Shown here piece by piece: positions 1 through 64,000 of a stretch of 64,000 nt of DNA. Position numbers and translations under genes: made by a program. The number at the start of each line of letters is the position of its first letter. Positions within the stretch are counted from its first letter, which is position 1. The notes below the pieces were generated by a model. That model was given only the letters and a program-made list of their open reading frames with translations. It did no database searches and was not told the DNA's origin. Source of the DNA: Ogataea parapolymorpha DL-1 (lineage: Eukaryota; Ascomycota; Pichiomycetes; Pichiales; Pichiaceae); NCBI RefSeq assembly GCF_000187245.1, contig NC_027860.1, positions 930,001-994,000 on the forward strand. Direction: 5' to 3'.

Positions 1-2
1 GT

Positions 3-446
3 TTGTTCCATACAGTGCGTGCTTTGCGCAATGAAAAAACGGTTTCTTCTGTAAACCAGGTTTTGCAAGAATCTACAAACCAAAAACAAATCATTAGCGG
101 AGCTCCAGCGGAGCTTGCCGCAAACAGAATGGTTCGTATCTATAAAGAAGCGAAAGCGGCCACGCAATCGTCTGCCAACAACGCGAAATACTGGAAAATT
201 GACTGGGATGTGCTTCCTAGAGGAAACAGGTGGGAGAATGATTTGATTGGGTATCAGTCTTCAAGTGACTATATGCAAGGCACCAGACTTTCTTTTGAGA
301 CTAAGGAAAGTGCTATTAGCTTTGCTAATAATCAGGGATGGGATTATTTCATCCAAGAGCCAAAGAAAAGGAAGTTCAAGAAGAAAGAATACGCGGCAAA
401 CTTCTATCATTCTTCCGGACCTTTGAAGCATATCAGAACTAAGTAG
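3..446 (+). CDS. NADH dehydrogenase (complex I) 18/21-kDa subunit, NDUFS4 type, 3' part
   Basis: Accessory subunit of mitochondrial respiratory complex I, on the matrix arm near the NADH-oxidising module. The visible 147 residues carry the hallmarks of the ETC_C1_NDUFS4 domain: an RIYKEAK segment, then 'YWKIDWD', 'RWENDLIGY', '[12 protein letters not shown]' with '[20 protein letters not shown]', and a lysine-rich tail with [14 protein letters not shown]. The first in-frame codon at the window edge is TTG, not ATG, and the frame is open to base 1. The true start and the mitochondrial presequence therefore lie upstream, and this is a 5'-partial gene. A complex I gene is informative about the host because Saccharomyces cerevisiae has lost complex I. 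The gene converges on TOM70 with about 106 bp between stop codons. Confidence 0.85.
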
Positions 447-552
447 TTGACTACAACAAGTTATTTATTTATTTTATTGAGACAACAGTTTACAGACATC
501 TCCAAGTACATCACAGCATCATTATATGGCTTGCACTCCTCAAATATATACA

Positions 553-2340
553 TTAGGCATTTCTTTCTATTCCTGCACGTCTCAAGATCTCCTCAACCTT
601 AGCACTCAAGATAGGATCTTCCTTGATCTTCAACTGGATCTTGGAGGCCTCCATAAGAGAGATTGCTTGAACTCTGTCGTCATTGGATCTAGACAATCGA
701 CATGCCTCTTCAAATAGTTCAATGGCATCCTTGACTTTTTGCGCCTGGAGATAAATCTGTCCTAAATTGATTCTTGCAACTTCAGACTTAGGATCCAGCT
801 CGCATGCGGTCTTCAACAACTGCTCGCATCCGGCGATGTCTTTGTTGACCTGGAAAATAGCCGACTTATTTATGAGTGGCAAAGCACCTATATTGAAGGT
901 TGGCAAAACCTCCTGCAATCTGGCAGCAGTATCAAATTGCTTTGCTGCAGCTGCGTAGTCTTGTCTATCGAACAAGATCTCTCCATAATAGTTTGGAACT
1001 TCTGGAGAAGTTGGAAACTTTCTCTTGGCCTCCCTGAATAGTTCATCACAGGTAGCAGATTCACCTTTTCTGTAGGCAATACAGGCCAACTGAATGTGAC
1101 CGAATACATTTTCAGGATTGTAAAGCTTGGATTTCTCGAAGTTATCCTTGGCCTTGTCCAAATCTCCCATCAAGTAAAACAATTGTCCGTAATGATAATA
1201 AATATCTGGATCTTCAGGATTCATTTTGATGGCCTTTCCAATCTCTTCATCGGCAGAAGCAAAGTCGCCCTTGTCAGCATTCACAAGACCCAAAAGAACG
1301 TGTGTTCTGCATCTTGGAGCTAAACTCAGAGCCTTGTTGAAATTGGAAACCGCAGATTCAGATTCACCCTTGAGGAAATCAAATGTTCCCTTATACTCAT
1401 AGGCGAGGGCAGCATGCTTAACGTCCGTGTTAGAACTATCTTTTTCGTAGCTGGTCACCGCTTGATGGAACAGGACATCTGCGTTGACGTAATTATCGTA
1501 AGTATCCTTGGCCATCTCATTCAAGCCCTTAACCAAAAACTGGGAACAAGACTGATCCGGGTACTTAGATTCATCCAGGTCAATGTTTTCTTTAGCAAAA
1601 GCACCAAAGAAGGAAGAGATAGAAGAAGAAGAAGGCAGTTCTTTTGGAAGCGTGGAAAAACGCTCTTCGTTAATCTTGTTGGCCAACTTCTTCAAATTTC
1701 TTTCCAGAAATGTTTCCGGAGATTGATCGTTCAAACCACCGTAAATGGTCAAAGCTGTAAGATCATAGATGGCTTCTTCGTACTTTTCAATGTTTTCATA
1801 AGCATGTGCTCTTCTGAGTAAGCACTTGGAGTAGCCTGGATTCAATTTTAAGGCCTCGGTACAGTCATCAATACATTTCTCATGTTCGCCTTGGGCAGCG
1901 TAACAAGCAGCTCTGTTGGCATAGAACACCGGATCGGTTTTGCAGAGCAAGGCCAGACTGTAACATTCAATTGCTGGCTTGAAATCCTCTGCCTTGTAGT
2001 ACTGGTTTCCAGTTTCTTTCAATGCCAATGCCCACTTGTTTCGTTCCTCCTTGGTCATACCCTTGACCAGGTCTTCAGTCACATTTGGTAGACCGGTGCT
2101 TTCATTGATTGGAATATTAGAGGAAGGCCAGTTAGCAGTGACTGTGGCAGGCTTTTTCTCCGACTTCTTCTTTTTCTTGTTCTTGTTTTTCTTCTTCGAT
2201 TTCGAGGAATCATCCAAACCTGCACTCTGTTGGTTCAAATAGTACAGCAATCCAGCAACCGATCCGGCACCTACAATGGCCGTCACAGCTAGTGCAACCT
2301 TGTGCGTTTGCACAAATCTTGAAAGCGACGAATCCGACAT
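553..2340 (-). CDS. TOM70: Mitochondrial import receptor Tom70
   Basis: Outer-membrane receptor of the TOM complex that binds internal targeting signals of carrier-type precursors and docks Hsp70/Hsp90. The 595-residue length is close to yeast Tom70 (617). A short N-terminal stretch is followed by one hydrophobic anchor at about residues 14-35, the usual N-anchored topology with the bulk in the cytosol. A lysine-rich linker at about 47-64 and an extended TPR array from about residue 100 to the C-terminus follow. The first TPR block 'KETGNQYYKAEDFKPAIECY' is the clamp-type repeat that takes EEVD tails. The start ATG is the first in frame and directly precedes the anchor. The gene is divergent from the Cld1-like hydrolase with 277 bp between starts. 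Confidence 0.93.
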   Translation of the reverse strand: MSDSSLSRFVQTHKVALAVTAIVGAGSVAGLLYYLNQQSAGLDDSSKSKKKNKNKKKKKSEKKPATVTANWPSSNIPINESTGLPNVTEDLVKGMTKEERNKWALALKETGNQYYKAEDFKPAIECYSLALLCKTDPVFYANRAACYAAQGEHEKCIDDCTEALKLNPGYSKCLLRRAHAYENIEKYEEAIYDLTALTIYGGLNDQSPETFLERNLKKLANKINEERFSTLPKELPSSSSISSFFGAFAKENIDLDESKYPDQSCSQFLVKGLNEMAKDTYDNYVNADVLFHQAVTSYEKDSSNTDVKHAALAYEYKGTFDFLKGESESAVSNFNKALSLAPRCRTHVLLGLVNADKGDFASADEEIGKAIKMNPEDPDIYYHYGQLFYLMGDLDKAKDNFEKSKLYNPENVFGHIQLACIAYRKGESATCDELFREAKRKFPTSPEVPNYYGEILFDRQDYAAAAKQFDTAARLQEVLPTFNIGALPLINKSAIFQVNKDIAGCEQLLKTACELDPKSEVARINLGQIYLQAQKVKDAIELFEEACRLSRSNDDRVQAISLMEASKIQLKIKEDPILSAKVEEILRRAGIERNA

Positions 2341-2617
2341 CTCAATTTCTTATGTCTACGAGAGTGTCAATTCCAAACTGAGTGTTTTGCTTGCCTCTCA
2401 CTTATTTTGTTTGATTTCTTCCGACTAACGATTTTTTTTCTCCATCGGAAACATAAGAGTTAAAAACAGGTGCATGTCAAATGTGCCATCAAAATAGCTC
2501 TCGAGGAAAGTAAATAGCACAGGCTTTTTTTTAAGTCTTCTTTGTTTGACCTCAAGCACCTGGGAGTAGCATGGTTAGAATCCATTTATAACAATACTTG
2601 CCTCTTGAGATACAAAG

Positions 2618-3841
2618 ATGAAAAGACTAAGCAACCGAATGGTCCAGACGGTAGCTCAGGCCTACCAAACCGTGTCAAACGCAAGAAAGCCTATGGCTTC
2701 AACAGATATGGGATCCATGAATACCACAAGTTCGTCGAATTTACATTACAGGACATCCACCGCGCCTGCAGGAGTTCCTCTCTCAAAGATATTGAGTAAC
2801 ACATTTCCTCTATCTGTCTCCGAATCTTTCAAACATTACTTCAAAAGACATCAGCTCAACAAAATCCAGCATGACCTTTTGTCGGTGTTACCATTTTATC
2901 CGACGCCATCAGCCACCCATCGTGCCGAAGTCATTCAGACAGTCATAGACGACCAAAATAACTACATCAATGAGTTTCATATTTCACCAATAGGCAAACC
3001 GTCTACAAAACATGTGGTATTTGTGCATGGATACGGAGCGGGACTTGGGTTCTTTGTCAAGAACCTGCAGGATCTCGCCTCCAGGAAAACTGATTGGGAT
3101 ATCCATGCGATAGATTTGCTCGGTTATGGTTGCTCTTCCAGACCCAAATTCCCATACCATGAACCAAATGCCAACTACGAAAAAATAGAAGCATGGTTTA
3201 CGGAATCTCTCAAGAAATGGTTCGAAAGAAGAAATCTCAATAGAGACAACACCATGGTCGTTGCACACTCAATGGGGGCATATATTTCCGCTTTGACGAA
3301 TTTCAAATACCCTGAGCTGTTCAATAAATTGCTGCTAGTGTCTCCTGCCGGAATCTATAGCACTCGACAGCCCGAAATTCCTCCATGGTTTGACAAATTG
3401 TGGAATAAAAATGTGTCCCCTTTTGCATTAGTTAGAAATGCTGGGCCGCTTGGTTCCTACTTGACTTCAGGCTGGACTGCAAGACGGTTTTCGAAAGACA
3501 GCAGCATCCTGAACTTAGAAGAGCAAAAGTTGATGCACATGTACACCTATGCAATCTTCAATGCTAGAGGATCTGGGGAATACATGCTGAACTACATGCT
3601 TGCACCAGGAGGGGTACCTAGAAATCCATTGCTGCGCAGAATCCACAACCTCAATTGTGATAGTGTATGGTATTATGGTAGCTACGACTGGATGGATAAG
3701 ATGGGTGGATTGTCAGCTTGCAAAACTTTGAGGGCCAAAGGACTTCGTGCAGAGATGAAAATTGTCGAGGACAGCGGGCACCACCTTTATCTAGATAATC
3801 TTGCGGCATTCAACGCTCTTGTCGCTGATGAAATGAAATAA
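2618..3841 (+). CDS. Alpha/beta hydrolase of the Cld1/Ict1/Ecm18 (ABHD4/5) family
   Basis: Probable phospholipid deacylase or acyltransferase. In S. cerevisiae Cld1 removes an acyl chain from cardiolipin in mitochondria, and Ict1 acts on lysophosphatidic acid. Seen here: an oxyanion-type 'VVFVHGYGAGLGFF' strand near residues 132-145, the nucleophile elbow 'VVAHSMGAYIS' (AHSMG, alanine in place of the usual first glycine) and the acid/His region ending in 'SGHHLYLDN', which contains the HX4D motif of the family. The N-terminal 60 residues are basic and Ser/Thr-rich with few acidic residues, compatible with a mitochondrial presequence. The length is 407 residues against about 445 for Cld1. I cannot separate Cld1 from Ict1/Ecm18 by eye, so no symbol is given. 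Confidence 0.75.
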   Translation: MKRLSNRMVQTVAQAYQTVSNARKPMASTDMGSMNTTSSSNLHYRTSTAPAGVPLSKILSNTFPLSVSESFKHYFKRHQLNKIQHDLLSVLPFYPTPSATHRAEVIQTVIDDQNNYINEFHISPIGKPSTKHVVFVHGYGAGLGFFVKNLQDLASRKTDWDIHAIDLLGYGCSSRPKFPYHEPNANYEKIEAWFTESLKKWFERRNLNRDNTMVVAHSMGAYISALTNFKYPELFNKLLLVSPAGIYSTRQPEIPPWFDKLWNKNVSPFALVRNAGPLGSYLTSGWTARRFSKDSSILNLEEQKLMHMYTYAIFNARGSGEYMLNYMLAPGGVPRNPLLRRIHNLNCDSVWYYGSYDWMDKMGGLSACKTLRAKGLRAEMKIVEDSGHHLYLDNLAAFNALVADEMK

Positions 3842-3921
3842 TGTTTAACGATTAAAATCAATGAATAATTTGATAACTGTAGATTATTATTAGATCTTAG
3901 GTGATACATACTTTGAAATCA

Positions 3922-6027
3922 TTAAGAGGAGGCATAAAGTTCGTCGACTCGAGAACGAACACTGTTGAGAATATCTTTTCTCTTCAGCTTTTGTGCGCTA
4001 GTTACAAATCCGTTTTCAGGAGTCCATTCCTCATCAACCAGAACAGTACCTTGGATAAGCTCAATACCCGCGAGTCCTTGGGATCTACCAGTCTCAACCA
4101 GGCTCTTAGTATACTCATTTGCGAGCTTCTTGTTGGCGACCACTTCAGACAAATGAACTTCGTCCTTTGACTTGACAATACCAAGTTTGACACAAAGATC
4201 CTTCAACAAATTTTCGTTTGGAACAACGATGGCAATAGGCTTCACCTTGTTCTCGTCAGCATAACAGCAAATGTTCAGGACAAGGTTGTTAGACCTGTAG
4301 ACAGATTCCAGTTTCTCAAGGGCAATATACTCTCCGTTTTGTGTCTTGACAAGGTTCTTCTTTCTGTCGATCAGCTTCAATTGACCATTGGAGGTCCACT
4401 CACCAATATCACCAGTCGAAAACCACCCTTCCTCATAGTTGAAGGCACTTTCTGTCTCCTTGGAATTTTTGAAGTACTCCTTTGTGACTGGAGGACCGCT
4501 AATCAAAACCTCACCCTGGTTGTTCTTGGCAAAGTAACCAGCCTCAGGAACATCAATCAGTTTGACAGTGATGGATCCAACCAAAGAACCACAAACACCA
4601 TACTCGAAATGATTTGGATCAGTAACACAGGTGTTTGCAACAGTTTCCGTGAGCCCGTATCCGAGGAGAAGTGGGGCAATGGTGTTGCTGATAAAGACCT
4701 GGGTGGACTGAGAAATCGGAGAGCCACCATTCAAAATCAGTCTCAGATTGCCTCCAGTTGCATTCTTAATCTTCTTAAAGATGACATTATCGATCAAGGA
4801 TGGGACACCAGGGATCGAGAACTTTTTACATGCAAGTTTAGTGTTGTAGGCTGCCCAAAACATTTTCTGTCTTGTGGATGGTTGTTTTTCAATCTGTGCC
4901 AAAATACCCTTTTTAACACTCTCCCAAACAGCAGCAACACCAACCATGATTGTTGGCTTCAAAGTTTTGATATCACCCTCACAGTTCCTGGTAGACGCAT
5001 CTGTGAGAGTCTTCACATTGGCATAGCCAGCAACAGAGCCCCAGTAAAAGCAGAGCAGCTCAAAGACCAGTTCAAAGATGTGAGCCAACGGCAGGAAAGT
5101 GATGACGACATCGTTCTCAGTGACAGTCTTATCATCAATGACGAGGGAAACTCCACCAATACCTGCAACAATATTGGCATGACTCAAGACAACACCCTTT
5201 GGAGTACCTGTGGAACCAGAAGTGTACATGATACATGACAGATCGTCTGGCTTTGGAGGGTGGTGAGGGATGTCATGTGCTTTTTTGCCGAGAGCAATGA
5301 CGTCATCATAGGAGTAAATCTTGATGTCCGGTCTGACTTCCAGAATTTTTTCAACAGCCTTTTTGGCTTCCTCATAAAGTCTACCGTTTCCACGCTTATC
5401 GTTAGGATCAATTGGCTCGCTGTGAATAATGTACTTAATATCCTTTGCCCTCTTGATTGGATTGATAAGCTTGGACAACAGATTGTTGTCGGTGAAAACA
5501 GCAGAAGTTGCGGTTTCCACCATGGAATGGGTCAATCCATCCTCACCTAAAGTATCATATGCAGTGACCACAGGAATGGCCTGAGTTTGTGCAGCTATGA
5601 ATGCCCTCATCCACTTAGGGCTCGTAGATGCAAATATGTGCAATTTGTCAACGCCAGCTGGCTGAACGCCAAGACTGACAAGTCCCTTTCCGAAGTCCGA
5701 GACAATCTCACTGAATTGACCGTTCGTAACGTGTTTGTAATCAGAAAGCTCGTAGTAGACCCACTCCTTGTCAACCAACTTCTCAGCACCATCAATAATC
5801 TTTTTAACCTGCTTGGTTTCATAGTGGATGTTTTTGAGATCTCTCCAGGCCTGAGATTTTTTGTTTGCTCCGTGCTTCTTTAGTGCCTCGTTGAAGAATT
5901 CGTACACTGTGCTACATTCATATCCAATTGGACGGGCAACCACAGCATCCTTTGCTTTGTAGTATCTTCTTGGAGCAGTCTCTCCCTTCTTTGCCTCGCC
6001 AACAGGCACATTGACTTGGAAAACCAT
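3922..6027 (-). CDS. FAA1: Long-chain fatty acyl-CoA synthetase (Faa1/Faa4 type)
   Basis: Activates long-chain fatty acids to acyl-CoA with ATP, for import, lipid synthesis and protein N-myristoylation. The 701-residue protein matches the Faa1/Faa4 length (about 700). The AMP-binding P-loop 'YTSGSTGTPKGVVLSHAN' lies near residues 265-282, followed by 'LPLAHIFE' and 'GYGLTETVANTC'. The late adenylation motif 'GWFSTGDIGEW' and 'LIDRKKNLVKTQNGEYIALE' provide the hinge and catalytic region. The C-terminus ends DELYASS with no peroxisomal PTS1 tripeptide, which argues for the cytosolic or lipid-droplet Faa1/Faa4 branch over peroxisomal Faa2. Which of the two paralogues it represents cannot be decided. 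A 406-bp leader separates it from the next gene upstream. Confidence 0.9.
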   Translation of the reverse strand: MVFQVNVPVGEAKKGETAPRRYYKAKDAVVARPIGYECSTVYEFFNEALKKHGANKKSQAWRDLKNIHYETKQVKKIIDGAEKLVDKEWVYYELSDYKHVTNGQFSEIVSDFGKGLVSLGVQPAGVDKLHIFASTSPKWMRAFIAAQTQAIPVVTAYDTLGEDGLTHSMVETATSAVFTDNNLLSKLINPIKRAKDIKYIIHSEPIDPNDKRGNGRLYEEAKKAVEKILEVRPDIKIYSYDDVIALGKKAHDIPHHPPKPDDLSCIMYTSGSTGTPKGVVLSHANIVAGIGGVSLVIDDKTVTENDVVITFLPLAHIFELVFELLCFYWGSVAGYANVKTLTDASTRNCEGDIKTLKPTIMVGVAAVWESVKKGILAQIEKQPSTRQKMFWAAYNTKLACKKFSIPGVPSLIDNVIFKKIKNATGGNLRLILNGGSPISQSTQVFISNTIAPLLLGYGLTETVANTCVTDPNHFEYGVCGSLVGSITVKLIDVPEAGYFAKNNQGEVLISGPPVTKEYFKNSKETESAFNYEEGWFSTGDIGEWTSNGQLKLIDRKKNLVKTQNGEYIALEKLESVYRSNNLVLNICCYADENKVKPIAIVVPNENLLKDLCVKLGIVKSKDEVHLSEVVANKKLANEYTKSLVETGRSQGLAGIELIQGTVLVDEEWTPENGFVTSAQKLKRKDILNSVRSRVDELYASS

Positions 6028-6433
6028 AGTGACTTGCGATCTGCAGAAATAGAAAATAGAGGGGGCAAAAAAAATATTCCCTACAAGTCTTTTTTATTCT
6101 GCCAACAGCCTAAAAAATTAAAAACTGACGCTTGCACTTACATAAGCAAGAGTATTTGCAACAGGACTTGTTGTCATGACCTGAATGAATACTGCCATCA
6201 GATAATTGCACAAGGAGCATCCAATTTAAACCCAGGCCAGGCCCATAGCTCCGTGCCCCACACTCGATTTTGTTGAGCTAAATCCCAACAAAAGGTGCAA
6301 GGATGTTACGTATGATCTAGTATTTAAATTTCGAGTTGTTGTCTGCATCGTCTCCCCGCTTTCGATCATACTAGGAAAACGTACAGCCATCACTTCCAAA
6401 AGTAGCATTTATCTATTAAGTAATTTCAAGTTT
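6028..6433. other. Intergenic region upstream of the acyl-CoA synthetase gene
   Basis: A 406-bp stretch between the start of the acyl-CoA synthetase and the stop of the downstream phosphatase gene, both on the minus strand. It must hold the synthetase promoter. I see A/T runs close to the synthetase start (an A8 tract near 6067 and T-rich DNA around 6090). I see no convincing gene, tRNA or repeat. A 60-codon minus-strand frame inside it has no recognisable similarity. Confidence 0.5.
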
Positions 6434-7123
6434 TTATCTCAAGTCTTGATCAACAGTCTCGACATGGCCATGCAAATGTTCGGCCGACCCAAATTTCACA
6501 ATAGTTCCCTTTCCGGTGGCTTTGTCGACATCTATTATTGTCACGCTGGTGTTGCTTGGAACTTTCAGATCTTCTTCCTGTAGGCCGGAAGCCAATGTGT
6601 AGGCATATGATTTATGAAGATGATTGGTGAAGTTGGTGATCACGCCTCCGTGGGTGCAAATTAGTACACTGGTGTATCCATTCGCAGTGGCCTCGTCTAT
6701 AATTCGGCTCCACTCATTTTGCAGCCGTGTCAAAAGCTCTACTCTCGTTTCTCCCATTTCCTTAAATTGGGCACCATATTTCTCTTTAGCTTCCGATAGG
6801 GGCATTCCCTCTACGGGACCCATGGATCGCTCCCTCAGATTGGATGTGTATCTCAGCTTGAAGTTAGGTTTCTCACGATGTGCCGATGTGATCTCATTCA
6901 TAGTCTGAACACAGCGGCTCAAATCAGAACTAACAAACTCGTCTATATCGAGATCCTTCATTCTCAGACTGACAAATCTAGCCTGTTCTAGCCCTCGATC
7001 ATTAAGTGGTACATCTTTGTGTCCCTGTAAGATTTTGAGATTGTTCCATGACGTCTGCCCATGGCGAACAATGAACACTCGAACTTTAGTTGGATCTGTA
7101 TTATGCTCTTTATCAAATGTCAT
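6434..7123 (-). CDS. Histidine-phosphatase-superfamily phosphatase (YOR283W-like)
   Basis: Phosphoglycerate-mutase-fold phosphatase. The S. cerevisiae counterpart YOR283W (230 residues, against 229 here) is described as a broad-specificity phosphatase rather than a mutase. Seen: the catalytic 'VFIVRHGQTSWNN' with R20-H21-G22, 'ILQGHKDVPLNDRGLEQA', the 'LRERSMGPVEGM' acid segment and the second histidine in 'LICTHGGVITNF'. The length excludes the larger PFK2/FBPase enzymes, and the lack of the mutase-specific insertions argues against glycolytic Gpm1. The start is the first ATG, with 74 bp to the divergent mL50 gene, so both must share a very short promoter. Confidence 0.8.
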   Translation of the reverse strand: MTFDKEHNTDPTKVRVFIVRHGQTSWNNLKILQGHKDVPLNDRGLEQARFVSLRMKDLDIDEFVSSDLSRCVQTMNEITSAHREKPNFKLRYTSNLRERSMGPVEGMPLSEAKEKYGAQFKEMGETRVELLTRLQNEWSRIIDEATANGYTSVLICTHGGVITNFTNHLHKSYAYTLASGLQEEDLKVPSNTSVTIIDVDKATGKGTIVKFGSAEHLHGHVETVDQDLR

Positions 7124-7197
7124 TAATCTCTAAATTTTTACCCGGCCAGATGTTTTAGTGAATGAATTTTTTTCAACCTTTAATTCTTCTCCATAGT

Positions 7198-7932
7198 ATG
7201 TTACGAACTAGAGGCTTATTCATTTCTGCCCGGCAGTTCCACAACTCAGTGGTCCGTCCCTCAGTACTCGACTACTTCAAGTTCTATAAAAAAAAGGACG
7301 CAACTCCAGAAACGCCTATAAAGGACACCAAAGAGGTCATCAAGGAGATAGAGACGAAAGCAAGAGATCCCGTTACCTCTAACAAGGTTGTGATTTTGGG
7401 CAAACACAATTCCGAATTCAGCGATGCAAAGATATCTCAGAAAGCATTGGAAGGGTTTGTTTTCAGTACGTGGTTACCTCAAAAGTCTGAATTCTCGAAT
7501 AGAAACACCGGCTCGCAACCATATCAGGAAGTTGTCAGCGAGCTTCTCACAGAAATTTTCAAGACCCATGTGCCATCCATCAATGCATCAGATCTCAAAC
7601 TTGATGACCTCGCGCTCAGATTCAAATTACTGAAAGAAGTCCAGATAAAGTTTGGAACCTCAATTCCCGACATCAAATTGTCTCAACTCGATTCGTTCGA
7701 CAAGATCGAACGATACTTGCTTGCCAAATTAGACCCTAAAAGCCAACTTTTCAATGAGAAAGTGCCTGACGCTGTGCATCTTGATCCTAAGGAGTTTGAG
7801 GGAACCAACATTACTGTTGGGGAATATGTCTTTGAGAGCCAAAAACGGAAAGAAATCAAGAAACTATACCGAAAGGCCAAGAATGCCGAGCAGAAAGCCA
7901 TACAAGAAGCTCTCAACGATGGAGAGAAGTAA
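7198..7932 (+). CDS. MRPL13: Mitochondrial ribosomal large-subunit protein mL50 (Mrpl13)
   Basis: Structural protein of the mitochondrial 54S ribosomal subunit. The product begins MLRTRGLFISARQFHNS, an arginine-rich amphipathic presequence with no acidic residues. The central block 'LKLDDLALRFKLLKEVQIKF' followed by 'SIPDIKLSQLDS' and 'KIERYLLAKL' resembles yeast Mrpl13/mL50 in order and spacing, and the basic C-terminal helix fits as well. I chose the ATG at 7198 because it starts the presequence. An in-frame ATG at 7162 would add 12 mostly hydrophobic residues and move the start closer to the divergent phosphatase gene. The length of 244 residues is near the 264 of the yeast protein. Assignment is from remembered family features, not an alignment. 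Confidence 0.7.
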   Translation: MLRTRGLFISARQFHNSVVRPSVLDYFKFYKKKDATPETPIKDTKEVIKEIETKARDPVTSNKVVILGKHNSEFSDAKISQKALEGFVFSTWLPQKSEFSNRNTGSQPYQEVVSELLTEIFKTHVPSINASDLKLDDLALRFKLLKEVQIKFGTSIPDIKLSQLDSFDKIERYLLAKLDPKSQLFNEKVPDAVHLDPKEFEGTNITVGEYVFESQKRKEIKKLYRKAKNAEQKAIQEALNDGEK

Positions 7933-7977
7933 ACTTCCAATCAACTTGTATATATTAGGTATCAATATTTGTGCACA

Positions 7978-9852
7978 TCATTTCCGAGAAATAGTAAAGG
8001 CCACCACCACTGAGGCTGCAAGCGCAAATAACACGCCAGGCAAGATCAATTCGCGTATAGTGTCGTTTGGCAGACCTTGGCTAGCGCTAGCAGTTTTGGC
8101 AGAACTGAGAGTAGAAGGTACATCCACGTTCTGGTCGGGGTGGTGAACAATCAAGTTAATCTTATCTTTGTTTAAGCTAGTCAGCACGACGATGCAGTCC
8201 TTCAGGTCCTGATCAGATGTTATAGCAACCAAGTCATTTTCATCGTCGACATAGGAGATGGCAAACTGCTCTGCAGGCTCAAACACTTGGCCAGTTTCAG
8301 AATCTTCTGGGGGAGTCAGAAGAGTTCTAATCTCCTGTCTGGAAAGCTTAGACGAAATCAATTCCCTCAACGACTGGATGCCATCGCTAGGCTTGCAGCT
8401 GATTCTGTGGGTTCTTCCCTGTGGAGACTTGAATTTGAAGAAGACCGGTTCGTCGAAGTCAACTTCCACTTGCGGAGCTTTCAAAGCAGACGACGACGTC
8501 TCTGGAGCTCCTGAAAATGAAATTGAATCAGATGGCTTCACAGCGTCGTTTGTGGAAACATTGAATTGAGCCAGTTCAGATTGAGTTACATCAGCAAGCG
8601 AGGCCGAGTGCAGAGAACTGGTGTCGTTGTCCAGCGATGTCCAGAACTTGTTCCAGGCGGGACCCTCTTTTTCCTCATTTGATCCGGCATCAGAATCCCC
8701 GTTGTTGATCGTTTGGATGGACTGAAGCTGGTTCAGAGTATGATAGGTGAGTTTCAGAACATCCACGACACCCACAATCTCACTGTTGTCGTCATCCACA
8801 ACTGGAAGATTCAAGTAACGACCTTCAAACATTTGTCTAAGAGCTTGGTGAATGGAGCTACTAGCCAGGGCATAAGATGGCTTAGGAGTCATCACACGGA
8901 TCACGGAGCAAGTTCTTGGATCAATACCAGCAGCAATGACTCTGAGAACAATATCCTTTGATGTAAAAATACCCGTCACCTCGTCGTTATTTTTGGAGTC
9001 CTTGACCAAGACTGCTGTGGTCTTGTTGTCCCTCATCAGAATTGCAGCTTCGTAAACGGTCGTTTTGATGTCGCAACACACAGGAATAGTTCTTTCCGAC
9101 AGAACAGAGTTCAAAGTTGGGCCGCTCACGAGGTTTCTCAGGTTCTCAAAATACTTGATAACATGGACAGGCTGGTTAGCTGTTCCGAGCTCTTCTGTGA
9201 CACCCTCCATAGCGTCGTACAATCTTTTAGAGCTCTCATACATTCTCTCAAGCTTGGTCATTGCTTCATTGTAACACTTGGTAATGTCCAGAACACCCAC
9301 TATTTGATTGCCCTCGTTGACCACAGGGAGGTGTCTGAAGCCCTTGTTGACCATGAGAGAGAGCGCGTCAGAAGCTAAAGTAGAGACCTTAGCACACATT
9401 GGGTTAGGAGTCATGATCTGATCGATGGTGGTCTGGTTAGCATTAAGATTGGCTCCAACAATTCTAAATGCTAGGTCCTTTGCGGTGAAGATACCTGAAA
9501 GCAGGCCGTCTTCGTCGACCACCAATACACAATTTTCTTTGGTGACAGACATCAGCTGTGCTGCCTCGTAGACAGTGTTTGTTGGCTTGCAGATGACAGC
9601 TTCTGAGGGTTTCAATGACATCACCGTGCCAGCTGCGCCTGAACTGCCCTTGGAACGCTTTTGTGGCGAGCCCAGGTTCGAGACCATACTAACATTGTTC
9701 TTTTTTCTTAAATCGTGCTCTATCTTCTTACGAATCTGGTCGTCTTTTTTGCTCTGCCTTTTCCGCGTAGACTCCATTGGGTCTGAGGACGGATTAGAGA
9801 GCGACGACTGAGCCCTTCTTGGAGTTCTCACTGTGCTGTCTGAGGCCAACAT
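7978..9852 (-). CDS. CBS-pair and PB1-domain protein with a C-terminal membrane tail (Mug70-like)
   Basis: A fungal architecture known from S. pombe Mug70-type proteins, whose molecular role is not established. The N-terminal about 70 residues are basic and disordered. Two tandem CBS modules follow: about 78-200, with 'VYEAAQLMSVTKENCVLVVDEDG' split by 'SGIFTAKDLAFRI', and about 245-370, with 'TSKDIVLRVIAAG' and 'VVDDDNSEIVGVVDVLK'. CBS pairs usually bind adenosyl ligands. A PB1-type ubiquitin-like domain lies at about 469-555. The last 23 residues are one hydrophobic helix with a terminal RK, the look of a tail-anchored ER or mitochondrial outer-membrane protein. The gene is convergent with mL50 (45 bp between stops). 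Confidence 0.82.
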   Translation of the reverse strand: MLASDSTVRTPRRAQSSLSNPSSDPMESTRKRQSKKDDQIRKKIEHDLRKKNNVSMVSNLGSPQKRSKGSSGAAGTVMSLKPSEAVICKPTNTVYEAAQLMSVTKENCVLVVDEDGLLSGIFTAKDLAFRIVGANLNANQTTIDQIMTPNPMCAKVSTLASDALSLMVNKGFRHLPVVNEGNQIVGVLDITKCYNEAMTKLERMYESSKRLYDAMEGVTEELGTANQPVHVIKYFENLRNLVSGPTLNSVLSERTIPVCCDIKTTVYEAAILMRDNKTTAVLVKDSKNNDEVTGIFTSKDIVLRVIAAGIDPRTCSVIRVMTPKPSYALASSSIHQALRQMFEGRYLNLPVVDDDNSEIVGVVDVLKLTYHTLNQLQSIQTINNGDSDAGSNEEKEGPAWNKFWTSLDNDTSSLHSASLADVTQSELAQFNVSTNDAVKPSDSISFSGAPETSSSALKAPQVEVDFDEPVFFKFKSPQGRTHRISCKPSDGIQSLRELISSKLSRQEIRTLLTPPEDSETGQVFEPAEQFAISYVDDENDLVAITSDQDLKDCIVVLTSLNKDKINLIVHHPDQNVDVPSTLSSAKTASASQGLPNDTIRELILPGVLFALAASVVVAFTISRK

Positions 9853-10417
9853 ATCAAAGAATATAAATTTAAGGATAACTTTTTTTTTTGTTTACGGATA
9901 AACGTAAACAAACACTGGATTTAGATAAATCAGGGCGGTGCTTCCCTCTTCGAAAAAAACGGGGATATGAAGATAAAGTTCACGACGGTAATTACAAATA
10001 AAGTAAAACATTATTGCATGTAATGCTTTCCTAGGACATCCTCGGGTCTATCAGTGCTACCAGACTAGTCGTTGGAAGCAAATATTTCAAGAGACCTTCT
10101 TTACTCGTTATTTTCCATATGGGTGCAGATTTTGTGCGCAGAAATCAATCACGATAACTTCCTTTCCTCTCACAACTTATTCAAGCTGCCAAGTTTGCCA
10201 GCCATTCCATCACAACACCTGTTGTGGCCTTCAATGAAAGTTATATGTCTTGAATTCGCCCATCTATGCCTCGAATCACGATAATCAGTAAAACGTCGAT
10301 CGACGGAAGGCTTAAAAATATTTATAGTACGATTAATAAATTAAAGTTCCGAGATTTCGGCATTGAGAATTGTTGCCGACAATAGATATATAGACCTTTG
10401 CCCCACCACTTACTGGC
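9853..10417. other. Divergent intergenic region between the CBS-PB1 and Zn2Cys6 genes
   Basis: A 565-bp stretch holding the promoters of two divergent genes. Next to the CBS-PB1 start is a T10 run (about 9881-9890) and AT-rich DNA typical of a yeast nucleosome-free region. An open frame at 10072-10284 begins with TTG, shows no family features and is not called. I see no tRNA box pattern or repeat. Confidence 0.5.
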
Positions 10418-12847
10418 ATGGATAAATTTGAAAAGAACTCAAAGCGGGCCTCGAAAGCTTGCGACTTTTGTCGCAGTAAAAAAATCAAATGTGACGGTGA
10501 ATCATTTTGCAGGAATTGCAAGAACCACAGCATTCAATGTACCTATATGTACGTTGCCAAAAAGCGGTCGTCCAGAAGAAGGAAGAGCGCCAATGTGAGC
10601 GACATTTCAGAGAGCGAGAGCGCAGTTCCGGAAAATAATAAAATAAGGCCTCGTAATGGCGCCCCCAAGGATCTGGAAGGAAGGCTGAATAAACTTGAAT
10701 CCATGGTGCATGCATTGTTGAATAAACTGGATCCCGAGACAGAGAATAGCAAGGAGAGCTTTGTTCGAGACAGCAACTCTCCCGAGAATTGCAAGCCAGA
10801 TATTGAGCCTGCTGCAGACTCGAATGCAAACCAGGCAGACCTTGAAGACATGTACTTTGGCCCTCTGACCACCTTTTCATTGTTTTCTGCCAAAGGCCTC
10901 AAATGGCTTGATAGCCTCCTCCCAGATAAAACACCAACCAAGGTTTTGCGTCGTCATATCCTTACACTAATGAAAGCAGAACATCAAGGGAAACCAACTC
11001 AAAATTATACAATGGCCAGCACAGCATGGGATATCTTCCCGTCTTCAGAAATAATTGAGTATCTTCTGAAAACCATCGAGCCTTTCTTTCAAGACTTTTA
11101 TCCCATGAAGATCGCTGAAGTGCACCGGCTTTTCGACAAATATCTGAAGTATAAAAGTGGCCTCCGACCTGTGAACTCATTGCACCCATCCGAAATTTTA
11201 CTCATGAGCAGCATTATGCTCCATTCATGCTGTATAGCTAGTGAGCTGGTAAGAACCATGAATTTCCCGTGTCCAATGCCGTTGATTCATCTGCAGGAAC
11301 TCGAAAGAAAACTTTCTGAGAGCTGTCTGAAACTACTTCTCAATCACATGGTGTCGCATTCTAACCTTTTGAAACTACAAGCTCTTTATTTGCTTGTGCC
11401 GATTGCTGATATTTGTATGGATCACCATGCATGTACACTGTCAAATACATTGTTTGCCAGATCCGCACTCGAATTGGGTCTGCACAGAGAAGAGAGCTAT
11501 CTTGGAGGAAATCAAGACAGGAGGGATCAGAAGATTTACTTATGGTGGAGGGCTTACGTTTTAGACAAGGAAGTTTGTCTGAAAAGTGGCTTGCCTCCTA
11601 TTTTAAATGACACAGATATCACGACGCCTCCATTACCAGGATTTGAAGAATTTTGGGCGATGCCATACGAACGTCTGCCAGACGGAAGACACAAAAGAGA
11701 AATCATGAGAGAAAAAATTGTCGCCAAGCTGACATCGTTGTTGGATAGTACTAAACAAGATCTCTCTTTTGAGCTCTATCTCACATACGATCTTGCAGTC
11801 ATCTCGTCGAGAACATACCAGGAACTGTTTTCGGCTACGTCTCTCGTCAGAAAAACAAGGTCGCAGATTACAAGTACGATCGAGTCATTACTTCATGATC
11901 TGGAATGTTGGAGAATGTGCTTCCCCAAGAGAATTAGACCGGGTGAGACGTTTCTCTATTTGGGTGCTCTGACAAAGGCGACGAATGTTACGGATGGCAT
12001 CTTTCTTCCGTTTTTGGTCCTCAACTACAATCTCAAGTATTACTTGCTCCAGATCATTATATCGAAGACCATGCTGCGTCTTAATTGGTACTCAGACCAT
12101 AAACATTCTCATTTGTCTTCAAACAGGAATAACCAACACGCCAGGTTTGAGAGCATTGGGTTGAACGCTATAAGACAGATATTGCAAATCGCGTACAAGA
12201 TTGACAAGAACAACCAGGCCTACGTTTATTTTGCAACCTACTATTTCATGTGCGCCTATGTTGCGCTGATCGCGGAGGTTTTGCAAAACCTGAATTCACC
12301 GGAAGTGGTTGAAGACGTCCAACTCCTGTATTGGGTGAGCAAAAACTACTTTGCAGTTGGTGCTATTAAGTCTCTCCCCAACCACCACAAGTGGCAGACG
12401 ATGGACAAAATTAGCAGATGTCTCTTCTACACGGTCTGGTGTTCTGTTCCTAACATTCAGGAACGTAGCAAGCTCGACGTGGGAGACTTCCTTGATGAAT
12501 TTTTCCAAATGGCTGATGAAATCAATTCGAAGGCCAAAAAAGACGGGTCCACATCTACGAAAATGCCAAATTTCCAATCTCTTTCATCGTACACTCGCGT
12601 TTCAATGGAAAGACCCACGATCGACAAAACAACTGCGGACCAGCCGCAAAGAGAGTTTCTGGATCAGATCTGGGGTTCTTCTTCGACGTCTGGAAAACAG
12701 ACCCCCAATAATAGCGAAGATTCGTTGCTTGACGGACTTTACTACGATGAGGACTCTTTGATTCCAAACATGTTCAGTCTGCCAAATTATCTTTTTGATG
12801 TCAATCAAAATCCGCTTGACGCTTCTATGAATACATTAGGATTATAG
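10418..12847 (+). CDS. Zn2Cys6 fungal transcription factor
   Basis: Predicted DNA-binding regulator. The N-terminus has a complete binuclear zinc cluster with C15, C18, C25, C31, C34 and C41 (C-X2-C-X6-C-X5-C-X2-C-X6-C), including 'ACDFCRSKKIKCDG'. A basic linker (KKRSSRRRKS) and a probable dimerising coil at about 83-105 (LEGRLNKLESMVHALLNKL) follow. The middle is the fungal-specific regulatory domain with 'ALELGLHREESYLGG' and 'DQKIYLWWRAYVLDKEVCLKSGLPPIL'. The acidic, Asn/Ser-rich C-terminus looks like an activation region. The target is unknown. Its stop codon is directly followed by the stop of the convergent D-amino-acid oxidase gene. Adjacency raises, but does not show, a regulatory link. 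Confidence 0.88.
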   Translation: MDKFEKNSKRASKACDFCRSKKIKCDGESFCRNCKNHSIQCTYMYVAKKRSSRRRKSANVSDISESESAVPENNKIRPRNGAPKDLEGRLNKLESMVHALLNKLDPETENSKESFVRDSNSPENCKPDIEPAADSNANQADLEDMYFGPLTTFSLFSAKGLKWLDSLLPDKTPTKVLRRHILTLMKAEHQGKPTQNYTMASTAWDIFPSSEIIEYLLKTIEPFFQDFYPMKIAEVHRLFDKYLKYKSGLRPVNSLHPSEILLMSSIMLHSCCIASELVRTMNFPCPMPLIHLQELERKLSESCLKLLLNHMVSHSNLLKLQALYLLVPIADICMDHHACTLSNTLFARSALELGLHREESYLGGNQDRRDQKIYLWWRAYVLDKEVCLKSGLPPILNDTDITTPPLPGFEEFWAMPYERLPDGRHKREIMREKIVAKLTSLLDSTKQDLSFELYLTYDLAVISSRTYQELFSATSLVRKTRSQITSTIESLLHDLECWRMCFPKRIRPGETFLYLGALTKATNVTDGIFLPFLVLNYNLKYYLLQIIISKTMLRLNWYSDHKHSHLSSNRNNQHARFESIGLNAIRQILQIAYKIDKNNQAYVYFATYYFMCAYVALIAEVLQNLNSPEVVEDVQLLYWVSKNYFAVGAIKSLPNHHKWQTMDKISRCLFYTVWCSVPNIQERSKLDVGDFLDEFFQMADEINSKAKKDGSTSTKMPNFQSLSSYTRVSMERPTIDKTTADQPQREFLDQIWGSSSTSGKQTPNNSEDSLLDGLYYDEDSLIPNMFSLPNYLFDVNQNPLDASMNTLGL

Positions 12848-13846
12848 TTAGAGTTTATACGATTGAGCCAGTCTCACTGCACGACGAGCGGCCCCATAGC
12901 CCGCTTGGTAGCCGTAGCCCGACAATCCAGAGACATGGATAAGCAATCCTTTGGCACGTGGCTCTCTTTCAACGCGAACACCGCCTTTGCGACTTGGTCT
13001 CAGACCGCATGCCACGCGGAGGATTTCTGGCTCGTTTCCGATTTCTGGGAACAATTGACTGGTTCTGCGAATAATATCATCGGTCTCTGTTTTCCATGTA
13101 TCAGCACACCAATTATTGGCCTGCAAGTAGCCACCCAACACCACTTGAGACTGAGAATCTGGTCGAGGAATGATATAGGTTACGTCCTCGGTTCCCCACC
13201 TCATTCGGTTCTCGTTAATGTGAGGAGCTTTGATGACCACAACCTGGCCTCTGGCAGGATAGATGTTTTTGTCCTCGGCTCCCCCAAGTGCTCTGGCGCC
13301 GATTCCCGTGCAGTTGAAAATGGTCCTAGCAAACTCGAACATCTCATCGACATTCTGGATTTTCCTCCGCACAAAGACAATGCCAGTGGAAGCAAGGTAT
13401 TCTTTCAGCACTTCGAGGAACTTTGGACAATTAAAGTTCCAAGATATATATTTGATTCCGAAGGCCACCCCTTGAGGAAGTTGGGATGACGGAATAATCG
13501 CAAAATCCTGTAAATACGAGCTCAAGGAGTCAATTTTCCGCTGGTCAGGAAGATAGTCCCAGAATTCAGTACTGGGACGGCGGTCTAGACCACATCCGGG
13601 ACCCAGAAGCTTTTGAATGGCAGCCAAGTGTGTGTATGTGGTTTTATCAAAATTTAATGTCTGAGCATCATCTGGAGATATGCAGCTGAAGTTACCTCCG
13701 GCCCAGGGAGACGTGTAGTTGATCGACTGATCGCCAGGCAGATACTCTGCTACAATGGTGATTTCGGAACCTTTGACGCCACTCTCAACCAGATTGAGAG
13801 CCGTGTAAAGTCCGACAATCCCACAGCCGACAATTGCGAAGGTCAT
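12848..13846 (-). CDS. D-amino-acid oxidase family FAD flavoenzyme
   Basis: Oxidatively deaminates D-amino acids to keto acids, ammonia and hydrogen peroxide. D-aspartate oxidase is the alternative within the family. The N-terminal Rossmann motif 'IVGCGIVGLYTALNLVE' (G7-x-G9-x-x-G12) binds FAD. 'TSPWAGGNF' follows, then the substrate-site segments 'VTYIIPRPD' and 'ACGLRPSRKGGVRVE', with the conserved arginine, and the final FAD strand 'VSGLSGYGYQAGYGAA'. At 332 residues it is slightly short against 347-368 for known enzymes. These enzymes are usually peroxisomal through a C-terminal PTS1, but this one ends QSYKL, whose last three residues (YKL) are not a canonical SKL-type signal. The stop abuts that of the zinc-cluster gene. 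Confidence 0.88.
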   Translation of the reverse strand: MTFAIVGCGIVGLYTALNLVESGVKGSEITIVAEYLPGDQSINYTSPWAGGNFSCISPDDAQTLNFDKTTYTHLAAIQKLLGPGCGLDRRPSTEFWDYLPDQRKIDSLSSYLQDFAIIPSSQLPQGVAFGIKYISWNFNCPKFLEVLKEYLASTGIVFVRRKIQNVDEMFEFARTIFNCTGIGARALGGAEDKNIYPARGQVVVIKAPHINENRMRWGTEDVTYIIPRPDSQSQVVLGGYLQANNWCADTWKTETDDIIRRTSQLFPEIGNEPEILRVACGLRPSRKGGVRVEREPRAKGLLIHVSGLSGYGYQAGYGAARRAVRLAQSYKL

Positions 13847-14340
13847 GAGCAGAATGAGTAATAGGGCTCCAAACTTTTCTGCGGTTTTTTACTTGTGGCG
13901 AAATACAAAGATCCATGTGGCGGTGCTAATGTGGTCAATAAATACCACGCACTACAGCTCACGCAAGAGGCATTTCGTGCCCCATGAATACATTTATACA
14001 AATTCTTGGCATGTGGCGTCTTTCCGTGGGTTCCCTGACCTGTAGTCACATTTGCATATCATCCCCCGAAACCGCAAGATGACATTGGCCCGATTCCAGT
14101 CCGATTTTCAGTTGTGCCAGCCAGCAAAGTCTAGGAAATAGGTTTCATTACTGTGACGCAGTGTCAAGATCGATTTCGTATATACTTGTAAGACTTTTTA
14201 GGTGCCTTTTACGCGCATCTGAATTTTTTGGCTAGACATATTTACTACTCCACACTAGTTTTTTAGTAACCGCAACGCCGCACAAAATTCTCTTTATATA
14301 TATATAAATACCTAATTGCTTCGGCAAATTTCAATACCCG
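13847..14340. other. Divergent promoter region between the oxidase and F-box genes
   Basis: A 494-bp stretch between divergent starts. On the F-box side a TATATATATATAAATA run at 14295-14310 lies 30 bp before the ATG. Nothing gene-like was seen, and no tRNA or repeat. Confidence 0.5.
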
Positions 14341-16074
14341 ATGAACTTACCAGACGACATCCTTGACACCGTTGTGTCCGACTTGGATACAAAAAGTCTT
14401 CTCAGCTTGTCGTTGTCGTGCAAAAAATTGCGAGCACACGCTGTCCCAAAATTGTATCGGAGCTTGCTTCTGGTTGACACCAGGTACAACACAGTGGGCG
14501 AATCGGAGTTCACGATTCTAACCACCTTGAAATTTCAACAATTCCTAGAGGCATTGAAGAGCAACAGGTCACTAATTGGATTGGTCCAACGTTTTCTCAT
14601 TGCTTCCCACAGCAACAATGTGGAAGGGCTCGAAGTTTTGGTGGGATTATTCATTGCTTTTAAATTGAGGAACATCGATGTCCCTCTTCTTGGGCTCAAG
14701 GAATTCAAGATTCTAAATGAGACAACTCCATACAAGTTCCTGTTCATGAACAAAGAGTACGTTGCTTCCCAAAACCTCAAGAGATCATCTACCTTGCTGT
14801 ATGAGAACGACGAAGACGAGTTCAACAAATATTCGAACTTTGGCCAAGCGAATTCGATAGTCTCTTTGCAGAGTTATCAGCTCGTCAACATCACAGATCT
14901 CAATGATGTGTCGGAGGATACTCGTGAAATATGCATTAACACATCCAACCGGTATCAAAATGTTGGCTTTATGATGACAAAAAGGCTGTCGCAAATTTTC
15001 GACACTCTGGAGTCTCTAGAAATTCTCAACTCAGATGCAGTGAACGCTCTTTTCTCCCAATTGGATGATGAGTGTGTGAGATTTGAATCGCTGAACAGGC
15101 TTTCCTTAAACATCAAAGACTTGCATATTATGCCAGCTGTGGCAAGATGTGTGGATCTTGCCAAACTAGAACAATTCGAGCTAAAGTTCAAGCAAACTTC
15201 TATTGGCGAAGAAAGCGAGCACATAAACCTTAATTTGGTTAAAGTGTTTCAGAATCAACTCAAAAACCTGAAAAAGCTTTCCTTGGTGCATCTAAATTCG
15301 AACAATCTGCTCAAGAACCAATCGCAGACATCTCAATTGCTCCTTAGCAACTCTAACCTATCGTATTGCATTATGGAACATCTGGATATTTTCAGTCCTT
15401 CCATTATTTACCTTAACGTGAGCATGAACAACTTTGCATATCTACCCCCTATTAGCATGAACTACCAAGATAGAAGGACTCATTTTGTCGTTGACCAGAA
15501 CTTCTTGGAGACTAAAGTTCGTCAATTTAATAAGATACTTGCATGCAACTGTTTGGAAACTTTGCTGATTCCAGACTTCTTTTACAACTGGAAACCTTTT
15601 ATTGCAATAAACCGAGAGGTCAAGAATCAGCCACAGCTCAACGCAGTCGAATATCTCTATACTGGGTGTGACTGTCATAGATGTATTGAAACTCGACAAC
15701 TGCTATCCCAATATTCCGAAAAGTTGAGTTTTGGTAGCAAAGACATGTCTTCCACTTACAACTTTCTAGTTGGACTTCTGCATACTCGTCTGACCAAATT
15801 TGAGACCAGCTCTGGATTGGATATCCTCAAGTATCCTGTATTGGACCCTATCGAAGTCTCGCACTACGGCTACTTGAACATTGATATTTCAAGGATGGTA
15901 CAATTGATCTTAGATAATATGCTTGAAGATTTGCACTTTGTCGTCTTAAAACTCCCAAAGCTAAAACTTCTCAGCCTTGGCGGTATCCAGATATCGATTC
16001 AGCGCACCGAAAACGAGATCAAGATGAGTGCTGTCCAAGATGACTGGAGCTCAACACTGCGTCGATCGACCTAA
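14341..16074 (+). CDS. F-box protein of unknown specificity
   Basis: Probable substrate adaptor of an SCF ubiquitin ligase. Residues 2-45 read as an F-box: 'NLPDDILDTVVSDLDTKSLL' then 'SLSLSCKKLRAHAVPKLYRS', with the Leu-Pro start and the hydrophobic and Cys positions that contact Skp1. The remaining about 530 residues contain leucine-rich segments of irregular spacing (for example 'QLKNLKKLSLVHLNSNNLL' and 'LPKLKLLSLGGIQIS') that could form a degenerate LRR-like substrate domain, as in other fungal F-box proteins. A Cys cluster, 'CDCHRC', lies near residue 442. I recognise no orthologue. The gene is divergent from the D-amino-acid oxidase. Confidence 0.7.
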   Translation: MNLPDDILDTVVSDLDTKSLLSLSLSCKKLRAHAVPKLYRSLLLVDTRYNTVGESEFTILTTLKFQQFLEALKSNRSLIGLVQRFLIASHSNNVEGLEVLVGLFIAFKLRNIDVPLLGLKEFKILNETTPYKFLFMNKEYVASQNLKRSSTLLYENDEDEFNKYSNFGQANSIVSLQSYQLVNITDLNDVSEDTREICINTSNRYQNVGFMMTKRLSQIFDTLESLEILNSDAVNALFSQLDDECVRFESLNRLSLNIKDLHIMPAVARCVDLAKLEQFELKFKQTSIGEESEHINLNLVKVFQNQLKNLKKLSLVHLNSNNLLKNQSQTSQLLLSNSNLSYCIMEHLDIFSPSIIYLNVSMNNFAYLPPISMNYQDRRTHFVVDQNFLETKVRQFNKILACNCLETLLIPDFFYNWKPFIAINREVKNQPQLNAVEYLYTGCDCHRCIETRQLLSQYSEKLSFGSKDMSSTYNFLVGLLHTRLTKFETSSGLDILKYPVLDPIEVSHYGYLNIDISRMVQLILDNMLEDLHFVVLKLPKLKLLSLGGIQISIQRTENEIKMSAVQDDWSSTLRRST

Positions 16075-16205
16075 TTATTTTTCAGAGTTTATTTATGTAT
16101 TTCTTAATTAGGCATAATATTAACGCTATCTAGTACCAAAATTTGATAAATCATAAGTCAAGGTGACTTGAATATTGAACATTAGATTCCGTACACGGAG
16201 TCATC

Positions 16206-17291
16206 ATGACGAATTTTAATGTCCCTGGTGGTTTTCCTTCTCTCCAGTCCCAGGAGTTTACACTAAAGACTCCTCCAAGGTCCAGGAGCGAAATAAAAAC
16301 CTCCACCCCATCATCAACTGCTTTCCGGTTCACACCAACAAATGGAAAAAGACTATACCCATCCATCGTAGTTTCCCCAAAGGATAACTCTGACTGTGAT
16401 ACAAGCTATCAGGATAAAGAGAACCCATCCTTTACAAAAGAGATGGATTTTCTTCAGACTAAGCTGTTTTCGTCGAAGCTTACGTCTTCAGTGCTGAACG
16501 AGTTCAACGATAGGTATCAAAAAGTACGGTCGGAAAATACCATCAACATTCAGAAACTGAACAACACAAGTCCTAAGCCAAGAAGCCGACGACCATCCAC
16601 CCGCTTCAATAGTGAGCACCGAGGACGATTCAACAGAATGGAATCTATATCCTCTCATTATGCAGCCCGGCGTACAGGACGACAACCTGTCGAAACGACG
16701 CGAAAGATCTTTGAGGGTCCAGAGCAAGTAACCAGGAAGACTCCAAATGACAAGCGTTTGGGAGCACAAGATCTGGGCAGTGCATCAAAGAGACTGAGAG
16801 TTGTTGATGGCTACAAGGAGATTGTAGAGCCGACCGAAAGCCCAACAAGGCCGCCAGAGGAGAAGCAGAAAATAATGGAACAGCAGTTGGGAAGACAGAG
16901 ACAGGAGAAGCCACATTTGGGTCCACTTCCACAGTTGGAGTTTTCGCTGTCTCCACGGACAGCCACATCTGTCCCACAATCGTCAAAAGTCCCTTCGTAC
17001 TTGCAACCTACAAAGGCATCAATCCAACGCTCAGAAAGCAAGCAGCAACTAAAGAGGAGCGAGACAGCGTCTTATCTTCCAAGACTCTCTAATATCGTGC
17101 GCTCGAAAACTATGCAGGAAATCTCGCCATCAAGAATGAACAGCAGTCACACAAATCCACACATCGCCTTTATCAAAACCCAGTCTGCATTAACAAGGTC
17201 CACGTCGTCAAATACCCTGAACAGGAAATCGAGTATCCCGCAACTCGTGAAACCAGCCAAAAAAGATTATCCCAGACCTTGGAGAAATTAA
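16206..17291 (+). CDS. Basic, Ser/Pro-rich predicted disordered protein with a KEN box
   Basis: Not recognised. The 361-residue product is low in hydrophobic residues and rich in Ser, Pro, Arg and Lys, and is probably mostly disordered. The N-terminus has minimal proline-directed sites (KTPPRSR, STPSS, RFTPTN, VSPKD), then 'SYQDKENPSF', a KEN-box degron with the favoured following proline, and one likely helix, 'FLQTKLFSSKLTSSVLNEFND'. More SP/TP sites follow. The pattern of CDK-type sites, APC/C degron and high basic charge is that of cell-cycle-regulated spindle or chromatin proteins such as Fin1 or She1. This is an analogy, not a homology claim. The stop is only 27 bp before the ATG of the methionine-sulfoxide reductase gene. 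Confidence 0.55.
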   Translation: MTNFNVPGGFPSLQSQEFTLKTPPRSRSEIKTSTPSSTAFRFTPTNGKRLYPSIVVSPKDNSDCDTSYQDKENPSFTKEMDFLQTKLFSSKLTSSVLNEFNDRYQKVRSENTINIQKLNNTSPKPRSRRPSTRFNSEHRGRFNRMESISSHYAARRTGRQPVETTRKIFEGPEQVTRKTPNDKRLGAQDLGSASKRLRVVDGYKEIVEPTESPTRPPEEKQKIMEQQLGRQRQEKPHLGPLPQLEFSLSPRTATSVPQSSKVPSYLQPTKASIQRSESKQQLKRSETASYLPRLSNIVRSKTMQEISPSRMNSSHTNPHIAFIKTQSALTRSTSSNTLNRKSSIPQLVKPAKKDYPRPWRN

Positions 17292-17318
17292 TTTTACGAT
17301 CCGCGAAAAATTTAAAGC

Positions 17319-17849
17319 ATGGGTTACCACGCAGAGTACTCTGAGTTCAGTGCTCAGGCCGACAAAAAGGAGCTTTTGCAACAAGTTGTGGATTCTTATA
17401 AAAGTCTCAGTGAGGGACAAACTAACTGGGTTTGTAACTTGGCCAATTGTAGCTCATTGCTGTGGCATTGCTACAACGAAGGACTTTCCAAACGAGTCAA
17501 TTGGGCAGGTTTCTATGTACTCGATCCGGAAAGCCAAGATCAACTTATTCTTGGACCATTCATGGGTAAGGTCGCATGCCAGACGATCAAGATTGGACGT
17601 GGTGTATGCGGCACTGCGGCAAGCACGCAAAAAACCCAGCTGGTTGAGGATGTTGAGCAATTTCCTGGACATATAGCCTGCGATGGGGAGACCAAGAGCG
17701 AGATCGTGGTTCCCATTGTGGTTGATGGACAGGTTGTTGGCGTTTTGGATATCGATTGTTTGGAATTGAACGGGTTCGACAAGGACGATCAAAAATATCT
17801 CGAATCATTGTGTCAAGCAATTGGCGAAACATGCAGCTGGAAAAATTAA
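17319..17849 (+). CDS. Free methionine-(R)-sulfoxide reductase, GAF-domain type
   Basis: Cytosolic enzyme that reduces free methionine-R-sulfoxide with thioredoxin, orthologous to S. cerevisiae YKL069W (180 residues, against 176 here). The whole protein is one GAF domain: 'VNWAGFYVLDP', 'LILGPFMGKVACQTI', 'GRGVCGTAAST' and 'SEIVVPIVVDGQVVGVLDID'. The three catalytic or resolving cysteines are at 87, 97 and 121. Their spacing (10 and 24) equals that reported for the yeast enzyme (91, 101, 125). The ATG is only 27 bp after the stop of the upstream same-strand gene, so its promoter must overlap that coding sequence. Its TAA overlaps the stop of the convergent VanZ-like gene. Confidence 0.9.
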   Translation: MGYHAEYSEFSAQADKKELLQQVVDSYKSLSEGQTNWVCNLANCSSLLWHCYNEGLSKRVNWAGFYVLDPESQDQLILGPFMGKVACQTIKIGRGVCGTAASTQKTQLVEDVEQFPGHIACDGETKSEIVVPIVVDGQVVGVLDIDCLELNGFDKDDQKYLESLCQAIGETCSWKN

Positions 17850-18349
17850 CTCTGTTGCGCTATGGTTGTGCCGGGATCGGCCCCAATGTTGTTTAGCGGA
17901 ATATTTATATCTGTATCTTCTATATCACTTTCATCAAAATGCATACCAATTCGGCTCTCCAAATTCCAGTTCATGGGTCTTGCTTTGCGTTGTCTTTTTC
18001 GACTTTTCAGGAAGTAATGATGATAGATGCCGGATGTGACGATAGCAGACGCGGAACCTGCCATATTTACAGCTATATCCCACGGGTCGAAAGATCGATA
18101 TGGGGCTAGGGCATGTTGCATAAACTCACTCCCAATTCCTCCGGCGATTGTACATATCGCAAACGTAACGTTGCGCACCATGCGTATTGACTTTATATCC
18201 AGTGTCCAGTAGAAGAGAAAAGTCATCAAGAAGAACACAGCAAAATGAAGAGCTTTATCGTAAGGCAATGATATGTCTGCTAGGCCAAGATACAAAGCGC
18301 CACTCGCAATAATGCAAAGAGATGCAAGGGGTATCTTTCTGATCTTCAT
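17846..18349 (-). CDS. VanZ-like small membrane protein
   Basis: A 167-residue predicted integral membrane protein of unknown function. Four hydrophobic segments lie in the first about 115 residues. The VanZ-domain signature is visible as 'YDKALHFAVFFLMTFLFYW' followed by 'GSEFMQHALAPYRSFDPWDIAVNMAGS', which holds the conserved E..Q, R.(F) and D...N..G positions. The C-terminal about 60 residues are charged and probably cytosolic. An in-frame extension upstream begins with TTG, so the first real ATG (18349, MKIRKIPL) was chosen. VanZ was named from a teicoplanin-resistance gene, but in fungi the domain occurs in uncharacterised proteins. The stop codon overlaps that of the convergent sulfoxide reductase gene. 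Confidence 0.7.
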   Translation of the reverse strand: MKIRKIPLASLCIIASGALYLGLADISLPYDKALHFAVFFLMTFLFYWTLDIKSIRMVRNVTFAICTIAGGIGSEFMQHALAPYRSFDPWDIAVNMAGSASAIVTSGIYHHYFLKSRKRQRKARPMNWNLESRIGMHFDESDIEDTDINIPLNNIGADPGTTIAQQS

Positions 18350-18431
18350 GATTTGAAAATCAAGAAATCCATAATGTAAATGATATAATCCCAAATTTAA
18401 TTTTATCTTTTTGCTCGTTGCAGTAAATATT

Positions 18432-18482
18432 ATGATCCCAAATGAATATAGTGTGCGGCGTTTGTGGAACGCACAGCACTAA
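18432..18482 (+). promoter_or_regulatory. Overlapping upstream ORF at the ATG14 start
   Basis: An ATG at 18432 opens a 16-codon frame that ends in TAA at 18480-18482. It overlaps the ATG14 start codon at 18442 in another frame. If the mRNA 5' end lies upstream of 18432, ribosomes starting here would bypass the ATG14 start. The ORF is seen directly. Its regulatory effect is an inference that depends on the transcript start. Confidence 0.4.
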
Positions 18483-20244
18483 AGCAGACTACTACTGTGG
18501 ATCCTGCATCAATTTTAAGATTTTAAAACTGAAACTCAATATCACCAATCTATGCTATCTTAACGAGACATTTGGGTACGAAATTGATAAGGTTCTGCAG
18601 GATTGCATCAATGGTTACAGCTCCAAAGTGCTAAGAAAATATCTAGAAGGGGAGCTACAGGCTGATGTGGGTACACGAGAGAAATTGAGCCCCTCAACAG
18701 AAGCAATTGCCAGACTTGCCTACATGCTCCTTGCGGTGGAACTGTCACAACTAAAGAAAAATCTTGCACAGGTTGATGAGACTTTGAAGCGACAAGAACT
18801 AGCCAACATGCGTCTCAGAGCGAAAGTGGAGGAATTGAGGGCTTCCAAGAGTGAACAGGCCAACTTGATTCGTAGGAAGAAGCAGGAACTGGCAGAAAAA
18901 CATCAAGAACGTCTCGAACAGATTCGCGCCACCATGAGAGAAATTGAAGTTGATAAGTTGGGCAAGACGGCCAAACTAATCAAACAATCGGAAAATCAAC
19001 ATTTTCAACAGTTGGTGAAGGTGTCAAGCTACGAGAACATGAAAGGCGCCCGGAAGTCGGAACTGTCAAAATCCAAGCTACCAAGCCTCGAAAGGCTAAA
19101 CTACAATATTATGAACCTACGAAACAAAATCACTCCAGGACCGGCTGGATTCAGAAATGCATTATTCTTCAGCCCTGTTCTTCCTTTATCACAATATTTG
19201 TATTATACATCTGAGGTGGTTATCACTTCCATCACTAAGGTCGCTCAATTTGTATCATTGTCGACGGTGTATCTCAACGTTGATGTGCCATTTCGGATTG
19301 TGAGGTCGACGCCATTCATATACATAGTTGAGGATGCATGCGAATCATACGCGTTGACTCTTGGACCACCCAGTGAAAATCCCGAGCAAACAAACAGCTT
19401 GTTCGAGTCTACTAACCAGGACTTGACTCGTTTCTGTGGCGCACTAGCTAGATTGCTTATCAATATGGTAGTCCTTATCAACGCTACGAAGCAAACGCCG
19501 TTACGATTTGAGAATCTACTGAATATCGATGAGCTACTACAGCTTCTTGTTGGAGAAGTGCCCGATCCCAACTGGACTGTGAAAGAGCATGTTCCTAGCC
19601 AACGAGAAGACAACAAACCTACACCTCGCAGATCCATATTCAATTTTTGGAGCAGAAGAAAACGGTCACATGCTAATATAAACCCCTCGCAAGAAAAGGG
19701 ATCGGAGAATGGCTTTCAAGAAGTACTGGAAATGTCTCTCTACAATAGCCAACATTTAGTTGAGTATCTCCAGGACCAAAAAATCAACATCCAGTCAAAA
19801 ATAGCAAATAGCATTATTGCTCCCTCACCATCAGCTTCCACCTCGCTTGGAGCCACGTCACTTTCCGCAAGCAACGGAAGTTCTAATACGCCAATGGTGC
19901 CGGAATGGTCGTCTGAGATTTCGCCCATACCTGATGCTGATTGGCTGTCATCGAAATTACATGCATTTTTTGTGACAGAAATCTTGAAAGTGCTCGATAG
20001 AGAAACAGGGTCAAGCCAGCTCGCTAATGGTGGCCTCTCGGCTTCTAGCACTTCAACATACCAGCAAATTAATTACAATTCAAAGAATACCGACTCCACA
20101 GGGTCTCGCTACAAAACAGCGCCTTTATACGCAACGAATGCCGCCCCTGTCTACCAATCGAGTATTCCACCGCCATCAAGAAGCCGATTCCATCACTACA
20201 AGCATTCCAAGCAGGCCAAAACAGATAACTGGGAAGTTATATAG
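18442..20244 (+). CDS. ATG14: Autophagy protein Atg14 (PI3-kinase complex I subunit)
   Basis: Directs the Vps34-Vps15-Vps30 phosphatidylinositol 3-kinase to the pre-autophagosomal structure. The N-terminus has the paired CxxC zinc-like motif of Atg14 (C5-G-V-C8 and C19-G-S-C22), which the related Vps38 lacks. A long charged coiled coil follows at about 100-195, for example 'NLIRRKKQELAEKHQERLEQ'. A conserved block with 'LPLSQYLYYTSEV' and 'VPFRIVRSTPFIYIV' is followed by a Ser/Asn-rich C-terminal half. At 600 residues it is longer than S. cerevisiae Atg14 (344) and closer to forms in other yeasts. The start lies 92 bp from the divergent VanZ-like gene, and a short overlapping uORF precedes it. 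Confidence 0.8.
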   Translation: MNIVCGVCGTHSTKADYYCGSCINFKILKLKLNITNLCYLNETFGYEIDKVLQDCINGYSSKVLRKYLEGELQADVGTREKLSPSTEAIARLAYMLLAVELSQLKKNLAQVDETLKRQELANMRLRAKVEELRASKSEQANLIRRKKQELAEKHQERLEQIRATMREIEVDKLGKTAKLIKQSENQHFQQLVKVSSYENMKGARKSELSKSKLPSLERLNYNIMNLRNKITPGPAGFRNALFFSPVLPLSQYLYYTSEVVITSITKVAQFVSLSTVYLNVDVPFRIVRSTPFIYIVEDACESYALTLGPPSENPEQTNSLFESTNQDLTRFCGALARLLINMVVLINATKQTPLRFENLLNIDELLQLLVGEVPDPNWTVKEHVPSQREDNKPTPRRSIFNFWSRRKRSHANINPSQEKGSENGFQEVLEMSLYNSQHLVEYLQDQKINIQSKIANSIIAPSPSASTSLGATSLSASNGSSNTPMVPEWSSEISPIPDADWLSSKLHAFFVTEILKVLDRETGSSQLANGGLSASSTSTYQQINYNSKNTDSTGSRYKTAPLYATNAAPVYQSSIPPPSRSRFHHYKHSKQAKTDNWEVI

Positions 20245-20394
20245 CTCTTCAGCCATAGTAAAAACTGTTTACCCGGCTTTGGGTCGTGGATGATAATAAA
20301 ATTGTGCTGCTTCGAAAGCCAGCCAGGCAGATTTCATTAGCGATTGCGATACACAGCATCCACTTCGGTCAATTGCAATTAGTAAAACGTCAAA

Positions 20395-21918
20395 ATGCTC
20401 TCAGACCAGGAACTTTTTGAACTCAACAAGAAAGCAGTAATGCAGGGATTTAATATCCATCCTCGTATCAGTTATAATACTGTTGGAGGTGTGAATGGTC
20501 CGCTTGTCATCTTGGAGAATGTGAAGTTCCCAAGATACAACGAGATTGTCAACTTGACTCTTCCCGATGGAACGACCAGAGCTGGTCAGGTTTTGGAAGT
20601 CAAGGGCGACAGAGCTGTTGTTCAAGTTTTTGAAGGTACTTCGGGAATTGATGTCAAGAAGACCAGAGTCGAATTCACGGGAGAGAATTTGAAGATTCCC
20701 GTCTCTGAGGACATGCTTGGTAGAGTCTTTGATGGTTCTGGAAGACCTATCGATAATGGCCCTCGTGTGTTTGCCGAAGACTACCTTGACATCAACGGAT
20801 CTCCTATCAACCCATTTGCTCGTATCTACCCAGAGGAGATGATTTCCACTGGTATTTCTGCTATTGACACCATGAACTCCATCGCCAGAGGACAAAAAAT
20901 CCCTATTTTCTCGGCTTCGGGTCTTCCTCACAATGAAATCGCAGCCCAAATTTGCAGACAGGCAGGACTGGTGAGACCGACCAAGGATGTTCAGGACGGC
21001 CATGAGGAGAATTTCTGTATTGTTTTTGCCGCCATGGGTGTCAACCTAGAGACGTCTCGTTTCTTCAAACAGGATTTCGAAGAGAACGGTTCTTTGGATA
21101 GAACTTCATTGTTCTTGAACTTGGCTAACGACCCTACTATTGAAAGAATCATTACACCAAGATTGGCGCTGACTACTGCCGAATATCTTGCCTACCAGAC
21201 AGAAAAGCACGTGTTGACCATTTTGACGGATATGTCGTCGTATGCTGACGCCTTGAGAGAGGTGTCTGCCGCAAGAGAAGAAGTGCCAGGTAGAAGAGGA
21301 TATCCTGGTTATATGTACACTGACTTGTCGACTATCTACGAGAGAGCTGGTCGTGTGGAAGGAAGAAACGGATCCATTACTCAAATCCCAATTTTGACCA
21401 TGCCTAACGACGATATCACTCACCCTATTCCTGACTTGACGGGATATATTACCGAGGGGCAAATCTTTGTGGATAGACAACTCTCGAACAGAGGTGTGTA
21501 TCCACCTATCAATGTGCTGCCATCTCTTTCAAGATTGATGAAGAGTGCCATTGGTGACGGAATGACTAGAAAAGACCACGGTGATGTTAGTAACCAGCTT
21601 TACGCCAAGTACGCCATTGGTAGGGACGCTGCTGCCATGAAGTCTGTGGTTGGTGAAGAAGCTTTATCAACAGAAGATAAACTGTCGTTAGAGTTTTTGG
21701 AGAAATTCGAAAAGACATTTATTTCGCAGGGTGCATACGAGAACAGAACCATATTCGAGTCTTTGGACCAAGCCTGGTCTCTTTTGAGAATTTATCCAAA
21801 GGAAATGCTCAACAGAATTTCTCCAAAGATTCTGGCTGAATTTTACGATAGGGAGAGACAGGCAGAGACCAACAAGGAAAACAACAAGGAGTCCGACGTT
21901 CCATTGATCGATGCATAA
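20395..21918 (+). CDS. VMA2: V-type proton ATPase subunit B
   Basis: Non-catalytic nucleotide-binding subunit of the V1 sector that acidifies the vacuole. Identity is unambiguous: 'INKKAV'-like start, '[20 protein letters not shown]', '[17 protein letters not shown]', '[20 protein letters not shown]' in place of a Walker A, '[20 protein letters not shown]' and '[18 protein letters not shown]'. The length is 507 against 517 residues in S. cerevisiae, differing mainly in the acidic C-terminal tail. Several invariant leucines (for example those in 'NVLPSLSRL' at 21517 and 'EDKLSLEF' at 21682) are encoded by CTG, which shows standard decoding of CTG in this organism. A vacuolar ATPase gene beside ATG14 is a chance or loose functional neighbour. 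Confidence 0.98.
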
Positions 21919-22027
21919 ATAGACTAGTAAAAGAGAAGGTGAAAGCTTTTGATAACCTCTGGTTTGAGGTGTATATGATGTAATTATCTTTACCCCCAAA
22001 AAATTGTGACATTTTTGCTTTCTCGTA

Positions 22028-23359
22028 ATGCAATTCCTCGTCCGTCAGGCCTCGTTTCCGCGTTATGGCTTGAAGCCTGTGAATGCTTTCCTGGATCTTC
22101 CGGTGGAAATTCTTTATGAAGTGTTTAAACAAGTTCCCAATGAGCTGAAGGCCACATGCCGCTTTTTTTACGTCATGTACAACGACTACTACTGCCAGAA
22201 GCTTGTTGACGAGCTTGGAGAAAACATAATCTTTAACATTGCAATGTACAACTTTGATGAGCTAGTTGACTACATTCGGTCCTTTGATTATTGGCGCAGG
22301 ACATTGAGACAGATTGTTAGCAATCATTACAAGTTAGGAGACCCAGAGCCGGATTCCGAGATACGCAAAACCATGAACCCAAAAGACATAATCAATTGCA
22401 AATACGTGAAAGATTCGTGGAAGCTAGTTTATGGAATCTACAAAAATCGCAGACTTTTCGTGGAATATGATGATTATCAAATAGACGAGCCCCACAGTTA
22501 CCTTACGCGATCTCTGCTGCATGTCAACAAAACCTACCTTGTCAAGTACAGAAAAACCATCCAACTACCTGCGGATATCTACAACCTTTCATGTGGCATA
22601 ATTATTCAGAATGCTCTTGGATTGGGAAGCATGAATTTCAAAGTGATCAGAAAAAATAATCAAGAAGAGCTTCTCAGCTTTTTCCCTGCAACTAATATTA
22701 ATGATTTGGTCCCCCATGGAAAGTTTGTGTTACTTGACTTGGGGGATTTCACTATAGAGCTCACTAAAGAAGAAAAAGAAACACTAACAGAAAATAAACA
22801 AATTGAAGTCGATATTGTCATGGAAGAGACTGGGTTGTATTTGAAATCCGGTTTTATAATTTGCTTCATCGACATAAACGCTTACCCAGCCAAACTAAAA
22901 TGCATTGATCCTCTTACGAAAAAAGTGACAGTTAACGAGAAGCGTTCGTGGATAGCCTGGTCGATCGATAATCAGGATCCTATCCCGGAAAATGTCATTA
23001 ACAGGCTTCTCAAACGGCTGTACAAGTCCATCAACAACCTTGTTGCACTCAAGCCTCAAGAATCACCCTATCAACGCATTGGAAGCTTTGCTGAACTCAA
23101 TGAACAAACCACAAGGAGGCAAAGTAATGTAGTCAGGAAAAGACGAAACTCAGATTTCGAGGAAGCTATTGATATCGACACCTACAATCAAAGGTTCTAC
23201 TCTCGATTCAATGAAGACGGTGAGCCAATTACCCGGACTTTTAGATACATTTCGATGGCAGACAAGCGTCTGTTCGAGAACCGGGTGGTAGCAGAGGAAA
23301 AATTTATTGCGGCAGATGAGCCTCTGAAATGGAAGCTGACGACAATCCTAGAAGTTTGA
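22028..23359 (+). CDS. F-box-like protein with a beta-rich C-terminal domain
   Basis: Residues about 20-55 ('AFLDLPVEILYEVFKQVPNE' then 'LKATCRFFYVMYNDYYCQKL') fit a short F-box that would bind Skp1. After about 90 residues of helix, a region at about 150-290 alternates beta strands ('LHVNKTYLVKYRKTIQLP', 'GKFVLLDLGDFTIEL', 'IEVDIVMEETGLYLKSGFII') and resembles the PP2-like sugar-binding or DUF-type domain seen in some yeast F-box proteins such as YDR306C. That comparison is from memory and weak. The C-terminus carries 'KRRNSDFEEAIDID'. This is a possible SCF adaptor of unknown target, the second of three F-box candidates in the window. Confidence 0.55.
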   Translation: MQFLVRQASFPRYGLKPVNAFLDLPVEILYEVFKQVPNELKATCRFFYVMYNDYYCQKLVDELGENIIFNIAMYNFDELVDYIRSFDYWRRTLRQIVSNHYKLGDPEPDSEIRKTMNPKDIINCKYVKDSWKLVYGIYKNRRLFVEYDDYQIDEPHSYLTRSLLHVNKTYLVKYRKTIQLPADIYNLSCGIIIQNALGLGSMNFKVIRKNNQEELLSFFPATNINDLVPHGKFVLLDLGDFTIELTKEEKETLTENKQIEVDIVMEETGLYLKSGFIICFIDINAYPAKLKCIDPLTKKVTVNEKRSWIAWSIDNQDPIPENVINRLLKRLYKSINNLVALKPQESPYQRIGSFAELNEQTTRRQSNVVRKRRNSDFEEAIDIDTYNQRFYSRFNEDGEPITRTFRYISMADKRLFENRVVAEEKFIAADEPLKWKLTTILEV

Positions 23360-23516
23360 TCGGTGTGAAATTATTGCCGAGTCATTCAGTGCCTGAAATT
23401 AAACAAAAAAATCTTATTGATTTTTTCACGTATTCTTTTTCGCCTTTTAAAACCGTATAGCAATACCAATATTTTTCAAGCCCTTCAGTCCCATCGACAC
23501 CCCAACCCCCTTATTC

Positions 23517-24536
23517 ATGACCGCTTCCGAATCTTTATTTGATTCAAATTTCACTCAAGAGCCAATGCTCTTATTTTCATCAGATGGCATGACCAATGAT
23601 GTGGATTTGGGCAAAAGCTTGATCACCTACAGGATGCTGGTGTCTAGAAGAGAGGCCGGTGCTATTATCGGCAAGAACGGTGACAACATTACAAGAATTC
23701 GTGAACAGACCAATGTGAAGGCAGGCGTGTCAAAAGTCATTGAGGGATGTATTGATAGAATCCTTACTGTCACCGGCATTGTGGACAATGTGCCTAGAGC
23801 ATTGGTGCAGTTTGCAAAAGCTGTCACGGACTCGAATGTACAGACTGTCGCAAGTGCTTCCGCCAACGGAACGGACCCTACCTCCCTGATAACGTATAAT
23901 TTTTTCCCTTTGAAACCCCTATGTCCAACCCCGGCCGCTTCTGATCCATTTTATGCCGAAACATTGAGTTTGAGATTGTTGATTCCTCATTCACAAATGG
24001 GAACATTGATTGGAAAAGGAGGTAGCAGAATCAAATCCATTCAAGAAACTTACAACATCAAGATGGTGGCCTCAAAGGATTATCTCAGAAACTCCACTGA
24101 GCGAATAGTTGAGGTTCAGGGAGCAAAGACAAACTTGGTCGAAGCGCTCAATACCATCTCCAGATGTCTTTTAAGCGACTATCATGGAGTGGTGGCAACA
24201 ATTTATTATACACCATCTCCTCGCCAACCACCATATAAAGGTGGATCCAAACTGGACCCTCAACAGGGAACCGGTTCTGATAAAGAAATTTCTGAAAAAA
24301 CCAGTTTTCCAGGAGAGTTTGTGGGAGCTTTAATTGGAAAGAAAGGATCTCGTATTCAGGAAATCAGGAGAACATCAGGTTGTACTATCAACATTGATGC
24401 TGAGGACAATGAGCAGGGCCAAAGAGAGTTCACTTTGACAGGAACTACTCTCAGTGTTGATCGTGCGCTTTCTTCGTTATACTCTTGTTTTGAGAAAGAG
24501 AAACAAAGAAGAGACGAACAGATGCACCAGGATTAA
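23517..24536 (+). CDS. Triple KH-domain RNA-binding protein (Hek2/Pbp2 family)
   Basis: Poly(rC)-binding-type protein likely to bind mRNA. Three KH domains are visible, each with an intact GXXG loop: KH1 about 36-105 ('EAGAIIGKNGDNITRIREQT'), KH2 about 150-220 ('MGTLIGKGGSRIKSIQETYN') and KH3 about 255-325 ('VGALIGKKGSRIQEIRRTSG'). In S. cerevisiae, Hek2/Khd1 (381 residues) represses bud-localised mRNAs and silencing, and Pbp2 is a paralogue. The 339-residue length and the degenerate KH1-KH2 spacing fit either. 'VASKDYL' after KH2 matches the 'VASKDFL' of Hek2, which tips the balance slightly. The protein has only a short acidic leader and a charged C-terminus. Confidence 0.8.
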   Translation: MTASESLFDSNFTQEPMLLFSSDGMTNDVDLGKSLITYRMLVSRREAGAIIGKNGDNITRIREQTNVKAGVSKVIEGCIDRILTVTGIVDNVPRALVQFAKAVTDSNVQTVASASANGTDPTSLITYNFFPLKPLCPTPAASDPFYAETLSLRLLIPHSQMGTLIGKGGSRIKSIQETYNIKMVASKDYLRNSTERIVEVQGAKTNLVEALNTISRCLLSDYHGVVATIYYTPSPRQPPYKGGSKLDPQQGTGSDKEISEKTSFPGEFVGALIGKKGSRIQEIRRTSGCTINIDAEDNEQGQREFTLTGTTLSVDRALSSLYSCFEKEKQRRDEQMHQD

Positions 24537-24817
24537 CCCTGGATATCTTTGAAAAATTCGATTTTATTTAATGTGTTTATTAGTTTGTGTACGCTAAAAA
24601 ATCCGGAAAAATTTTGCTTATACCCGTTATACAGCCCTGTCTTAAATTTTCCGAGACAATCATGTTATTGCGTGCGGCTTTCACCCGTTGCCACAAAAAA
24701 TTCAATCACCGTATCAAGAGTACATCAGTAGTCCGAAAAGATACGTGAACCCTCAAAAAGGGCCACCACACCCGACATATATAAATTAAGGTACGTGTGC
24801 TCATCGTAAAGATAAAA

Positions 24818-26404
24818 ATGGGTGAAACTGAAAGTTCAGATACAAGTTCATTGGAAGACTCTGTGAATTTTGCTCTACACCCGTATGATCTAGGGGATGA
24901 TGAGCATAGTTTATCTCTTAATAAAACCGAGAGTTACCACAGTCTCTACCCTGATCAGGCTGTTGTCAATACAGTCTCGCATACTGACGACAAAGATGGA
25001 GATGATCAATGCTACGAGGTGAGCATGGGGGCTGGTGACAAACGCGACCCTTTGAGACTTCCCCTGTGGCGTAAATGGCTCATCACAATCACTCTTGCTC
25101 TCGTTGGTCTTGATATTTGCTTGTTGTCGAGTTGCTGGTCTCTCGTAACGCCACTAAAAGAGAGGTACAACGTCTCACACGAGCTATTCGTCCTAGGGGT
25201 GTCATTTTACATTTTTGGCATGGCTTGGGGACCCTTATTTTTGTCTCCAATCAGCGAATTTTATGGGCGGAGAACGACCTACATTTTAGGCCTCACAACT
25301 TGCAACATCTTCCAGATCTTGAGTTGCTTTGTCCCCAATTATGGGTTCATGATTTTCTGCCGGTTTATGACGGGCCTTTTTGGCTCCGTGTTTTTATCGG
25401 TTGCACCCGGTACAATATCCGATATTTTCACAAAGCAAACTATAGGAACGCCGTTGACCGTTTACTCGCTCTGTCCATTTTTGGGGCCAAGCTTAGGTCC
25501 TTTGCTTGCAGGTATTGTCGTTAACTTTGGTGGAGATAAGTACATGTGGACTTTCTATAGTCTACTGATCTTCTCCGGTTTTCTCTGGGTGTTGGTGTTT
25601 TTGGTGGTTCCTGAGACCTATGTTCCTATCCTGACGAAATGGAAGGCCCAGGAGCTCAGAAAGAGCACCGGTAAAGAGGAGCTGTTTGCTCCAATTGAGA
25701 GAATGCATTCAAACATGTTTGAGGCCATCATCAAGGCACCAAAACGGCCGCTCTCGGTTCTGGTTTTCGATCCAATGATGACGGTTCTTTGCTTCTATTC
25801 CGGCTTGGTCTTGGGGATCGTCTATTTGTTTTTCTTCTCCATCCCTTACACTTTTCACAAAGTCTGGGGATTCAACGTTGCAGAGCAGGGACTAGCATTT
25901 CTTGGCATGGCTATTGGAATGCTGGCATCTTCGAGCATTTCGCCATATTTTGCCAAACTCTATCTCAGACTAAGCAAATTGAAAGGCAAACCTCAACCTG
26001 AATACAGGTTCCCACCACTAATTGTTGGAGGCTTTCTGGCCCCCATTTCACTAATTACATTGGCATTCACAACTTACAAACAGTGTCATTGGATTGGAGC
26101 GCTCATTGCCTCTGGATTCTATGGCATGTCGACAGGGCTGATCATTTCCGGGATCTTCACCTATACAGCTGACGCATACCAGCTATATGCGGCATCTGCA
26201 GCAGCTGCAAACACGTTTACAAGATGTTCCATGGCTGGAATTTTCCCGCTCTTTGGCCTCCAAATGTACGAAAGACTAGGAGTTCATTATGCATGCTTGT
26301 TGTTAGGGCTCCTTGCACTTCTCCTCACTCCTGCACCTCTCTTCTTCTATAAATATGGAGCCAAACTTAGACAACGGTCAAAGTTTGCTTGGTCAAATGA
26401 GTGA
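24818..26404 (+). CDS. Major facilitator superfamily DHA1-type drug:proton antiporter
   Basis: Predicted 12-TM plasma-membrane exporter. An acidic, Ser-rich cytosolic leader of about 85 residues precedes TM1 ('WLITITLALVGLDICLLSSC'). The motif A loop 'GRRTTYILGL' after TM2 and motif C 'LGPSLGPLLAGIV' in TM5 define the DHA1 antiporter family. A central cytosolic loop separates the two halves, and TM12 ends near 'LFFYKYG'. Within the family it looks nearest to Yhk8- or Tpo-like members, but I cannot assign the substrate. The ATG at 24818 (AAAATGG context) was chosen because the frame upstream starts with GTG. A TATATAAA at 24778-24785 lies about 33 bp before it, suggesting a TATA-regulated inducible gene. 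Confidence 0.85.
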   Translation: MGETESSDTSSLEDSVNFALHPYDLGDDEHSLSLNKTESYHSLYPDQAVVNTVSHTDDKDGDDQCYEVSMGAGDKRDPLRLPLWRKWLITITLALVGLDICLLSSCWSLVTPLKERYNVSHELFVLGVSFYIFGMAWGPLFLSPISEFYGRRTTYILGLTTCNIFQILSCFVPNYGFMIFCRFMTGLFGSVFLSVAPGTISDIFTKQTIGTPLTVYSLCPFLGPSLGPLLAGIVVNFGGDKYMWTFYSLLIFSGFLWVLVFLVVPETYVPILTKWKAQELRKSTGKEELFAPIERMHSNMFEAIIKAPKRPLSVLVFDPMMTVLCFYSGLVLGIVYLFFFSIPYTFHKVWGFNVAEQGLAFLGMAIGMLASSSISPYFAKLYLRLSKLKGKPQPEYRFPPLIVGGFLAPISLITLAFTTYKQCHWIGALIASGFYGMSTGLIISGIFTYTADAYQLYAASAAAANTFTRCSMAGIFPLFGLQMYERLGVHYACLLLGLLALLLTPAPLFFYKYGAKLRQRSKFAWSNE

Positions 26405-26457
26405 GAACAACATAGGTGTTAATTAATAGACTTATATGTTCATTATGCGCTATACAC

Positions 26458-27165
26458 TCAAGCCTCCACAGCCTCCTCAGCAACAGGCTTGAAGTCGTTA
26501 ACGTATGGCTCAGCAACTTGCTGGTCCTCCTTTGGATCGTAGACGACAACAGAATCTGGAAGAGCCTTTGGACCTCTTCTGTTGGTAGCTGGGTCTTTCA
26601 TAATCTTGACCTTGATACCCAAAACACCTTGTCTCAACAGAACGTGTCTGGTAGCAACGTCAATGAAGTCGTTGACTGGTTGACCAGAGTGGATCATGAA
26701 ACCGTCACCGAACTTCATAGACTTGGCTCTAGCACCCTTGGATTTACCAGAGATAACAACCTCAACACCCTTGGCGCCGGACTCCATCACGTGTCTGATA
26801 ACACCATAAGCAGCTCTTCTGACAGCCAAACCGTTCAACAATTTGTACTTGAGGGACTCACATTGGGTGACGGCAGACAGACCTCTGTCTTGGACTCTCT
26901 CAGCGAACAAAACAATGGTACCTGGAGCGAACTTGAATCTCTTTTGAATGAGGGAAGTCAACTCGTTGATTCTTCTACCCTTCTCACCAAGAACTCTTTG
27001 TGTGTTGGTGGCAGAGATGATAACCTCGGTCTTAGTTGGAGTGATTCTAACCTCAACACCAGCGTATCCCTCTTCAGGAAGCTCTCTGGTGAAAAATTCG
27101 TTAAGTTCGGCGTAGAAGACACCGTCAGCGACAAGCTTTCTTTTCTTGGAGAAGTTGGCAACCAT
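26458..27165 (-). CDS. RPS3: 40S ribosomal protein uS3
   Basis: Small-subunit ribosomal protein at the mRNA entry channel, also involved in ribosome quality control. The 235-residue protein starts [20 protein letters not shown] and shows the KH-type RNA-binding segment '[19 protein letters not shown]' (here [16 protein letters not shown]), then '[20 protein letters not shown]' and '[20 protein letters not shown]'. It contains no intron. Codon use is strongly biased to preferred yeast codons, as expected for a highly expressed gene. The promoter carries adjacent Tbf1-like and Cbf1-like sites about 70-85 bp upstream of the ATG. It is divergent from the MAPK gene (279 bp between starts). Confidence 0.98.
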
Positions 27166-27231
27166 TTTGATGATGAGTTTGTTCGGGTGAAAAATTTAAT
27201 AAAAAAAAACCTTATGAGGGCTGAAATGCAA

Positions 27232-27250
27232 AACCCTAAACATCACGTGA
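27232..27250. promoter_or_regulatory. Tbf1-like and Cbf1-like sites in the RPS3 promoter
   Basis: AACCCTAA at 27232-27239 matches the Tbf1 consensus RCCCTAA. It is followed after 3 bp by the palindrome TCACGTGA (27243-27250), a perfect Cbf1 E-box. Tbf1 and Cbf1 are the known ribosomal-protein gene regulators in Candida albicans and many non-Saccharomyces yeasts. The sites are seen directly; factor use here is inferred. Confidence 0.6.
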
Positions 27251-27375
27251 CATGATAAACTGTAACTGAGGGAAAAAAAAAACCTTGCATGCCGCGCGTG
27301 CCAAGTGCGCCTTCTTATTCGGTACGATCTAGGATCTAGAATCGGCTGCAAATGAGGCAGTGCAGAATTCACTTT

Positions 27376-27382
27376 TGAAACA
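27376..27382 (+). promoter_or_regulatory. Pheromone response element (TGAAACA) upstream of the MAPK gene
   Basis: TGAAACA is the consensus Ste12 site. It lies 62 bp before the MAPK start codon. FUS3 of S. cerevisiae is itself pheromone-induced. A single 7-mer can occur by chance, but two more perfect copies lie upstream of KAR4 in this window. Confidence 0.45.
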
Positions 27383-27441
27383 CTACGCGATTTTAAGCGA
27401 TTACGTTATAGCATTTTACACTGTATGAAGTAGAAAACTGA

Positions 27442-28506
<1,065 letters not shown>

Positions 28507-28581
28507 ATAGATATTATAGCATCTTGATTAAGTGAATTGCGCTCACGCAAGAAATTATGTTTTTTTTCGTTCCCTCCGCAG

Positions 28582-30330
28582 ATGTGTCAAGATATACAAC
28601 TTCCCCCGGAAATGTGGTGGCTCGTGGCTACTTACTTGCATGATCTGGATTGTCTGAATCTCCGAGCCACCAGCAAGTATCTTAATGACACCTTTTCTGC
28701 AAATTCGTTGTGGAGACCACGCGTATTGAGAAAATGGTACCGTTTCTCGGAGAGCCCGAACGCAGAAATCAAAAGATTTTGGTTGGATAAATATATTGAG
28801 CATTCGCAATATGATCGTTGGTTGCGTGGCCTGATCGCGGACCTCATTTCTGGCACCGAGAAGACGAAGTCTGAAATTTGGGAGGACGTGGGCTATGTTT
28901 TCCGAAATGCCCAATTGTTCGTTCCGGAACTTCTCCGAATGATGAAGCATTTCGATTCCAGCTTTCTAAGAGAGGGAAAATATCACAAGGAGGATTTCAT
29001 GCGACAGATGGATCGACGTCTCCATGATTTATCAACAGTGTATTACGCTAGCCAACTACTAGAAGCGATCAGATTATGCAAGATTCTCAATTTTGGATAT
29101 CGCACCATATGCAAAAGGGAGTATCCACAGTGTCTTGAGGAAATGTTTTGTGAATTTGCTTATATTGATCCATATGCGTACGACTTCTATCCTTACAGGA
29201 AACAAGTTTTAAGCAGGGTGCTGCGCGAGTATAATGGGCTGCACCTAGATGCTGGGGTCTCCAATACAAATAAGGTCAAACTTCTTGCATCCATCCTACA
29301 AAAAGCTCTACGGTTACAGTCGCTACCCTATTCGCTCACAGGTGACTACAATTCGCAATTGTCATTGGAGGATTGTTGTCTCTTCCGCATTTATGGTGGT
29401 GACGCGGTGGGTAAGACCGAGTTGATCCATTCTATAATGGAAAAATTATGCCACGAACTTGGAATTCCAGCGCGACTCAACAATTTGAATCTTGTCGTCG
29501 ATGATTCTACCACACGTAGTGGTACGTCTCATTTCATTATCGAATCCTACAAAACTACGCAAATCAACATTCCTGAAATCCACGATCTGCCTCAGCCCTC
29601 TCTAATGCTCAACCAGTATGTATCACAAGTTGATCCACTAAAGCTGATTAAAAATATAGCAGCTAGCTTTTTCTGTCAGTACCCAATGGAGAGACGAGAT
29701 AGAAGTGATTATATGCATCCAAAAGTTCTGGATGACCAGCTGGTTGTGGAGAGGCCCGGTGATCGGTTGCAGGGCCAGATTATTGGCTTTTATGGAGCTG
29801 ACAAAGACACTATAAACATCTTGCACAAGTTCTGGATTATGCTGATGCATCTGGAGACTCAAAATTTGGAAGCAGACCTGCAATCCATCTTTCTTTCACT
29901 TGTGCAGTCAAGTCGGTTGGCCTTTCTCGGGATAGGAGTGGCCTGTCTGACCAGTACCATGGAAGGGATCCGAAGCATACATTCGAAGCTGAAGAACGCA
30001 TTCATGAATGGTACAATCTCGTTCAATGTGAATGAGGTTAAACGAGATGACCAGTTGCCGTTCCCTAAAGGTTCATATTCCCAATTTGAAGATGGCCAGA
30101 TGGTGGTGGATCGTAGGGGGGAGCCTATGATAATAATTGGTTTCAAAGATTACCATAAACAGCTTTATTGCCAGTGTTTCACCAACACGGGCCAGACAGT
30201 AATTGTCCATGAGAAAAACTTAAGCATTCCCAATTTTATGGTGGATGCCAGCCAATTTGCGCTATTTGATAATTTAGGACTATACTTCCGAGAGTTCGAC
30301 TTTCGGTCTAGGAAGTTTGTCAGGTACTAG
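28582..30330 (+). CDS. FBXO21-like F-box, SirB1/transglutaminase-like and YccV/HspQ-domain protein
   Basis: Predicted SCF ubiquitin-ligase adaptor with the unusual three-part layout of animal FBXO21. Residues about 5-45 ('IQLPPEMWWLVATYLHDLDC' then 'LNLRATSKYLNDTFSANSLW') form an F-box. The middle ('LHDLSTVYYASQLLEAIRL', 'LSREYNG'-like 'VLREYNGLHLDAG', 'LGIPARLNNL' and 'HFIIES') matches the SirB1/Transglut_core2 fold. The C-terminal about 100 residues ('DGQMVVDRRGEPMIIIGFKD', 'LYCQCFTNTGQTVIVHEKNL') are a YccV/HspQ-like hemimethylated-DNA-binding-type beta barrel. The upstream in-frame start is TTG, so the ATG at 28582 was chosen, giving 582 residues. An overlapping upstream ATG at 28557 lies in another frame. 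Confidence 0.75.
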   Translation: MCQDIQLPPEMWWLVATYLHDLDCLNLRATSKYLNDTFSANSLWRPRVLRKWYRFSESPNAEIKRFWLDKYIEHSQYDRWLRGLIADLISGTEKTKSEIWEDVGYVFRNAQLFVPELLRMMKHFDSSFLREGKYHKEDFMRQMDRRLHDLSTVYYASQLLEAIRLCKILNFGYRTICKREYPQCLEEMFCEFAYIDPYAYDFYPYRKQVLSRVLREYNGLHLDAGVSNTNKVKLLASILQKALRLQSLPYSLTGDYNSQLSLEDCCLFRIYGGDAVGKTELIHSIMEKLCHELGIPARLNNLNLVVDDSTTRSGTSHFIIESYKTTQINIPEIHDLPQPSLMLNQYVSQVDPLKLIKNIAASFFCQYPMERRDRSDYMHPKVLDDQLVVERPGDRLQGQIIGFYGADKDTINILHKFWIMLMHLETQNLEADLQSIFLSLVQSSRLAFLGIGVACLTSTMEGIRSIHSKLKNAFMNGTISFNVNEVKRDDQLPFPKGSYSQFEDGQMVVDRRGEPMIIIGFKDYHKQLYCQCFTNTGQTVIVHEKNLSIPNFMVDASQFALFDNLGLYFREFDFRSRKFVRY

Positions 30331-30422
30331 CCCGAGGGGGCTTTTTATAGACCTATTAATGATAGACAATGCGATTATTCAGATGAAACTGAGCTATATA
30401 CATACGAGAAGGTGTGCTGACC

Positions 30423-31379
30423 TTAGAATTCCACAAGGCTTTCGCCTGCCAGCTTTTTTGTCGAAGGCGCCGATCTGGCGTATGGAGTATATCTTAAAGG
30501 CATGAACTTGTTCAACAGAATGTTCTGAGCCAACGAGTATATGTTGGAGCTGATCCAATAGATCGACAGAGCAGCTGGAGCCTGGGCCGACAAAACAACA
30601 AGGAAGCAGATACTCATTCTAGTAAGATTGATGACACTATCAAAAGCAGTAGGCCTTAATGAATTTCTCACTCCTCTTGTAGTCAGCTTCATTAGGTCCG
30701 CCGTACGGAAATTCCATTCCGCATTAGTCAAAGCTGTGACTCCCAGAACCACAGGCAGTATGAAATATGGATCACTTAAAGTGAGATTTGTGAGATACCC
30801 AAGTCCTTCGGTTGACAGCGTAGGATCCAACACAGTGGCACGCACGTTTGTCCACCCTGTAAGTACCCGGAAGGTTTGAGATAACGTTATCCATAATGGA
30901 ATCTGTAATGCAGGAAGCGCCAAAAACTTCCATGATTGACAACCGTTGTCCCTAAAGATCTGTCTCTGCCGCTTCATTCTTTCCTTTGAAGCCAGCACGA
31001 TGATTTTGTTTGCCGAGAGCTGCTCAGTCTCTGTCTTTATGGGAACGTCACTTTTTGAGAGTCTCGCGCTTTGCTGTGCTGCTTGGGCCCTAGCGGCCAA
31101 TCTGAGCTTGAAAATGGGGAACATCGCACTAATAATGGGACGTAGTTCATTCTGTTTTTGTAACCCCCTTCTCTGGTAAATTGCCAAGGGAAGAGTGATG
31201 CAAGTTCTGACTGAAACTGTTATGAGAGGAATAAAAGCCCACCAGGGAAGCCCCGAAGCAGCATGAGCAGCAGAAACTAGCTCAGCACCACTCTCAAACA
31301 CAGAAACAACATCTGTGGAGAAGAAACGTCGTTCTCGTTGTGTTGAAATGGGTCTAGCCAATTTAATGGTTCTTAACAT
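30423..31379 (-). CDS. COX18: Mitochondrial inner-membrane insertase Cox18 (Oxa1/YidC family)
   Basis: Inserts the C-terminal part of Cox2 into the mitochondrial inner membrane. A basic presequence-like start (MLRTIKLARPISTQRERRFF) is followed by the Oxa1/YidC core: TM1 'LPWWAFIPLITVSVRTCITLPL', a basic matrix loop with 'SKERMKRQRQIFRDNGCQSW', TM2 'FLALPALQIPLWITLSQTFR', and three further hydrophobic segments ending 'ALSIYWISSNIYSLAQN'. The length of 318 residues fits Cox18 better than Oxa1 (about 400), and the long C-terminal ribosome-binding coil of Oxa1 is missing. The start codon is 41 bp from the divergent SPT4 start. Confidence 0.85.
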   Translation of the reverse strand: MLRTIKLARPISTQRERRFFSTDVVSVFESGAELVSAAHAASGLPWWAFIPLITVSVRTCITLPLAIYQRRGLQKQNELRPIISAMFPIFKLRLAARAQAAQQSARLSKSDVPIKTETEQLSANKIIVLASKERMKRQRQIFRDNGCQSWKFLALPALQIPLWITLSQTFRVLTGWTNVRATVLDPTLSTEGLGYLTNLTLSDPYFILPVVLGVTALTNAEWNFRTADLMKLTTRGVRNSLRPTAFDSVINLTRMSICFLVVLSAQAPAALSIYWISSNIYSLAQNILLNKFMPLRYTPYARSAPSTKKLAGESLVEF

Positions 31380-31420
31380 GGTGCAATTTATTATTTTTTT
31401 AATTTTATTTTTCAGTCTTC

Positions 31421-31811
31421 ATGTCGCAGAAAAGAGGAAGACCAGCACCTAAGCTCAATAGGGCCTGTATGCTCTGTGGTCTTGTGCAGTCAATGAGCGT
31501 AAGTATGCCAATCACTATGACGCCTAACATAACAGCAATTTCGTAACGAAGGATGTCCAAACTGTGAGTCAGTTTTACATTTCGCAGACAATGACGATCT
31601 CGTTCGAGAGTGCACTTCGCCTACCTTTGAAGGACTTGTTGCTACTCATGGAGATCAGGGATCATGGGTGGCGAGATGGCTCAGAATTGAGAATTTTGTG
31701 CCAGGATTATATGCTGTGCGGGTTCTCGGCAAATTGCCTGACGATGTCCGAGGCGACTTGCAGGCACAGGGCATTGAATACAGACCGCGCGATGGATCCA
31801 TCCAAGATTAA
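31421..31811 (+). CDS. SPT4: Transcription elongation factor Spt4, two exons
   Basis: Partner of Spt5 in DSIF, which rides on RNA polymerase II. The gene is join(31421-31498, 31536-31811), 117 residues. Exon 1 ends 'CMLCGLVQSMS' and exon 2 continues 'QFRNEGCPNC', restoring the four-cysteine zinc finger (C16, C19, C33, C36) with the same spacing as S. cerevisiae Spt4. Downstream 'VRECTSPTFEGLV', 'GSWVARWLRIENFVPGLYAV' and 'LPDDVRG', plus the final 'YRPRDGSIQD', are typical Spt4. No unspliced frame covers the gene: without removing the 37-nt intron the zinc finger is broken. A different frame over exon 2 (31564-31869) is a shadow. It shares a 41-bp divergent promoter with COX18. Confidence 0.93.
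31499..31535 (+). other. Ultra-short spliceosomal intron of SPT4 (37 nt)
   Basis: Starts GTAAGT, has the branch-site-like CCTAAC at 31523-31528 (branch A 31527) and ends ACAG. The branch A is 8 nt before the intron end. Phase 0, after codon 26. Removal joins the two halves of a conserved zinc finger without gap or insertion relative to yeast Spt4. Confidence 0.9.
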
Positions 31812-32146
31812 CCGTCATATAAAATTGAGAAATTTTGGTGTACATCAAAAGGTACGAGCTATACGATAGGTGGATTCATATGAAGAACAGTTATTTACAA
31901 TCACCTGCAATTTTATGACGATAGCCTCCCTGATGAGCGTAAAGTGCGAATACAACCATTTAGTGGTTGTCAAGCCTCTCAGGGAGACAATATTTCACTA
32001 GTGCCTCCTATGATGCCGTTTGGTTACATAATCGGGACAACCACATGCTGTGAAAATTTTCAACAAAAGGAATTTTGTATTGTATAAAAAGATCGCTAGA
32101 TCTCGATTTTTTCATACTTGTTACTTTAACTGTTATCCTTATAAAA
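31812..32146. other. Intergenic region between SPT4 and SAH1
   Basis: A 335-bp stretch holding the SPT4 3' end and the SAH1 promoter. It contains TATAAAAA at 32083-32090, 57 bp before the SAH1 ATG, and a nested inverted repeat at 31926-31986. I find no open frame with family features. Confidence 0.55.
31926..31986. repeat. Nested inverted repeat upstream of SAH1
   Basis: Outer arms CTCCCTGA (31926-31933) and TCAGGGAG (31979-31986) are perfect 8-bp inverted repeats. Inside them ACAACCA (31952-31958) and TGGTTGT (31964-31970) form a perfect 7-bp hairpin with the 5-nt loop TTTAG. The combination could fold as one two-tier stem-loop in RNA, or be paired operator half-sites. No known family was recognised. 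Confidence 0.45.
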
Positions 32147-33484
32147 ATGAGCAATTACAAAGTCGCTGACATTTCCCTTGCTGCCTTCGGTAGAAAGGAC
32201 ATTGAGTTGTCCGAGAACGAGATGCCTGGTCTCATGTACATCAGAAGAAAATATGGACCATCCCAACCTCTAAAAGGTGCCAGAATCGCTGGATGTTTGC
32301 ACATGACCATCCAAACTGCAGTCCTGATTGAGACTTTGGTCGCTCTTGGAGCAGAGGTTACCTGGTCCTCATGTAACATCTACTCCACCCAGGACCACGC
32401 TGCTGCTGCTATTGCTGCAGCAGGTGTCCCAGTCTTTGCCTGGAAGGGAGAGACCGAGGAAGAGTATCTGTGGTGTATTGAGCAGCAGCTGTTTGCTTTC
32501 AAGGACGGAAAGAAGCTCAACCTGATTTTGGATGACGGTGGAGACTTGACTTCTCTTGTCCACGAGAAATACCCAGAAATGTTGGAAGGCTGTTACGGTC
32601 TTTCTGAGGAGACGACCACCGGTGTTCATCACTTGTACAAGATGATGAAGGAGGGTACCTTGAAGGTTCCAGCCATTAATGTCAATGATTCCGTTACCAA
32701 ATCCAAGTTCGACAACTTGTACGGTTGCAGAGAATCTCTTATTGATGGTATCAAAAGAGCTACCGACGTTATGATCGCCGGTAAGGTTGCTGTTGTTGCC
32801 GGTTTCGGTGACGTTGGTAAGGGTTGTGCCATGGCTTTGAGAGGTATGGGTGCTAGAGTGATCGTTACCGAGGTTGACCCAATTAATGCTTTGCAAGCCG
32901 CTGTTTCTGGTTACCAAGTCACCACTATGGAGGAAGCCGCCCCAATTGGTCAAATATTTGTGACTACCACTGGTTGCAGAGACATCATCACTGGTGAGCA
33001 CTTCTCTGTTATGCCAGAGGACGCCATTGTTTGTAACATTGGTCATTTCGATGTGGAAATTGACGTCGCTTGGTTGAAAGCTAACGCTGTTGATACTGTC
33101 AACATCAAGCCTCAAGTCGACAGATACCTGCTCAAGTCTGGCAAGCACGTGATTTTGCTTGCTGACGGTAGATTAGTCAACTTGGGTTGCGCCACCGGTC
33201 ACGCTTCGTTCGTCATGTCCTGTTCTTTCTCCAACCAAGTTCTTGCCCAAATCGCTTTGTTCAAGGCTGACGATGCTGCTTTCAGAAAGCAATTCGTTGA
33301 GTTCGAGAAGACTGGTCCGTTTGACATTGGTGTTCACACCTTGCCAAAGATCTTGGATGAGACCGTCGCTGCTTGTCACTTGGACCACTTGGGCGTCAAG
33401 CTGACCAAGCTAACCAAGGCTCAAAGCGAATACTTGGATATTCCAGCACAGGGTCCATTTAAGGCTGATCACTACAGATACTAA
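32147..33484 (+). CDS. SAH1: S-adenosyl-L-homocysteine hydrolase
   Basis: Cytosolic NAD-dependent enzyme that cleaves S-adenosylhomocysteine to adenosine and homocysteine, clearing the product inhibitor of all methyltransferases. The 445-residue protein shows '[20 protein letters not shown]', '[18 protein letters not shown]', the NAD-binding '[19 protein letters not shown]', '[15 protein letters not shown]' and the C-terminal 'KADHYRY', all hallmark segments. The true ATG at 32147 (AAAAATGAG) was chosen because the longer frame begins with TTG inside the leader. A TATAAAAA box sits 57 bp upstream. Codon use is strongly biased, consistent with high expression. Its activity would support the sphingolipid C9-methyltransferase and other SAM users. 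Confidence 0.97.
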
Positions 33485-33660
33485 ACGATATTAGACGATT
33501 AGCAATTTTGCATCAACTGCATTTGCGATTTAGGTTTCTCTTTTGCTTATGAGTTCCACCTCTTTTATGTTTGAATGTCATGTTTCAACATCATGTATAA
33601 TACTGGTATAGATATCTTCAACGAGATTACTGTTTTTGGTTAGGTAAATTACTGAATTTT

Positions 33661-35409
33661 ATGGCATATTTAATGTATTATTTTCTGGGGATATGCGATA
33701 AAAATAAAATTTACATGATTGAAATTCCGTCTTATCTACTAAAACTGCGTTATGGGGCCGTTGCACAGCGGACACTTCAACAGATACGCTCATCTGAGCA
33801 ACCAAAGTCCAAGGATGATGTTCGCAATGCCATGGTAAGCCAACTCTCCACTATTGGGATAATTGGGTCCAATCCAGTCATGTTTAGCAAGAATGAGGAT
33901 TATATCGATAAGTTGGTGGAAATCTTCAAGAATAAGGGACCTGCAAAAGCGAGTGCAATGGTTACTGATGAGTTTGTCAATGACGAGACCGAGACGGATG
34001 AGCTTGTGACGGAAGTTGACGATAGCAGCGTTGGCAAATCTCCCTCTGCTGCATTGAAAGTCGAACCTCTAGATAGTTCGGCTACTTCTATTGACTGCCA
34101 ATCTCTCCCATCTCGATGGATCACTCCAAAGGAATGCCAGTTTGAGCTTTCGCTAGACGGTTTGGAGATCTCGACCAAGAATCCCACCAAATCCGTGTCC
34201 TCCACTTCCTCAATAACGGTTAATCTTCCTCATCACGGTCGTTCCAGCATATTCTCGACAAAAGCCGATTTTAGCGTGCATGAAACGATCGGCATATACT
34301 ATTATGAGGTGGAGATTCTTTTTGGCCTAAACTCGGGGTCGGAGATAACAATAGGATACATGGATGGAGATCAACCAGAGGAAATCATCAGCTCTTTGAG
34401 GGGCCACGACGAGAACGCATGGGGATACAAAGGCAAAGACGGAAAGCTAATAAGCTTTGAGGAGTGTAGATCCAGCGTTCGTACCTCGTGCAAATTTGGC
34501 AATAAAGATGTCGTTGGATGCGGAGTGAACTTCGTCAATCGCTCGATTTTTATCACCAAGAATGGTGTATTCCTTGGTGAAGCCTTTTCTTTGCCATCGA
34601 ACATGAAACGAGTCGTGCCAGTGGTGAGTCTGGGATCATGGAACTCGATTTCAACCAATTTCGGCCATACCAAAAGCTTCAGGTTCAACATTGACAACTA
34701 TGTCGACTCATTCAAGTTACGGTTTCTAAAGACAATCAATAACTATAAAATACCCCCGGTGACACTAGACAACGGCACAGAAATTAAGGACTCCAACGAT
34801 ATGAAGAACTCGCTTAACCAGATGATTAAAAAGTACTTTGAGCATAGAGGGTATGCAAACGCGCTCAAGTCATTTGAGAAGGATTTGAGTTTTGAAGGCC
34901 ATACAGAGCCACCATTTCCTATAAGACGGGAAAGCTATATCAAGAAACAGCTCAAGGATTTGATTTCAAGCAATGAAATCGATTCAGCCACGGAGTTGGT
35001 TAATTCCAATTTCCCTGGTCTGCTCGAAGACAATACAGATATACAGTTTAAACTAGACTGCCTTAAACTGGTGAACATGGTCGGTAATGATAGTGAAGAA
35101 CAATTTATTAAACTTGCTAAACAAATGAAGTCGGCTTACACTTCGGAACAATATCAAAAAATACTTAACGATCTTTTGGGGTTGCTTGCATACGATGACC
35201 CGACTGCCACTGCGTTGTACAAATCATTCGTGAACTTCGAACGGGCTAGATTGGTGCACAAGCTCTGCATGTTGATCAATATGAAAAGTGGCATTCCGGC
35301 ATTATCAAATTTTGAACAGCTAATTCACGCCGCAGACTCCATGGTCGCTGAGAGCAACGATCTCAATACGGCACTGATAGACGTAGTAAATGATTTTGTC
35401 CAGATATGA
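33661..35409 (+). CDS. VID30: GID/CTLH ubiquitin-ligase subunit Gid1 (Vid30), RanBP9-like
   Basis: Scaffold of the GID E3 ligase that degrades gluconeogenic enzymes after glucose return. Near the N-terminus 'IPSYLLKLRYGAVAQRTLQQI' matches the 'FPSYLL' start region of yeast Vid30. A SPRY domain spans about 195-340 ('IYYYEVEILFGLNSGSEITI', 'DVVGCGVNFVNRSIFITKNG'). A LisH motif at about 380-405 ('MIKKYFEHRGYANALKSFE'), a CTLH at about 420-475 and a C-terminal CRA-type helical region follow. At 582 residues it is much shorter than S. cerevisiae Vid30 (958), lacking the long acidic insertions. An in-frame ATG at 33715 (MIEIPSYLL) is an equally plausible start. The stop lies 2 bp from that of the convergent next gene. 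Confidence 0.82.
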   Translation: MAYLMYYFLGICDKNKIYMIEIPSYLLKLRYGAVAQRTLQQIRSSEQPKSKDDVRNAMVSQLSTIGIIGSNPVMFSKNEDYIDKLVEIFKNKGPAKASAMVTDEFVNDETETDELVTEVDDSSVGKSPSAALKVEPLDSSATSIDCQSLPSRWITPKECQFELSLDGLEISTKNPTKSVSSTSSITVNLPHHGRSSIFSTKADFSVHETIGIYYYEVEILFGLNSGSEITIGYMDGDQPEEIISSLRGHDENAWGYKGKDGKLISFEECRSSVRTSCKFGNKDVVGCGVNFVNRSIFITKNGVFLGEAFSLPSNMKRVVPVVSLGSWNSISTNFGHTKSFRFNIDNYVDSFKLRFLKTINNYKIPPVTLDNGTEIKDSNDMKNSLNQMIKKYFEHRGYANALKSFEKDLSFEGHTEPPFPIRRESYIKKQLKDLISSNEIDSATELVNSNFPGLLEDNTDIQFKLDCLKLVNMVGNDSEEQFIKLAKQMKSAYTSEQYQKILNDLLGLLAYDDPTATALYKSFVNFERARLVHKLCMLINMKSGIPALSNFEQLIHAADSMVAESNDLNTALIDVVNDFVQI

Positions 35410-35411
35410 GT

Positions 35412-35927
35412 TCACAAGTGTTTTTTCAATTCCTCCAGGATAACGTCGCTCAATTTTATAATTCCGTCTGCATTGCACAATCTATATGTGTTATTAGCCT
35501 GGTAGGTGGACTGATCCATATTGCCCATTGCATCAACTTTGATGTAGCCTAACACGTTATCAACATTCACTTGCTGGTTCATGTATTCGGGAACACGTTT
35601 CAGATCATATATGGGCATATAAGAATTTCGATAATTAAGCGAATCCAGTCGATACATCATTTCATCAGCAACGTGGTCTTTAATAACCTGTTGTAAGCGC
35701 TCGATGAAAGACTTGTTTTCAACGAAATTATCAGGTGTGACTTGGTAGTCACCACCTATATTATCTATTGCTTTGATTTTGCCTATCGGCAGGCGTGCAG
35801 GGTTGGAGCTAAAAGATAGTAATGCGGTGGACCCAGCCTGATGAAGATATAACTGTGACTGGGCGGCATATTTTAGTGTTTTGACTAGATTTCTGTTGGC
35901 AAATTGACCGATCCCAGATAAGCTCAT
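35412..35927 (-). CDS. Conserved-looking 171-residue protein, function unknown
   Basis: Not recognised. The 171-residue product starts MSLSGIGQFANRNLVKTLKY, which is basic and amphipathic with no acidic residue in the first 30, compatible with a mitochondrial presequence. A soluble alpha/beta-looking domain with 'LPIGKIKAIDNIGGDYQVTP' and 'VADEMMYRLDSLNYRNSYMP' follows. The C-terminal 'NTYRLCNADGIIKLSDVILE' is well structured, so a real protein is likely. Its coding status is supported by a single uninterrupted frame with an ATG start, and by its position filling the space between GID1 (2 bp between stops) and the IRC6-like gene on the same strand (57 bp). Confidence 0.65.
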   Translation of the reverse strand: MSLSGIGQFANRNLVKTLKYAAQSQLYLHQAGSTALLSFSSNPARLPIGKIKAIDNIGGDYQVTPDNFVENKSFIERLQQVIKDHVADEMMYRLDSLNYRNSYMPIYDLKRVPEYMNQQVNVDNVLGYIKVDAMGNMDQSTYQANNTYRLCNADGIIKLSDVILEELKKHL

Positions 35928-35984
35928 ATTTTGAAGTATAATTTTTGCGGGGAAAATATATTTGAATTGGCAGCTCCGGATAAT

Positions 35985-36734
35985 TTATATTTTACCATCT
36001 TCAAAGTAGTCGAGTATATTTTCGGACATTCTCTGCGCAAAATCATGCTTTTGTTCTTCGGGAAGACGGGAAGCGTCAATACGCGCCTGTTTCATTTTTT
36101 CCACAAGCTGAAAAACGTCTAAAAACTTCTCACTATCGCGATCCAGCAAAGGTTGCGTGTAATCAACAGCAGTTTTAAGTGGTTTGCTTGCTTGTGTTCG
36201 CTGTTGTAAAGATCTCCATCTATGTGCTTGAACTGAAGCACGGATCTGTTCTTGATCATAAGTAATATACTCAAACCCTGACATAATGAACATATCCTGA
36301 TAGAATTCCTCGGTTTCTAGCGGATTGAATCCAACGACAATCTTAAATCCATCCCACTGGGGCTCTCCAAAATCTTCAGTATATTCGTCGTCCAACTTAG
36401 TCGCTAGGCGCTCTAGATGTCGTTCAATCTCTTCGATTTCTTCGTTGCTTGTGGATTGTAGATCAATACAAATTACTAGCCCTTGTATTTCTTCTCGGAG
36501 TATTTTGGCTTCTGCGGTATTAAGCTCGTTAAACCATTCCTCAGCAGACTCGAATTCATCTACGAAAATAGAGACCGATGTTCTATAATACTTCGTTTCA
36601 ATCGGAACATCGTCCACGATAATACCACTTTGAGATACATCATTTGTCAGGTCTTTATCTTCGACGGAGAACACGTGCTGGACAAGTCGCACCTTATCCA
36701 CACCTACCTTACCGGCGATCAATATTCTGTTCAT
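35985..36734 (-). CDS. Irc6/AAGAB (p34)-like adaptin-binding protein
   Basis: Probably a clathrin-adaptor regulator with a small-GTPase-like fold, related to animal AAGAB/p34 and yeast Irc6 (237 residues, against 249 here). The N-terminus 'MNRILIAGKVGVDKVRLVQH' has the strand-loop-helix opening of that fold with a degenerate P-loop. 'EIQGLVICIDLQSTS' and 'WDGFKIVVGFNPLETEEFYQ' form the following core strands, and an amphipathic C-terminal helix ends 'RMSENILDYFEDG'. I chose the ATG at 36734. An upstream in-frame ATG at 36803 would abut the SEC15 start codon head to head (CATATG) and add 23 residues before the fold. Assignment is by fold logic and length, and is moderate. Confidence 0.55.
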   Translation of the reverse strand: MNRILIAGKVGVDKVRLVQHVFSVEDKDLTNDVSQSGIIVDDVPIETKYYRTSVSIFVDEFESAEEWFNELNTAEAKILREEIQGLVICIDLQSTSNEEIEEIERHLERLATKLDDEYTEDFGEPQWDGFKIVVGFNPLETEEFYQDMFIMSGFEYITYDQEQIRASVQAHRWRSLQQRTQASKPLKTAVDYTQPLLDRDSEKFLDVFQLVEKMKQARIDASRLPEEQKHDFAQRMSENILDYFEDGKI

Positions 36735-36803
36735 GAGTTTGAATTGGCTGTGTAAATCCCAACTTTGAATAAACAAAAAATAACTTGCAATTGTTTGTTT
36801 CAT

Positions 36804-39305
36804 ATGACATCAAAACTAGATATAAACCCACAGAAAAATGATAATGACTCACTCATACAATATGCTCTGACATCGGATGATTATCTGGACCAATTTGTGC
36901 CAATAATAAAAGCTGAATTGGCGAACAAAGAGTCTTTGGAGGATTTGATATCGAGACTTGATTCCGCGTACAAAGAAAAAGAAGACACCCTTGAAGGAGC
37001 TTCCTTTACTTCAATAGACAAGCTGACTAGCTCAATCGAAAACATATCCGAAGTATCAAAATCTTCCGGGCAAATCGGTCAAGAGATTGCGTCCATAAAT
37101 GGCCAGCTTAGAAAGACAGGGTTGGATTATCTGGATAAGAAGAAAACCGCCCTCAAATACAAGCGACTCCATAACAAGATATCAGAGACTACATTGACAA
37201 TTAACTTGTGCCTGGATATGCTTGATAAAACAAACAAAGTCTTTGAATTGTTTCACAACAAAAGCTATTATAAAGCTTTGATCAACTTGAATTTGCTTAT
37301 GAAAAGTCGGTCTGAAGACATCGAAATGTTTGAATTCACTCAAAAAATTCATAACTCGCTTCCGACAATCAAACAGCTTATTATCGATGAGACATTCAAC
37401 CAGCTAATAAGATGGTTCAACGTCAGCTTTGAAAAAAATCTTACAGCAATCGGAGAACAAATGTTCGAGCATTTTGAGAAGCTGAATCAAGCATGGGCTG
37501 AACAACAGCAGCAGGATGAAAGTTTGCTTCCGTTCAAGGTAAACACGCCTTTGGAAAGGGCTTTCAGAGATGACGAGCTCAAATCTTTCAACCCCCTCTC
37601 AAATGACAAGATTCAGATTGATCTTGGTCCAATTTATCATTCTATAATGGTGTTCGAGCTGATCGATGAATTTGATAGACTCAAAGATGACTTTTCCAAC
37701 GAACTGCTTCGTAAGCGTGATCGACTGATCTACCCTATAAGAGAGGCACTCGCGACTCGAAAACTGGACATGTTTTCCAACAACGAGTCTCTGAAAATTG
37801 TCATTTACTCGCTCGCTGCCTTTTTCGTGACTGACAGAATGATTGCAGCCAAAACGGAATATCAATTGAGAAACAAAAAGCAAACCGATGATTTGTTTAG
37901 TTCTGTCATCACAAAATTCATTCCAGTGCTAAAGAGACACATTGAGAAATATCATGACGACTTTCAAAACTTGAAGGAACTGAACGAAATAATTGGCGTC
38001 TTTGTCCAAATCCTGGAAAATTATGAGTTCAATGTGGAAGCACTCTATGAAGTACTTATTACGCTATTCCAACAATACATCAGTACTCTTACAAAAGATT
38101 TTGAGCTTGATTATCAAAACCTGTCTCTTGAGGAAAACCCACAGCCTATCACTATCGAGAATAAGACACAATTGAATAATGTTCAGGCAAACTGTTTCCA
38201 CAAATTTAAAGATACCATAACAGAGTTCCCAGTTGTTCTTCCGTTCTCGATAATCTATGTGGCTACTTGTTTAAAAATGAGAGTGTTTATTCATGATATT
38301 TACGACTTCGTTGGAAAGTATTATGTGCATCAAAATTCGGAGATCTTGAAGCTTATTGGCAAATCTGTGGATCACGTTCTCATAAATATCGTGTTGAAGG
38401 ATCTCAAAACGAAAATCGATTCTTCATATAAAGAAGAGGTGTCCCAGAACCTCATTAATCTAGAGTTCTTTTCCAGGTCCGTGATTGAAATCGAAAATTA
38501 TTTGAACTACTCCAGCGATCCCACCATCGCGAGATGCAGGTCATCATCGCTATTAACTCGCTTAAGGTCTCAGAAAGAGTTTCAAGCAATACAGTCTAAA
38601 GCGGAAGAAGGAATGTTCGATATGGTGGACTCCAAAATTGATATGCTGTTTGATATGGTCGATTTTGATTGGGAATCCAAGGAAGTCAATGAGGAGCCTA
38701 GCATTGGTATCAAAGATATGGGGCTGTTCTTGGAAAACATATTCATGCTTGACTTCTCGCATCTTCCCTACACAATCAAATCTCTGTTGCTGATTAGAAC
38801 ATTTGACAAAATTGTCAACTTCTTTAAACAATCGATCTATCAAACTGATTTTATCACAAACGAAAGTATAATGAATTTTGAGACGGATATCAAGTATATT
38901 GAATCTATTATTCCTGGTCTCAAGCAACAGAAAACATCGACGCGGCACCTGACGGCTGACTCGGATACTTCCAACTCGACTTTCCAAACTATATTTGCTG
39001 GTTTAACACAAATCATAGACCTTTTGAAAGACGGAAATCTAGAAGCTTACAAAGATGAGACTACACGAATGCGTAAATTCAATACCATTTTGCCAGAAGA
39101 AGCGATCGAGTTAATTCAGAAACTTGAAAACTATCAGGTGCTGAAACGCGAGATGTCAGAACCAGAGCAACAAGAACACGTTGATCCCAATAGTGGGTCA
39201 AATGGAGATTCCGCACGGTCAATGTTTGGCTTCAAGAGGTCGAATACCACCGCATCTTTTACATCTCCTTCAAAAATGTCAATGTTCAAAAGACAGATTT
39301 CCTAA
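36804..39305 (+). CDS. SEC15: Exocyst complex subunit Sec15
   Basis: Rab Sec4 effector in the exocyst, which tethers secretory vesicles to the plasma membrane at growth sites. The 833-residue product has the Sec15 layout: an N-terminal coiled coil with 'LEDLISRLDSAYKEKEDTLE' and 'QIASINGQLRKTGLDYLDKK'-type heptads, 'KSYYKALINLNLLMKS', then long helical rods with 'LPFSIIYVATCLKMRVFIHD' and a C-terminal region containing 'GLTQIIDLLKDGNLEAYKDE', the part that binds Sec4 in the family. S. cerevisiae Sec15 is 910 residues. The ATG at 36804 was used because the upstream extension starts with TTG. Only 1 bp separates its stop from that of the convergent EMC4. Confidence 0.87.
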   Translation: MTSKLDINPQKNDNDSLIQYALTSDDYLDQFVPIIKAELANKESLEDLISRLDSAYKEKEDTLEGASFTSIDKLTSSIENISEVSKSSGQIGQEIASINGQLRKTGLDYLDKKKTALKYKRLHNKISETTLTINLCLDMLDKTNKVFELFHNKSYYKALINLNLLMKSRSEDIEMFEFTQKIHNSLPTIKQLIIDETFNQLIRWFNVSFEKNLTAIGEQMFEHFEKLNQAWAEQQQQDESLLPFKVNTPLERAFRDDELKSFNPLSNDKIQIDLGPIYHSIMVFELIDEFDRLKDDFSNELLRKRDRLIYPIREALATRKLDMFSNNESLKIVIYSLAAFFVTDRMIAAKTEYQLRNKKQTDDLFSSVITKFIPVLKRHIEKYHDDFQNLKELNEIIGVFVQILENYEFNVEALYEVLITLFQQYISTLTKDFELDYQNLSLEENPQPITIENKTQLNNVQANCFHKFKDTITEFPVVLPFSIIYVATCLKMRVFIHDIYDFVGKYYVHQNSEILKLIGKSVDHVLINIVLKDLKTKIDSSYKEEVSQNLINLEFFSRSVIEIENYLNYSSDPTIARCRSSSLLTRLRSQKEFQAIQSKAEEGMFDMVDSKIDMLFDMVDFDWESKEVNEEPSIGIKDMGLFLENIFMLDFSHLPYTIKSLLLIRTFDKIVNFFKQSIYQTDFITNESIMNFETDIKYIESIIPGLKQQKTSTRHLTADSDTSNSTFQTIFAGLTQIIDLLKDGNLEAYKDETTRMRKFNTILPEEAIELIQKLENYQVLKREMSEPEQQEHVDPNSGSNGDSARSMFGFKRSNTTASFTSPSKMSMFKRQIS

Positions 39306-39306
39306 A

Positions 39307-39810
39307 TTACACTTCAAGTGACTCCCAGCTAAGCCAGTCACTGCTCCGATTTGGAATCAAGCCCAGCTTATTCAACTTCCAAACGCCAATGGCCATGTTT
39401 CCACAACAACATGCAACATATAGAAACTGTAAAAGCGTCTTTCCCTGATTATCGTTTAATTCTAAATCGCGGAACTTTTCTTTAACTTGAAAAATCTCCT
39501 TTATAGAGTTGACGAAAAGCATCAATACCATGACAATAGGAATCAGTTGAAGCGAATTGGGTGACATATACATCATTATCAAGTTCATAGGAATATTTTT
39601 AGATGGTGATTTTGCCACATCCCACGCTCTTTCGTATTTCAGTTTCTCAAGCCCCGAGCTTTTGTTCGCTATTCTCCCTTGCGGCTTGACCTTGCCTTCT
39701 TTCCATTGTTTGTAAAACTGCTCACTGAAGCCAGGAGGTGGTGGAGCAGATTTTCCGGATGGCTTATCGCCCCTTTTTGGTGGGCTTCTATATTGACTGA
39801 CCCAATCCAT
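39307..39810 (-). CDS. EMC4: ER membrane protein complex subunit 4
   Basis: Component of the EMC insertase that places tail-anchored and multi-pass proteins into the ER membrane. The 167-residue protein (yeast Emc4 190) has a cytosolic, proline-rich N-terminus, the conserved 'RAWDVAKSPSKNIPMNLIMM' segment directly before the first hydrophobic stretch (about 83-102), and a second one around 'LLQFLYVACCCGNMAIGVWK', followed by 'LNKLGLIPNRSSDWLSW'. This matches the DUF1077/EMC4 domain. The gene is convergent with SEC15 (1 bp) and divergent from POP7, with 39 bp between start codons. Confidence 0.9.
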   Translation of the reverse strand: MDWVSQYRSPPKRGDKPSGKSAPPPPGFSEQFYKQWKEGKVKPQGRIANKSSGLEKLKYERAWDVAKSPSKNIPMNLIMMYMSPNSLQLIPIVMVLMLFVNSIKEIFQVKEKFRDLELNDNQGKTLLQFLYVACCCGNMAIGVWKLNKLGLIPNRSSDWLSWESLEV

Positions 39811-39849
39811 GAAAAAATAATTAAATTCAAATTATTTTTGTTTCGAGCC

Positions 39850-40251
39850 ATGCAAAATTATATATTAGTCAAGCACGCTCCCGCACTCAAGTACTCATAT
39901 AATGATTCACGAACAGTGGTGCACATAAAGTCTTCCACTCCATTCATGTCGGCAGTTAAACGAATACAGAAGAACATAGAGTATTTTGATCATAAATATA
40001 CGAAGAAAGGGAAGCCGATACCAAATCAGAGCAAGTCAGTACCATATATTATTGTGCGCGGAATGGGAAAAGCAATTGTCAAGGTTACTAATCTCGCTCT
40101 CCATTTTGATCAAGAGCTAAACTACAAAGTAGAAGTGTTCACCAAAACAGTAGAAGTTCTTGATGAGCTACAAAGTGCGAATGATGATGACATTTACCAG
40201 CGAAGGAAAGTTTCTTGCATCGAATTGCATATACATCTTCAGAAAAGGTAA
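39850..40251 (+). CDS. POP7: RNase P/RNase MRP protein subunit Pop7 (Rpp20-like, Alba fold)
   Basis: Small Alba-type RNA-binding protein that pairs with Pop6 on the P3 domain of RNase P and RNase MRP RNAs, acting in tRNA and rRNA maturation. In 133 residues it shows 'IKSSTPFMSAVKRIQKNIEY', 'IIVRGMGKAIVKVTNLALHF', 'KVEVFTKTVEVLDELQ' and the C-terminal 'RKVSCIELHIHL'. Each aligns in order with yeast Pop7 (140 residues). The ATG at 39850 starts immediately before the domain. A longer frame running back over the EMC4 start is a shadow. The promoter shared with EMC4 is 39 bp. Confidence 0.9.
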   Translation: MQNYILVKHAPALKYSYNDSRTVVHIKSSTPFMSAVKRIQKNIEYFDHKYTKKGKPIPNQSKSVPYIIVRGMGKAIVKVTNLALHFDQELNYKVEVFTKTVEVLDELQSANDDDIYQRRKVSCIELHIHLQKR

Positions 40252-40325
40252 ACACATTCCAAATTATAGCTTATGGTATTAATACATCAGCAGCTCAACA
40301 GGTGCTCTCATTAGTATTCATTTTT

Positions 40326-40763
40326 TTATATTTTGCTCTCTTCATCAATCGTTAATGTGCGGGTCAGCTTATTGAGACATTTCTGTTGAATATCTGTTAG
40401 TTGTTTGAGTAATTTCTCGTGTTGTTTGCATTCTTGTTTGTCGGTTGATTCTAGTTTTAGCTTGCTTATAAGTTCATTACAATTGTTCAGACAATCGTCG
40501 AAATACCCCAAATAGTAACGTCGCTCCAGACCATGAATCGTTTGGCCTTTAATTATGCTATCTACCGAGCAAAGGTTAGCTTTTACTATTGGGTTTTCCA
40601 TAAAGGTTTCAAGCTCGCTCACGATGGGGCCTTCTTGCAAAAATTGATTCTTCTGTAAAAGATACTCTTCGTAGCTTTGTCCCTTACGAACTCGTATCTG
40701 GCTACCCTCCGCCTTTACCGATGCACTTTCATGACTATGGTTCATAGAATCAGGAGCTTCCAT
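40326..40763 (-). CDS. Small helical protein of unknown function
   Basis: Not recognised. The 145-residue product has a polar N-terminus (about 25 residues), then 'RVRKGQSYEEYLLQKNQFLQ' and a TPR-like pair of helices, 'IHGLERRYYLGYFDDCLNNC' and 'NELISKLKLE', followed by a cysteine- and lysine-rich coil ('KQECKQHEKLLKQLTDIQQK'). It is all-alpha in appearance and probably cytosolic or nuclear, with no signal peptide or membrane segment. A single TPR-type helix-turn-helix is the best structural guess. It is convergent with POP7 (74 bp) and lies 75 bp downstream of the YjbQ-family gene on the same strand. Confidence 0.6.
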   Translation of the reverse strand: MEAPDSMNHSHESASVKAEGSQIRVRKGQSYEEYLLQKNQFLQEGPIVSELETFMENPIVKANLCSVDSIIKGQTIHGLERRYYLGYFDDCLNNCNELISKLKLESTDKQECKQHEKLLKQLTDIQQKCLNKLTRTLTIDEESKI

Positions 40764-40838
40764 TGAAAAGTTACTATGTTATAATTTTTATTTAATATTT
40801 TTTTCGATATCGACATTTGAATAAATAGATAACCCGGC

Positions 40839-41276
40839 TTACTCCTTGAGCCCATTGATGGTAGCCACACAATGTCTTGTGTGTCTGTAGTCCCTGAACT
40901 CCAGCAACCAAATGCCTTGCCATGTACCTGTTGCCAGTCTCCCATTGCTAATAGGGATGTTGAGCGAGGCTCCTATCAAGGAAGATTTGACGTGCCCCGA
41001 CATGTCATCTGGGCCTTCGTCTGTATGAATGAATTGGCATTTACCACCTCCGTTGTCAGGGCAGATCATGTTCAAGGCAGTCGTCATGTCAGTACGGACA
41101 TCGGGGTCCCAGTTTTCGTTCAAACTCAAAGCACAAGATGTGTGTTGAACGAACAAGTTGAGCATTCCAACCTTATAATTCTTAATCTGTGGGAGGTTCT
41201 TTAATACCTCATCTGTGACCAGATAGCAGCCGCGGGATCGTGGCGAGAAGGAGAATTTAGTTTGTTCCCAAGACAT
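40839..41276 (-). CDS. YjbQ/UPF0047 family protein
   Basis: Member of the widely conserved YjbQ family. Bacterial members have been reported to have weak thiamine-phosphate synthase activity, but the cellular role is unsettled. The 145-residue protein consists entirely of the domain: 'GCYLVTDEVLKNLPQIKNYK', the His/Glu site 'VQHTSCALSLNENWDPDVRT', 'DEGPDDMSGHVKSSLIGASL' and 'GRLATGTWQGIWLLEFRDY', with conserved histidines that could bind a metal. Only 45 bp separate its start from the stop of the upstream same-strand protease gene, so its promoter is minimal or lies within that gene. Confidence 0.9.
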   Translation of the reverse strand: MSWEQTKFSFSPRSRGCYLVTDEVLKNLPQIKNYKVGMLNLFVQHTSCALSLNENWDPDVRTDMTTALNMICPDNGGGKCQFIHTDEGPDDMSGHVKSSLIGASLNIPISNGRLATGTWQGIWLLEFRDYRHTRHCVATINGLKE

Positions 41277-41321
41277 AGATAGGATAGAGATAATTGCTGA
41301 AAAGAATACGACTTACATAAT

Positions 41322-42734
41322 CTAAAAGTCTGAGTCTGAAAATGTTTCCGGACTGTAATCGTGGTCCTCCTCTTCATCATCACTAGAAATTAAAGGCCCT
41401 GCCAGGAGAAGCGTTTCTGGAGAACAGAAAAAATCAATGGGCTGTTCGAACGCGGTGGTTCTCTCCTCCTCGTTGTATTCCCAAAGACCCTTCAATTCAC
41501 CCCTATATAGGGCTGTCGATATTGTTGATAAAATAATACTTGGGCACAGATATAGTAGTGCCGGCTGTGCCCGATTGAAAACATGTAATACTGTCACGGT
41601 GGATATCAGCCCTATTGTATAACCGATCAGAGCACTGTAAAAGTATGGCTTATCAATTTTTTGTAGGTGATGAAACTCTGTGCAGGGATGCAGCTCATGA
41701 TATCTATATAGGTCATACCTCAAACAAAGCGAAATGAATAGGCCAGGCACTATCATGTCTCCCAGACCCAAGATTGACATCTGAACCTCGTTATGCTCGC
41801 TGGACAGCTTGCTAGGGACAAGCATTTTGACAGGAATATCAATTTTGGTAGCAACATCAACCATGACGTCAGATCCGAAGACAAAATAAATATCGTAGAC
41901 GAAGAAGAGAATCAGCAAGATTAATGCTGGCCTGAAGCTGGGTAATCTGCTCACAGAAAGGCCAAATATCGTGAAAGAAGCACCAAATATGTTGCTCAAT
42001 ATCCAGTTGTTTTTGCCATCTAGTAAAGCGAACACAATGGAGAAAGCAATTCCAAAGAACCATCCGTAGATGTCCGCTGTGGAACAGTAGAAATTGAACA
42101 GTTGATTTTCTTTCTTGATATCTACACGTGACTCCAATAGCATCTCACTTTTGATGATTTCCTCGGCTTCTGTGGAGTCGGGAAGTAGGAAGTTTTCTTC
42201 CACTCCTGCAGAGTGAAATAAATCATCCCGAGATATAGTTATGGCATATCTTTTGACAAATCGTAGCGAATCAAAACCGAATTGGTGGCAAATCTTGCGT
42301 ACTGTGACTTTTATCAGATAGGAGATCGTGAACGAGTTCGCTTTGACGCTCAAGATGATTAAATAGCAGTTTAAGATTCTGGTGATTTTTTCGATATCCC
42401 AATTTCGTATTGCAAAATACAAGCCTATGAGAGCAATACCGGCCAGCACTGGCATGGCAAAGGCATGAGTCTCGTCAATCACCGCTTCGGGTATTGATGT
42501 TTCATCGCGATCTGATGGATCAAATAAGGGGTGTTTATCGTTGGCTATTTTAGCGTTTCTTGGTCTCTCAATAGTACTGTAACTCCCCAAAGAAACTAAA
42601 ATGACAGCTATCAAAATTACCGTGGCATAGGATAGATATGCCGTGCTAACGTATGATTGGTCATAGATGTAGAATGCAAATTTATTAGCTAGGTTGTGCG
42701 AATACCTTCGGCCCCATTCAATGTATTTCTCCAT
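41322..42734 (-). CDS. Signal-peptide-peptidase-like intramembrane aspartyl protease (Ypf1 type)
   Basis: Predicted polytopic ER protease that cleaves transmembrane segments, linked in yeast to ER-associated degradation. Both catalytic aspartates are present in their membrane contexts: 'FFVYDIYFVFGSDVM' (YD, about residue 281) and 'SILGLGDMIVPGLFISLCLR' (GLGD, about 319-322). The PAL motif follows in 'RAQPALLYLCPSIILST' (about 390). About nine hydrophobic segments are visible. The C-terminal tail is acidic (SSDDEEEDHDYS). The length is 470 residues, against 587 for S. cerevisiae Ypf1 (YKL100C). The start is the first ATG, with 80 bp to the divergent methyltransferase exon 1. Confidence 0.9.
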   Translation of the reverse strand: MEKYIEWGRRYSHNLANKFAFYIYDQSYVSTAYLSYATVILIAVILVSLGSYSTIERPRNAKIANDKHPLFDPSDRDETSIPEAVIDETHAFAMPVLAGIALIGLYFAIRNWDIEKITRILNCYLIILSVKANSFTISYLIKVTVRKICHQFGFDSLRFVKRYAITISRDDLFHSAGVEENFLLPDSTEAEEIIKSEMLLESRVDIKKENQLFNFYCSTADIYGWFFGIAFSIVFALLDGKNNWILSNIFGASFTIFGLSVSRLPSFRPALILLILFFVYDIYFVFGSDVMVDVATKIDIPVKMLVPSKLSSEHNEVQMSILGLGDMIVPGLFISLCLRYDLYRYHELHPCTEFHHLQKIDKPYFYSALIGYTIGLISTVTVLHVFNRAQPALLYLCPSIILSTISTALYRGELKGLWEYNEEERTTAFEQPIDFFCSPETLLLAGPLISSDDEEEDHDYSPETFSDSDF

Positions 42735-42814
42735 AACAGGAAGGAAGAGGGTAATTTTTTCAAGTACGTGTTCGAAAAAAGGTGCTTTTTAACGAATTAT
42801 TAAATTTCTTTCCA

Positions 42815-44322
42815 ATGTCTTCATTGAAAGAGTTAGAACAGTTCAATTGCGGTCTACGAACCACGAACGTGAGTACCATGGTCCCAGGATATTAACCAAG
42901 TAGTATCCAGCTATCAAAAATGCACCATTGCCGGCTGATGGTCCAGGGTCCAAGCACTTCAACAACTGGATTCTCTTGTCCATTATGTTAGGTGTTCCTT
43001 TCTATATCACTAGAAGACTTGGATTGGGCCTATACAGTTTTGTCTTTTTGTTTGCATTGTTAGCAATTCCAATTCTGATGGCCTGGTGGACTGTTCTGTC
43101 GACCTACTCCCCAAGGCTCAATGAAAAGGTCAAATTGCCAAACATGGGTGTTCAATACTACCTTGAATTCCATGACGATGAACTTAAGAATAAATACAAG
43201 GATCAGCAGAAAATCCCAATGGAGACTTTCCACAATCTTTATTTTGAAGGAAAGGTGTCTTTTAAAGGTGATGCCTTGGACGTCATGGAATACAGACACG
43301 ATTGGGCTTCGTTCAGATTTACCTTGAGCTTGTTCAAATTCTTCCTGTTTGGCATGATTCCAGAAGTCATCATGCATACCAAATCGCAGGATGAGGAACA
43401 AGTGAGAGATCACTATGACAGGGGCGATGATTTTTACTCCTGGTTCTTAGGCCCAAGAATGATTTACACCTCTGGTATCATCACTGAAATTGAGAAAAAT
43501 GAGACTCTTGAGGAACTTCAAGACAACAAGTTGAAAGTCGTCTGTGAGAAGATCGGTTTGAAAAAAGGTGACAAGATGCTTGATCTCGGATGCGGATGGG
43601 GTACTCTTGCTTGTTTTGCTTCTTCGCAATACGGGGCAGAGGTCACTGGTGTCACATTGGGCAAGAACCAAACCAAATATGGTAACGAGAAGTTAGCTTC
43701 TTACGGTGTTTCTCCTGACCAATCCCGCATCGTGTGCTGTGACTATAGAGATTCACCAATGCCTAAAGAGGAGGGCAAGAAATACGACAAGATCACCTGT
43801 TTGGAAATGGCGGAACACGTTGGTGTTAGAAAGTTTTCTTCATTCCTGCGCCAAGTTTATGACATGTTGGATGATGATGGTGTCTTCTTCTTGCAATATG
43901 CCGGATTGAGAAAATCATGGCAATACGAGGACTTGATATGGGGCCTATTCATGAACAAATACATTTTCCCTGGCGCTGACGCCTCAACTCCTTTAGATTT
44001 TGTGATTTCTGCTTTAGAAGGAACTGGATTTGAGACAGTTAGTGTTGACAACATCGGTGTTCATTACTCCGCTACATTATACAGGTGGTACAAAAACTGG
44101 TTGGCCAACAAGGAGGAAGTGATCTCCAAATACGGTATCAAATGGTACAGAATTTGGGAATTCTTCCTTTCTTACTCCACTATTATTGCCAGACAAGGTT
44201 CTGCTACCTGTTATCAAATTGTGCTCAGAAAGAACATCAACTCTTACCACAGAATTGAAGACGTTCCTCGGCAAGAGGGTCTGCTTGCTCCAGCTTCCAG
44301 GCTTGAGAAATGGGCCAAATAG
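42815..44322 (+). CDS. MTS1: Sphingolipid C9-methyltransferase, two exons
   Basis: SAM-dependent enzyme that methylates C9 of the sphingoid base during fungal glucosylceramide synthesis, in the ER membrane. The gene is join(42815-42868, 42904-44322), 490 residues. Exon 2 opens 'YPAIKNAPLPADGPGSK', which in other fungi is an internal segment preceded by a Ser/Thr-rich leader. Without exon 1 the frame has no ATG before it and would begin at TTG. Two membrane segments ('LLSIMLGVPFYITRRLG', 'YSFVFLFALLAIPILMAWW') follow, then 'DFKGDALDVMEYRHDW'-type 'SFKGDALDVMEYRHDWASF', the SAM motif 'MLDLGCGWGTLACFA' and 'CLEMAEHVGVRKFSSFL'. S. cerevisiae lacks this pathway. Confidence 0.93.
42869..42903 (+). 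other. Ultra-short spliceosomal intron of MTS1 (35 nt)
   Basis: Starts GTGAGT, carries TATTAAC at 42890-42896 (branch A 42895) and ends GTAG, 8 nt after the branch A. Phase 0, after codon 18. An earlier AG at 42899-42900 must be skipped, because using it would place an in-frame TAG at the exon border. Confidence 0.88.
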
Positions 44323-44385
44323 TTGTTTTGGATTATATGTAAAAGCATGGTATTTTTATTTATATCTGATTTCTTACAATGTGTC

Positions 44386-45111
44386 TTAATCCCAAGACCA
44401 GGTGATCTCAATTTCGCCTACGTCCTGGTCTGCCAGCTTGGAGAAGGCAGCTGGAGAAAAGTCCAAATCATTGTCTCCACATGACTCGCAAGAGTCAACG
44501 ACCTTGACCGTAACAGAGTTGCCGTTGTAGTTGGCAGTGATGGTCTTACCACAGTAGGACGAGAGATCCTCACCATTGACAGAAGTCTCATAAAGGGAGT
44601 GGGAGATGGCGCAGACCAAGTCAGAGTTGGTGCTGGAGGTTCCACAGTTGTCAGCTCCAACTTCATAAAAGGTTCCTCTACCGGTATGAGCACCACTAGA
44701 TGAAACACTTGTAGAAGTTTCGCTTTGAGAGGCGGAAGACTCAACAGCAGCACTAGTTGTAGTGGTGGAGAAAATTGAAGATAACGTCTGGCCACCAGGT
44801 TCCGAAGTGTGAGCAGAATTCAAGAACGACGTGGACAAAGTAGTCTTTGCGTTGACTGAGGCAAAAGTGCTCGTAACTTTGGGAGCACCAATAAAGTCGG
44901 TGGAAACTGGAACCTGGCCATTCGTGGAATCATCTGTAGGTTTATGTCCAGTTCCAAGCCATTCGAGCTCGTCTGTTTCGATGGTGAGGTGATACTTGTT
45001 CTCAACATAGTTCACAGCCTGTGTGACCTTTTCTCCCAGATCCTGGGCTTCAAAAGGAGCTGCAATGGTATAGGAAGTGAGTGCAAGAATCAAAAGAGTG
45101 GAAGTTTTCAT
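44386..45111 (-). CDS. Secreted Ser/Thr-rich protein with a C-terminal double-psi beta-barrel (RlpA/barwin-like)
   Basis: Predicted cell-wall or secreted protein of 241 residues. A cleavable signal peptide covers about 1-18 (MKTSTLLILALTSYTIAA). A long Ser/Thr-rich, probably O-mannosylated stalk spans about 75-140. The last about 100 residues form a DPBB domain: 'GRGTFYEVGADNCG', 'VCAISHSLYE', 'CGKTITANYNGNSVTVKVVD' and 'CESCGDNDLDFSPAAFSKLA', with paired cysteines and the conserved aspartates of this family. Fungal relatives include expansin-like and papain-inhibitor-like proteins. Catalysis is not established, so I give no activity. The promoter region upstream is 418 bp. Confidence 0.85.
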   Translation of the reverse strand: MKTSTLLILALTSYTIAAPFEAQDLGEKVTQAVNYVENKYHLTIETDELEWLGTGHKPTDDSTNGQVPVSTDFIGAPKVTSTFASVNAKTTLSTSFLNSAHTSEPGGQTLSSIFSTTTTSAAVESSASQSETSTSVSSSGAHTGRGTFYEVGADNCGTSSTNSDLVCAISHSLYETSVNGEDLSSYCGKTITANYNGNSVTVKVVDSCESCGDNDLDFSPAAFSKLADQDVGEIEITWSWD

Positions 45112-45529
45112 TGGTGAGTGAACAATTTACAATGTGACGGGAAAGGGAGGTGACTTTATAGCGTTCTGCAATTGCATATTACATCATATCATTCTTCCGC
45201 CTCTTCAATAAACGTGCGATTTGTCCAGCTCATGGCCCTAACGGTACGGCCCCCTGCATATGCGCCGACCCGCCCTTTTGGGCCAGCCCAGGATGTTTCT
45301 TGGAGAACAGGGGCCAACAACAGCCAAACGCGCTTTTCGCGTGAATTTCTCTTGTTCAAATCTGTATGATGGCTACATTATGCGATAATTGCAGGCTAGA
45401 ACCATTTTGATTCCTTATTTTGTTAACTAATCATGCACATCATATCTAAAAACAATAGTATCTGTACAGGATTTTAGCGAATATAATTCTGAGGCTGCAT
45501 GATCGGTCTAAACGGTGAAAAAAAAAGTT
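45112..45529. other. Intergenic region upstream of the secreted double-psi-barrel gene
   Basis: A 418-bp region before the minus-strand secreted-protein gene. Unlike the AT-rich leaders elsewhere it holds a GC-rich block at about 45225-45315, with a CCCCT stress-type motif near 45253. An open frame at 45172-45369 has no family features. No RNA gene was seen. Confidence 0.45.
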
Positions 45530-47447
45530 CTATTTTCCAATCTCCAGTACTTTTTTATAGCAGTAGAGTTCAAGAAGAAGTTTGCGAAGCAATTCTTGGT
45601 TCATTGGAAACATCTTAGCGATGCTTTTCAGTTTCACGGAGCCCATTCTCTGATCATATACCCAGTGCTTCAGATCTGGAAGCGATAACAGAGATGGTAT
45701 TTCTTCGTAGGGAAAGCAAAGCCCTTCCGGATCGATTGTAAAGAGTTTCTTTTTAGTCGTGGAAACCAATTGCGAGGTGAATATCAGATTCTTTAATGCA
45801 AGAAGCAACGACGACTCCTCGTAATGCAAGGGAGACCCGCCCAAATCGAGAACTATTGTGATTATTAAACTCAAAAATTGCTTATTCTCTGTTGCATCAT
45901 ACAGGTAGAAAGCATTAAGTCTTACAACCAGTGCTTGGTAAAATAATGAGTCTTCATTCAAATATGTTCCTCTTTTGATCGACTTTTTAAAGCTTGAAGC
46001 GATATCAAAACACTGCTTCATTTTCGTAGCTACCAAGAGGATATCCTCTTTCCGAGAATAGATCTGACTGATGTTAGACAAAAACCAGTACGACTCCCCT
46101 TTCTCACAACAAGGCCGGGTTTTCACAAAAACCATATTTCGGACGGTTGGAGATGAAGTCGAATAGACAAATTTGATGAACTCAAGAGTGTATTTGTGAG
46201 TGACTCTGGAAGCGGCTTTCTCGATAGTACCTGTTAATTCCGATTCTTTGAAACATAATAGACTAGACCAGATCATAGACTGAAACAAAGGATTTACGAT
46301 GATAGAGGTTATCAAGGTATGACAAGTTTTCAAGGTTGGTTTTTCTGCTATTGCTTTGAGTCCCTCATACAAAAGGGACACTATGGTGCCGTTCTTGTTT
46401 ATGTTATAGTAGACTAGCAGATTGTCAAAGAAGTCCCCTAGCACCAGCAAGAAATGGTTCTTCGAGTCATGGTTTTTGCATAGTTCCATGATATCAAGGT
46501 AATAATTGAGTGACGAAATATAAAGCTGATATTCTTGGGTTTCGGTGAAGAGTTCCGTGGTAACTTTGTTTTTGACTGGATCCCTTTTTAATCTATTTTC
46601 GCTTTCCTGCTCTCGCAAAGATAAAGGGTACTTTAGAAGTGTCTCGCACAGTTGGGATTCAGTGAAATAGAGACGAGCATGCTGAGACACATCGATCAGC
46701 CTAGCTAAGTTACCCAACAATATATCCCGATACTGAAGCGTGAATTTTTCGCTTGGCGGGGGATAGATAGTGGAATTTATAAACCTGTGAACGAAGTCGA
46801 ATGTGGGGAATCGCTTTTTTGATGCTTCATAAGAGTCTGATTTTGGTATTTTGATTTTAAACCATTCCTCTGCAAGTGCTGGAAATTTAGTATAAGTTTG
46901 AATGATACTGGCCACAAGAAGAATAGAACACTTCAGGAGCTTTGAATCTGGTGCAGCGTGTAAACCTGATACAAAGTTCTCGAGCGCTTTGCAAATGTAA
47001 GAAGAGAACTCTTCCATTGTGTCATGAAAATGTTCATAATTCTTTAGCACAGTGAAGAACAGGGAACACAATTCTGTTGTTACCGAATGGTCGCCAAAAC
47101 GCAGCGCAACAATCCCAACACGGGATTCCAAAATACCGCTCAGTATCAATGATTCATACCGCTCTTTAAGGCCTGTGGAAAAGTTCTGATTCAAGCGCTT
47201 CAATGATATGTATAGTTCATTGAGACTATTATCGTCACACTAATGTGTTAGTACTAAGGTGGACAAAACTCACCTTCTTCAACACGCCGACGGTAGAGCT
47301 TTGAACGTTGTCGATCAAATATTGGAAACTGGAGTCTTGTTTCTTTTGGTTTGCGACAACAAACCTAGAGTTTGAAGAAACCGGGCGCTGTGTTGAGTGC
47401 TGTTCTAATGCAGCCGTTTTAGTTGGCGAAGCACTGAGGCTCTTCAT
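45530..47447 (-). CDS. Large helical protein of unknown function, two exons
   Basis: Not recognised. The gene is complement(join(45530-47239, 47274-47447)), 627 residues. Exon 1 encodes 58 residues ('MKSLSASPTKTAALEQHSTQ' to 'STVGVLKK'), a polar leader with an amphipathic start. Exon 2 continues CDDNSLNELYISLKRLNQ and is a run of alpha helices ('LFFTVLKNYEHFHDTMEEF', 'ILLVASIIQTYTKFPALAEE', 'YLDIMELCKNHDSKNHF') that reads like a HEAT/ARM-type repeat scaffold, with no signal peptide or TM segment. No ATG begins the exon 2 frame near its 5' end (it starts from TTG unspliced), so the 34-nt intron is required. It is divergent from KAR4 across 325 bp that carry pheromone-response elements. Confidence 0.75.
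47240..47273 (-). other. Ultra-short spliceosomal intron (34 nt) in the unknown helical-protein gene
   Basis: On the minus strand it starts GTGAGT, has a perfect TACTAAC and ends TTAG. The branch A is 8 nt before the end. Phase 0, after codon 58. A 34-nt length is not a multiple of three, so retention shifts the frame. Confidence 0.88.
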
Positions 47448-47772
47448 TTAGGATCAAAAAACTAAGTTGCCCTTTTTAGGGATACAAAGGCTGTGCGCCA
47501 TGTTAAAAATTAAATCAACTGAAAAAAGCAAGATGTGAGATCTGAAACATCCACTAAATATAAATAAAGCATCCCCTGCCAAATCGAGCATTTGAGAAAT
47601 CTTGAAACAGTCTGATTCAGAACCAAATTGACATTTGGCGTATTAAGGTTTTCATTTACAGGTTTCAAAACAAACGTGCAACAAACTTTCCCTGACTTTT
47701 GACTTATAAGAAGGATCGAGAAACAGGTACATTGATTTTTATTGATAATTCCTTCAAGTGGGATATATCAGA
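47448..47772. promoter_or_regulatory. Divergent promoter with pheromone response elements upstream of KAR4
   Basis: A 325-bp region between divergent starts. It carries TGAAACA at 47543-47549 and again at 47603-47609, spaced exactly 60 bp, plus GGTTTCA (TGAAACC on the other strand) at 47661-47667. TGAAACA is the Ste12 site, and KAR4 is a Ste12 target in S. cerevisiae. No gene was seen inside. Confidence 0.6.
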
Positions 47773-48927
47773 ATGAATAATACATCCTATATCAAGCCAG
47801 TAGGTACAAGATCGGGATATCCTTACCTATCAAGCCTTCAAGGATGGCAGGGATCAGATTATAATATTCAAAAATCACTAGCACATCAACCTGGTGATGG
47901 CCATAGACTTGTTGCAACACGTGCCTCCGTTAAAGATTCATATTCAAAGACTACAAGAACTTTAGCATCCTTGAATCCCCAACAGACAAACAATAGGACA
48001 GGGAAAGGGAACGCCAATAGTAAGCAAAACAATGAGAGCAAAAGCTCCGTTCCATGTTTCAAGAATGATTATTCAAATCATTACATCCATTCTGGTGTCC
48101 TTCCAGTCAAATATGTAAGAAACGCAATTCAACCTGTGGAAGGATATCCAAAGCTACAAAAGCTTATTAAACTTAAAGAGCAACAGGTGATGAAATATGC
48201 TACTAGAGCTTATGGCTCAAGAGTCAAGCCTGAAAAAATGGTTGATACGTTGAACAAGTGGATATACGAGGACAACTTACAGTTTGATGTTATCATGATT
48301 GGTGCATTATCTGAAAACCAGTTATTATACCCCTTGATATCGCAACTTCCAATTGATAAACTATGTGCTAAACCGGGATTTTTGTTCATCTGGGCATCCA
48401 CCCAGAAAATATCCGAGCTTTCTAAACTTCTTTCAAACACGGGCACATGGACAAAAAAATTTAGGAGATCAGAAGAGCTTGTGTTCGTTCCTGTGGACAA
48501 GAATTCGCCATTCTATCCCACCGATTCACTTATCCCTGAAGAACAATTGCTAGAACAAATGCAATGGCATTGTTGGATGTGTATTACTGGAACCGTACGG
48601 AGATCATCAGACAAGAACCTTATTCACTGCAACATTAACACTGATCTTTCCATTGAAAATGCTTCCACGAAGAACTCGGCCGTTCCAGCACAGATATACC
48701 AAGTTGCCGAGAATTTTTCGACTTCCACCAAACGGCTGCATATCATCCCATCAAAGACAGGGCTTGATCATCCTGTGAAACTGAGGCCAGGCTGGGTTAT
48801 CCTGAGCCCCGATGTCATGCTCGATAACTTTGATGCATTGAAATACAAAAAGGAGATTGCAAGTCTGGGTTCCAATATTCCTCTTGATGACGAAATTGAA
48901 CAATTAAGACCCAAGACTCCAGTTTAA
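47773..48927 (+). CDS. KAR4: Kar4, catalytically inactive METTL14-like MT-A70 protein
   Basis: In S. cerevisiae Kar4 acts with Ste12 in karyogamy-gene transcription and is a subunit of the meiotic mRNA m6A writer complex. The 384-residue product has a basic, Asn/Gln-rich leader (about 115 residues) and an MT-A70 domain: 'NQLLYPLISQLPIDKLCAKP', 'GFLFIWASTQKISELSKLL' and the signature 'QWHCWMCITGTVRRSSDKNL' followed by 'IHCNINTDLSIEN'. The catalytic DPPW-type tetrad is absent ('IMIGALSEN' occupies the site), as expected for the METTL14/Kar4 branch. The upstream in-frame start is GTG, so the ATG at 47773 was chosen. The promoter has several TGAAAC elements. Confidence 0.88.
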   Translation: MNNTSYIKPVGTRSGYPYLSSLQGWQGSDYNIQKSLAHQPGDGHRLVATRASVKDSYSKTTRTLASLNPQQTNNRTGKGNANSKQNNESKSSVPCFKNDYSNHYIHSGVLPVKYVRNAIQPVEGYPKLQKLIKLKEQQVMKYATRAYGSRVKPEKMVDTLNKWIYEDNLQFDVIMIGALSENQLLYPLISQLPIDKLCAKPGFLFIWASTQKISELSKLLSNTGTWTKKFRRSEELVFVPVDKNSPFYPTDSLIPEEQLLEQMQWHCWMCITGTVRRSSDKNLIHCNINTDLSIENASTKNSAVPAQIYQVAENFSTSTKRLHIIPSKTGLDHPVKLRPGWVILSPDVMLDNFDALKYKKEIASLGSNIPLDDEIEQLRPKTPV

Positions 48928-49253
48928 TGTAAGCATTATAACTTTGCTAAGAAAACTAGCATTTCAGTTTTTTAACAGCTGACAATTGAAACTTTCTGGT
49001 AGAGAAGTCTGTATTTGAACCTAATGTACAGATATTTTCAACTATATATGAACAGACTGACTTAATGTCATTTGACCATTTGTCAAATTTAAGAATTGAA
49101 ATAATTTCAAACAATTATTGGAGCATTGTTTGTAAATTTAAACATCAACTTGTAATAACACCTCACCCAACCGCAAATAATAAATATAATCAAGCCCATA
49201 GTGTACAATGTGTGAAACATAACATCCCTGTTCTGTTTCCTAATGATATTTTC
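48928..49253. other. AT-rich convergent intergenic region
   Basis: A 326-bp stretch between convergent stops of KAR4 and the next gene, so it holds only 3' ends. It is very AT-rich with no gene, RNA or repeat that I can support. An open frame crossing 49065-49367 is antisense to the next gene. Confidence 0.5.
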
Positions 49254-50255
49254 TTATGCACCAATGGAAGAGACATACCTTCCACTCTCCAGTTCATCGA
49301 TAGTAGACTCAATGACCTCATCGTCATCGTCATCTTCGACCAATTCAATGGTAGCATATTTGATTAAGTCCCACTTTTTCCAAAAAAGTAGACACTCATT
49401 AATATCGTCTGAGTCAACGAAATCCTGCAGATAATATTTTGTCTTGATGAGTCTATCCTTCAGTTGCTGCAAACGTACATTTTCAGGAACTTCAGATACA
49501 CGACGAGTTGTTGATTTAGGGACATCTGCAGGATAATCGCTCTCATATTCCGTGATGTTTGTGTTTGTGGATATTTCTGATTTATAACCTTCTTCTTCGT
49601 CAGAAGTAATTGCAATAGAAGTAGGAGTTTGAGGAATTCCATTTCCCCCGTCAAATCCATACACTTCATCCTCATCAACTGCGGTGGCATCACAATATCT
49701 TGCCCAGGCTTCATCAATAGCCCCCACAAGGTATTCAAAACAACGACTTCTTGCTGCAAAATCAGAGTCTGGAAGACAACGTCTTGACTTTGGACTCATG
49801 TCGAGAGATGGCGACTGCGTCACATTGAGAGGAGAAGACACAGCCGAGCCTCTTCTACTAAAAGAGCTGTGGCCGGCTGCATTGTCAGATGAATCCTCCT
49901 TGTTATCACGTTTCTCTTCTTGCTCGTCATCACTGTATTGGCTAACAGCTTTTGATAACTTTGAATCCATCATTGCTGATGACAAAGAGTTTCTCAGAAG
50001 CTCTCTGTGACTCCTTCTTTTATTTCTTAACCTGTTTCTATCTCTGAGAGTTGTTGGCTTTCGCGAAGCTTCATCTTCAGAAGACTCGTCTTCGCTCGAC
50101 GAGTTTTGGCAACTACGGATGTAGAGCAAACTGCCTTTATTCGAAGACAATGGGCAGTGCTTTTTGCGGGAAGGAAACGAAAGTGACGAAATGGGGTTGT
50201 TCTCCTTATCAAAATCTGTGTTCACAGATGATCCTCTTTTGACTGAGAGAACCAT
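49254..50255 (-). CDS. Acidic, predicted disordered protein with a KEN box
   Basis: Not firmly recognised. The 333-residue product starts MVLSVKRGSSVNTDFDKENN, with a KEN box and a following NP that could act as an APC/C degron. A polar and charged middle contains 'SSSEDESSEDEASRK', the basic patch 'RDRNRLRNKRRSHRELLRNS' and SP sites. One folded-looking block, 'CFEYLVGAIDEAWARYCDAT', is followed by 'LQQLKDRLIKTKYYLQDFVD' and an acidic C-terminus. The upstream frame begins with TTG, so the ATG at 50255 was used. Its place between KAR4 and POF1 corresponds to the S. cerevisiae interval that contains LRE1. Relationship to Lre1/Hlr1 is only a synteny-based guess. Confidence 0.6.
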   Translation of the reverse strand: MVLSVKRGSSVNTDFDKENNPISSLSFPSRKKHCPLSSNKGSLLYIRSCQNSSSEDESSEDEASRKPTTLRDRNRLRNKRRSHRELLRNSLSSAMMDSKLSKAVSQYSDDEQEEKRDNKEDSSDNAAGHSSFSRRGSAVSSPLNVTQSPSLDMSPKSRRCLPDSDFAARSRCFEYLVGAIDEAWARYCDATAVDEDEVYGFDGGNGIPQTPTSIAITSDEEEGYKSEISTNTNITEYESDYPADVPKSTTRRVSEVPENVRLQQLKDRLIKTKYYLQDFVDSDDINECLLFWKKWDLIKYATIELVEDDDDDEVIESTIDELESGRYVSSIGA

Positions 50256-50680
50256 TTTGGGCGTGTACTTTGCACAAAAAAAGTTTTCCTTTTTGAGATA
50301 ACTGACACGAGTTCTCTTGACAGCCTCCTTGCTATTAATAACCAATCAGGAGAGAGTATTGGCACAAGCACAACTGAACGTAACAATTAAGTAGTCCAGA
50401 AGAACGGTAAGCTCTGTAAGAATATGACTCTAAAACCTCTCTATTTGCAACCAAATATAAGGTTTGAGTACTAGTACCAGCTAAAAATTAACTTGGCAGA
50501 ACTTGGTGAACAAGTTTTAAAACACCAGAGTGGCAAATTTGCTGGAAGAAAAATGTGGAAATAGGAAATGTACAAGGATAAAATAGTGGGTGGCGAATTG
50601 CAGCCAAATTGTCGTTCGCAGAAATTTTCTGTGCAGCGCACGCAACTTAGAGAGTAAGACGTGTCTAGAAAAATATTTGG
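50256..50680. other. Intergenic region upstream of the KEN-box gene
   Basis: A 425-bp stretch between the start of the minus-strand KEN-box gene and the stop of POF1, so it is the KEN-box gene's promoter. It is A/T-rich in the middle with no open frame or RNA gene that I can support. Confidence 0.45.
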
Positions 50681-51511
50681 CTATAGTGGTGTATGGATGT
50701 CATCGTAAGGATGTTCTTCGGTGATGAAACTAGCTATGTTCGGTGTTGTTTTCGTAATCCAGCTATTGTCTCCAGATTGAATGAGCTTCCTTATGCTTGA
50801 TGAGCTGAGATTATCCGTATGAGCATCTCCCTGGGCTAAGAAGATTTTATCTGCCCAAGTAGGTGGTGTGTCTGCTACCAGGCCTTTTTTCATTCTCTCA
50901 AGGTATTGCATCTGGGATTCCAGAGGATGGTTACCGTCATTCCTTGTCAATACGAAACAGTCGCTCGTGTTGAAAAACCCTCCTAAAGCGTCTTGCAAAG
51001 AACGAGGCTCGTAGTATTTTGGAGCCAGAAGTCTAATAAGAGTATCATAGCCAAGCAGGAAGGTAAACCTCAAGTGGTCTGTGTATTCTCTTTTGAAATA
51101 CTCCTCTAAAGTCAGAGCTTTATCCACAAAAAGGGAGCAATTGGTGATTCCGATAGCGCAAGAGACTCCCAATTGATCAGTAATTTCATGAGCCAAGTAG
51201 TACATCATTTTAAGGCGGTCTTCGAACTTGGCAGGTTGTGGTTGCTTGTCGGCATTTTTAACTGAGAGTACTAATAGCACTGACCTTGAGTTCACGCTGC
51301 TGTGAGCGGTTGATTCATCACCTAATTTATGTGTGAGGGACTTGGCTACCAATGATAAGTGACCTTTATGAGGGGGGTTGAATGACGAGTCCAATACAAG
51401 GATACGATTTGTTATTGGAAGAACAAACTGGTTATTCGTTGCAAAGAGCAGCTTGAACGATTTGGATGTGGTCTTGAGAAACGAGTTCAAGTGAGGCTCA
51501 AAACTGAACAT
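50681..51511 (-). CDS. POF1: Pof1-type nicotinamide mononucleotide adenylyltransferase
   Basis: Nucleotidyltransferase that makes NAD precursors. In S. cerevisiae Pof1 (YCL047C, 258 residues, against 276 here) is linked to NMN adenylylation and to protein quality control. The nucleotidyltransferase signature is present: 'ILVLDSSFNPPHKGHLSLVA', with the GxFxPxHxGH-like core in the 'SFNPPHKGH' form. 'FTFLLGYDTLIRLLAPKYYE' corresponds to the substrate-binding strand, and 'NLSSSSIRKLIQSGD' supplies the C-terminal ISSTxxR-type motif. No signal peptide or membrane segment is seen. It lies near KAR4, as in yeast chromosome III. Confidence 0.85.
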   Translation of the reverse strand: MFSFEPHLNSFLKTTSKSFKLLFATNNQFVLPITNRILVLDSSFNPPHKGHLSLVAKSLTHKLGDESTAHSSVNSRSVLLVLSVKNADKQPQPAKFEDRLKMMYYLAHEITDQLGVSCAIGITNCSLFVDKALTLEEYFKREYTDHLRFTFLLGYDTLIRLLAPKYYEPRSLQDALGGFFNTSDCFVLTRNDGNHPLESQMQYLERMKKGLVADTPPTWADKIFLAQGDAHTDNLSSSSIRKLIQSGDNSWITKTTPNIASFITEEHPYDDIHTPL

Positions 51512-51627
51512 TTTGTTTAATAAAAAGCATGAAAATACTGTAATTCTTTTCGGGAATCAAGAGTACAGTCGATCTCGGATAAAATGGGCAGCAGTGATTT
51601 ATTATTGATCCGTTTATATATATTTTA

Positions 51628-52791
51628 TTAATTCACAACTCTGGACCACTCGCTCTCAACAACACCATATTGCAACTCAGCAATCCAGTCTGCGATTTGT
51701 TTGGTCAAAGGACCAAATTGTTCGCCAGGAAGCAAAGGAACATTGATAGCAGTGCCGTTATAGCCAATCTCTTTAATTGGCGACACAACTGCAGCAGTTC
51801 CGGCACCAAAAGCCTCGACCAATTCACCAGATTCGGCCTTGGAGGCAATTTCAGTGATGGTACAATATCTCTCGTTGACATCCCATTCAGATGGATTGAG
51901 CCTCTCTCTTGCCAAGCTCAAAATGGAATCTCTTGTCACACCCTCCAAAATAGTGCCATCCAATGGGGCCGTCACTAACTCTTTCTTTCCTGTAGCCTTG
52001 TCCTGGAAAACAACGAAGAAGTTCATGGTACCCACTTCCGTAACGTTCTTTTCTGGACCGAACAACCAAAGATTTTGTTGATATCCTCTGGAAGCAGCCT
52101 CAAGTTGAGGTTTGATACATGGAGCGTAGTTTGCTCCGAGTTTCTTATCACCAACTCCTCCAGGCCAAGCTCTGGTAGCGTAATCAGTGGCTTCCAATCT
52201 AACTGCCTTGAAACCAGTCTTATAGTATGGTCCAACAGGCGAACAAATGACATAAAGAAGAGCCCTGTCTGGAATTCCAACACCAAGACCTGCTGTCGTC
52301 CCAATCATAGTTGGTCTGATATAAAGAGAGTATCCTCTCTCTTGTGGGATAAAAGCACCGTCGATCTTCAACAATTCCCCGATGAGCTTGATGAGTTCTT
52401 CAGAATCAAAAGTAGGCAAGCATATTCTAGCAGCAGACTTATTCATTCTCTTCATGTTCATGTCTGGTCTGAACATTCTAATCTTTCCCTTACTATCCTT
52501 GTATGCCTTAAGACCTTCGAACAGTTCGAAAGCATAGTGAAAAACACAAGCAGATGGATCAAGAGAGAGATTTCCGTATGGTTTGATCTCTGGAATGCCC
52601 CAACCGGACTCTGCAGTCCATTCAATAGTCAACATATGATCGGTGAATGATTGGCCGAACACAAGTTGGTCATTAGGCAGTTTAGTCTTTGGTGCTGTAG
52701 TTTTGGTGATCTTCAGCTTTGAAGAATCTAGCGCAGACGACATGCTCCTGATAAAGTTTTTGCTTCTAAATGATTGTTTTAGAAAAAACAT
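51628..52791 (-). CDS. BAT1: Branched-chain amino-acid aminotransferase
   Basis: PLP enzyme for the last step of leucine, isoleucine and valine synthesis and the first of their breakdown. The 387-residue protein shows the class IV core: 'GWGIPEIKPYGNLSLDPSAC', 'YAFELFEGLKAYKDSKGKIR', 'ATDYATRAWPGGVGDKKLGA' with the PLP lysine, 'NYAPCIKPQLEAASRGYQQN', 'GTMNFFVVFQ' and 'PLDGTILEGVTRDSILSLAR'. The first 16 residues (MFFLKQSFRSKNFIRS) are a typical mitochondrial presequence, and a second Met at residue 17 (MSSALDSS) could start a cytosolic form. S. cerevisiae uses two genes, BAT1 and BAT2, for these locations. The symbol refers to the mitochondrial form. Confidence 0.93.
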   Translation of the reverse strand: MFFLKQSFRSKNFIRSMSSALDSSKLKITKTTAPKTKLPNDQLVFGQSFTDHMLTIEWTAESGWGIPEIKPYGNLSLDPSACVFHYAFELFEGLKAYKDSKGKIRMFRPDMNMKRMNKSAARICLPTFDSEELIKLIGELLKIDGAFIPQERGYSLYIRPTMIGTTAGLGVGIPDRALLYVICSPVGPYYKTGFKAVRLEATDYATRAWPGGVGDKKLGANYAPCIKPQLEAASRGYQQNLWLFGPEKNVTEVGTMNFFVVFQDKATGKKELVTAPLDGTILEGVTRDSILSLARERLNPSEWDVNERYCTITEIASKAESGELVEAFGAGTAAVVSPIKEIGYNGTAINVPLLPGEQFGPLTKQIADWIAELQYGVVESEWSRVVN

Positions 52792-52930
52792 TTTGAGGTT
52801 GAATTTTAGGATAAGTTGGTGAGTAATTTACAGATCTCCAGAAATGATAAATTTTCATTGAATTTTATCAAATCTCGGTTATTTAGGGAAATGAGGTAAA
52901 AAGCGCTTTATCTAAAATGAACTGACTTAA

Positions 52931-54301
52931 TCATTTTTGGCTTGTCAGTTTCTTACTCGCTTCAAGTTTCCTATCCAGACTCCTCAATCTCTCGTTCTTT
53001 TTCTCCTCCTGATCCTGGGAAAGTTTACTCAACAGTGCGGGTCCGGGCTGGTTCTTGAATGCCGACTTGAATAAACTTAATTTATCCGTCTCTGATATCT
53101 GTGCGTTACTCGATAAGCCCTTGTTCTTACTCTCTTTCTTTTTGCTCTTGTCCCCATTTTGCTTCTTCAGCCTGTTCCGTTCGATCGCAGATCTTTTCTC
53201 CAAAATCTCAACCACCTCTTTAGTTTTATCGAATAAAGCCGATTGTAGCTCTTTATTGTTGAGTTCAGAGCGCTGTTCCTTTTTGACAATTGAGCACTCT
53301 TTGACGTAATTACCACCATGCAATTTAAGGAACTCAGGAGAGTTAAGTGCAAACAAAAACGACTGCATTCCTTGTTCTCCGGATTTCAAGACGAACCACC
53401 AAAAAGGATACAATATCAAATAAAGCAGCAGGCCCCAAATGGAGCCCATGGAGAGAGTACGACGCATAGAAGGGGTTCTTACCAATCCTGGGTTCACGAT
53501 ATTGATTTTCGTATTATTTGGCTCACCATCTTTTCTTTGAAAGCTGTCCAGCCTCCGTTGGTATTCTTTTGCAAACATGGAAAGCATTAGCTTTGATGTC
53601 CCATAGACCTTCCATGGCTGGTTTGCAGGGTATTTTCTCACGTCCCACAACAAATCGTTCAGGTCGATCTCACCTATGGACTGACTCATACAGCTGGCCA
53701 GTAATATTCTAACATCTCTATCAGCTAACTGAACTTTAAGGGACGGTTCAAGCAATGTGAGCAGGTGAAAGTGACCAAGGTAATTGATTGCCATTTGACG
53801 TTCAACACCGTCTATACTTGATTCTCTAACCTTGCCAATTGGTGCCGCTTCGGCTGCAAGGCACAATATCCCATCAAGACGACGTGGTGGGGACTGATCA
53901 AGCCAGGTGGTAGCAAACTTTCTAATGGAATACAAGGAGGACAAGTCACAATGCTCCGCATATATCAATTGGTTTCCCGTGTCGTTTCTGAGATCGTCGA
54001 TATAATCTGTAATCCACGCACCTCCTGACCCATCTTCATTCAGCTGTGAACTCAACAGAACCAGTTGTGCACCTCTATTAGCAAGCTCGCGCACCAGGGA
54101 GGCGCCGATACCCGACGTTCCTCCAGTCACGAGATAAACTTTACCGTGTAAGTCTCTCTCCCATGTATTAGTTGATCCACCAAAGTAGTACTTTGTAAGT
54201 CCTGCAGTAAGCAAAAGCGGCCCATATTTTTTGGCATAGTCCCATCCTGGAACTTTATCACTACCTTCCAGCAGTAGAGTACCTAGAATATTGAGTGGCA
54301 T
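52931..54301 (-). CDS. Env9-like lipid-droplet short-chain dehydrogenase with a C-terminal coil
   Basis: SDR-family oxidoreductase resembling yeast Env9 (YOR246C, 330 residues), which localises to lipid droplets and affects vacuole morphology. The NAD(P)-binding 'KVYLVTGGTSGIGASLVREL' (TGGTSGIG) lies near residues 55-74. 'NYLGHFHLLTLLEP' and the catalytic Tyr-Lys in 'WKVYGTSKLMLSMFA' (YGTSK) follow, then 'IVNPGLVRTPSMRRTLS' and a hydrophobic hairpin, 'WGLLLYLILYPFWWFVLKSG', that could anchor it to membrane or droplet. The last about 120 residues are a K/E/Q-rich coil ending 'LDRKLEASKKLTSQK', which I do not recall in Env9. The total length is 456. Confidence 0.8.
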   Translation of the reverse strand: MPLNILGTLLLEGSDKVPGWDYAKKYGPLLLTAGLTKYYFGGSTNTWERDLHGKVYLVTGGTSGIGASLVRELANRGAQLVLLSSQLNEDGSGGAWITDYIDDLRNDTGNQLIYAEHCDLSSLYSIRKFATTWLDQSPPRRLDGILCLAAEAAPIGKVRESSIDGVERQMAINYLGHFHLLTLLEPSLKVQLADRDVRILLASCMSQSIGEIDLNDLLWDVRKYPANQPWKVYGTSKLMLSMFAKEYQRRLDSFQRKDGEPNNTKINIVNPGLVRTPSMRRTLSMGSIWGLLLYLILYPFWWFVLKSGEQGMQSFLFALNSPEFLKLHGGNYVKECSIVKKEQRSELNNKELQSALFDKTKEVVEILEKRSAIERNRLKKQNGDKSKKKESKNKGLSSNAQISETDKLSLFKSAFKNQPGPALLSKLSQDQEEKKNERLRSLDRKLEASKKLTSQK

Positions 54302-54401
54302 GCTATCACTGAAATAGAGGGATCAACGAAAATCGATGAACAAATAATACACACAGCCTTGAAAAAAAATTATTTGGAAAGTAATCCAGCTATTGATCAA
54401 C

Positions 54402-55769
54402 ATGGACGAGCTGCTTTTCTACAACTCAGTTGGTGACCCCTCCAAAAAACATTCTACCTCGTTTGGGTTTTTGTCTAGTATTCATTCGTCGCAACATATT
54501 GGTCAATATCGCCAATGTTACTCGAACGTTAACGGCACAGCACTCACTGGGGTTGGTGGTGAGCACAAGGTTATTGTCGCGTGCAAAGGCAAGGCACTCA
54601 TTCAGGTATACTTACACGGAAAGGAGTCGCCCGAACAGACTATCCCTTTGCCAGAAGAAATCAGCTGTCTCGAAATCTTTCCACATCCAGATTCTCAAAG
54701 ATCGTGGCTTTTGGTTGCAGGAGCAGTGAGCGGTCGCTTATACGTCTGGGAACTTGACTCTGGCCTTCTTCTCACAGTGAAAGAGAGCCATTATCAGTCT
54801 GTGGGAGTGATTAAGTGCTCTAAAGGATATATTGTGAGTGGAGGAGCAGACTCCAGAATTGTCGTTTGGAAAGTTTTGGATATTCTTTCCGACTCCCATA
54901 AACCCTATGCTATATTCACTGATCATACTCTACCAATTACTGACATATGTATAAGTTCTGGGCTCATTAATGACATGAAATTGTGGTCTGTCTCCACAGA
55001 CCAGACTGTGCGCTGCTACGATTTGACCTCTTTGGCTTTGGTTACAACGTTCGTCGCACAGCACCCCATCCAGTCCATTGCAGCAGACCCGGCATTCAGA
55101 TGTCTATATATTGGACTAGCCAACGGAACCATTCGGATGATAAATCTGTTTCAAGCATCTCCACAAACACAGATATGGGAGCAAGTTGGTGGTTTTGGCA
55201 AAATCATCACCTTGAAAGACGACACAGACCTGCGCGAAACCTTCACTAACCATCAGATTGGAGAAAACCCAGTGACCAAAGTTGCAGTTTCGTTCGATGG
55301 CACACAAATTGTCAGTGGCGACAGCAACGGAAAAGTGTTGGTTTTGGACGTGGCCACGAAACAAACTGTGCGCACCTTGAAACAGCTTGCTGGGCCTGTC
55401 TCAAATCTAAAACTATTTAGACTGGAGGCTAATGTTGTGAACAATTCTGCACTGAAGACTGCTGTGCGAACAATTCCCGTCCTCAAAAGAAATCTTGTGG
55501 AGGATTCAGACCTCCAAAAGCATGAGGTTCATAGAAAATTCACTGACTCTCAAAGTGTTCAACAACTTAACCTTGAAAACTTCTTAGACACTGTTAAATC
55601 AGAACAGAGGTGGTTCTCTAATTTCACTGGAGTTGACTCGACTGTCAAGCAAACTAAAGAGAATGTGAGATCCGAGTTGGAAGAGCTGAAAGAGTCTTAT
55701 GCAAGCATGAAATCCAAGTATGATGCACTCTATGACGAACACTCCAAGCTTTTAATGAATAGTAAATAG
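54402..55769 (+). CDS. IPI3: Rix1-complex WD-repeat protein Ipi3
   Basis: Subunit of the Rix1-Ipi1-Ipi3 complex, needed for pre-60S maturation and reported to act in pre-replicative complex assembly. The 455-residue product starts MDELLFYNSVGD and contains WD-type blades: 'LLVAGAVSGRLYVWELDSGL', 'GYIVSGGADSRIVVWKVLDI', 'LWSVSTDQTVRCYDL' and 'VAVSFDGTQIVSGDSNGKVL'. 'LPLPEEISCLEIFPHP' and 'VWELDSGLLLTVKESHYQSV' match yeast Ipi3 (555 residues). The C-terminus is a coiled coil ('VRSELEELKESYASMKSKYD') that in the family binds partners. The ATG at 54402 was used, since the earlier codon is TTG. It is convergent with SNRNP27 (7 bp). Confidence 0.88.
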   Translation: MDELLFYNSVGDPSKKHSTSFGFLSSIHSSQHIGQYRQCYSNVNGTALTGVGGEHKVIVACKGKALIQVYLHGKESPEQTIPLPEEISCLEIFPHPDSQRSWLLVAGAVSGRLYVWELDSGLLLTVKESHYQSVGVIKCSKGYIVSGGADSRIVVWKVLDILSDSHKPYAIFTDHTLPITDICISSGLINDMKLWSVSTDQTVRCYDLTSLALVTTFVAQHPIQSIAADPAFRCLYIGLANGTIRMINLFQASPQTQIWEQVGGFGKIITLKDDTDLRETFTNHQIGENPVTKVAVSFDGTQIVSGDSNGKVLVLDVATKQTVRTLKQLAGPVSNLKLFRLEANVVNNSALKTAVRTIPVLKRNLVEDSDLQKHEVHRKFTDSQSVQQLNLENFLDTVKSEQRWFSNFTGVDSTVKQTKENVRSELEELKESYASMKSKYDALYDEHSKLLMNSK

Positions 55770-55776
55770 AATTAAC

Positions 55777-56205
55777 TCATTTCTTCTTCTTCCTGGGTGG
55801 TGAGAGTGGGCGATTGAATCCTTTTTCACGGTTCATGTACTGGCGATATTCAGTTCTAGGTAATTTTTTGGCACCAAAAGCGGCATTACCATTGACTTTC
55901 TTGTTTTTAGTCGATCCAAAGCCATCAAATCCAATTATAGATGACAATCCTGGCTCACTTTCAACAAGTGGCTCCTCTTCGTTATCAGAAAACCGTCGGC
56001 CACGGTCCTCTTCGTCCATATTGTCCTTTACCGAATCCGTTTCTTCTTTGTTTTCCGGGGATGCTTCAGAACCATCGTTAGATTCAGCGACTCTATCATG
56101 GCCTGTTGACTTGCCATTTTCTTCGAGCGGCGGCTTCACATTACTGCTTGTCTGTAGCTTTTCGGCCGTCTCCCGGTCTTTGAGCTTTATCTGTATTTTT
56201 GGCAT
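55777..56205 (-). CDS. U4/U6.U5 tri-snRNP protein SNRNP27-like
   Basis: Homologue of the animal tri-snRNP 27K protein, which in C. elegans affects 5' splice-site choice. The 142-residue product has a charged, disordered N-terminus with SP sites, then the conserved module: 'GLSSIIGFDGFGSTKNKKVN' at about 87-106, and near the end 'RTEYRQYMNREKGFNRPLSP' (about 117-136), the 'YRQYMNR..GFNRPL' signature of the family (Pfam SNRNP27). A basic PPRKKKK tail follows. I do not recall an S. cerevisiae counterpart. It is convergent with IPI3 (7 bp) and divergent from NOP6 with 39 bp between starts. Its relevance to the very short introns in this window is discussed in the findings. Confidence 0.9.
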   Translation of the reverse strand: MPKIQIKLKDRETAEKLQTSSNVKPPLEENGKSTGHDRVAESNDGSEASPENKEETDSVKDNMDEEDRGRRFSDNEEEPLVESEPGLSSIIGFDGFGSTKNKKVNGNAAFGAKKLPRTEYRQYMNREKGFNRPLSPPRKKKK

Positions 56206-56244
56206 ATTTTTTTTTTATCTAAAAAAAAATTTGCTTGATCTTCA

Positions 56245-56841
56245 ATGTCTGAAAAGCTTACGAAAAAGCAACTGAAAGCGCTTCAGTTCAAGTCCAAAAA
56301 CTCTGAAAAGGCTGCTGAAACGCTAGAGAAAGTGATACAGACGAAGCAGGAGCCGCAGAAGAAAAATAAGACCCGCAGAAGAAAGTCATCGCAGGAGAAG
56401 AAAGATCGCAAAATTCTTTTTATAGGGAATTTACCTTATAATGTGTCGAACGAAGATCTTGAGAAACACTTCAAAAGCTCAAGTCCTGATAAAATTCGAA
56501 TTCGTCAAGAAAAAGGCATAGCTTTTTTGGAGTTTGAAACCGAAACAGAGGATTACGTTAAAAGAGTGGAAGCAGCGCTGAAGATGCACCATACAATCAT
56601 GAATAATCGAAAGATAAACGTGGAATTGACGGTTGGTGGTGGAGGAAACTCTAAACAGCGGATCACCAAAATCAAATCTAAAAACGAGAAGCTTGAGAAG
56701 AGACGTAAACAACTGGAACTCAAACGTCACAAGCATGAGTTGGAAAAACGCAGCGCGAACACTGATAATACTGACAAGGACGAGCCCCTGACATCCGGTT
56801 CATCGATCCATCCTTCGAGAAAGCAACTAATTGATAAATAG
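56245..56841 (+). CDS. NOP6: Nucleolar RRM protein Nop6
   Basis: Non-essential nucleolar factor of the early 90S/small-subunit processome. The 198-residue product (yeast Nop6 225) has a lysine-rich leader, an RRM at about 54-130 with RNP2 'KILFIGNLPYNVS' and RNP1-like 'RQEKGIAFLEFETE', and directly after it the strongly diagnostic 'KINVELTVGGGGNSKQRITK', shared with yeast Nop6 (ELTVGGGGNS). The C-terminus is a basic coil ending 'SIHPSRKQLIDK', again as in yeast (IHPDR). The divergent promoter with SNRNP27 is only 39 bp, between a T10 run and an A9 run. Confidence 0.93.
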   Translation: MSEKLTKKQLKALQFKSKNSEKAAETLEKVIQTKQEPQKKNKTRRRKSSQEKKDRKILFIGNLPYNVSNEDLEKHFKSSSPDKIRIRQEKGIAFLEFETETEDYVKRVEAALKMHHTIMNNRKINVELTVGGGGNSKQRITKIKSKNEKLEKRRKQLELKRHKHELEKRSANTDNTDKDEPLTSGSSIHPSRKQLIDK

Positions 56842-56902
56842 TGATGTAATCGGTAATGTCGAGGAACTGAACGATCTATATGTCTAGCAGTGATTTGTGT
56901 CT

Positions 56903-57556
56903 TTAAAGAATAGTGCATTTTTTGCTCTTTTTGACTTTCTTTTGGACTGGCTGGGCAGGTAGCGGCGTATTCTGCTTCATATTTGCTGCTTGGCTCGCCT
57001 TCCTTTCCTCCGTTGGAGGATGTAGAACTGCTTTAATTGCATATTCGAAAATTTCGCTGACACCTTGTTGCGAAGCAGCTGAGCATTCCATGTAATCTAT
57101 ACATCCTACCTCCTTTGCTAGCTTTCTACCTTGCTCGAAGCTGATCGGGCTCTGCCCATACTCTTCCAGTTGGTCAAGAACATGTGGATCATCCCTCAAA
57201 TCCAGCTTGGTGCCTACAAGCAAAATCAAAACATTTTTCGGAGAATGATGCTTGATTTCTGGGATCCACTTGTTTTTCACATTGACAAAGGATGAAGGTT
57301 CCACAAGGGAGAAGCAGATGATGAAGATTTCGGTTTGTTGATATGAAAGAGGCCTCAGACGGTCATACTCTTCCTGGCCTGCAGTATCCCACAGATTGAG
57401 CGTGACTCTCTCATCGTCGACCATCAGATTAGCGGAATAATTATCGAAAACAGTTGGCACGTAGTCCTGAGGAAACTGGTTCGTGGTGTAGGAGATCAGA
57501 AGGCAGGTCTTTCCGACTGCGCCGTCTCCAACAACCACACACTTTATGCTTCTCAT
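56903..57556 (-). CDS. RAC1: Rac1-type Rho GTPase
   Basis: Small GTPase for actin polarity and filamentous growth. In S. cerevisiae the Rac-like role is taken by the divergent Rho5. Visible: the P-loop '[14 protein letters not shown]' (10-23), the switch I '[13 protein letters not shown]', '[16 protein letters not shown]' (switch II), '[10 protein letters not shown]', the Rho insert with an expanded '[20 protein letters not shown]', and '[16 protein letters not shown]'. The C-terminus has a polybasic stretch, KKVKKSKK, and the CaaX box CTIL, predicting geranylgeranylation. At 217 residues it is slightly longer than animal Rac1 (192), owing to the tail. The gene is preceded by the largest gap in the window. 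Confidence 0.93.
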
Positions 57557-58328
57557 TATGTTTGGTGGGATTCAACCGAAAAAAGTTGGAAAACGTTCGA
57601 TCACACTGGCAGTCGAGAAATTTTTCGCTCAATCAGGAAATCGAAATATCAGGACCGATTTTACGCGTTGGTGATGGCTTGATATCGAATTCATGCCGAT
57701 AAGTATCATTACAAAATTGCGGTCTTCTCAAGGGGATCTGCTCTATCCGTCGCTTCCCTTGGACTCATAAACATTAGTGTCAGTGCTATTAATAACTCAT
57801 GCGTCGTCGCTGTATTTGTCGTGGGCGATGTACATTTTAGCGCGCTTGCAAGGTTCCAATTTCCTGAGCAATAAGTTTGATTGCTCTATTTGCTTTAATA
57901 GCACACATCAGGCAACAAAAACGAGAGTTTTTGAAATGCTCCCCCTTATTAGTGCGTTTCGCTTACGCAGTGATTTTTAAGCTGCATTATAATTTCCTAA
58001 AGCAATAAATTGTGATTGGCATAAATGCTGCTATTGCAGTTGTAGATGCAGAATCCGACTGAAATATTCATACTTTGTATATTTTGTCATAAATGCTTCA
58101 GCGTTTATTCCAAATGGTAGCAACATCTGGCGTCTTCAGCTTCCTTGAGTTGCCAAATCACTGGGCGGTATAGTGTTTATTTTATGATGAATCCCCACTT
58201 GCAGGGATGCATCAAACACTATAAATTGACGCTTCCTCCCTATTTACCTTTTCGACTTCTCTTCTTTCGTCAAGTTATACAAGTTTTATACCGTTCGTTG
58301 CAAACACTGAACAACTCACAATCCACCA
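57557..58328. other. Divergent intergenic region between RAC1 and the GPI-protein gene
   Basis: At 772 bp this is the largest gene-free stretch. TATAAAT at 58220-58226 lies about 100 bp before the small GPI-protein gene. Such long leaders are usual for cell-wall protein genes. I looked for tRNA B-boxes, short split genes with GTRWGT...CTAAC patterns and repeats, and found none that I can support. Two open frames (57777-57980 and 58145-58456) have no family features; the latter overlaps the GPI gene in another frame. Confidence 0.45.
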
Positions 58329-58574
58329 ATGCAATTCGTTACCGTGTTCCTTATGGCTGCCTCGGCCTTCGCTGCATCTACTGCTGTCACCGAATCTACC
58401 ACCCAAACTTCGGTTGTCTCGGTCACCGTTACTTCATGCGATTCCTCTGTCACTGACTGTCCATTTTCGAACAGCAGCGCGCCAGTCTCAACTTACGAGG
58501 GTGGTGCCCCAATTCATGGTTCTTTTTACGCTGCTGGAGCTGCCGCTCTTGCAGCAGGTGCTTTCCTTCTCTAA
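58329..58574 (+). CDS. Small GPI-anchored cell-wall protein
   Basis: An 81-residue secretory protein. A signal peptide of about 15 residues (MQFVTVFLMAASAFA) is followed by a Ser/Thr/Val-rich segment with two cysteines ('SVTVTSCDSSVTDCPFS') and one N-glycosylation sequon (NSS). The short spacer leads to a C-terminal hydrophobic GPI-attachment tail (SFYAAGAAALAAGAFLL) with a small-residue omega site just before it. After processing only about 45 residues would remain, so it is likely a minor wall or membrane decoration, as in many small yeast mannoproteins. No family assignment. It has a TATA box about 100 bp upstream and a long promoter. Confidence 0.8.
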   Translation: MQFVTVFLMAASAFAASTAVTESTTQTSVVSVTVTSCDSSVTDCPFSNSSAPVSTYEGGAPIHGSFYAAGAAALAAGAFLL

Positions 58575-58951
58575 GGTTAACGGTTGCGATGCTAATTTGT
58601 TTATTGTTTAACCAGGAATCTGTTTGCGTTTCTTCCTTTTTTGCAGAGGTGGGCGGTTGACTCTACGTAATTAGCGCGTTAGACCTGATTAATTGTACCG
58701 GTTTTTTCCTCAAATTGTAATGTTGTTGATTGATATTAACAGTACTTGTTTGCACCTTCCGTGTTGATCGTATATGGCCGTGAGGCAACTGTGCGGCCGG
58801 TTTTCAGGGGAATAAATATACTCTGGCTACCTATCGTCGCGTCGCTCGACGAAACCTGTACGAGAAATATTATTTCCCACCCTAGAAAATATTGTATTTG
58901 AACATTGTTTAGCTAGTGTTCAGTACAACACTCAATCACAGTGTCCTTACT
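58575..58951. other. Intergenic region between the GPI-protein gene and the ArfGAP gene
   Basis: A 377-bp stretch: GPI-protein 3' end and ArfGAP promoter. TCGTCG (58835-58840) and CGACGA (58848-58853) form a small inverted pair that I regard as incidental. An AATAAATA near 58810 could be a TATA-like element. No gene was seen. Confidence 0.45.
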
Positions 58952-61339
58952 ATGGACGTCTTTGTATCGATACTATTGAGCGATGTTCAAGTTAATCGCG
59001 GTTCCTCGAAGCTAACGAAAGTGACATTCAAGACACAGACCCAACAGGCGGTGGAAATCGACCTAGTTGCGAAGAAAATATCACAAACAACACCTATGGA
59101 ATTCATTCAAGATCGATCAAAGCTTTTATTGAAACTCCCTTCCTCATTCAGCATTGTTGAGGCCAAATTTGTAAAAGGCTCCAATTTGTACTTAATCGAA
59201 TCTATCGATGCGGATAATAAAGCGATGAAACATCCGATTGAAGCAGATTCTACCCAGATGACCATTCAGCTCAGCTCGAAACTTAACGGAAAGTTTACTT
59301 TGCAACTAAAGGAGGGTAGCCAGACCCTTTCCAAATTGTCGGTCTATTTCTATAGTGATACGTCAAGCTCTGGTCCTTCACAAAAAACCGAAATTATTCA
59401 TCCTGCAAACTTAACAGACCATTCGGGGAATCCATTCCCAATATCGTTGGAAGACGGACCCGTCTTCCGCGAAACACTTAATGATTACGAAACCAAAATT
59501 ACGAAATTAAAGCAAGCAATACGGTCTACGAATGACCTTTTAATTAACTATGAATCCTTATCCAATCAGCTTTATAATTCCAGAGCATCGCTCATAAAGT
59601 CCTTTAGCGTCATCGAATCCACTTTTCCAACTTTCTACTATTGTGAATTTGACAAATCTATTGTTTATTCATTCGAGAACCTAACGGATGAGAACAAGTC
59701 TGCCATAAGGCAGCTGAAATCCAGACTCTCGTCAACTAATAAACTCTCCGGACTAGAATCATATTTGGCATCCAAGAAACGAGTGTTCGAGGACGAAAGC
59801 AAAAAGTATTACGATTGGCTCTCGAGATTACTTAGTTCAGGCAAGTCGAAAGACGATAAACTTCTTCAGAAAAGAAAGAGCTTTGAATTGGCCAAGATTG
59901 ACTATTTTGTTTTTCTTTTCGACACGCTTGTTGACCTTGTTTTAGACTTTTGCAACCCTCAAAACCCCTTCATCAATGCATACAGCTCCTCAAAATCACA
60001 GCGGCAGAAAATCAGAGCAGCAGTGGAACGCGCCTCTTCAATGGCTGAACTGAATGCAGAATTATCCAAGATTCATGGCATTGCAGGCCCTAACAAGTCT
60101 GGTATCCTGTTTACCCAAGGTGGCCAAGGAAAGTCTGGTTGGCACAAGCAATGGGTGGTGCTCAATAATGGTAAACTTTCCGAGTTCATGGACTGGCGAA
60201 AAGGCACGTCAAGGCGTAACGAACCTATCGATATTTCTTTATCAAGCATCAAACCATTGGATATGGAAAAGCGCAAAAACTGTTTCAGGGTCATCACTAG
60301 TACTGGTATAGAACACTATTTTCAAGCGACCTCTGAGGAAGATCGCGATTCCTGGATTCAAGCATTGTATGATGCAGGTCAACAGATTAATTTCCATAAG
60401 TCCAGAGGTGACTTGGCCGGGGATCCACTTTTTGTGAATGCTAAAAAGACAAGAGAGATACAGTCTTCGAGCAACGACTCGAAAAAGGAATCCCTACAAA
60501 ATGACGGCAGGCAGCGAAGAGTGTCCTCGGTTTCCTTAGAGAATCTGCGCATGGTTCAAAAAGCCGACAGCAGCAATACTCGCTGTAGCGAATGTGGATC
60601 AACAGAGTCAGTTGAGTGGATTTCTATGAATCTACTTGTTATCTTCTGTGTCAAATGCTCTTCTTGCCACAGATCGCTTGGGACCTCTATATCTAAAGTC
60701 CGCTCACTCAAATTAGATGTTTTTACTCAGGAAGGCTATAAACTTTTGCAGTACATTAACAACAAGTCAAGCAATGCTATATATGAGGAGTTGTTGCCCA
60801 AGGAATCTCACATTAGCCCTGATTCTAACGATAAAGATCGGCTGAGGTTCATCACCAATAAGTATGCTGCGAAACAATACGTGAATCAAAAAGACGCTTC
60901 AAAAGCTTCTGAGTTTTTGATCCATGGCGTTCGAACTCATAATATTCCAGAAATAAGCAAAAGTTTTGCGCTTGGCGTTGATCGTGATCTGAAATTATAC
61001 AAGCCGACTGATCAGCTCACAAACCTGGAACCTCCTGCATTTTCTGTCTTGGAGTATGCTTTAAATTATCCCTCTTTAGAGGGCAAGGACAAATCTATCA
61101 AAGTTTTCGATCTCGCTGAGTATCTCATTCTGAATGGAACAAAATGTGGAGACAAGGTCCAGAATGTTATAGGCTTATCCCCCGAAGCATTGGATTATTG
61201 GCAATCAAAAATTGACCGCTTTAAAGGAAACTCTACTAAAACCCCAACTACCCAACTGTTATCTCAAACAGCCGCAGCACCAAAGTCTACACCCAAGGAA
61301 CATAAATTCAATCTTCTCAAAAAGAAGATGAAAAACTGA
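58952..61339 (+). CDS. AGE1: BAR-PH-ArfGAP protein, Age1-like
   Basis: Arf GTPase-activating protein of post-Golgi trafficking. The 795-residue product has an N-terminal beta-rich region, a BAR-like coiled region at about 170-375 ('NDYETKITKLKQAIRSTNDL', 'RKSFELAKIDYFVFLFDTLV'), a PH domain at about 380-480 ('SGILFTQGGQGKSGWHKQWV', 'YFQATSEEDRDSWIQALYDA') and an ArfGAP zinc finger at about 543-650. The zinc finger holds C-X2-C-X16-C-X2-C ('RCSECGSTESVEWI' and 'FCVKCSSCHRSLGTSISKVR') and the catalytic arginine in HRSLG. S. cerevisiae Age1 is 482 residues and is adjacent to SPS1, as here. The ATG at 58952 was chosen over a GTG upstream. Confidence 0.82.
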   Translation: MDVFVSILLSDVQVNRGSSKLTKVTFKTQTQQAVEIDLVAKKISQTTPMEFIQDRSKLLLKLPSSFSIVEAKFVKGSNLYLIESIDADNKAMKHPIEADSTQMTIQLSSKLNGKFTLQLKEGSQTLSKLSVYFYSDTSSSGPSQKTEIIHPANLTDHSGNPFPISLEDGPVFRETLNDYETKITKLKQAIRSTNDLLINYESLSNQLYNSRASLIKSFSVIESTFPTFYYCEFDKSIVYSFENLTDENKSAIRQLKSRLSSTNKLSGLESYLASKKRVFEDESKKYYDWLSRLLSSGKSKDDKLLQKRKSFELAKIDYFVFLFDTLVDLVLDFCNPQNPFINAYSSSKSQRQKIRAAVERASSMAELNAELSKIHGIAGPNKSGILFTQGGQGKSGWHKQWVVLNNGKLSEFMDWRKGTSRRNEPIDISLSSIKPLDMEKRKNCFRVITSTGIEHYFQATSEEDRDSWIQALYDAGQQINFHKSRGDLAGDPLFVNAKKTREIQSSSNDSKKESLQNDGRQRRVSSVSLENLRMVQKADSSNTRCSECGSTESVEWISMNLLVIFCVKCSSCHRSLGTSISKVRSLKLDVFTQEGYKLLQYINNKSSNAIYEELLPKESHISPDSNDKDRLRFITNKYAAKQYVNQKDASKASEFLIHGVRTHNIPEISKSFALGVDRDLKLYKPTDQLTNLEPPAFSVLEYALNYPSLEGKDKSIKVFDLAEYLILNGTKCGDKVQNVIGLSPEALDYWQSKIDRFKGNSTKTPTTQLLSQTAAAPKSTPKEHKFNLLKKKMKN

Positions 61340-61418
61340 ATTATATTGAGGGAGCAAAAAATAAAAGGGCAGGCAGGCGTTAATTATTTAATAAAATCAC
61401 CTCCATTTATTATTCTCG

Positions 61419-62858
61419 ATGGATGAGGGAGCCGACCATGCTTTTGATTTTGATCAACATGACCCAATGAACCTTGTGCGTTTGGGCGAATGTATTGGCA
61501 GGGGTAACTTTGGAGATGTTTACAAGGGAGAACTCGTGAAGACCTCACAAGTGGTTGCAGTTAAAATTATTGACCTTGAGAAGTCAGAGGACGACATTCC
61601 TGTTTTGATCCAGGAAATCAAATTTCTGAAAGGACTCAAGTCTCCGTATATCACGAATTGCTATGAGACGTATATTAAAGATGTGACTATGTGGATTGTT
61701 ATGGAGTATTGTGGCGCTGGATCCTGTGCTGACTTTCTCAAATGTTTCAAAAAATTAGACGAGAGGGTTGTTGCCTTCATCTTGCGAGATACCGTTCGAG
61801 GTTTGGAGTACCTTCATTCAATGAATAAAGTGCATAGAGACGTGAAGGCAGCAAATATCTTGGTCACAGATCACGGACAAATCAAACTGGCGGATTTTGG
61901 TGTGAGCGGACAGCTCACAGAGACTATGAACAAGAAGGAGACGTTTGTGGGCACCCCATTTTGGATGGCTCCTGAGATAATATTAAGACGTGATGGCTAT
62001 AATGAAAAAGTCGACATTTGGTCTTTAGGTATCACGGCTATCGAGCTGGTAACTGGATTCCCTCCCTATTCTAATGAAGAGCCAATGCGGGCAATATTTG
62101 AGATTCCTGATCGTCCGGCACCTATTTTAACAGGGGATCAGTACAGTGTTTATTTGAAACAGTTTGTGAAAGACTGTTTAAACAAAGAGCCAAGCCGAAG
62201 ACCATCGGCCAAAGCTCTGTTGAAAACAAAGTTTCTCTACAAGTTCAAGAGCAGATATAGTCCCATGCTACCTCTAATCACTGAGAAGAAATCTAAGATG
62301 CAGAGATTCAAGAAAAAACCCAAATTCTCGTTAAATTTTGAAGAGAAGCGTAGTGGCCAAGACATCCACTGGGACTTTGATCCAACGGTCAAATTGACCT
62401 CTCTGCAAATCAGCCATGGCAACCATTCGTCGCCTTCTGTTGGGTCGTCAGGCGGTATGGATGAAAATGAAATGCATAGTGATCACGAAAATAGCATACT
62501 GAGACCGGATACCGCTGTCACCCCTTCTACTTCACCATTATACAACCAGCGGTCTGAGCATACAAGGACATCTAAACCACCGACTTCAGGACAACGGGCC
62601 AGCAACAGCACTTCTTACCCAGCCATGAATTCCAGGGAATCTGTTTCTGTCAAAGAAAACGTTGACCCCCGAGGCCAGTATTTCTACAATAATTTGATCC
62701 GCGATTCGTTTGATAGCATCAGTCATCAATCACAATCCCAGCGTTTCAGAAAAAATCTCGAGCAATTGAAAACTGTCATGTACGAGATGGAAATGCGTAA
62801 TCCAGGGTTCTGTGAATTGTTGTGTCACAAAATCTTTAATAGCATGCTTCAAAGTTGA
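61419..62858 (+). CDS. SPS1: Germinal-centre-type Ste20-family protein kinase Sps1
   Basis: Serine/threonine kinase of the GCK III/Mst-Ysk type. Yeast Sps1 (490 residues, against 479 here) controls spore-wall formation and meiotic exit. The kinase domain covers about 17-275: 'LGECIGRGNFGDVYKGEL', VAVKIIDLE with the catalytic lysine, 'MEYCGAGSCADFLKC', 'VHRDVKAANILVTDHG', 'LADFGVSGQ' and the GCK activation segment 'KKETFVGTPFWMAPEII'. A linker containing 'KKSKMQRFKKKPKFSLNFEE' and a Ser-rich region lead to a conserved C-terminal helix, 'NLEQLKTVMYEMEMRNPGFC'. Neighbourhood with AGE1 and SNA2 matches S. cerevisiae YDR523C-YDR525W-A. Confidence 0.9.
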   Translation: MDEGADHAFDFDQHDPMNLVRLGECIGRGNFGDVYKGELVKTSQVVAVKIIDLEKSEDDIPVLIQEIKFLKGLKSPYITNCYETYIKDVTMWIVMEYCGAGSCADFLKCFKKLDERVVAFILRDTVRGLEYLHSMNKVHRDVKAANILVTDHGQIKLADFGVSGQLTETMNKKETFVGTPFWMAPEIILRRDGYNEKVDIWSLGITAIELVTGFPPYSNEEPMRAIFEIPDRPAPILTGDQYSVYLKQFVKDCLNKEPSRRPSAKALLKTKFLYKFKSRYSPMLPLITEKKSKMQRFKKKPKFSLNFEEKRSGQDIHWDFDPTVKLTSLQISHGNHSSPSVGSSGGMDENEMHSDHENSILRPDTAVTPSTSPLYNQRSEHTRTSKPPTSGQRASNSTSYPAMNSRESVSVKENVDPRGQYFYNNLIRDSFDSISHQSQSQRFRKNLEQLKTVMYEMEMRNPGFCELLCHKIFNSMLQS

Positions 62859-62966
62859 GAAAAAAAAGCCCTATTATTCCGCATTCTAGTAAAATATCTT
62901 CTTGCACTGCCTTACAGCAATCTTCTGGAGACAAACTCATAAAAAGTTGTAGAAAAACTTACAGCC

Positions 62967-63209
62967 ATGCACGCTAGAGATTGGTTATTGGCCTTCATTG
63001 GGGTGTTTTTACCGTTTGTTCCAGTTGGCATCAAACGCGGTATTTGTTCTGCAGACTTTTGGATCAACATTGCACTATGTTTCCTTGGCTTTTTACCAGC
63101 TCTGATACATTGCTGGTATATCATATCTTGCTATCCGCATGATACCCATACGAGGTATGCTGGAGTCACGCTACCTGGACGCGAACAACAGAATTATGGC
63201 AGCGTTTGA
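62967..63209 (+). CDS. SNA2: Sna2, PMP3-family small membrane protein
   Basis: An 80-residue protein (yeast Sna2 79) of the PMP3/UPF0057 family that travels to the vacuole. It begins MHARDWLLAFIGVFLPFVPV, matching yeast Sna2 at its 'MHARDW' start. Two transmembrane segments (about 6-22 and 32-53, 'FWINIALCFLGFLPALIHCW') flank a short loop. The cytosolic tail 'HDTHTRYAGV' and the final 'NYGSV' match the yeast sorting-signal region ending NYGSL. SNA2 is a neighbour of AGE1 and SPS1 in S. cerevisiae, which supports all three calls. Confidence 0.93.
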   Translation: MHARDWLLAFIGVFLPFVPVGIKRGICSADFWINIALCFLGFLPALIHCWYIISCYPHDTHTRYAGVTLPGREQQNYGSV

Positions 63210-63446
63210 TCTAGGTTCTAGTTTATGAAGGTGCACTTGAAAACGAGGTCTTAAATAACTTTGTGTATGTGGGGGAATATTTTATTTTGTTTACAAGTGT
63301 AATAAAGCACACTTATGAGCAGTGCGACAATCTTCAGCAGGAACATAAGCCTTGAGTTCCAACATGGGTATCTGAAAACCTTTTATACCTGCAGCCCGAC
63401 ACGAAGCCCGTCACAGTGTGGGTTAAAAGAATGGGAAACGAAGAAT

Positions 63447-64000
63447 ATGGATCAGTTGTATCTACCCAACTTGACCAGTATGAAAGTATGTAATCAGCTA
63501 CCGTGGTACTAACCAAAGCTATCATTCAATCTGGTTCTTGACGGCCAGAGTGTGAATCCTCAAAGACATCCTGTAGCCTGTGAAATGATTGCACATTGTC
63601 TGATGCAGGGCAAGATTTGGCAGCAGCTAGGATATTTGACATCTTTCAAGCAGGAGAAGCTTCAAACCACCTGTTGCTCTATCGTACTCAAAGACGATTT
63701 ACTGAATAGGCAAATGTATCAAGACCTCAAAAACAACGCAAACGGAATCGCAAAGCTCAACAACACATTGATATACATTTTGGATGAAATCGTTTTTCAC
63801 ATCTATATTAATGACGATCGTCTCTGCCCATCAAACAGCAACTTTGTAAAGTTGTTAATGGAGGACCTCAATTATCTCATGGCATGTAACTACCTGCAAC
63901 TAGAATCTGCTTTCCCTTTGGTGTTTTGCTTTTATTCCCGTTCTATATTACAACAATCATATGAGTTAATGTCCTCCATTCAAGAGTCGCTTCAAAGGAA
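63447..64000 (+). CDS. Split gene of unknown function, 3' truncated by the window end
   Basis: Not recognised. The gene is join(63447-63485, 63519->64000). Exon 2 is open to the last base and encodes over 160 residues of clearly protein-like, mostly helical sequence ('GKIWQQLGYLTSFKQEKLQT', 'LKNNANGIAKLNNTLIYILD', 'LLMEDLNYLMACNYLQLESA', 'VFCFYSRSILQQSYELM'), but has no plausible ATG start near its 5' end. A perfect 33-nt intron joins it to exon 1, which ends MDQLYLPNLTSMK. An in-frame ATG further upstream at 63315 would add 44 residues of less protein-like composition. The choice between the two starts is open. The gene follows SNA2 on the same strand. Confidence 0.65.
63486..63518 (+). other. 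Ultra-short spliceosomal intron (33 nt) in the last gene
   Basis: Starts GTATGT, holds a perfect TACTAAC at 63507-63513 (branch A 63512) and ends AAAG, only 6 nt after the branch A. Phase 0. Although 33 is a multiple of three, the intron contains an in-frame TAA, so retention truncates the product. It is the shortest of the four. Confidence 0.85.

Follow-up and report, generated by a model that had tools for sequence, protein, structure and literature searches.

Short GT-AG introns of near-constant architecture, probably of ordinary U2 type, in the yeast Ogataea parapolymorpha DL-1

We report that Ogataea parapolymorpha DL-1 very probably carries a class of spliceosomal introns of the ordinary U2-type GT-AG kind, reduced in length to an almost constant layout. 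A strong 5′ site, which may be GTAAGT, GTATGT or GTGAGT, is followed by a spacer, mostly of 13–18 nt, and a TACTAAC-type branch, with the branch A about 26–29 nt from the intron start and a further 5–9 nt to the AG. We infer intron removal from reading frames, from comparison with homologous proteins and from one intron already in print. The window, by which we mean the whole 64,000-nt stretch of DNA analyzed, holds four such introns of 37, 35, 34 and 33 nt, confirmed as real at the level of sequence, where their predicted splicing restores SPT4, MTS1, a helical protein conserved in Ogataea and REC102 (Table 1).

Table 1. Coding exons and introns of the four intron-containing window genes, in window coordinates
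Feature	Position	Strand	Description	Branch A	5′ site to branch A (nt)	Branch A to end (nt)
SPT4 coding exon 1	31421..31498	+	78 nt, 26 codons			
SPT4 intron	31499..31535	+	37 nt, GTAAGT...GCCTAAC...CAG, phase 0	31527	29	8
SPT4 exon 2 incl. stop	31536..31811	+				
MTS1 coding exon 1	42815..42868	+	54 nt, 18 codons			
MTS1 intron	42869..42903	+	35 nt, GTGAGT...TATTAAC...TAG, phase 0	42895	27	8
MTS1 exon 2 incl. stop	42904..44322	+				
Helical-protein coding exon 1	47274..47447	-	174 nt, 58 codons			
Helical-protein intron	47240..47273	-	34 nt, GTGAGT...TACTAAC...TAG, phase 0	47248	26	8
Helical-protein exon 2 incl. stop	45530..47239	-				
REC102 coding exon 1	63447..63485	+	39 nt, 13 codons from ATG 63447			
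REC102 intron	63486..63518	+	33 nt, GTATGT...TACTAAC...AAG, phase 0	63512	27	6
REC102 exon 2	63519..64000	+	continues beyond window end; remainder from locus L070			

A preliminary description had proposed all four, and its places, lengths, 5′ sites, branch sites and terminal AGs are confirmed throughout, as are its spans of 26–29 nt between 5′ site and branch A and of 6–8 nt from there to the intron end. Left unspliced, every one of the four runs into an in-frame stop 8–15 codons past the 5′ site. Spliced SPT4 would be a protein of 117 aa whose Pfam Spt4 domain (residues 14–89) crosses the junction; the three PDB alignments shown pass through the junction ungapped there, and the public O. polymorpha model P0121 is matched at 100 of 101 residues once the identical 37 nt are removed. 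P0121 itself begins at a later ATG within exon 1. MTS1, a sphingolipid C9-methyltransferase with protein identities of 96% to Ogataea and 68–71% to Eremothecium, has an N-terminus collinear across the junction with the full-length relatives P0002–P0004. A closer 3′ site in this gene, the AAG ending at 42900, was rejected, as it results in an immediate in-frame TAG stop. Exon 1 of the helical protein is kept in P0165 and P0168. The Pfam REC102 domain (2–171) crosses junction residue 14 of spliced REC102, whose start was taken as the nearest in-frame ATG giving adequate length (63447; others in frame lie at 63315 and 63480).

Short introns had also been expected to make simple annotation miss or shorten genes, and relatives' models of SPT4, the helical protein and MTS1 do appear to be misread in this way in some public gene sets. 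When rebuilt on window DNA, relatives' models place introns of 82–106 nt at two of the short-intron sites (three SPT4 models and one helical-protein model), and public models of O. haglerorum, O. angusta and O. parapolymorpha prove wrong at SPT4 or the helical protein; the misannotated SPT4 models lose part of the conserved N-terminal domain. The public O. haglerorum MTS1 model P0001 takes the ATG of exon 2 (42985 on window DNA) as its start. P0165, the O. parapolymorpha helical-protein model, reads identically into the beginning of the 34-nt intron before a bogus intron begins, so this intron sequence exists in another assembly too.

The suggestion that these introns form a whole-genome class, not four accidents, is borne out by motif counts. 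Genome-wide, we searched for GTAAGT, GTATGT or GTGAGT followed after a gap of 12–30 nt by TACTAAC, with reversed patterns as controls, and obtained 48 matches against 15. GTAAGT gave 29 versus 6, with a gap of 13–18 nt in 21 of its 29 matches, and GTATGT 12 versus 3; GTGAGT alone showed no excess at this gap (7 versus 6), with coding support in five of the seven. Neither gaps of 0–11 nt, searched with GTAAGT only (1 versus 5), nor gaps of 31–61 nt (GTAAGT 6 versus 7, GTATGT 3 versus 7) showed an excess. Over-representation is confined to introns whose 5′ site and branch lie about 24–42 nt apart, as shown on the lower side with GTAAGT only and on the upper side with GTAAGT and GTATGT at gaps up to 61 nt.

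Having examined all 48 matches, we judged 32 to be coding-supported candidate introns. An automatic coding-support filter passed 25 of 45 loci, including MET8 (L025), which is not a motif match. Two loci were dropped after passing, L048 because its product was unlike a protein and L033 because the pass belonged to a different 5′ site. L044 was kept as probable, the window introns of the helical protein and REC102 were added to the supported set, and eight more (UBC8 intron 1, L031, L038, L047, L051, L059, L063 and L069) were added by a relaxed inspection that had no matching decoy test. Some of the 32 supported products have no recognized relative. Of 27 proteins scanned, 12 have a Pfam domain that crosses the junction (SPT4, REC102, actin-related, MET8, LSM, PX, ESCRT-II (VPS25-like), ERG28, protein kinase, RTF2, RPL37 and UBC8 intron 2), with only 1–5 domain residues preceding the junction in some cases; PDB alignments cross the ATG8 junction and both UBC8 junctions, the two UBC8 introns being of 34 nt each and flanking an exon of 39 nt. 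In a TIF3-like gene, the intron apparently uses an AG 32 nt beyond branch A, bypassing a TAG 6 nt beyond it.

For measurements we tabulated 33 introns: 27 of the 48 matches, those of SPT4, MTS1 and MET8, and three from contig 1. Supported candidates outside this table are L038 (71 nt), L044 (43 or 49 nt), L059 (33 nt), L063 (41 nt) and L069 (40 nt). The shortest introns known in S. cerevisiae are about 50 nt long; 32 of the 33 tabulated Ogataea introns lie below this figure at 30–48 nt, and the remaining one measures 54 nt (median of all 33, 35 nt). The 5′ site lies 24–41 nt from branch A (median 27) and 24–29 nt in 25 of 33, in keeping with the tight spacing first proposed, although 27 of the 33 were chosen by TACTAAC and a gap of 12–30 nt, so the observed range is partly imposed. 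Other generalizations from the window hold for its four introns and loosen beyond it: just 16 of the 33 fall within 33–37 nt (the range being 30–54 nt, with one more intron of 71 nt), and phases 0, 1 and 2 are represented by 15, 12 and 6 introns, where all had been phase 0. Position within the first 58 codons applies mostly, with exceptions in a gene for a PX-domain protein (at least 99 codons precede the intron) and a transporter-like gene (86 codons). The 5′ sites are 17 GTAAGT, 9 GTATGT and 7 GTGAGT, hexamers demanded by the searches, as was the YTAAC branch found in 33 of 33; TACTAAC, found in 27 of 33, was demanded for those 27.

In yeasts, a 5′ site of the GTRNGT kind pairs with U1 and U6, while U12-type introns have the 5′ site ATATCCTT/GTATCCTT. 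The window introns begin with GTAAGT, GTGAGT, GTGAGT and GTATGT, which are not of the U12 type. The 5′ sites of the tabulated introns, a branch complementary to U2 GUAGUA and a predicted removal that restores a known protein's frame point to U2-type GT-AG introns, and the excess of GTAAGT with TACTAAC at gaps of 12–30 nt (29 versus 6) sets the class apart from a Paramecium type with an unrecognizable branch consensus. The genome contains a U2 snRNA gene carrying the branch-pairing GTAGTA, as well as Slu7. RED_N, HCNGP and LisH_TPL (the last a possible SMU1 marker), sought as signs of the factors that aid human short introns, gave no match in the genome; the 14 control genomes, which are prokaryotic and were silent or gave one match below the cut-off, provide no check on this negative. 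In such introns U1 would pair with the 5′ site and U2 with the branch site, U6 would replace U1, and branching and ligation would follow. The near-constant spans may represent the smallest RNA path that the Ogataea spliceosome can bridge, with near-consensus sites compensating for a missing polypyrimidine tract.

It is close to an even chance that the short introns are simply the main, unremarkable Ogataea class, effectively known to annotators and not written up as a class. H. polymorpha DL-1 has been reported to have an average intron of 65 nt and 457 intron-containing genes (PMC3866509), a 32-bp intron at codon 21 of O. polymorpha MET8 is already in print (PMC8540529) and recurs in this genome with the published length and codon, and the SPT4 model P0121 fits the 37-nt intron. 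Against this, the relevant passages of PMC3866509 and PMC8540529 give neither a length distribution nor a minimum, those on MET8 presenting a single case with the class unmentioned; the DL-1 annotation was made with TopHat and Augustus (PMC3866509), and the models of the three Ogataea species err as described above. Our literature search found no paper describing short introns as a class in Ogataea.

On a slightly less probable account, the spans result from deletion bias acting on a compact genome, with no spliceosome adapted to a fixed span, and any budding-yeast spliceosome could remove such introns. The genome measures 8.87 Mb, and deletion bias against a functional minimum is the model put forward in PMC10245619 for narrow size ranges; the title of Kohrer and Domdey 1988, according to which S. 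cerevisiae MATa1 splicing requires a minimum 5′-site-to-branch distance, argues the other way. More tentatively, and with the odds against it, the Ogataea spliceosome may have adapted to a nearly fixed span (26–29 nt to branch A, 5–9 nt to the AG) as its main intron class. Such a span would be shorter than the distances at which assembly is reported to be blocked in human extracts and MATa1 splicing, by implication, to be limited in S. cerevisiae. If such adaptation occurred, a comparison of Ogataea with S. cerevisiae would reveal the components that set the minimum span; a natural class with consensus signals in a tractable yeast makes the minimum-span question testable by swaps of introns or factors.

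That GT-branch-AG motifs merely fell by chance near unrelated open frames is very improbable. Across 264 kb, made up of the window (GC content 42%) and 200 kb of contig 1 (45–58% where sampled), we found eight such introns of 28–52 nt, the window's share being exactly the four, whereas 60 scrambled-motif decoys gave a mean of 0.47 and a maximum of 3. Runs with a true 5′ site and decoy branch averaged 1.1 (maximum 7) and those with a decoy 5′ site and true branch 0.78 (maximum 6), both maxima coming from decoy motifs, CTAAY and GTDRGT, with overlap to the true ones. One of the eight, a 33-nt candidate at strand position 23107 of contig 1, is omitted from the table of 33. A codon-score scan for longer introns in the same 264 kb, based on few data, kept just 1–3 short introns under its stricter filter. 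Chance does gain something from these decoy maxima and from the 16 of 48 matches without coding support (L004, L028, L029, L030, L033, L037, L041, L045, L048, L049, L052, L053, L055, L056, L062 and L065), about 15 chance matches being expected from the controls; the genome-wide excess and the domains and structures that align over junctions tell against it. Sequencing errors, pseudogenes or stop-codon readthrough imitating introns have nothing in their favor besides the interrupted frames and can practically be dismissed, since the interruptions start with GTRDGT and contain a branch and AG at near-fixed spacing (as the search demanded), many interrupt conserved genes such as RPL37 and those for a protein kinase and an LSM protein, and the 34-nt intron recurs in the other assembly (P0165).

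The short U2-type introns proposed here resemble those of other Saccharomycotina (S. cerevisiae, E. gossypii and D. hansenii) in their GT-AG ends, strong 5′ site, (T)ACTAAC branch and short branch-to-AG distance, which is reported as 6–9 nt in 75% of E. gossypii introns (PMC2483917). They differ in size, the 228 E. gossypii introns having a median length of 63 nt (mean 113; PMC2483917) against a median of 35 nt in the tabulated Ogataea class. Narrow lengths near a functional minimum are shared with the ultra-short introns of mikrocytids, all reported as 16 or 17 nt (PMC10245619), and of some ciliates, at about 25 bp (PMC5014332); both are shorter than the Ogataea class, so that the proximity to a lower physical limit claimed at the outset would apply at most to a yeast-type spliceosome. 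The TACTAAC signal is strong in Ogataea, whereas a branch-point signature is described as absent from P. tetraurelia (PMC2483917). In their short 5′-site-to-branch distance, mostly 24–29 nt, the Ogataea introns are like the human short introns that depend on Smu1/RED or SPF45/RBM17 (PMC8363638, PMC6692369), among them the 56-nt HNRNPH1 intron with 27 nt from 5′ site to branch (PMC8363638). A difference is that efficient assembly in human extracts is said to require about 50 nt (PMC6692369).

The window comprises bases 930001-994000 of contig 7, in a genome of 8,874,589 bases and seven contigs. Sequence inspection located the four introns of 33-37 nt as the preliminary description had placed them, in SPT4, MTS1, a gene for a helical protein and REC102, and in each case the unspliced frame meets a stop 8-15 codons past the 5' site. 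The predicted spliced SPT4 product has 117 aa and a Pfam Spt4 domain that crosses the junction, as PDB alignments also do; its best match is from O. polymorpha (99% over 86%). For MTS1, the predicted spliced product is a sphingolipid C9-methyltransferase of 490 aa, with an N-terminus collinear across the junction with the public protein models P0002-P0004; the top match comes from Ogataea haglerorum (96% identity over 91%) and the next ones from other Pichiaceae, with three Eremothecium/Ashbya records at 68-71%. In this 35-nt intron an AAG three bases upstream of the TAG used is skipped; as a 3' site it would give an immediate stop. The predicted REC102 product was reconstructed in full, with Pfam REC102 at 2-171, across the junction at residue 14. 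The predicted helical protein has 627 aa, with a best match in O. parapolymorpha (96% in the search, 99% in a later alignment); its exon 1 is conserved in both O. parapolymorpha and O. philodendri. As the exact junction is absent from all four relatives detected, this intron is called from frame, signals and exon-1 conservation. The best matches of these proteins place the genome in the O. polymorpha group.

The whole genome was searched for an exact 5' site followed, after a set gap, by TACTAAC, and each pattern was reversed to serve as its control. At gaps of 12-30 there were 29 matches versus 6 for GTAAGT, 12 versus 3 for GTATGT and 7 versus 6 for GTGAGT. The 29 GTAAGT matches against an expected 6 correspond to a rough Poisson figure of 1e-11, and 21 of them have a gap of 13-18. 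At gaps of 31-61, the longest counted, the two 5' sites covered, GTAAGT (6 versus 7) and GTATGT (3 versus 7), showed no excess. Since there was also no excess below a 12-nt gap (1 versus 5 at gaps of 0-11, with GTAAGT the only 5' site counted), the GTAAGT data suggest a functional floor of about 24 nt from 5' site to branch A. All 48 matches at gaps of 12-30 were inspected in their genomic surroundings: by frame continuity, 32 were judged to have coding support and 16 not, close to the 33 expected once the 15 control matches are subtracted. The supported set comprises 22 matches from an automatic filter, two window introns and eight from looser inspection, some (e.g., loci L036, L044, L059 and L060) resting on our judgement.

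A frame-aware caller for introns of 28-52 nt, applied to 264 kb made up of the window and a further 200 kb from contig 1, returned eight introns, one of them only a candidate, as against a mean of 0.47 for 60 decoys in the same 264 kb; in the window it called exactly the four. Naive scaling of eight per 264 kb suggests some 270 such introns genome-wide, with wide error. Regional composition differs strongly, the window having about 42% GC versus 45-58% in sampled contig 1 stretches.

The 33 introns tabulated for anatomy are 30-54 nt long (median 35), with the branch A 24-41 nt from the 5' site (median 27; 24-29 in 25 introns) and 5-13 nt from the end (median 7; 5-9 in 30 introns); 27 of them, including those of the window helical protein and REC102, were picked as TACTAAC matches at gaps of 12-30, a criterion that in part dictates their range. 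Eight introns found independently of that filter (helical protein, REC102 and six others; seven through the 28-52 nt length filter and MET8 through its published intron) measure 32-41 nt, with 26-29 nt from 5' site to branch A in seven. Phases 0, 1 and 2 occur 15, 12 and 6 times among the 33, and 3' ends are CAG (20), TAG (9) and AAG (4).

Genome loci around motif matches (G000:Cn, contig n of the analysed genome)
Locus	Gene	Coordinates	Strand	Intron feature
L034	LSM-domain (Sm-like) protein	G000:C3:530330-531056		32-nt intron
L035	UBC8	G000:C3:706254-707054	minus	one 34-nt intron on each side of a 39-nt internal exon; 107 nt in total
L038	TIF3-like	G000:C4:348713-349452		apparent 71-nt intron, AG 32 nt past branch A

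In the TIF3-like gene, splicing apparently bypasses a nearer TAG, 6 nt after the branch A. The 36-nt intron of L047 and the 31-nt intron of L051, whose product we take to resemble a V-ATPase proteolipid subunit, lie inside the start codon (AT|G), and that of an Elf1-type gene immediately 3' of the ATG.

By Pfam, intron-bearing genes encode an actin-family protein, RRS1, an LSM protein, ATG8, a PX protein, an ESCRT-II subunit, ERG28, a protein kinase, a family-2 glycosyltransferase, a WD40 protein, RTF2, RPL37, a ThiF-type enzyme, an FHA protein, MET8 domains, an Elf1-type protein, a UBC and a DUF1771/Smr protein. Judging translations by eye, we presume that ARP3, ALG5, SMB1 (the LSM-domain protein of L034, presumably spliceosomal SmB), CDC28, COP1, AOS1, VPS25, ARC18, TIF3, YPT31, a V-ATPase proteolipid and a DUR3-type transporter are among them. 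Of 27 proteins scanned, 12 have a Pfam domain that crosses the junction; in some of them no more than 1-5 residues of the domain lie upstream. PDB alignments run from residue 1 across the junction in ATG8 and cross both junctions in UBC8, a name chosen here from its closest PDB hit, an E2-24 kDa enzyme.

Public models bear out the further point of the preliminary description, that such introns hide or truncate genes in simple annotation. Rebuilt on window DNA rather than on the relatives' own, the O. polymorpha SPT4 model P0121 is reproduced by removing the 37-nt intron (100/101 residues, from a later ATG). Models from O. haglerorum (P0130, 99/101), O. angusta (P0132, 98/98) and O. parapolymorpha (P0134, 94/94) are reproduced with introns of 85, 94 and 106 nt and donors GTGCAG, GTCTTG and GTATGC, and lack some of SPT4's conserved N-terminal zinc-finger domain (gene at window 31421-31811). 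The O. parapolymorpha helical-protein model P0165 is reproduced (608/611) with an 82-nt intron that takes GTACTA, at the branch site, as its donor, and P0001 starts at the exon-2 ATG of MTS1. In the H. polymorpha DL-1 genome paper, where annotation relied on TopHat and Augustus, introns average 65 nt and 457 genes contain them (PMC3866509). For O. polymorpha MET8, a 32-bp intron at codon 21 is in print (PMC8540529); in the analysed genome a 32-nt intron interrupts codon 21 of MET8, 61 nt into the coding sequence. The literature searched, seen partly as excerpts and largely excluding subscription papers, an intronome survey among them, yielded no account of a short-intron class of this kind in Ogataea; specialists may well know of it already.

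These sequences are most simply read as substrates of canonical splicing across a minimal span, which would use consensus 5' and branch sites with an AG close by, in introns probably too short to house a polypyrimidine tract. A U2 snRNA gene with GTAGTA and Slu7 are present in the genome. RED_N, HCNGP and LisH_TPL had no match in it, prokaryotic control genomes being silent or nearly silent too, so that the Smu1/RED idea put forward for short introns (PMC6692369) may still apply here. The RES complex is reported as important for short zebrafish introns (PMC6047831). In human systems, about 50 nt are reported to be necessary for efficient assembly and 35 to abolish assembly on E1A (PMC6692369), although a 56-nt human intron is described as having 27 nt between its 5' site and branch A (PMC8363638).
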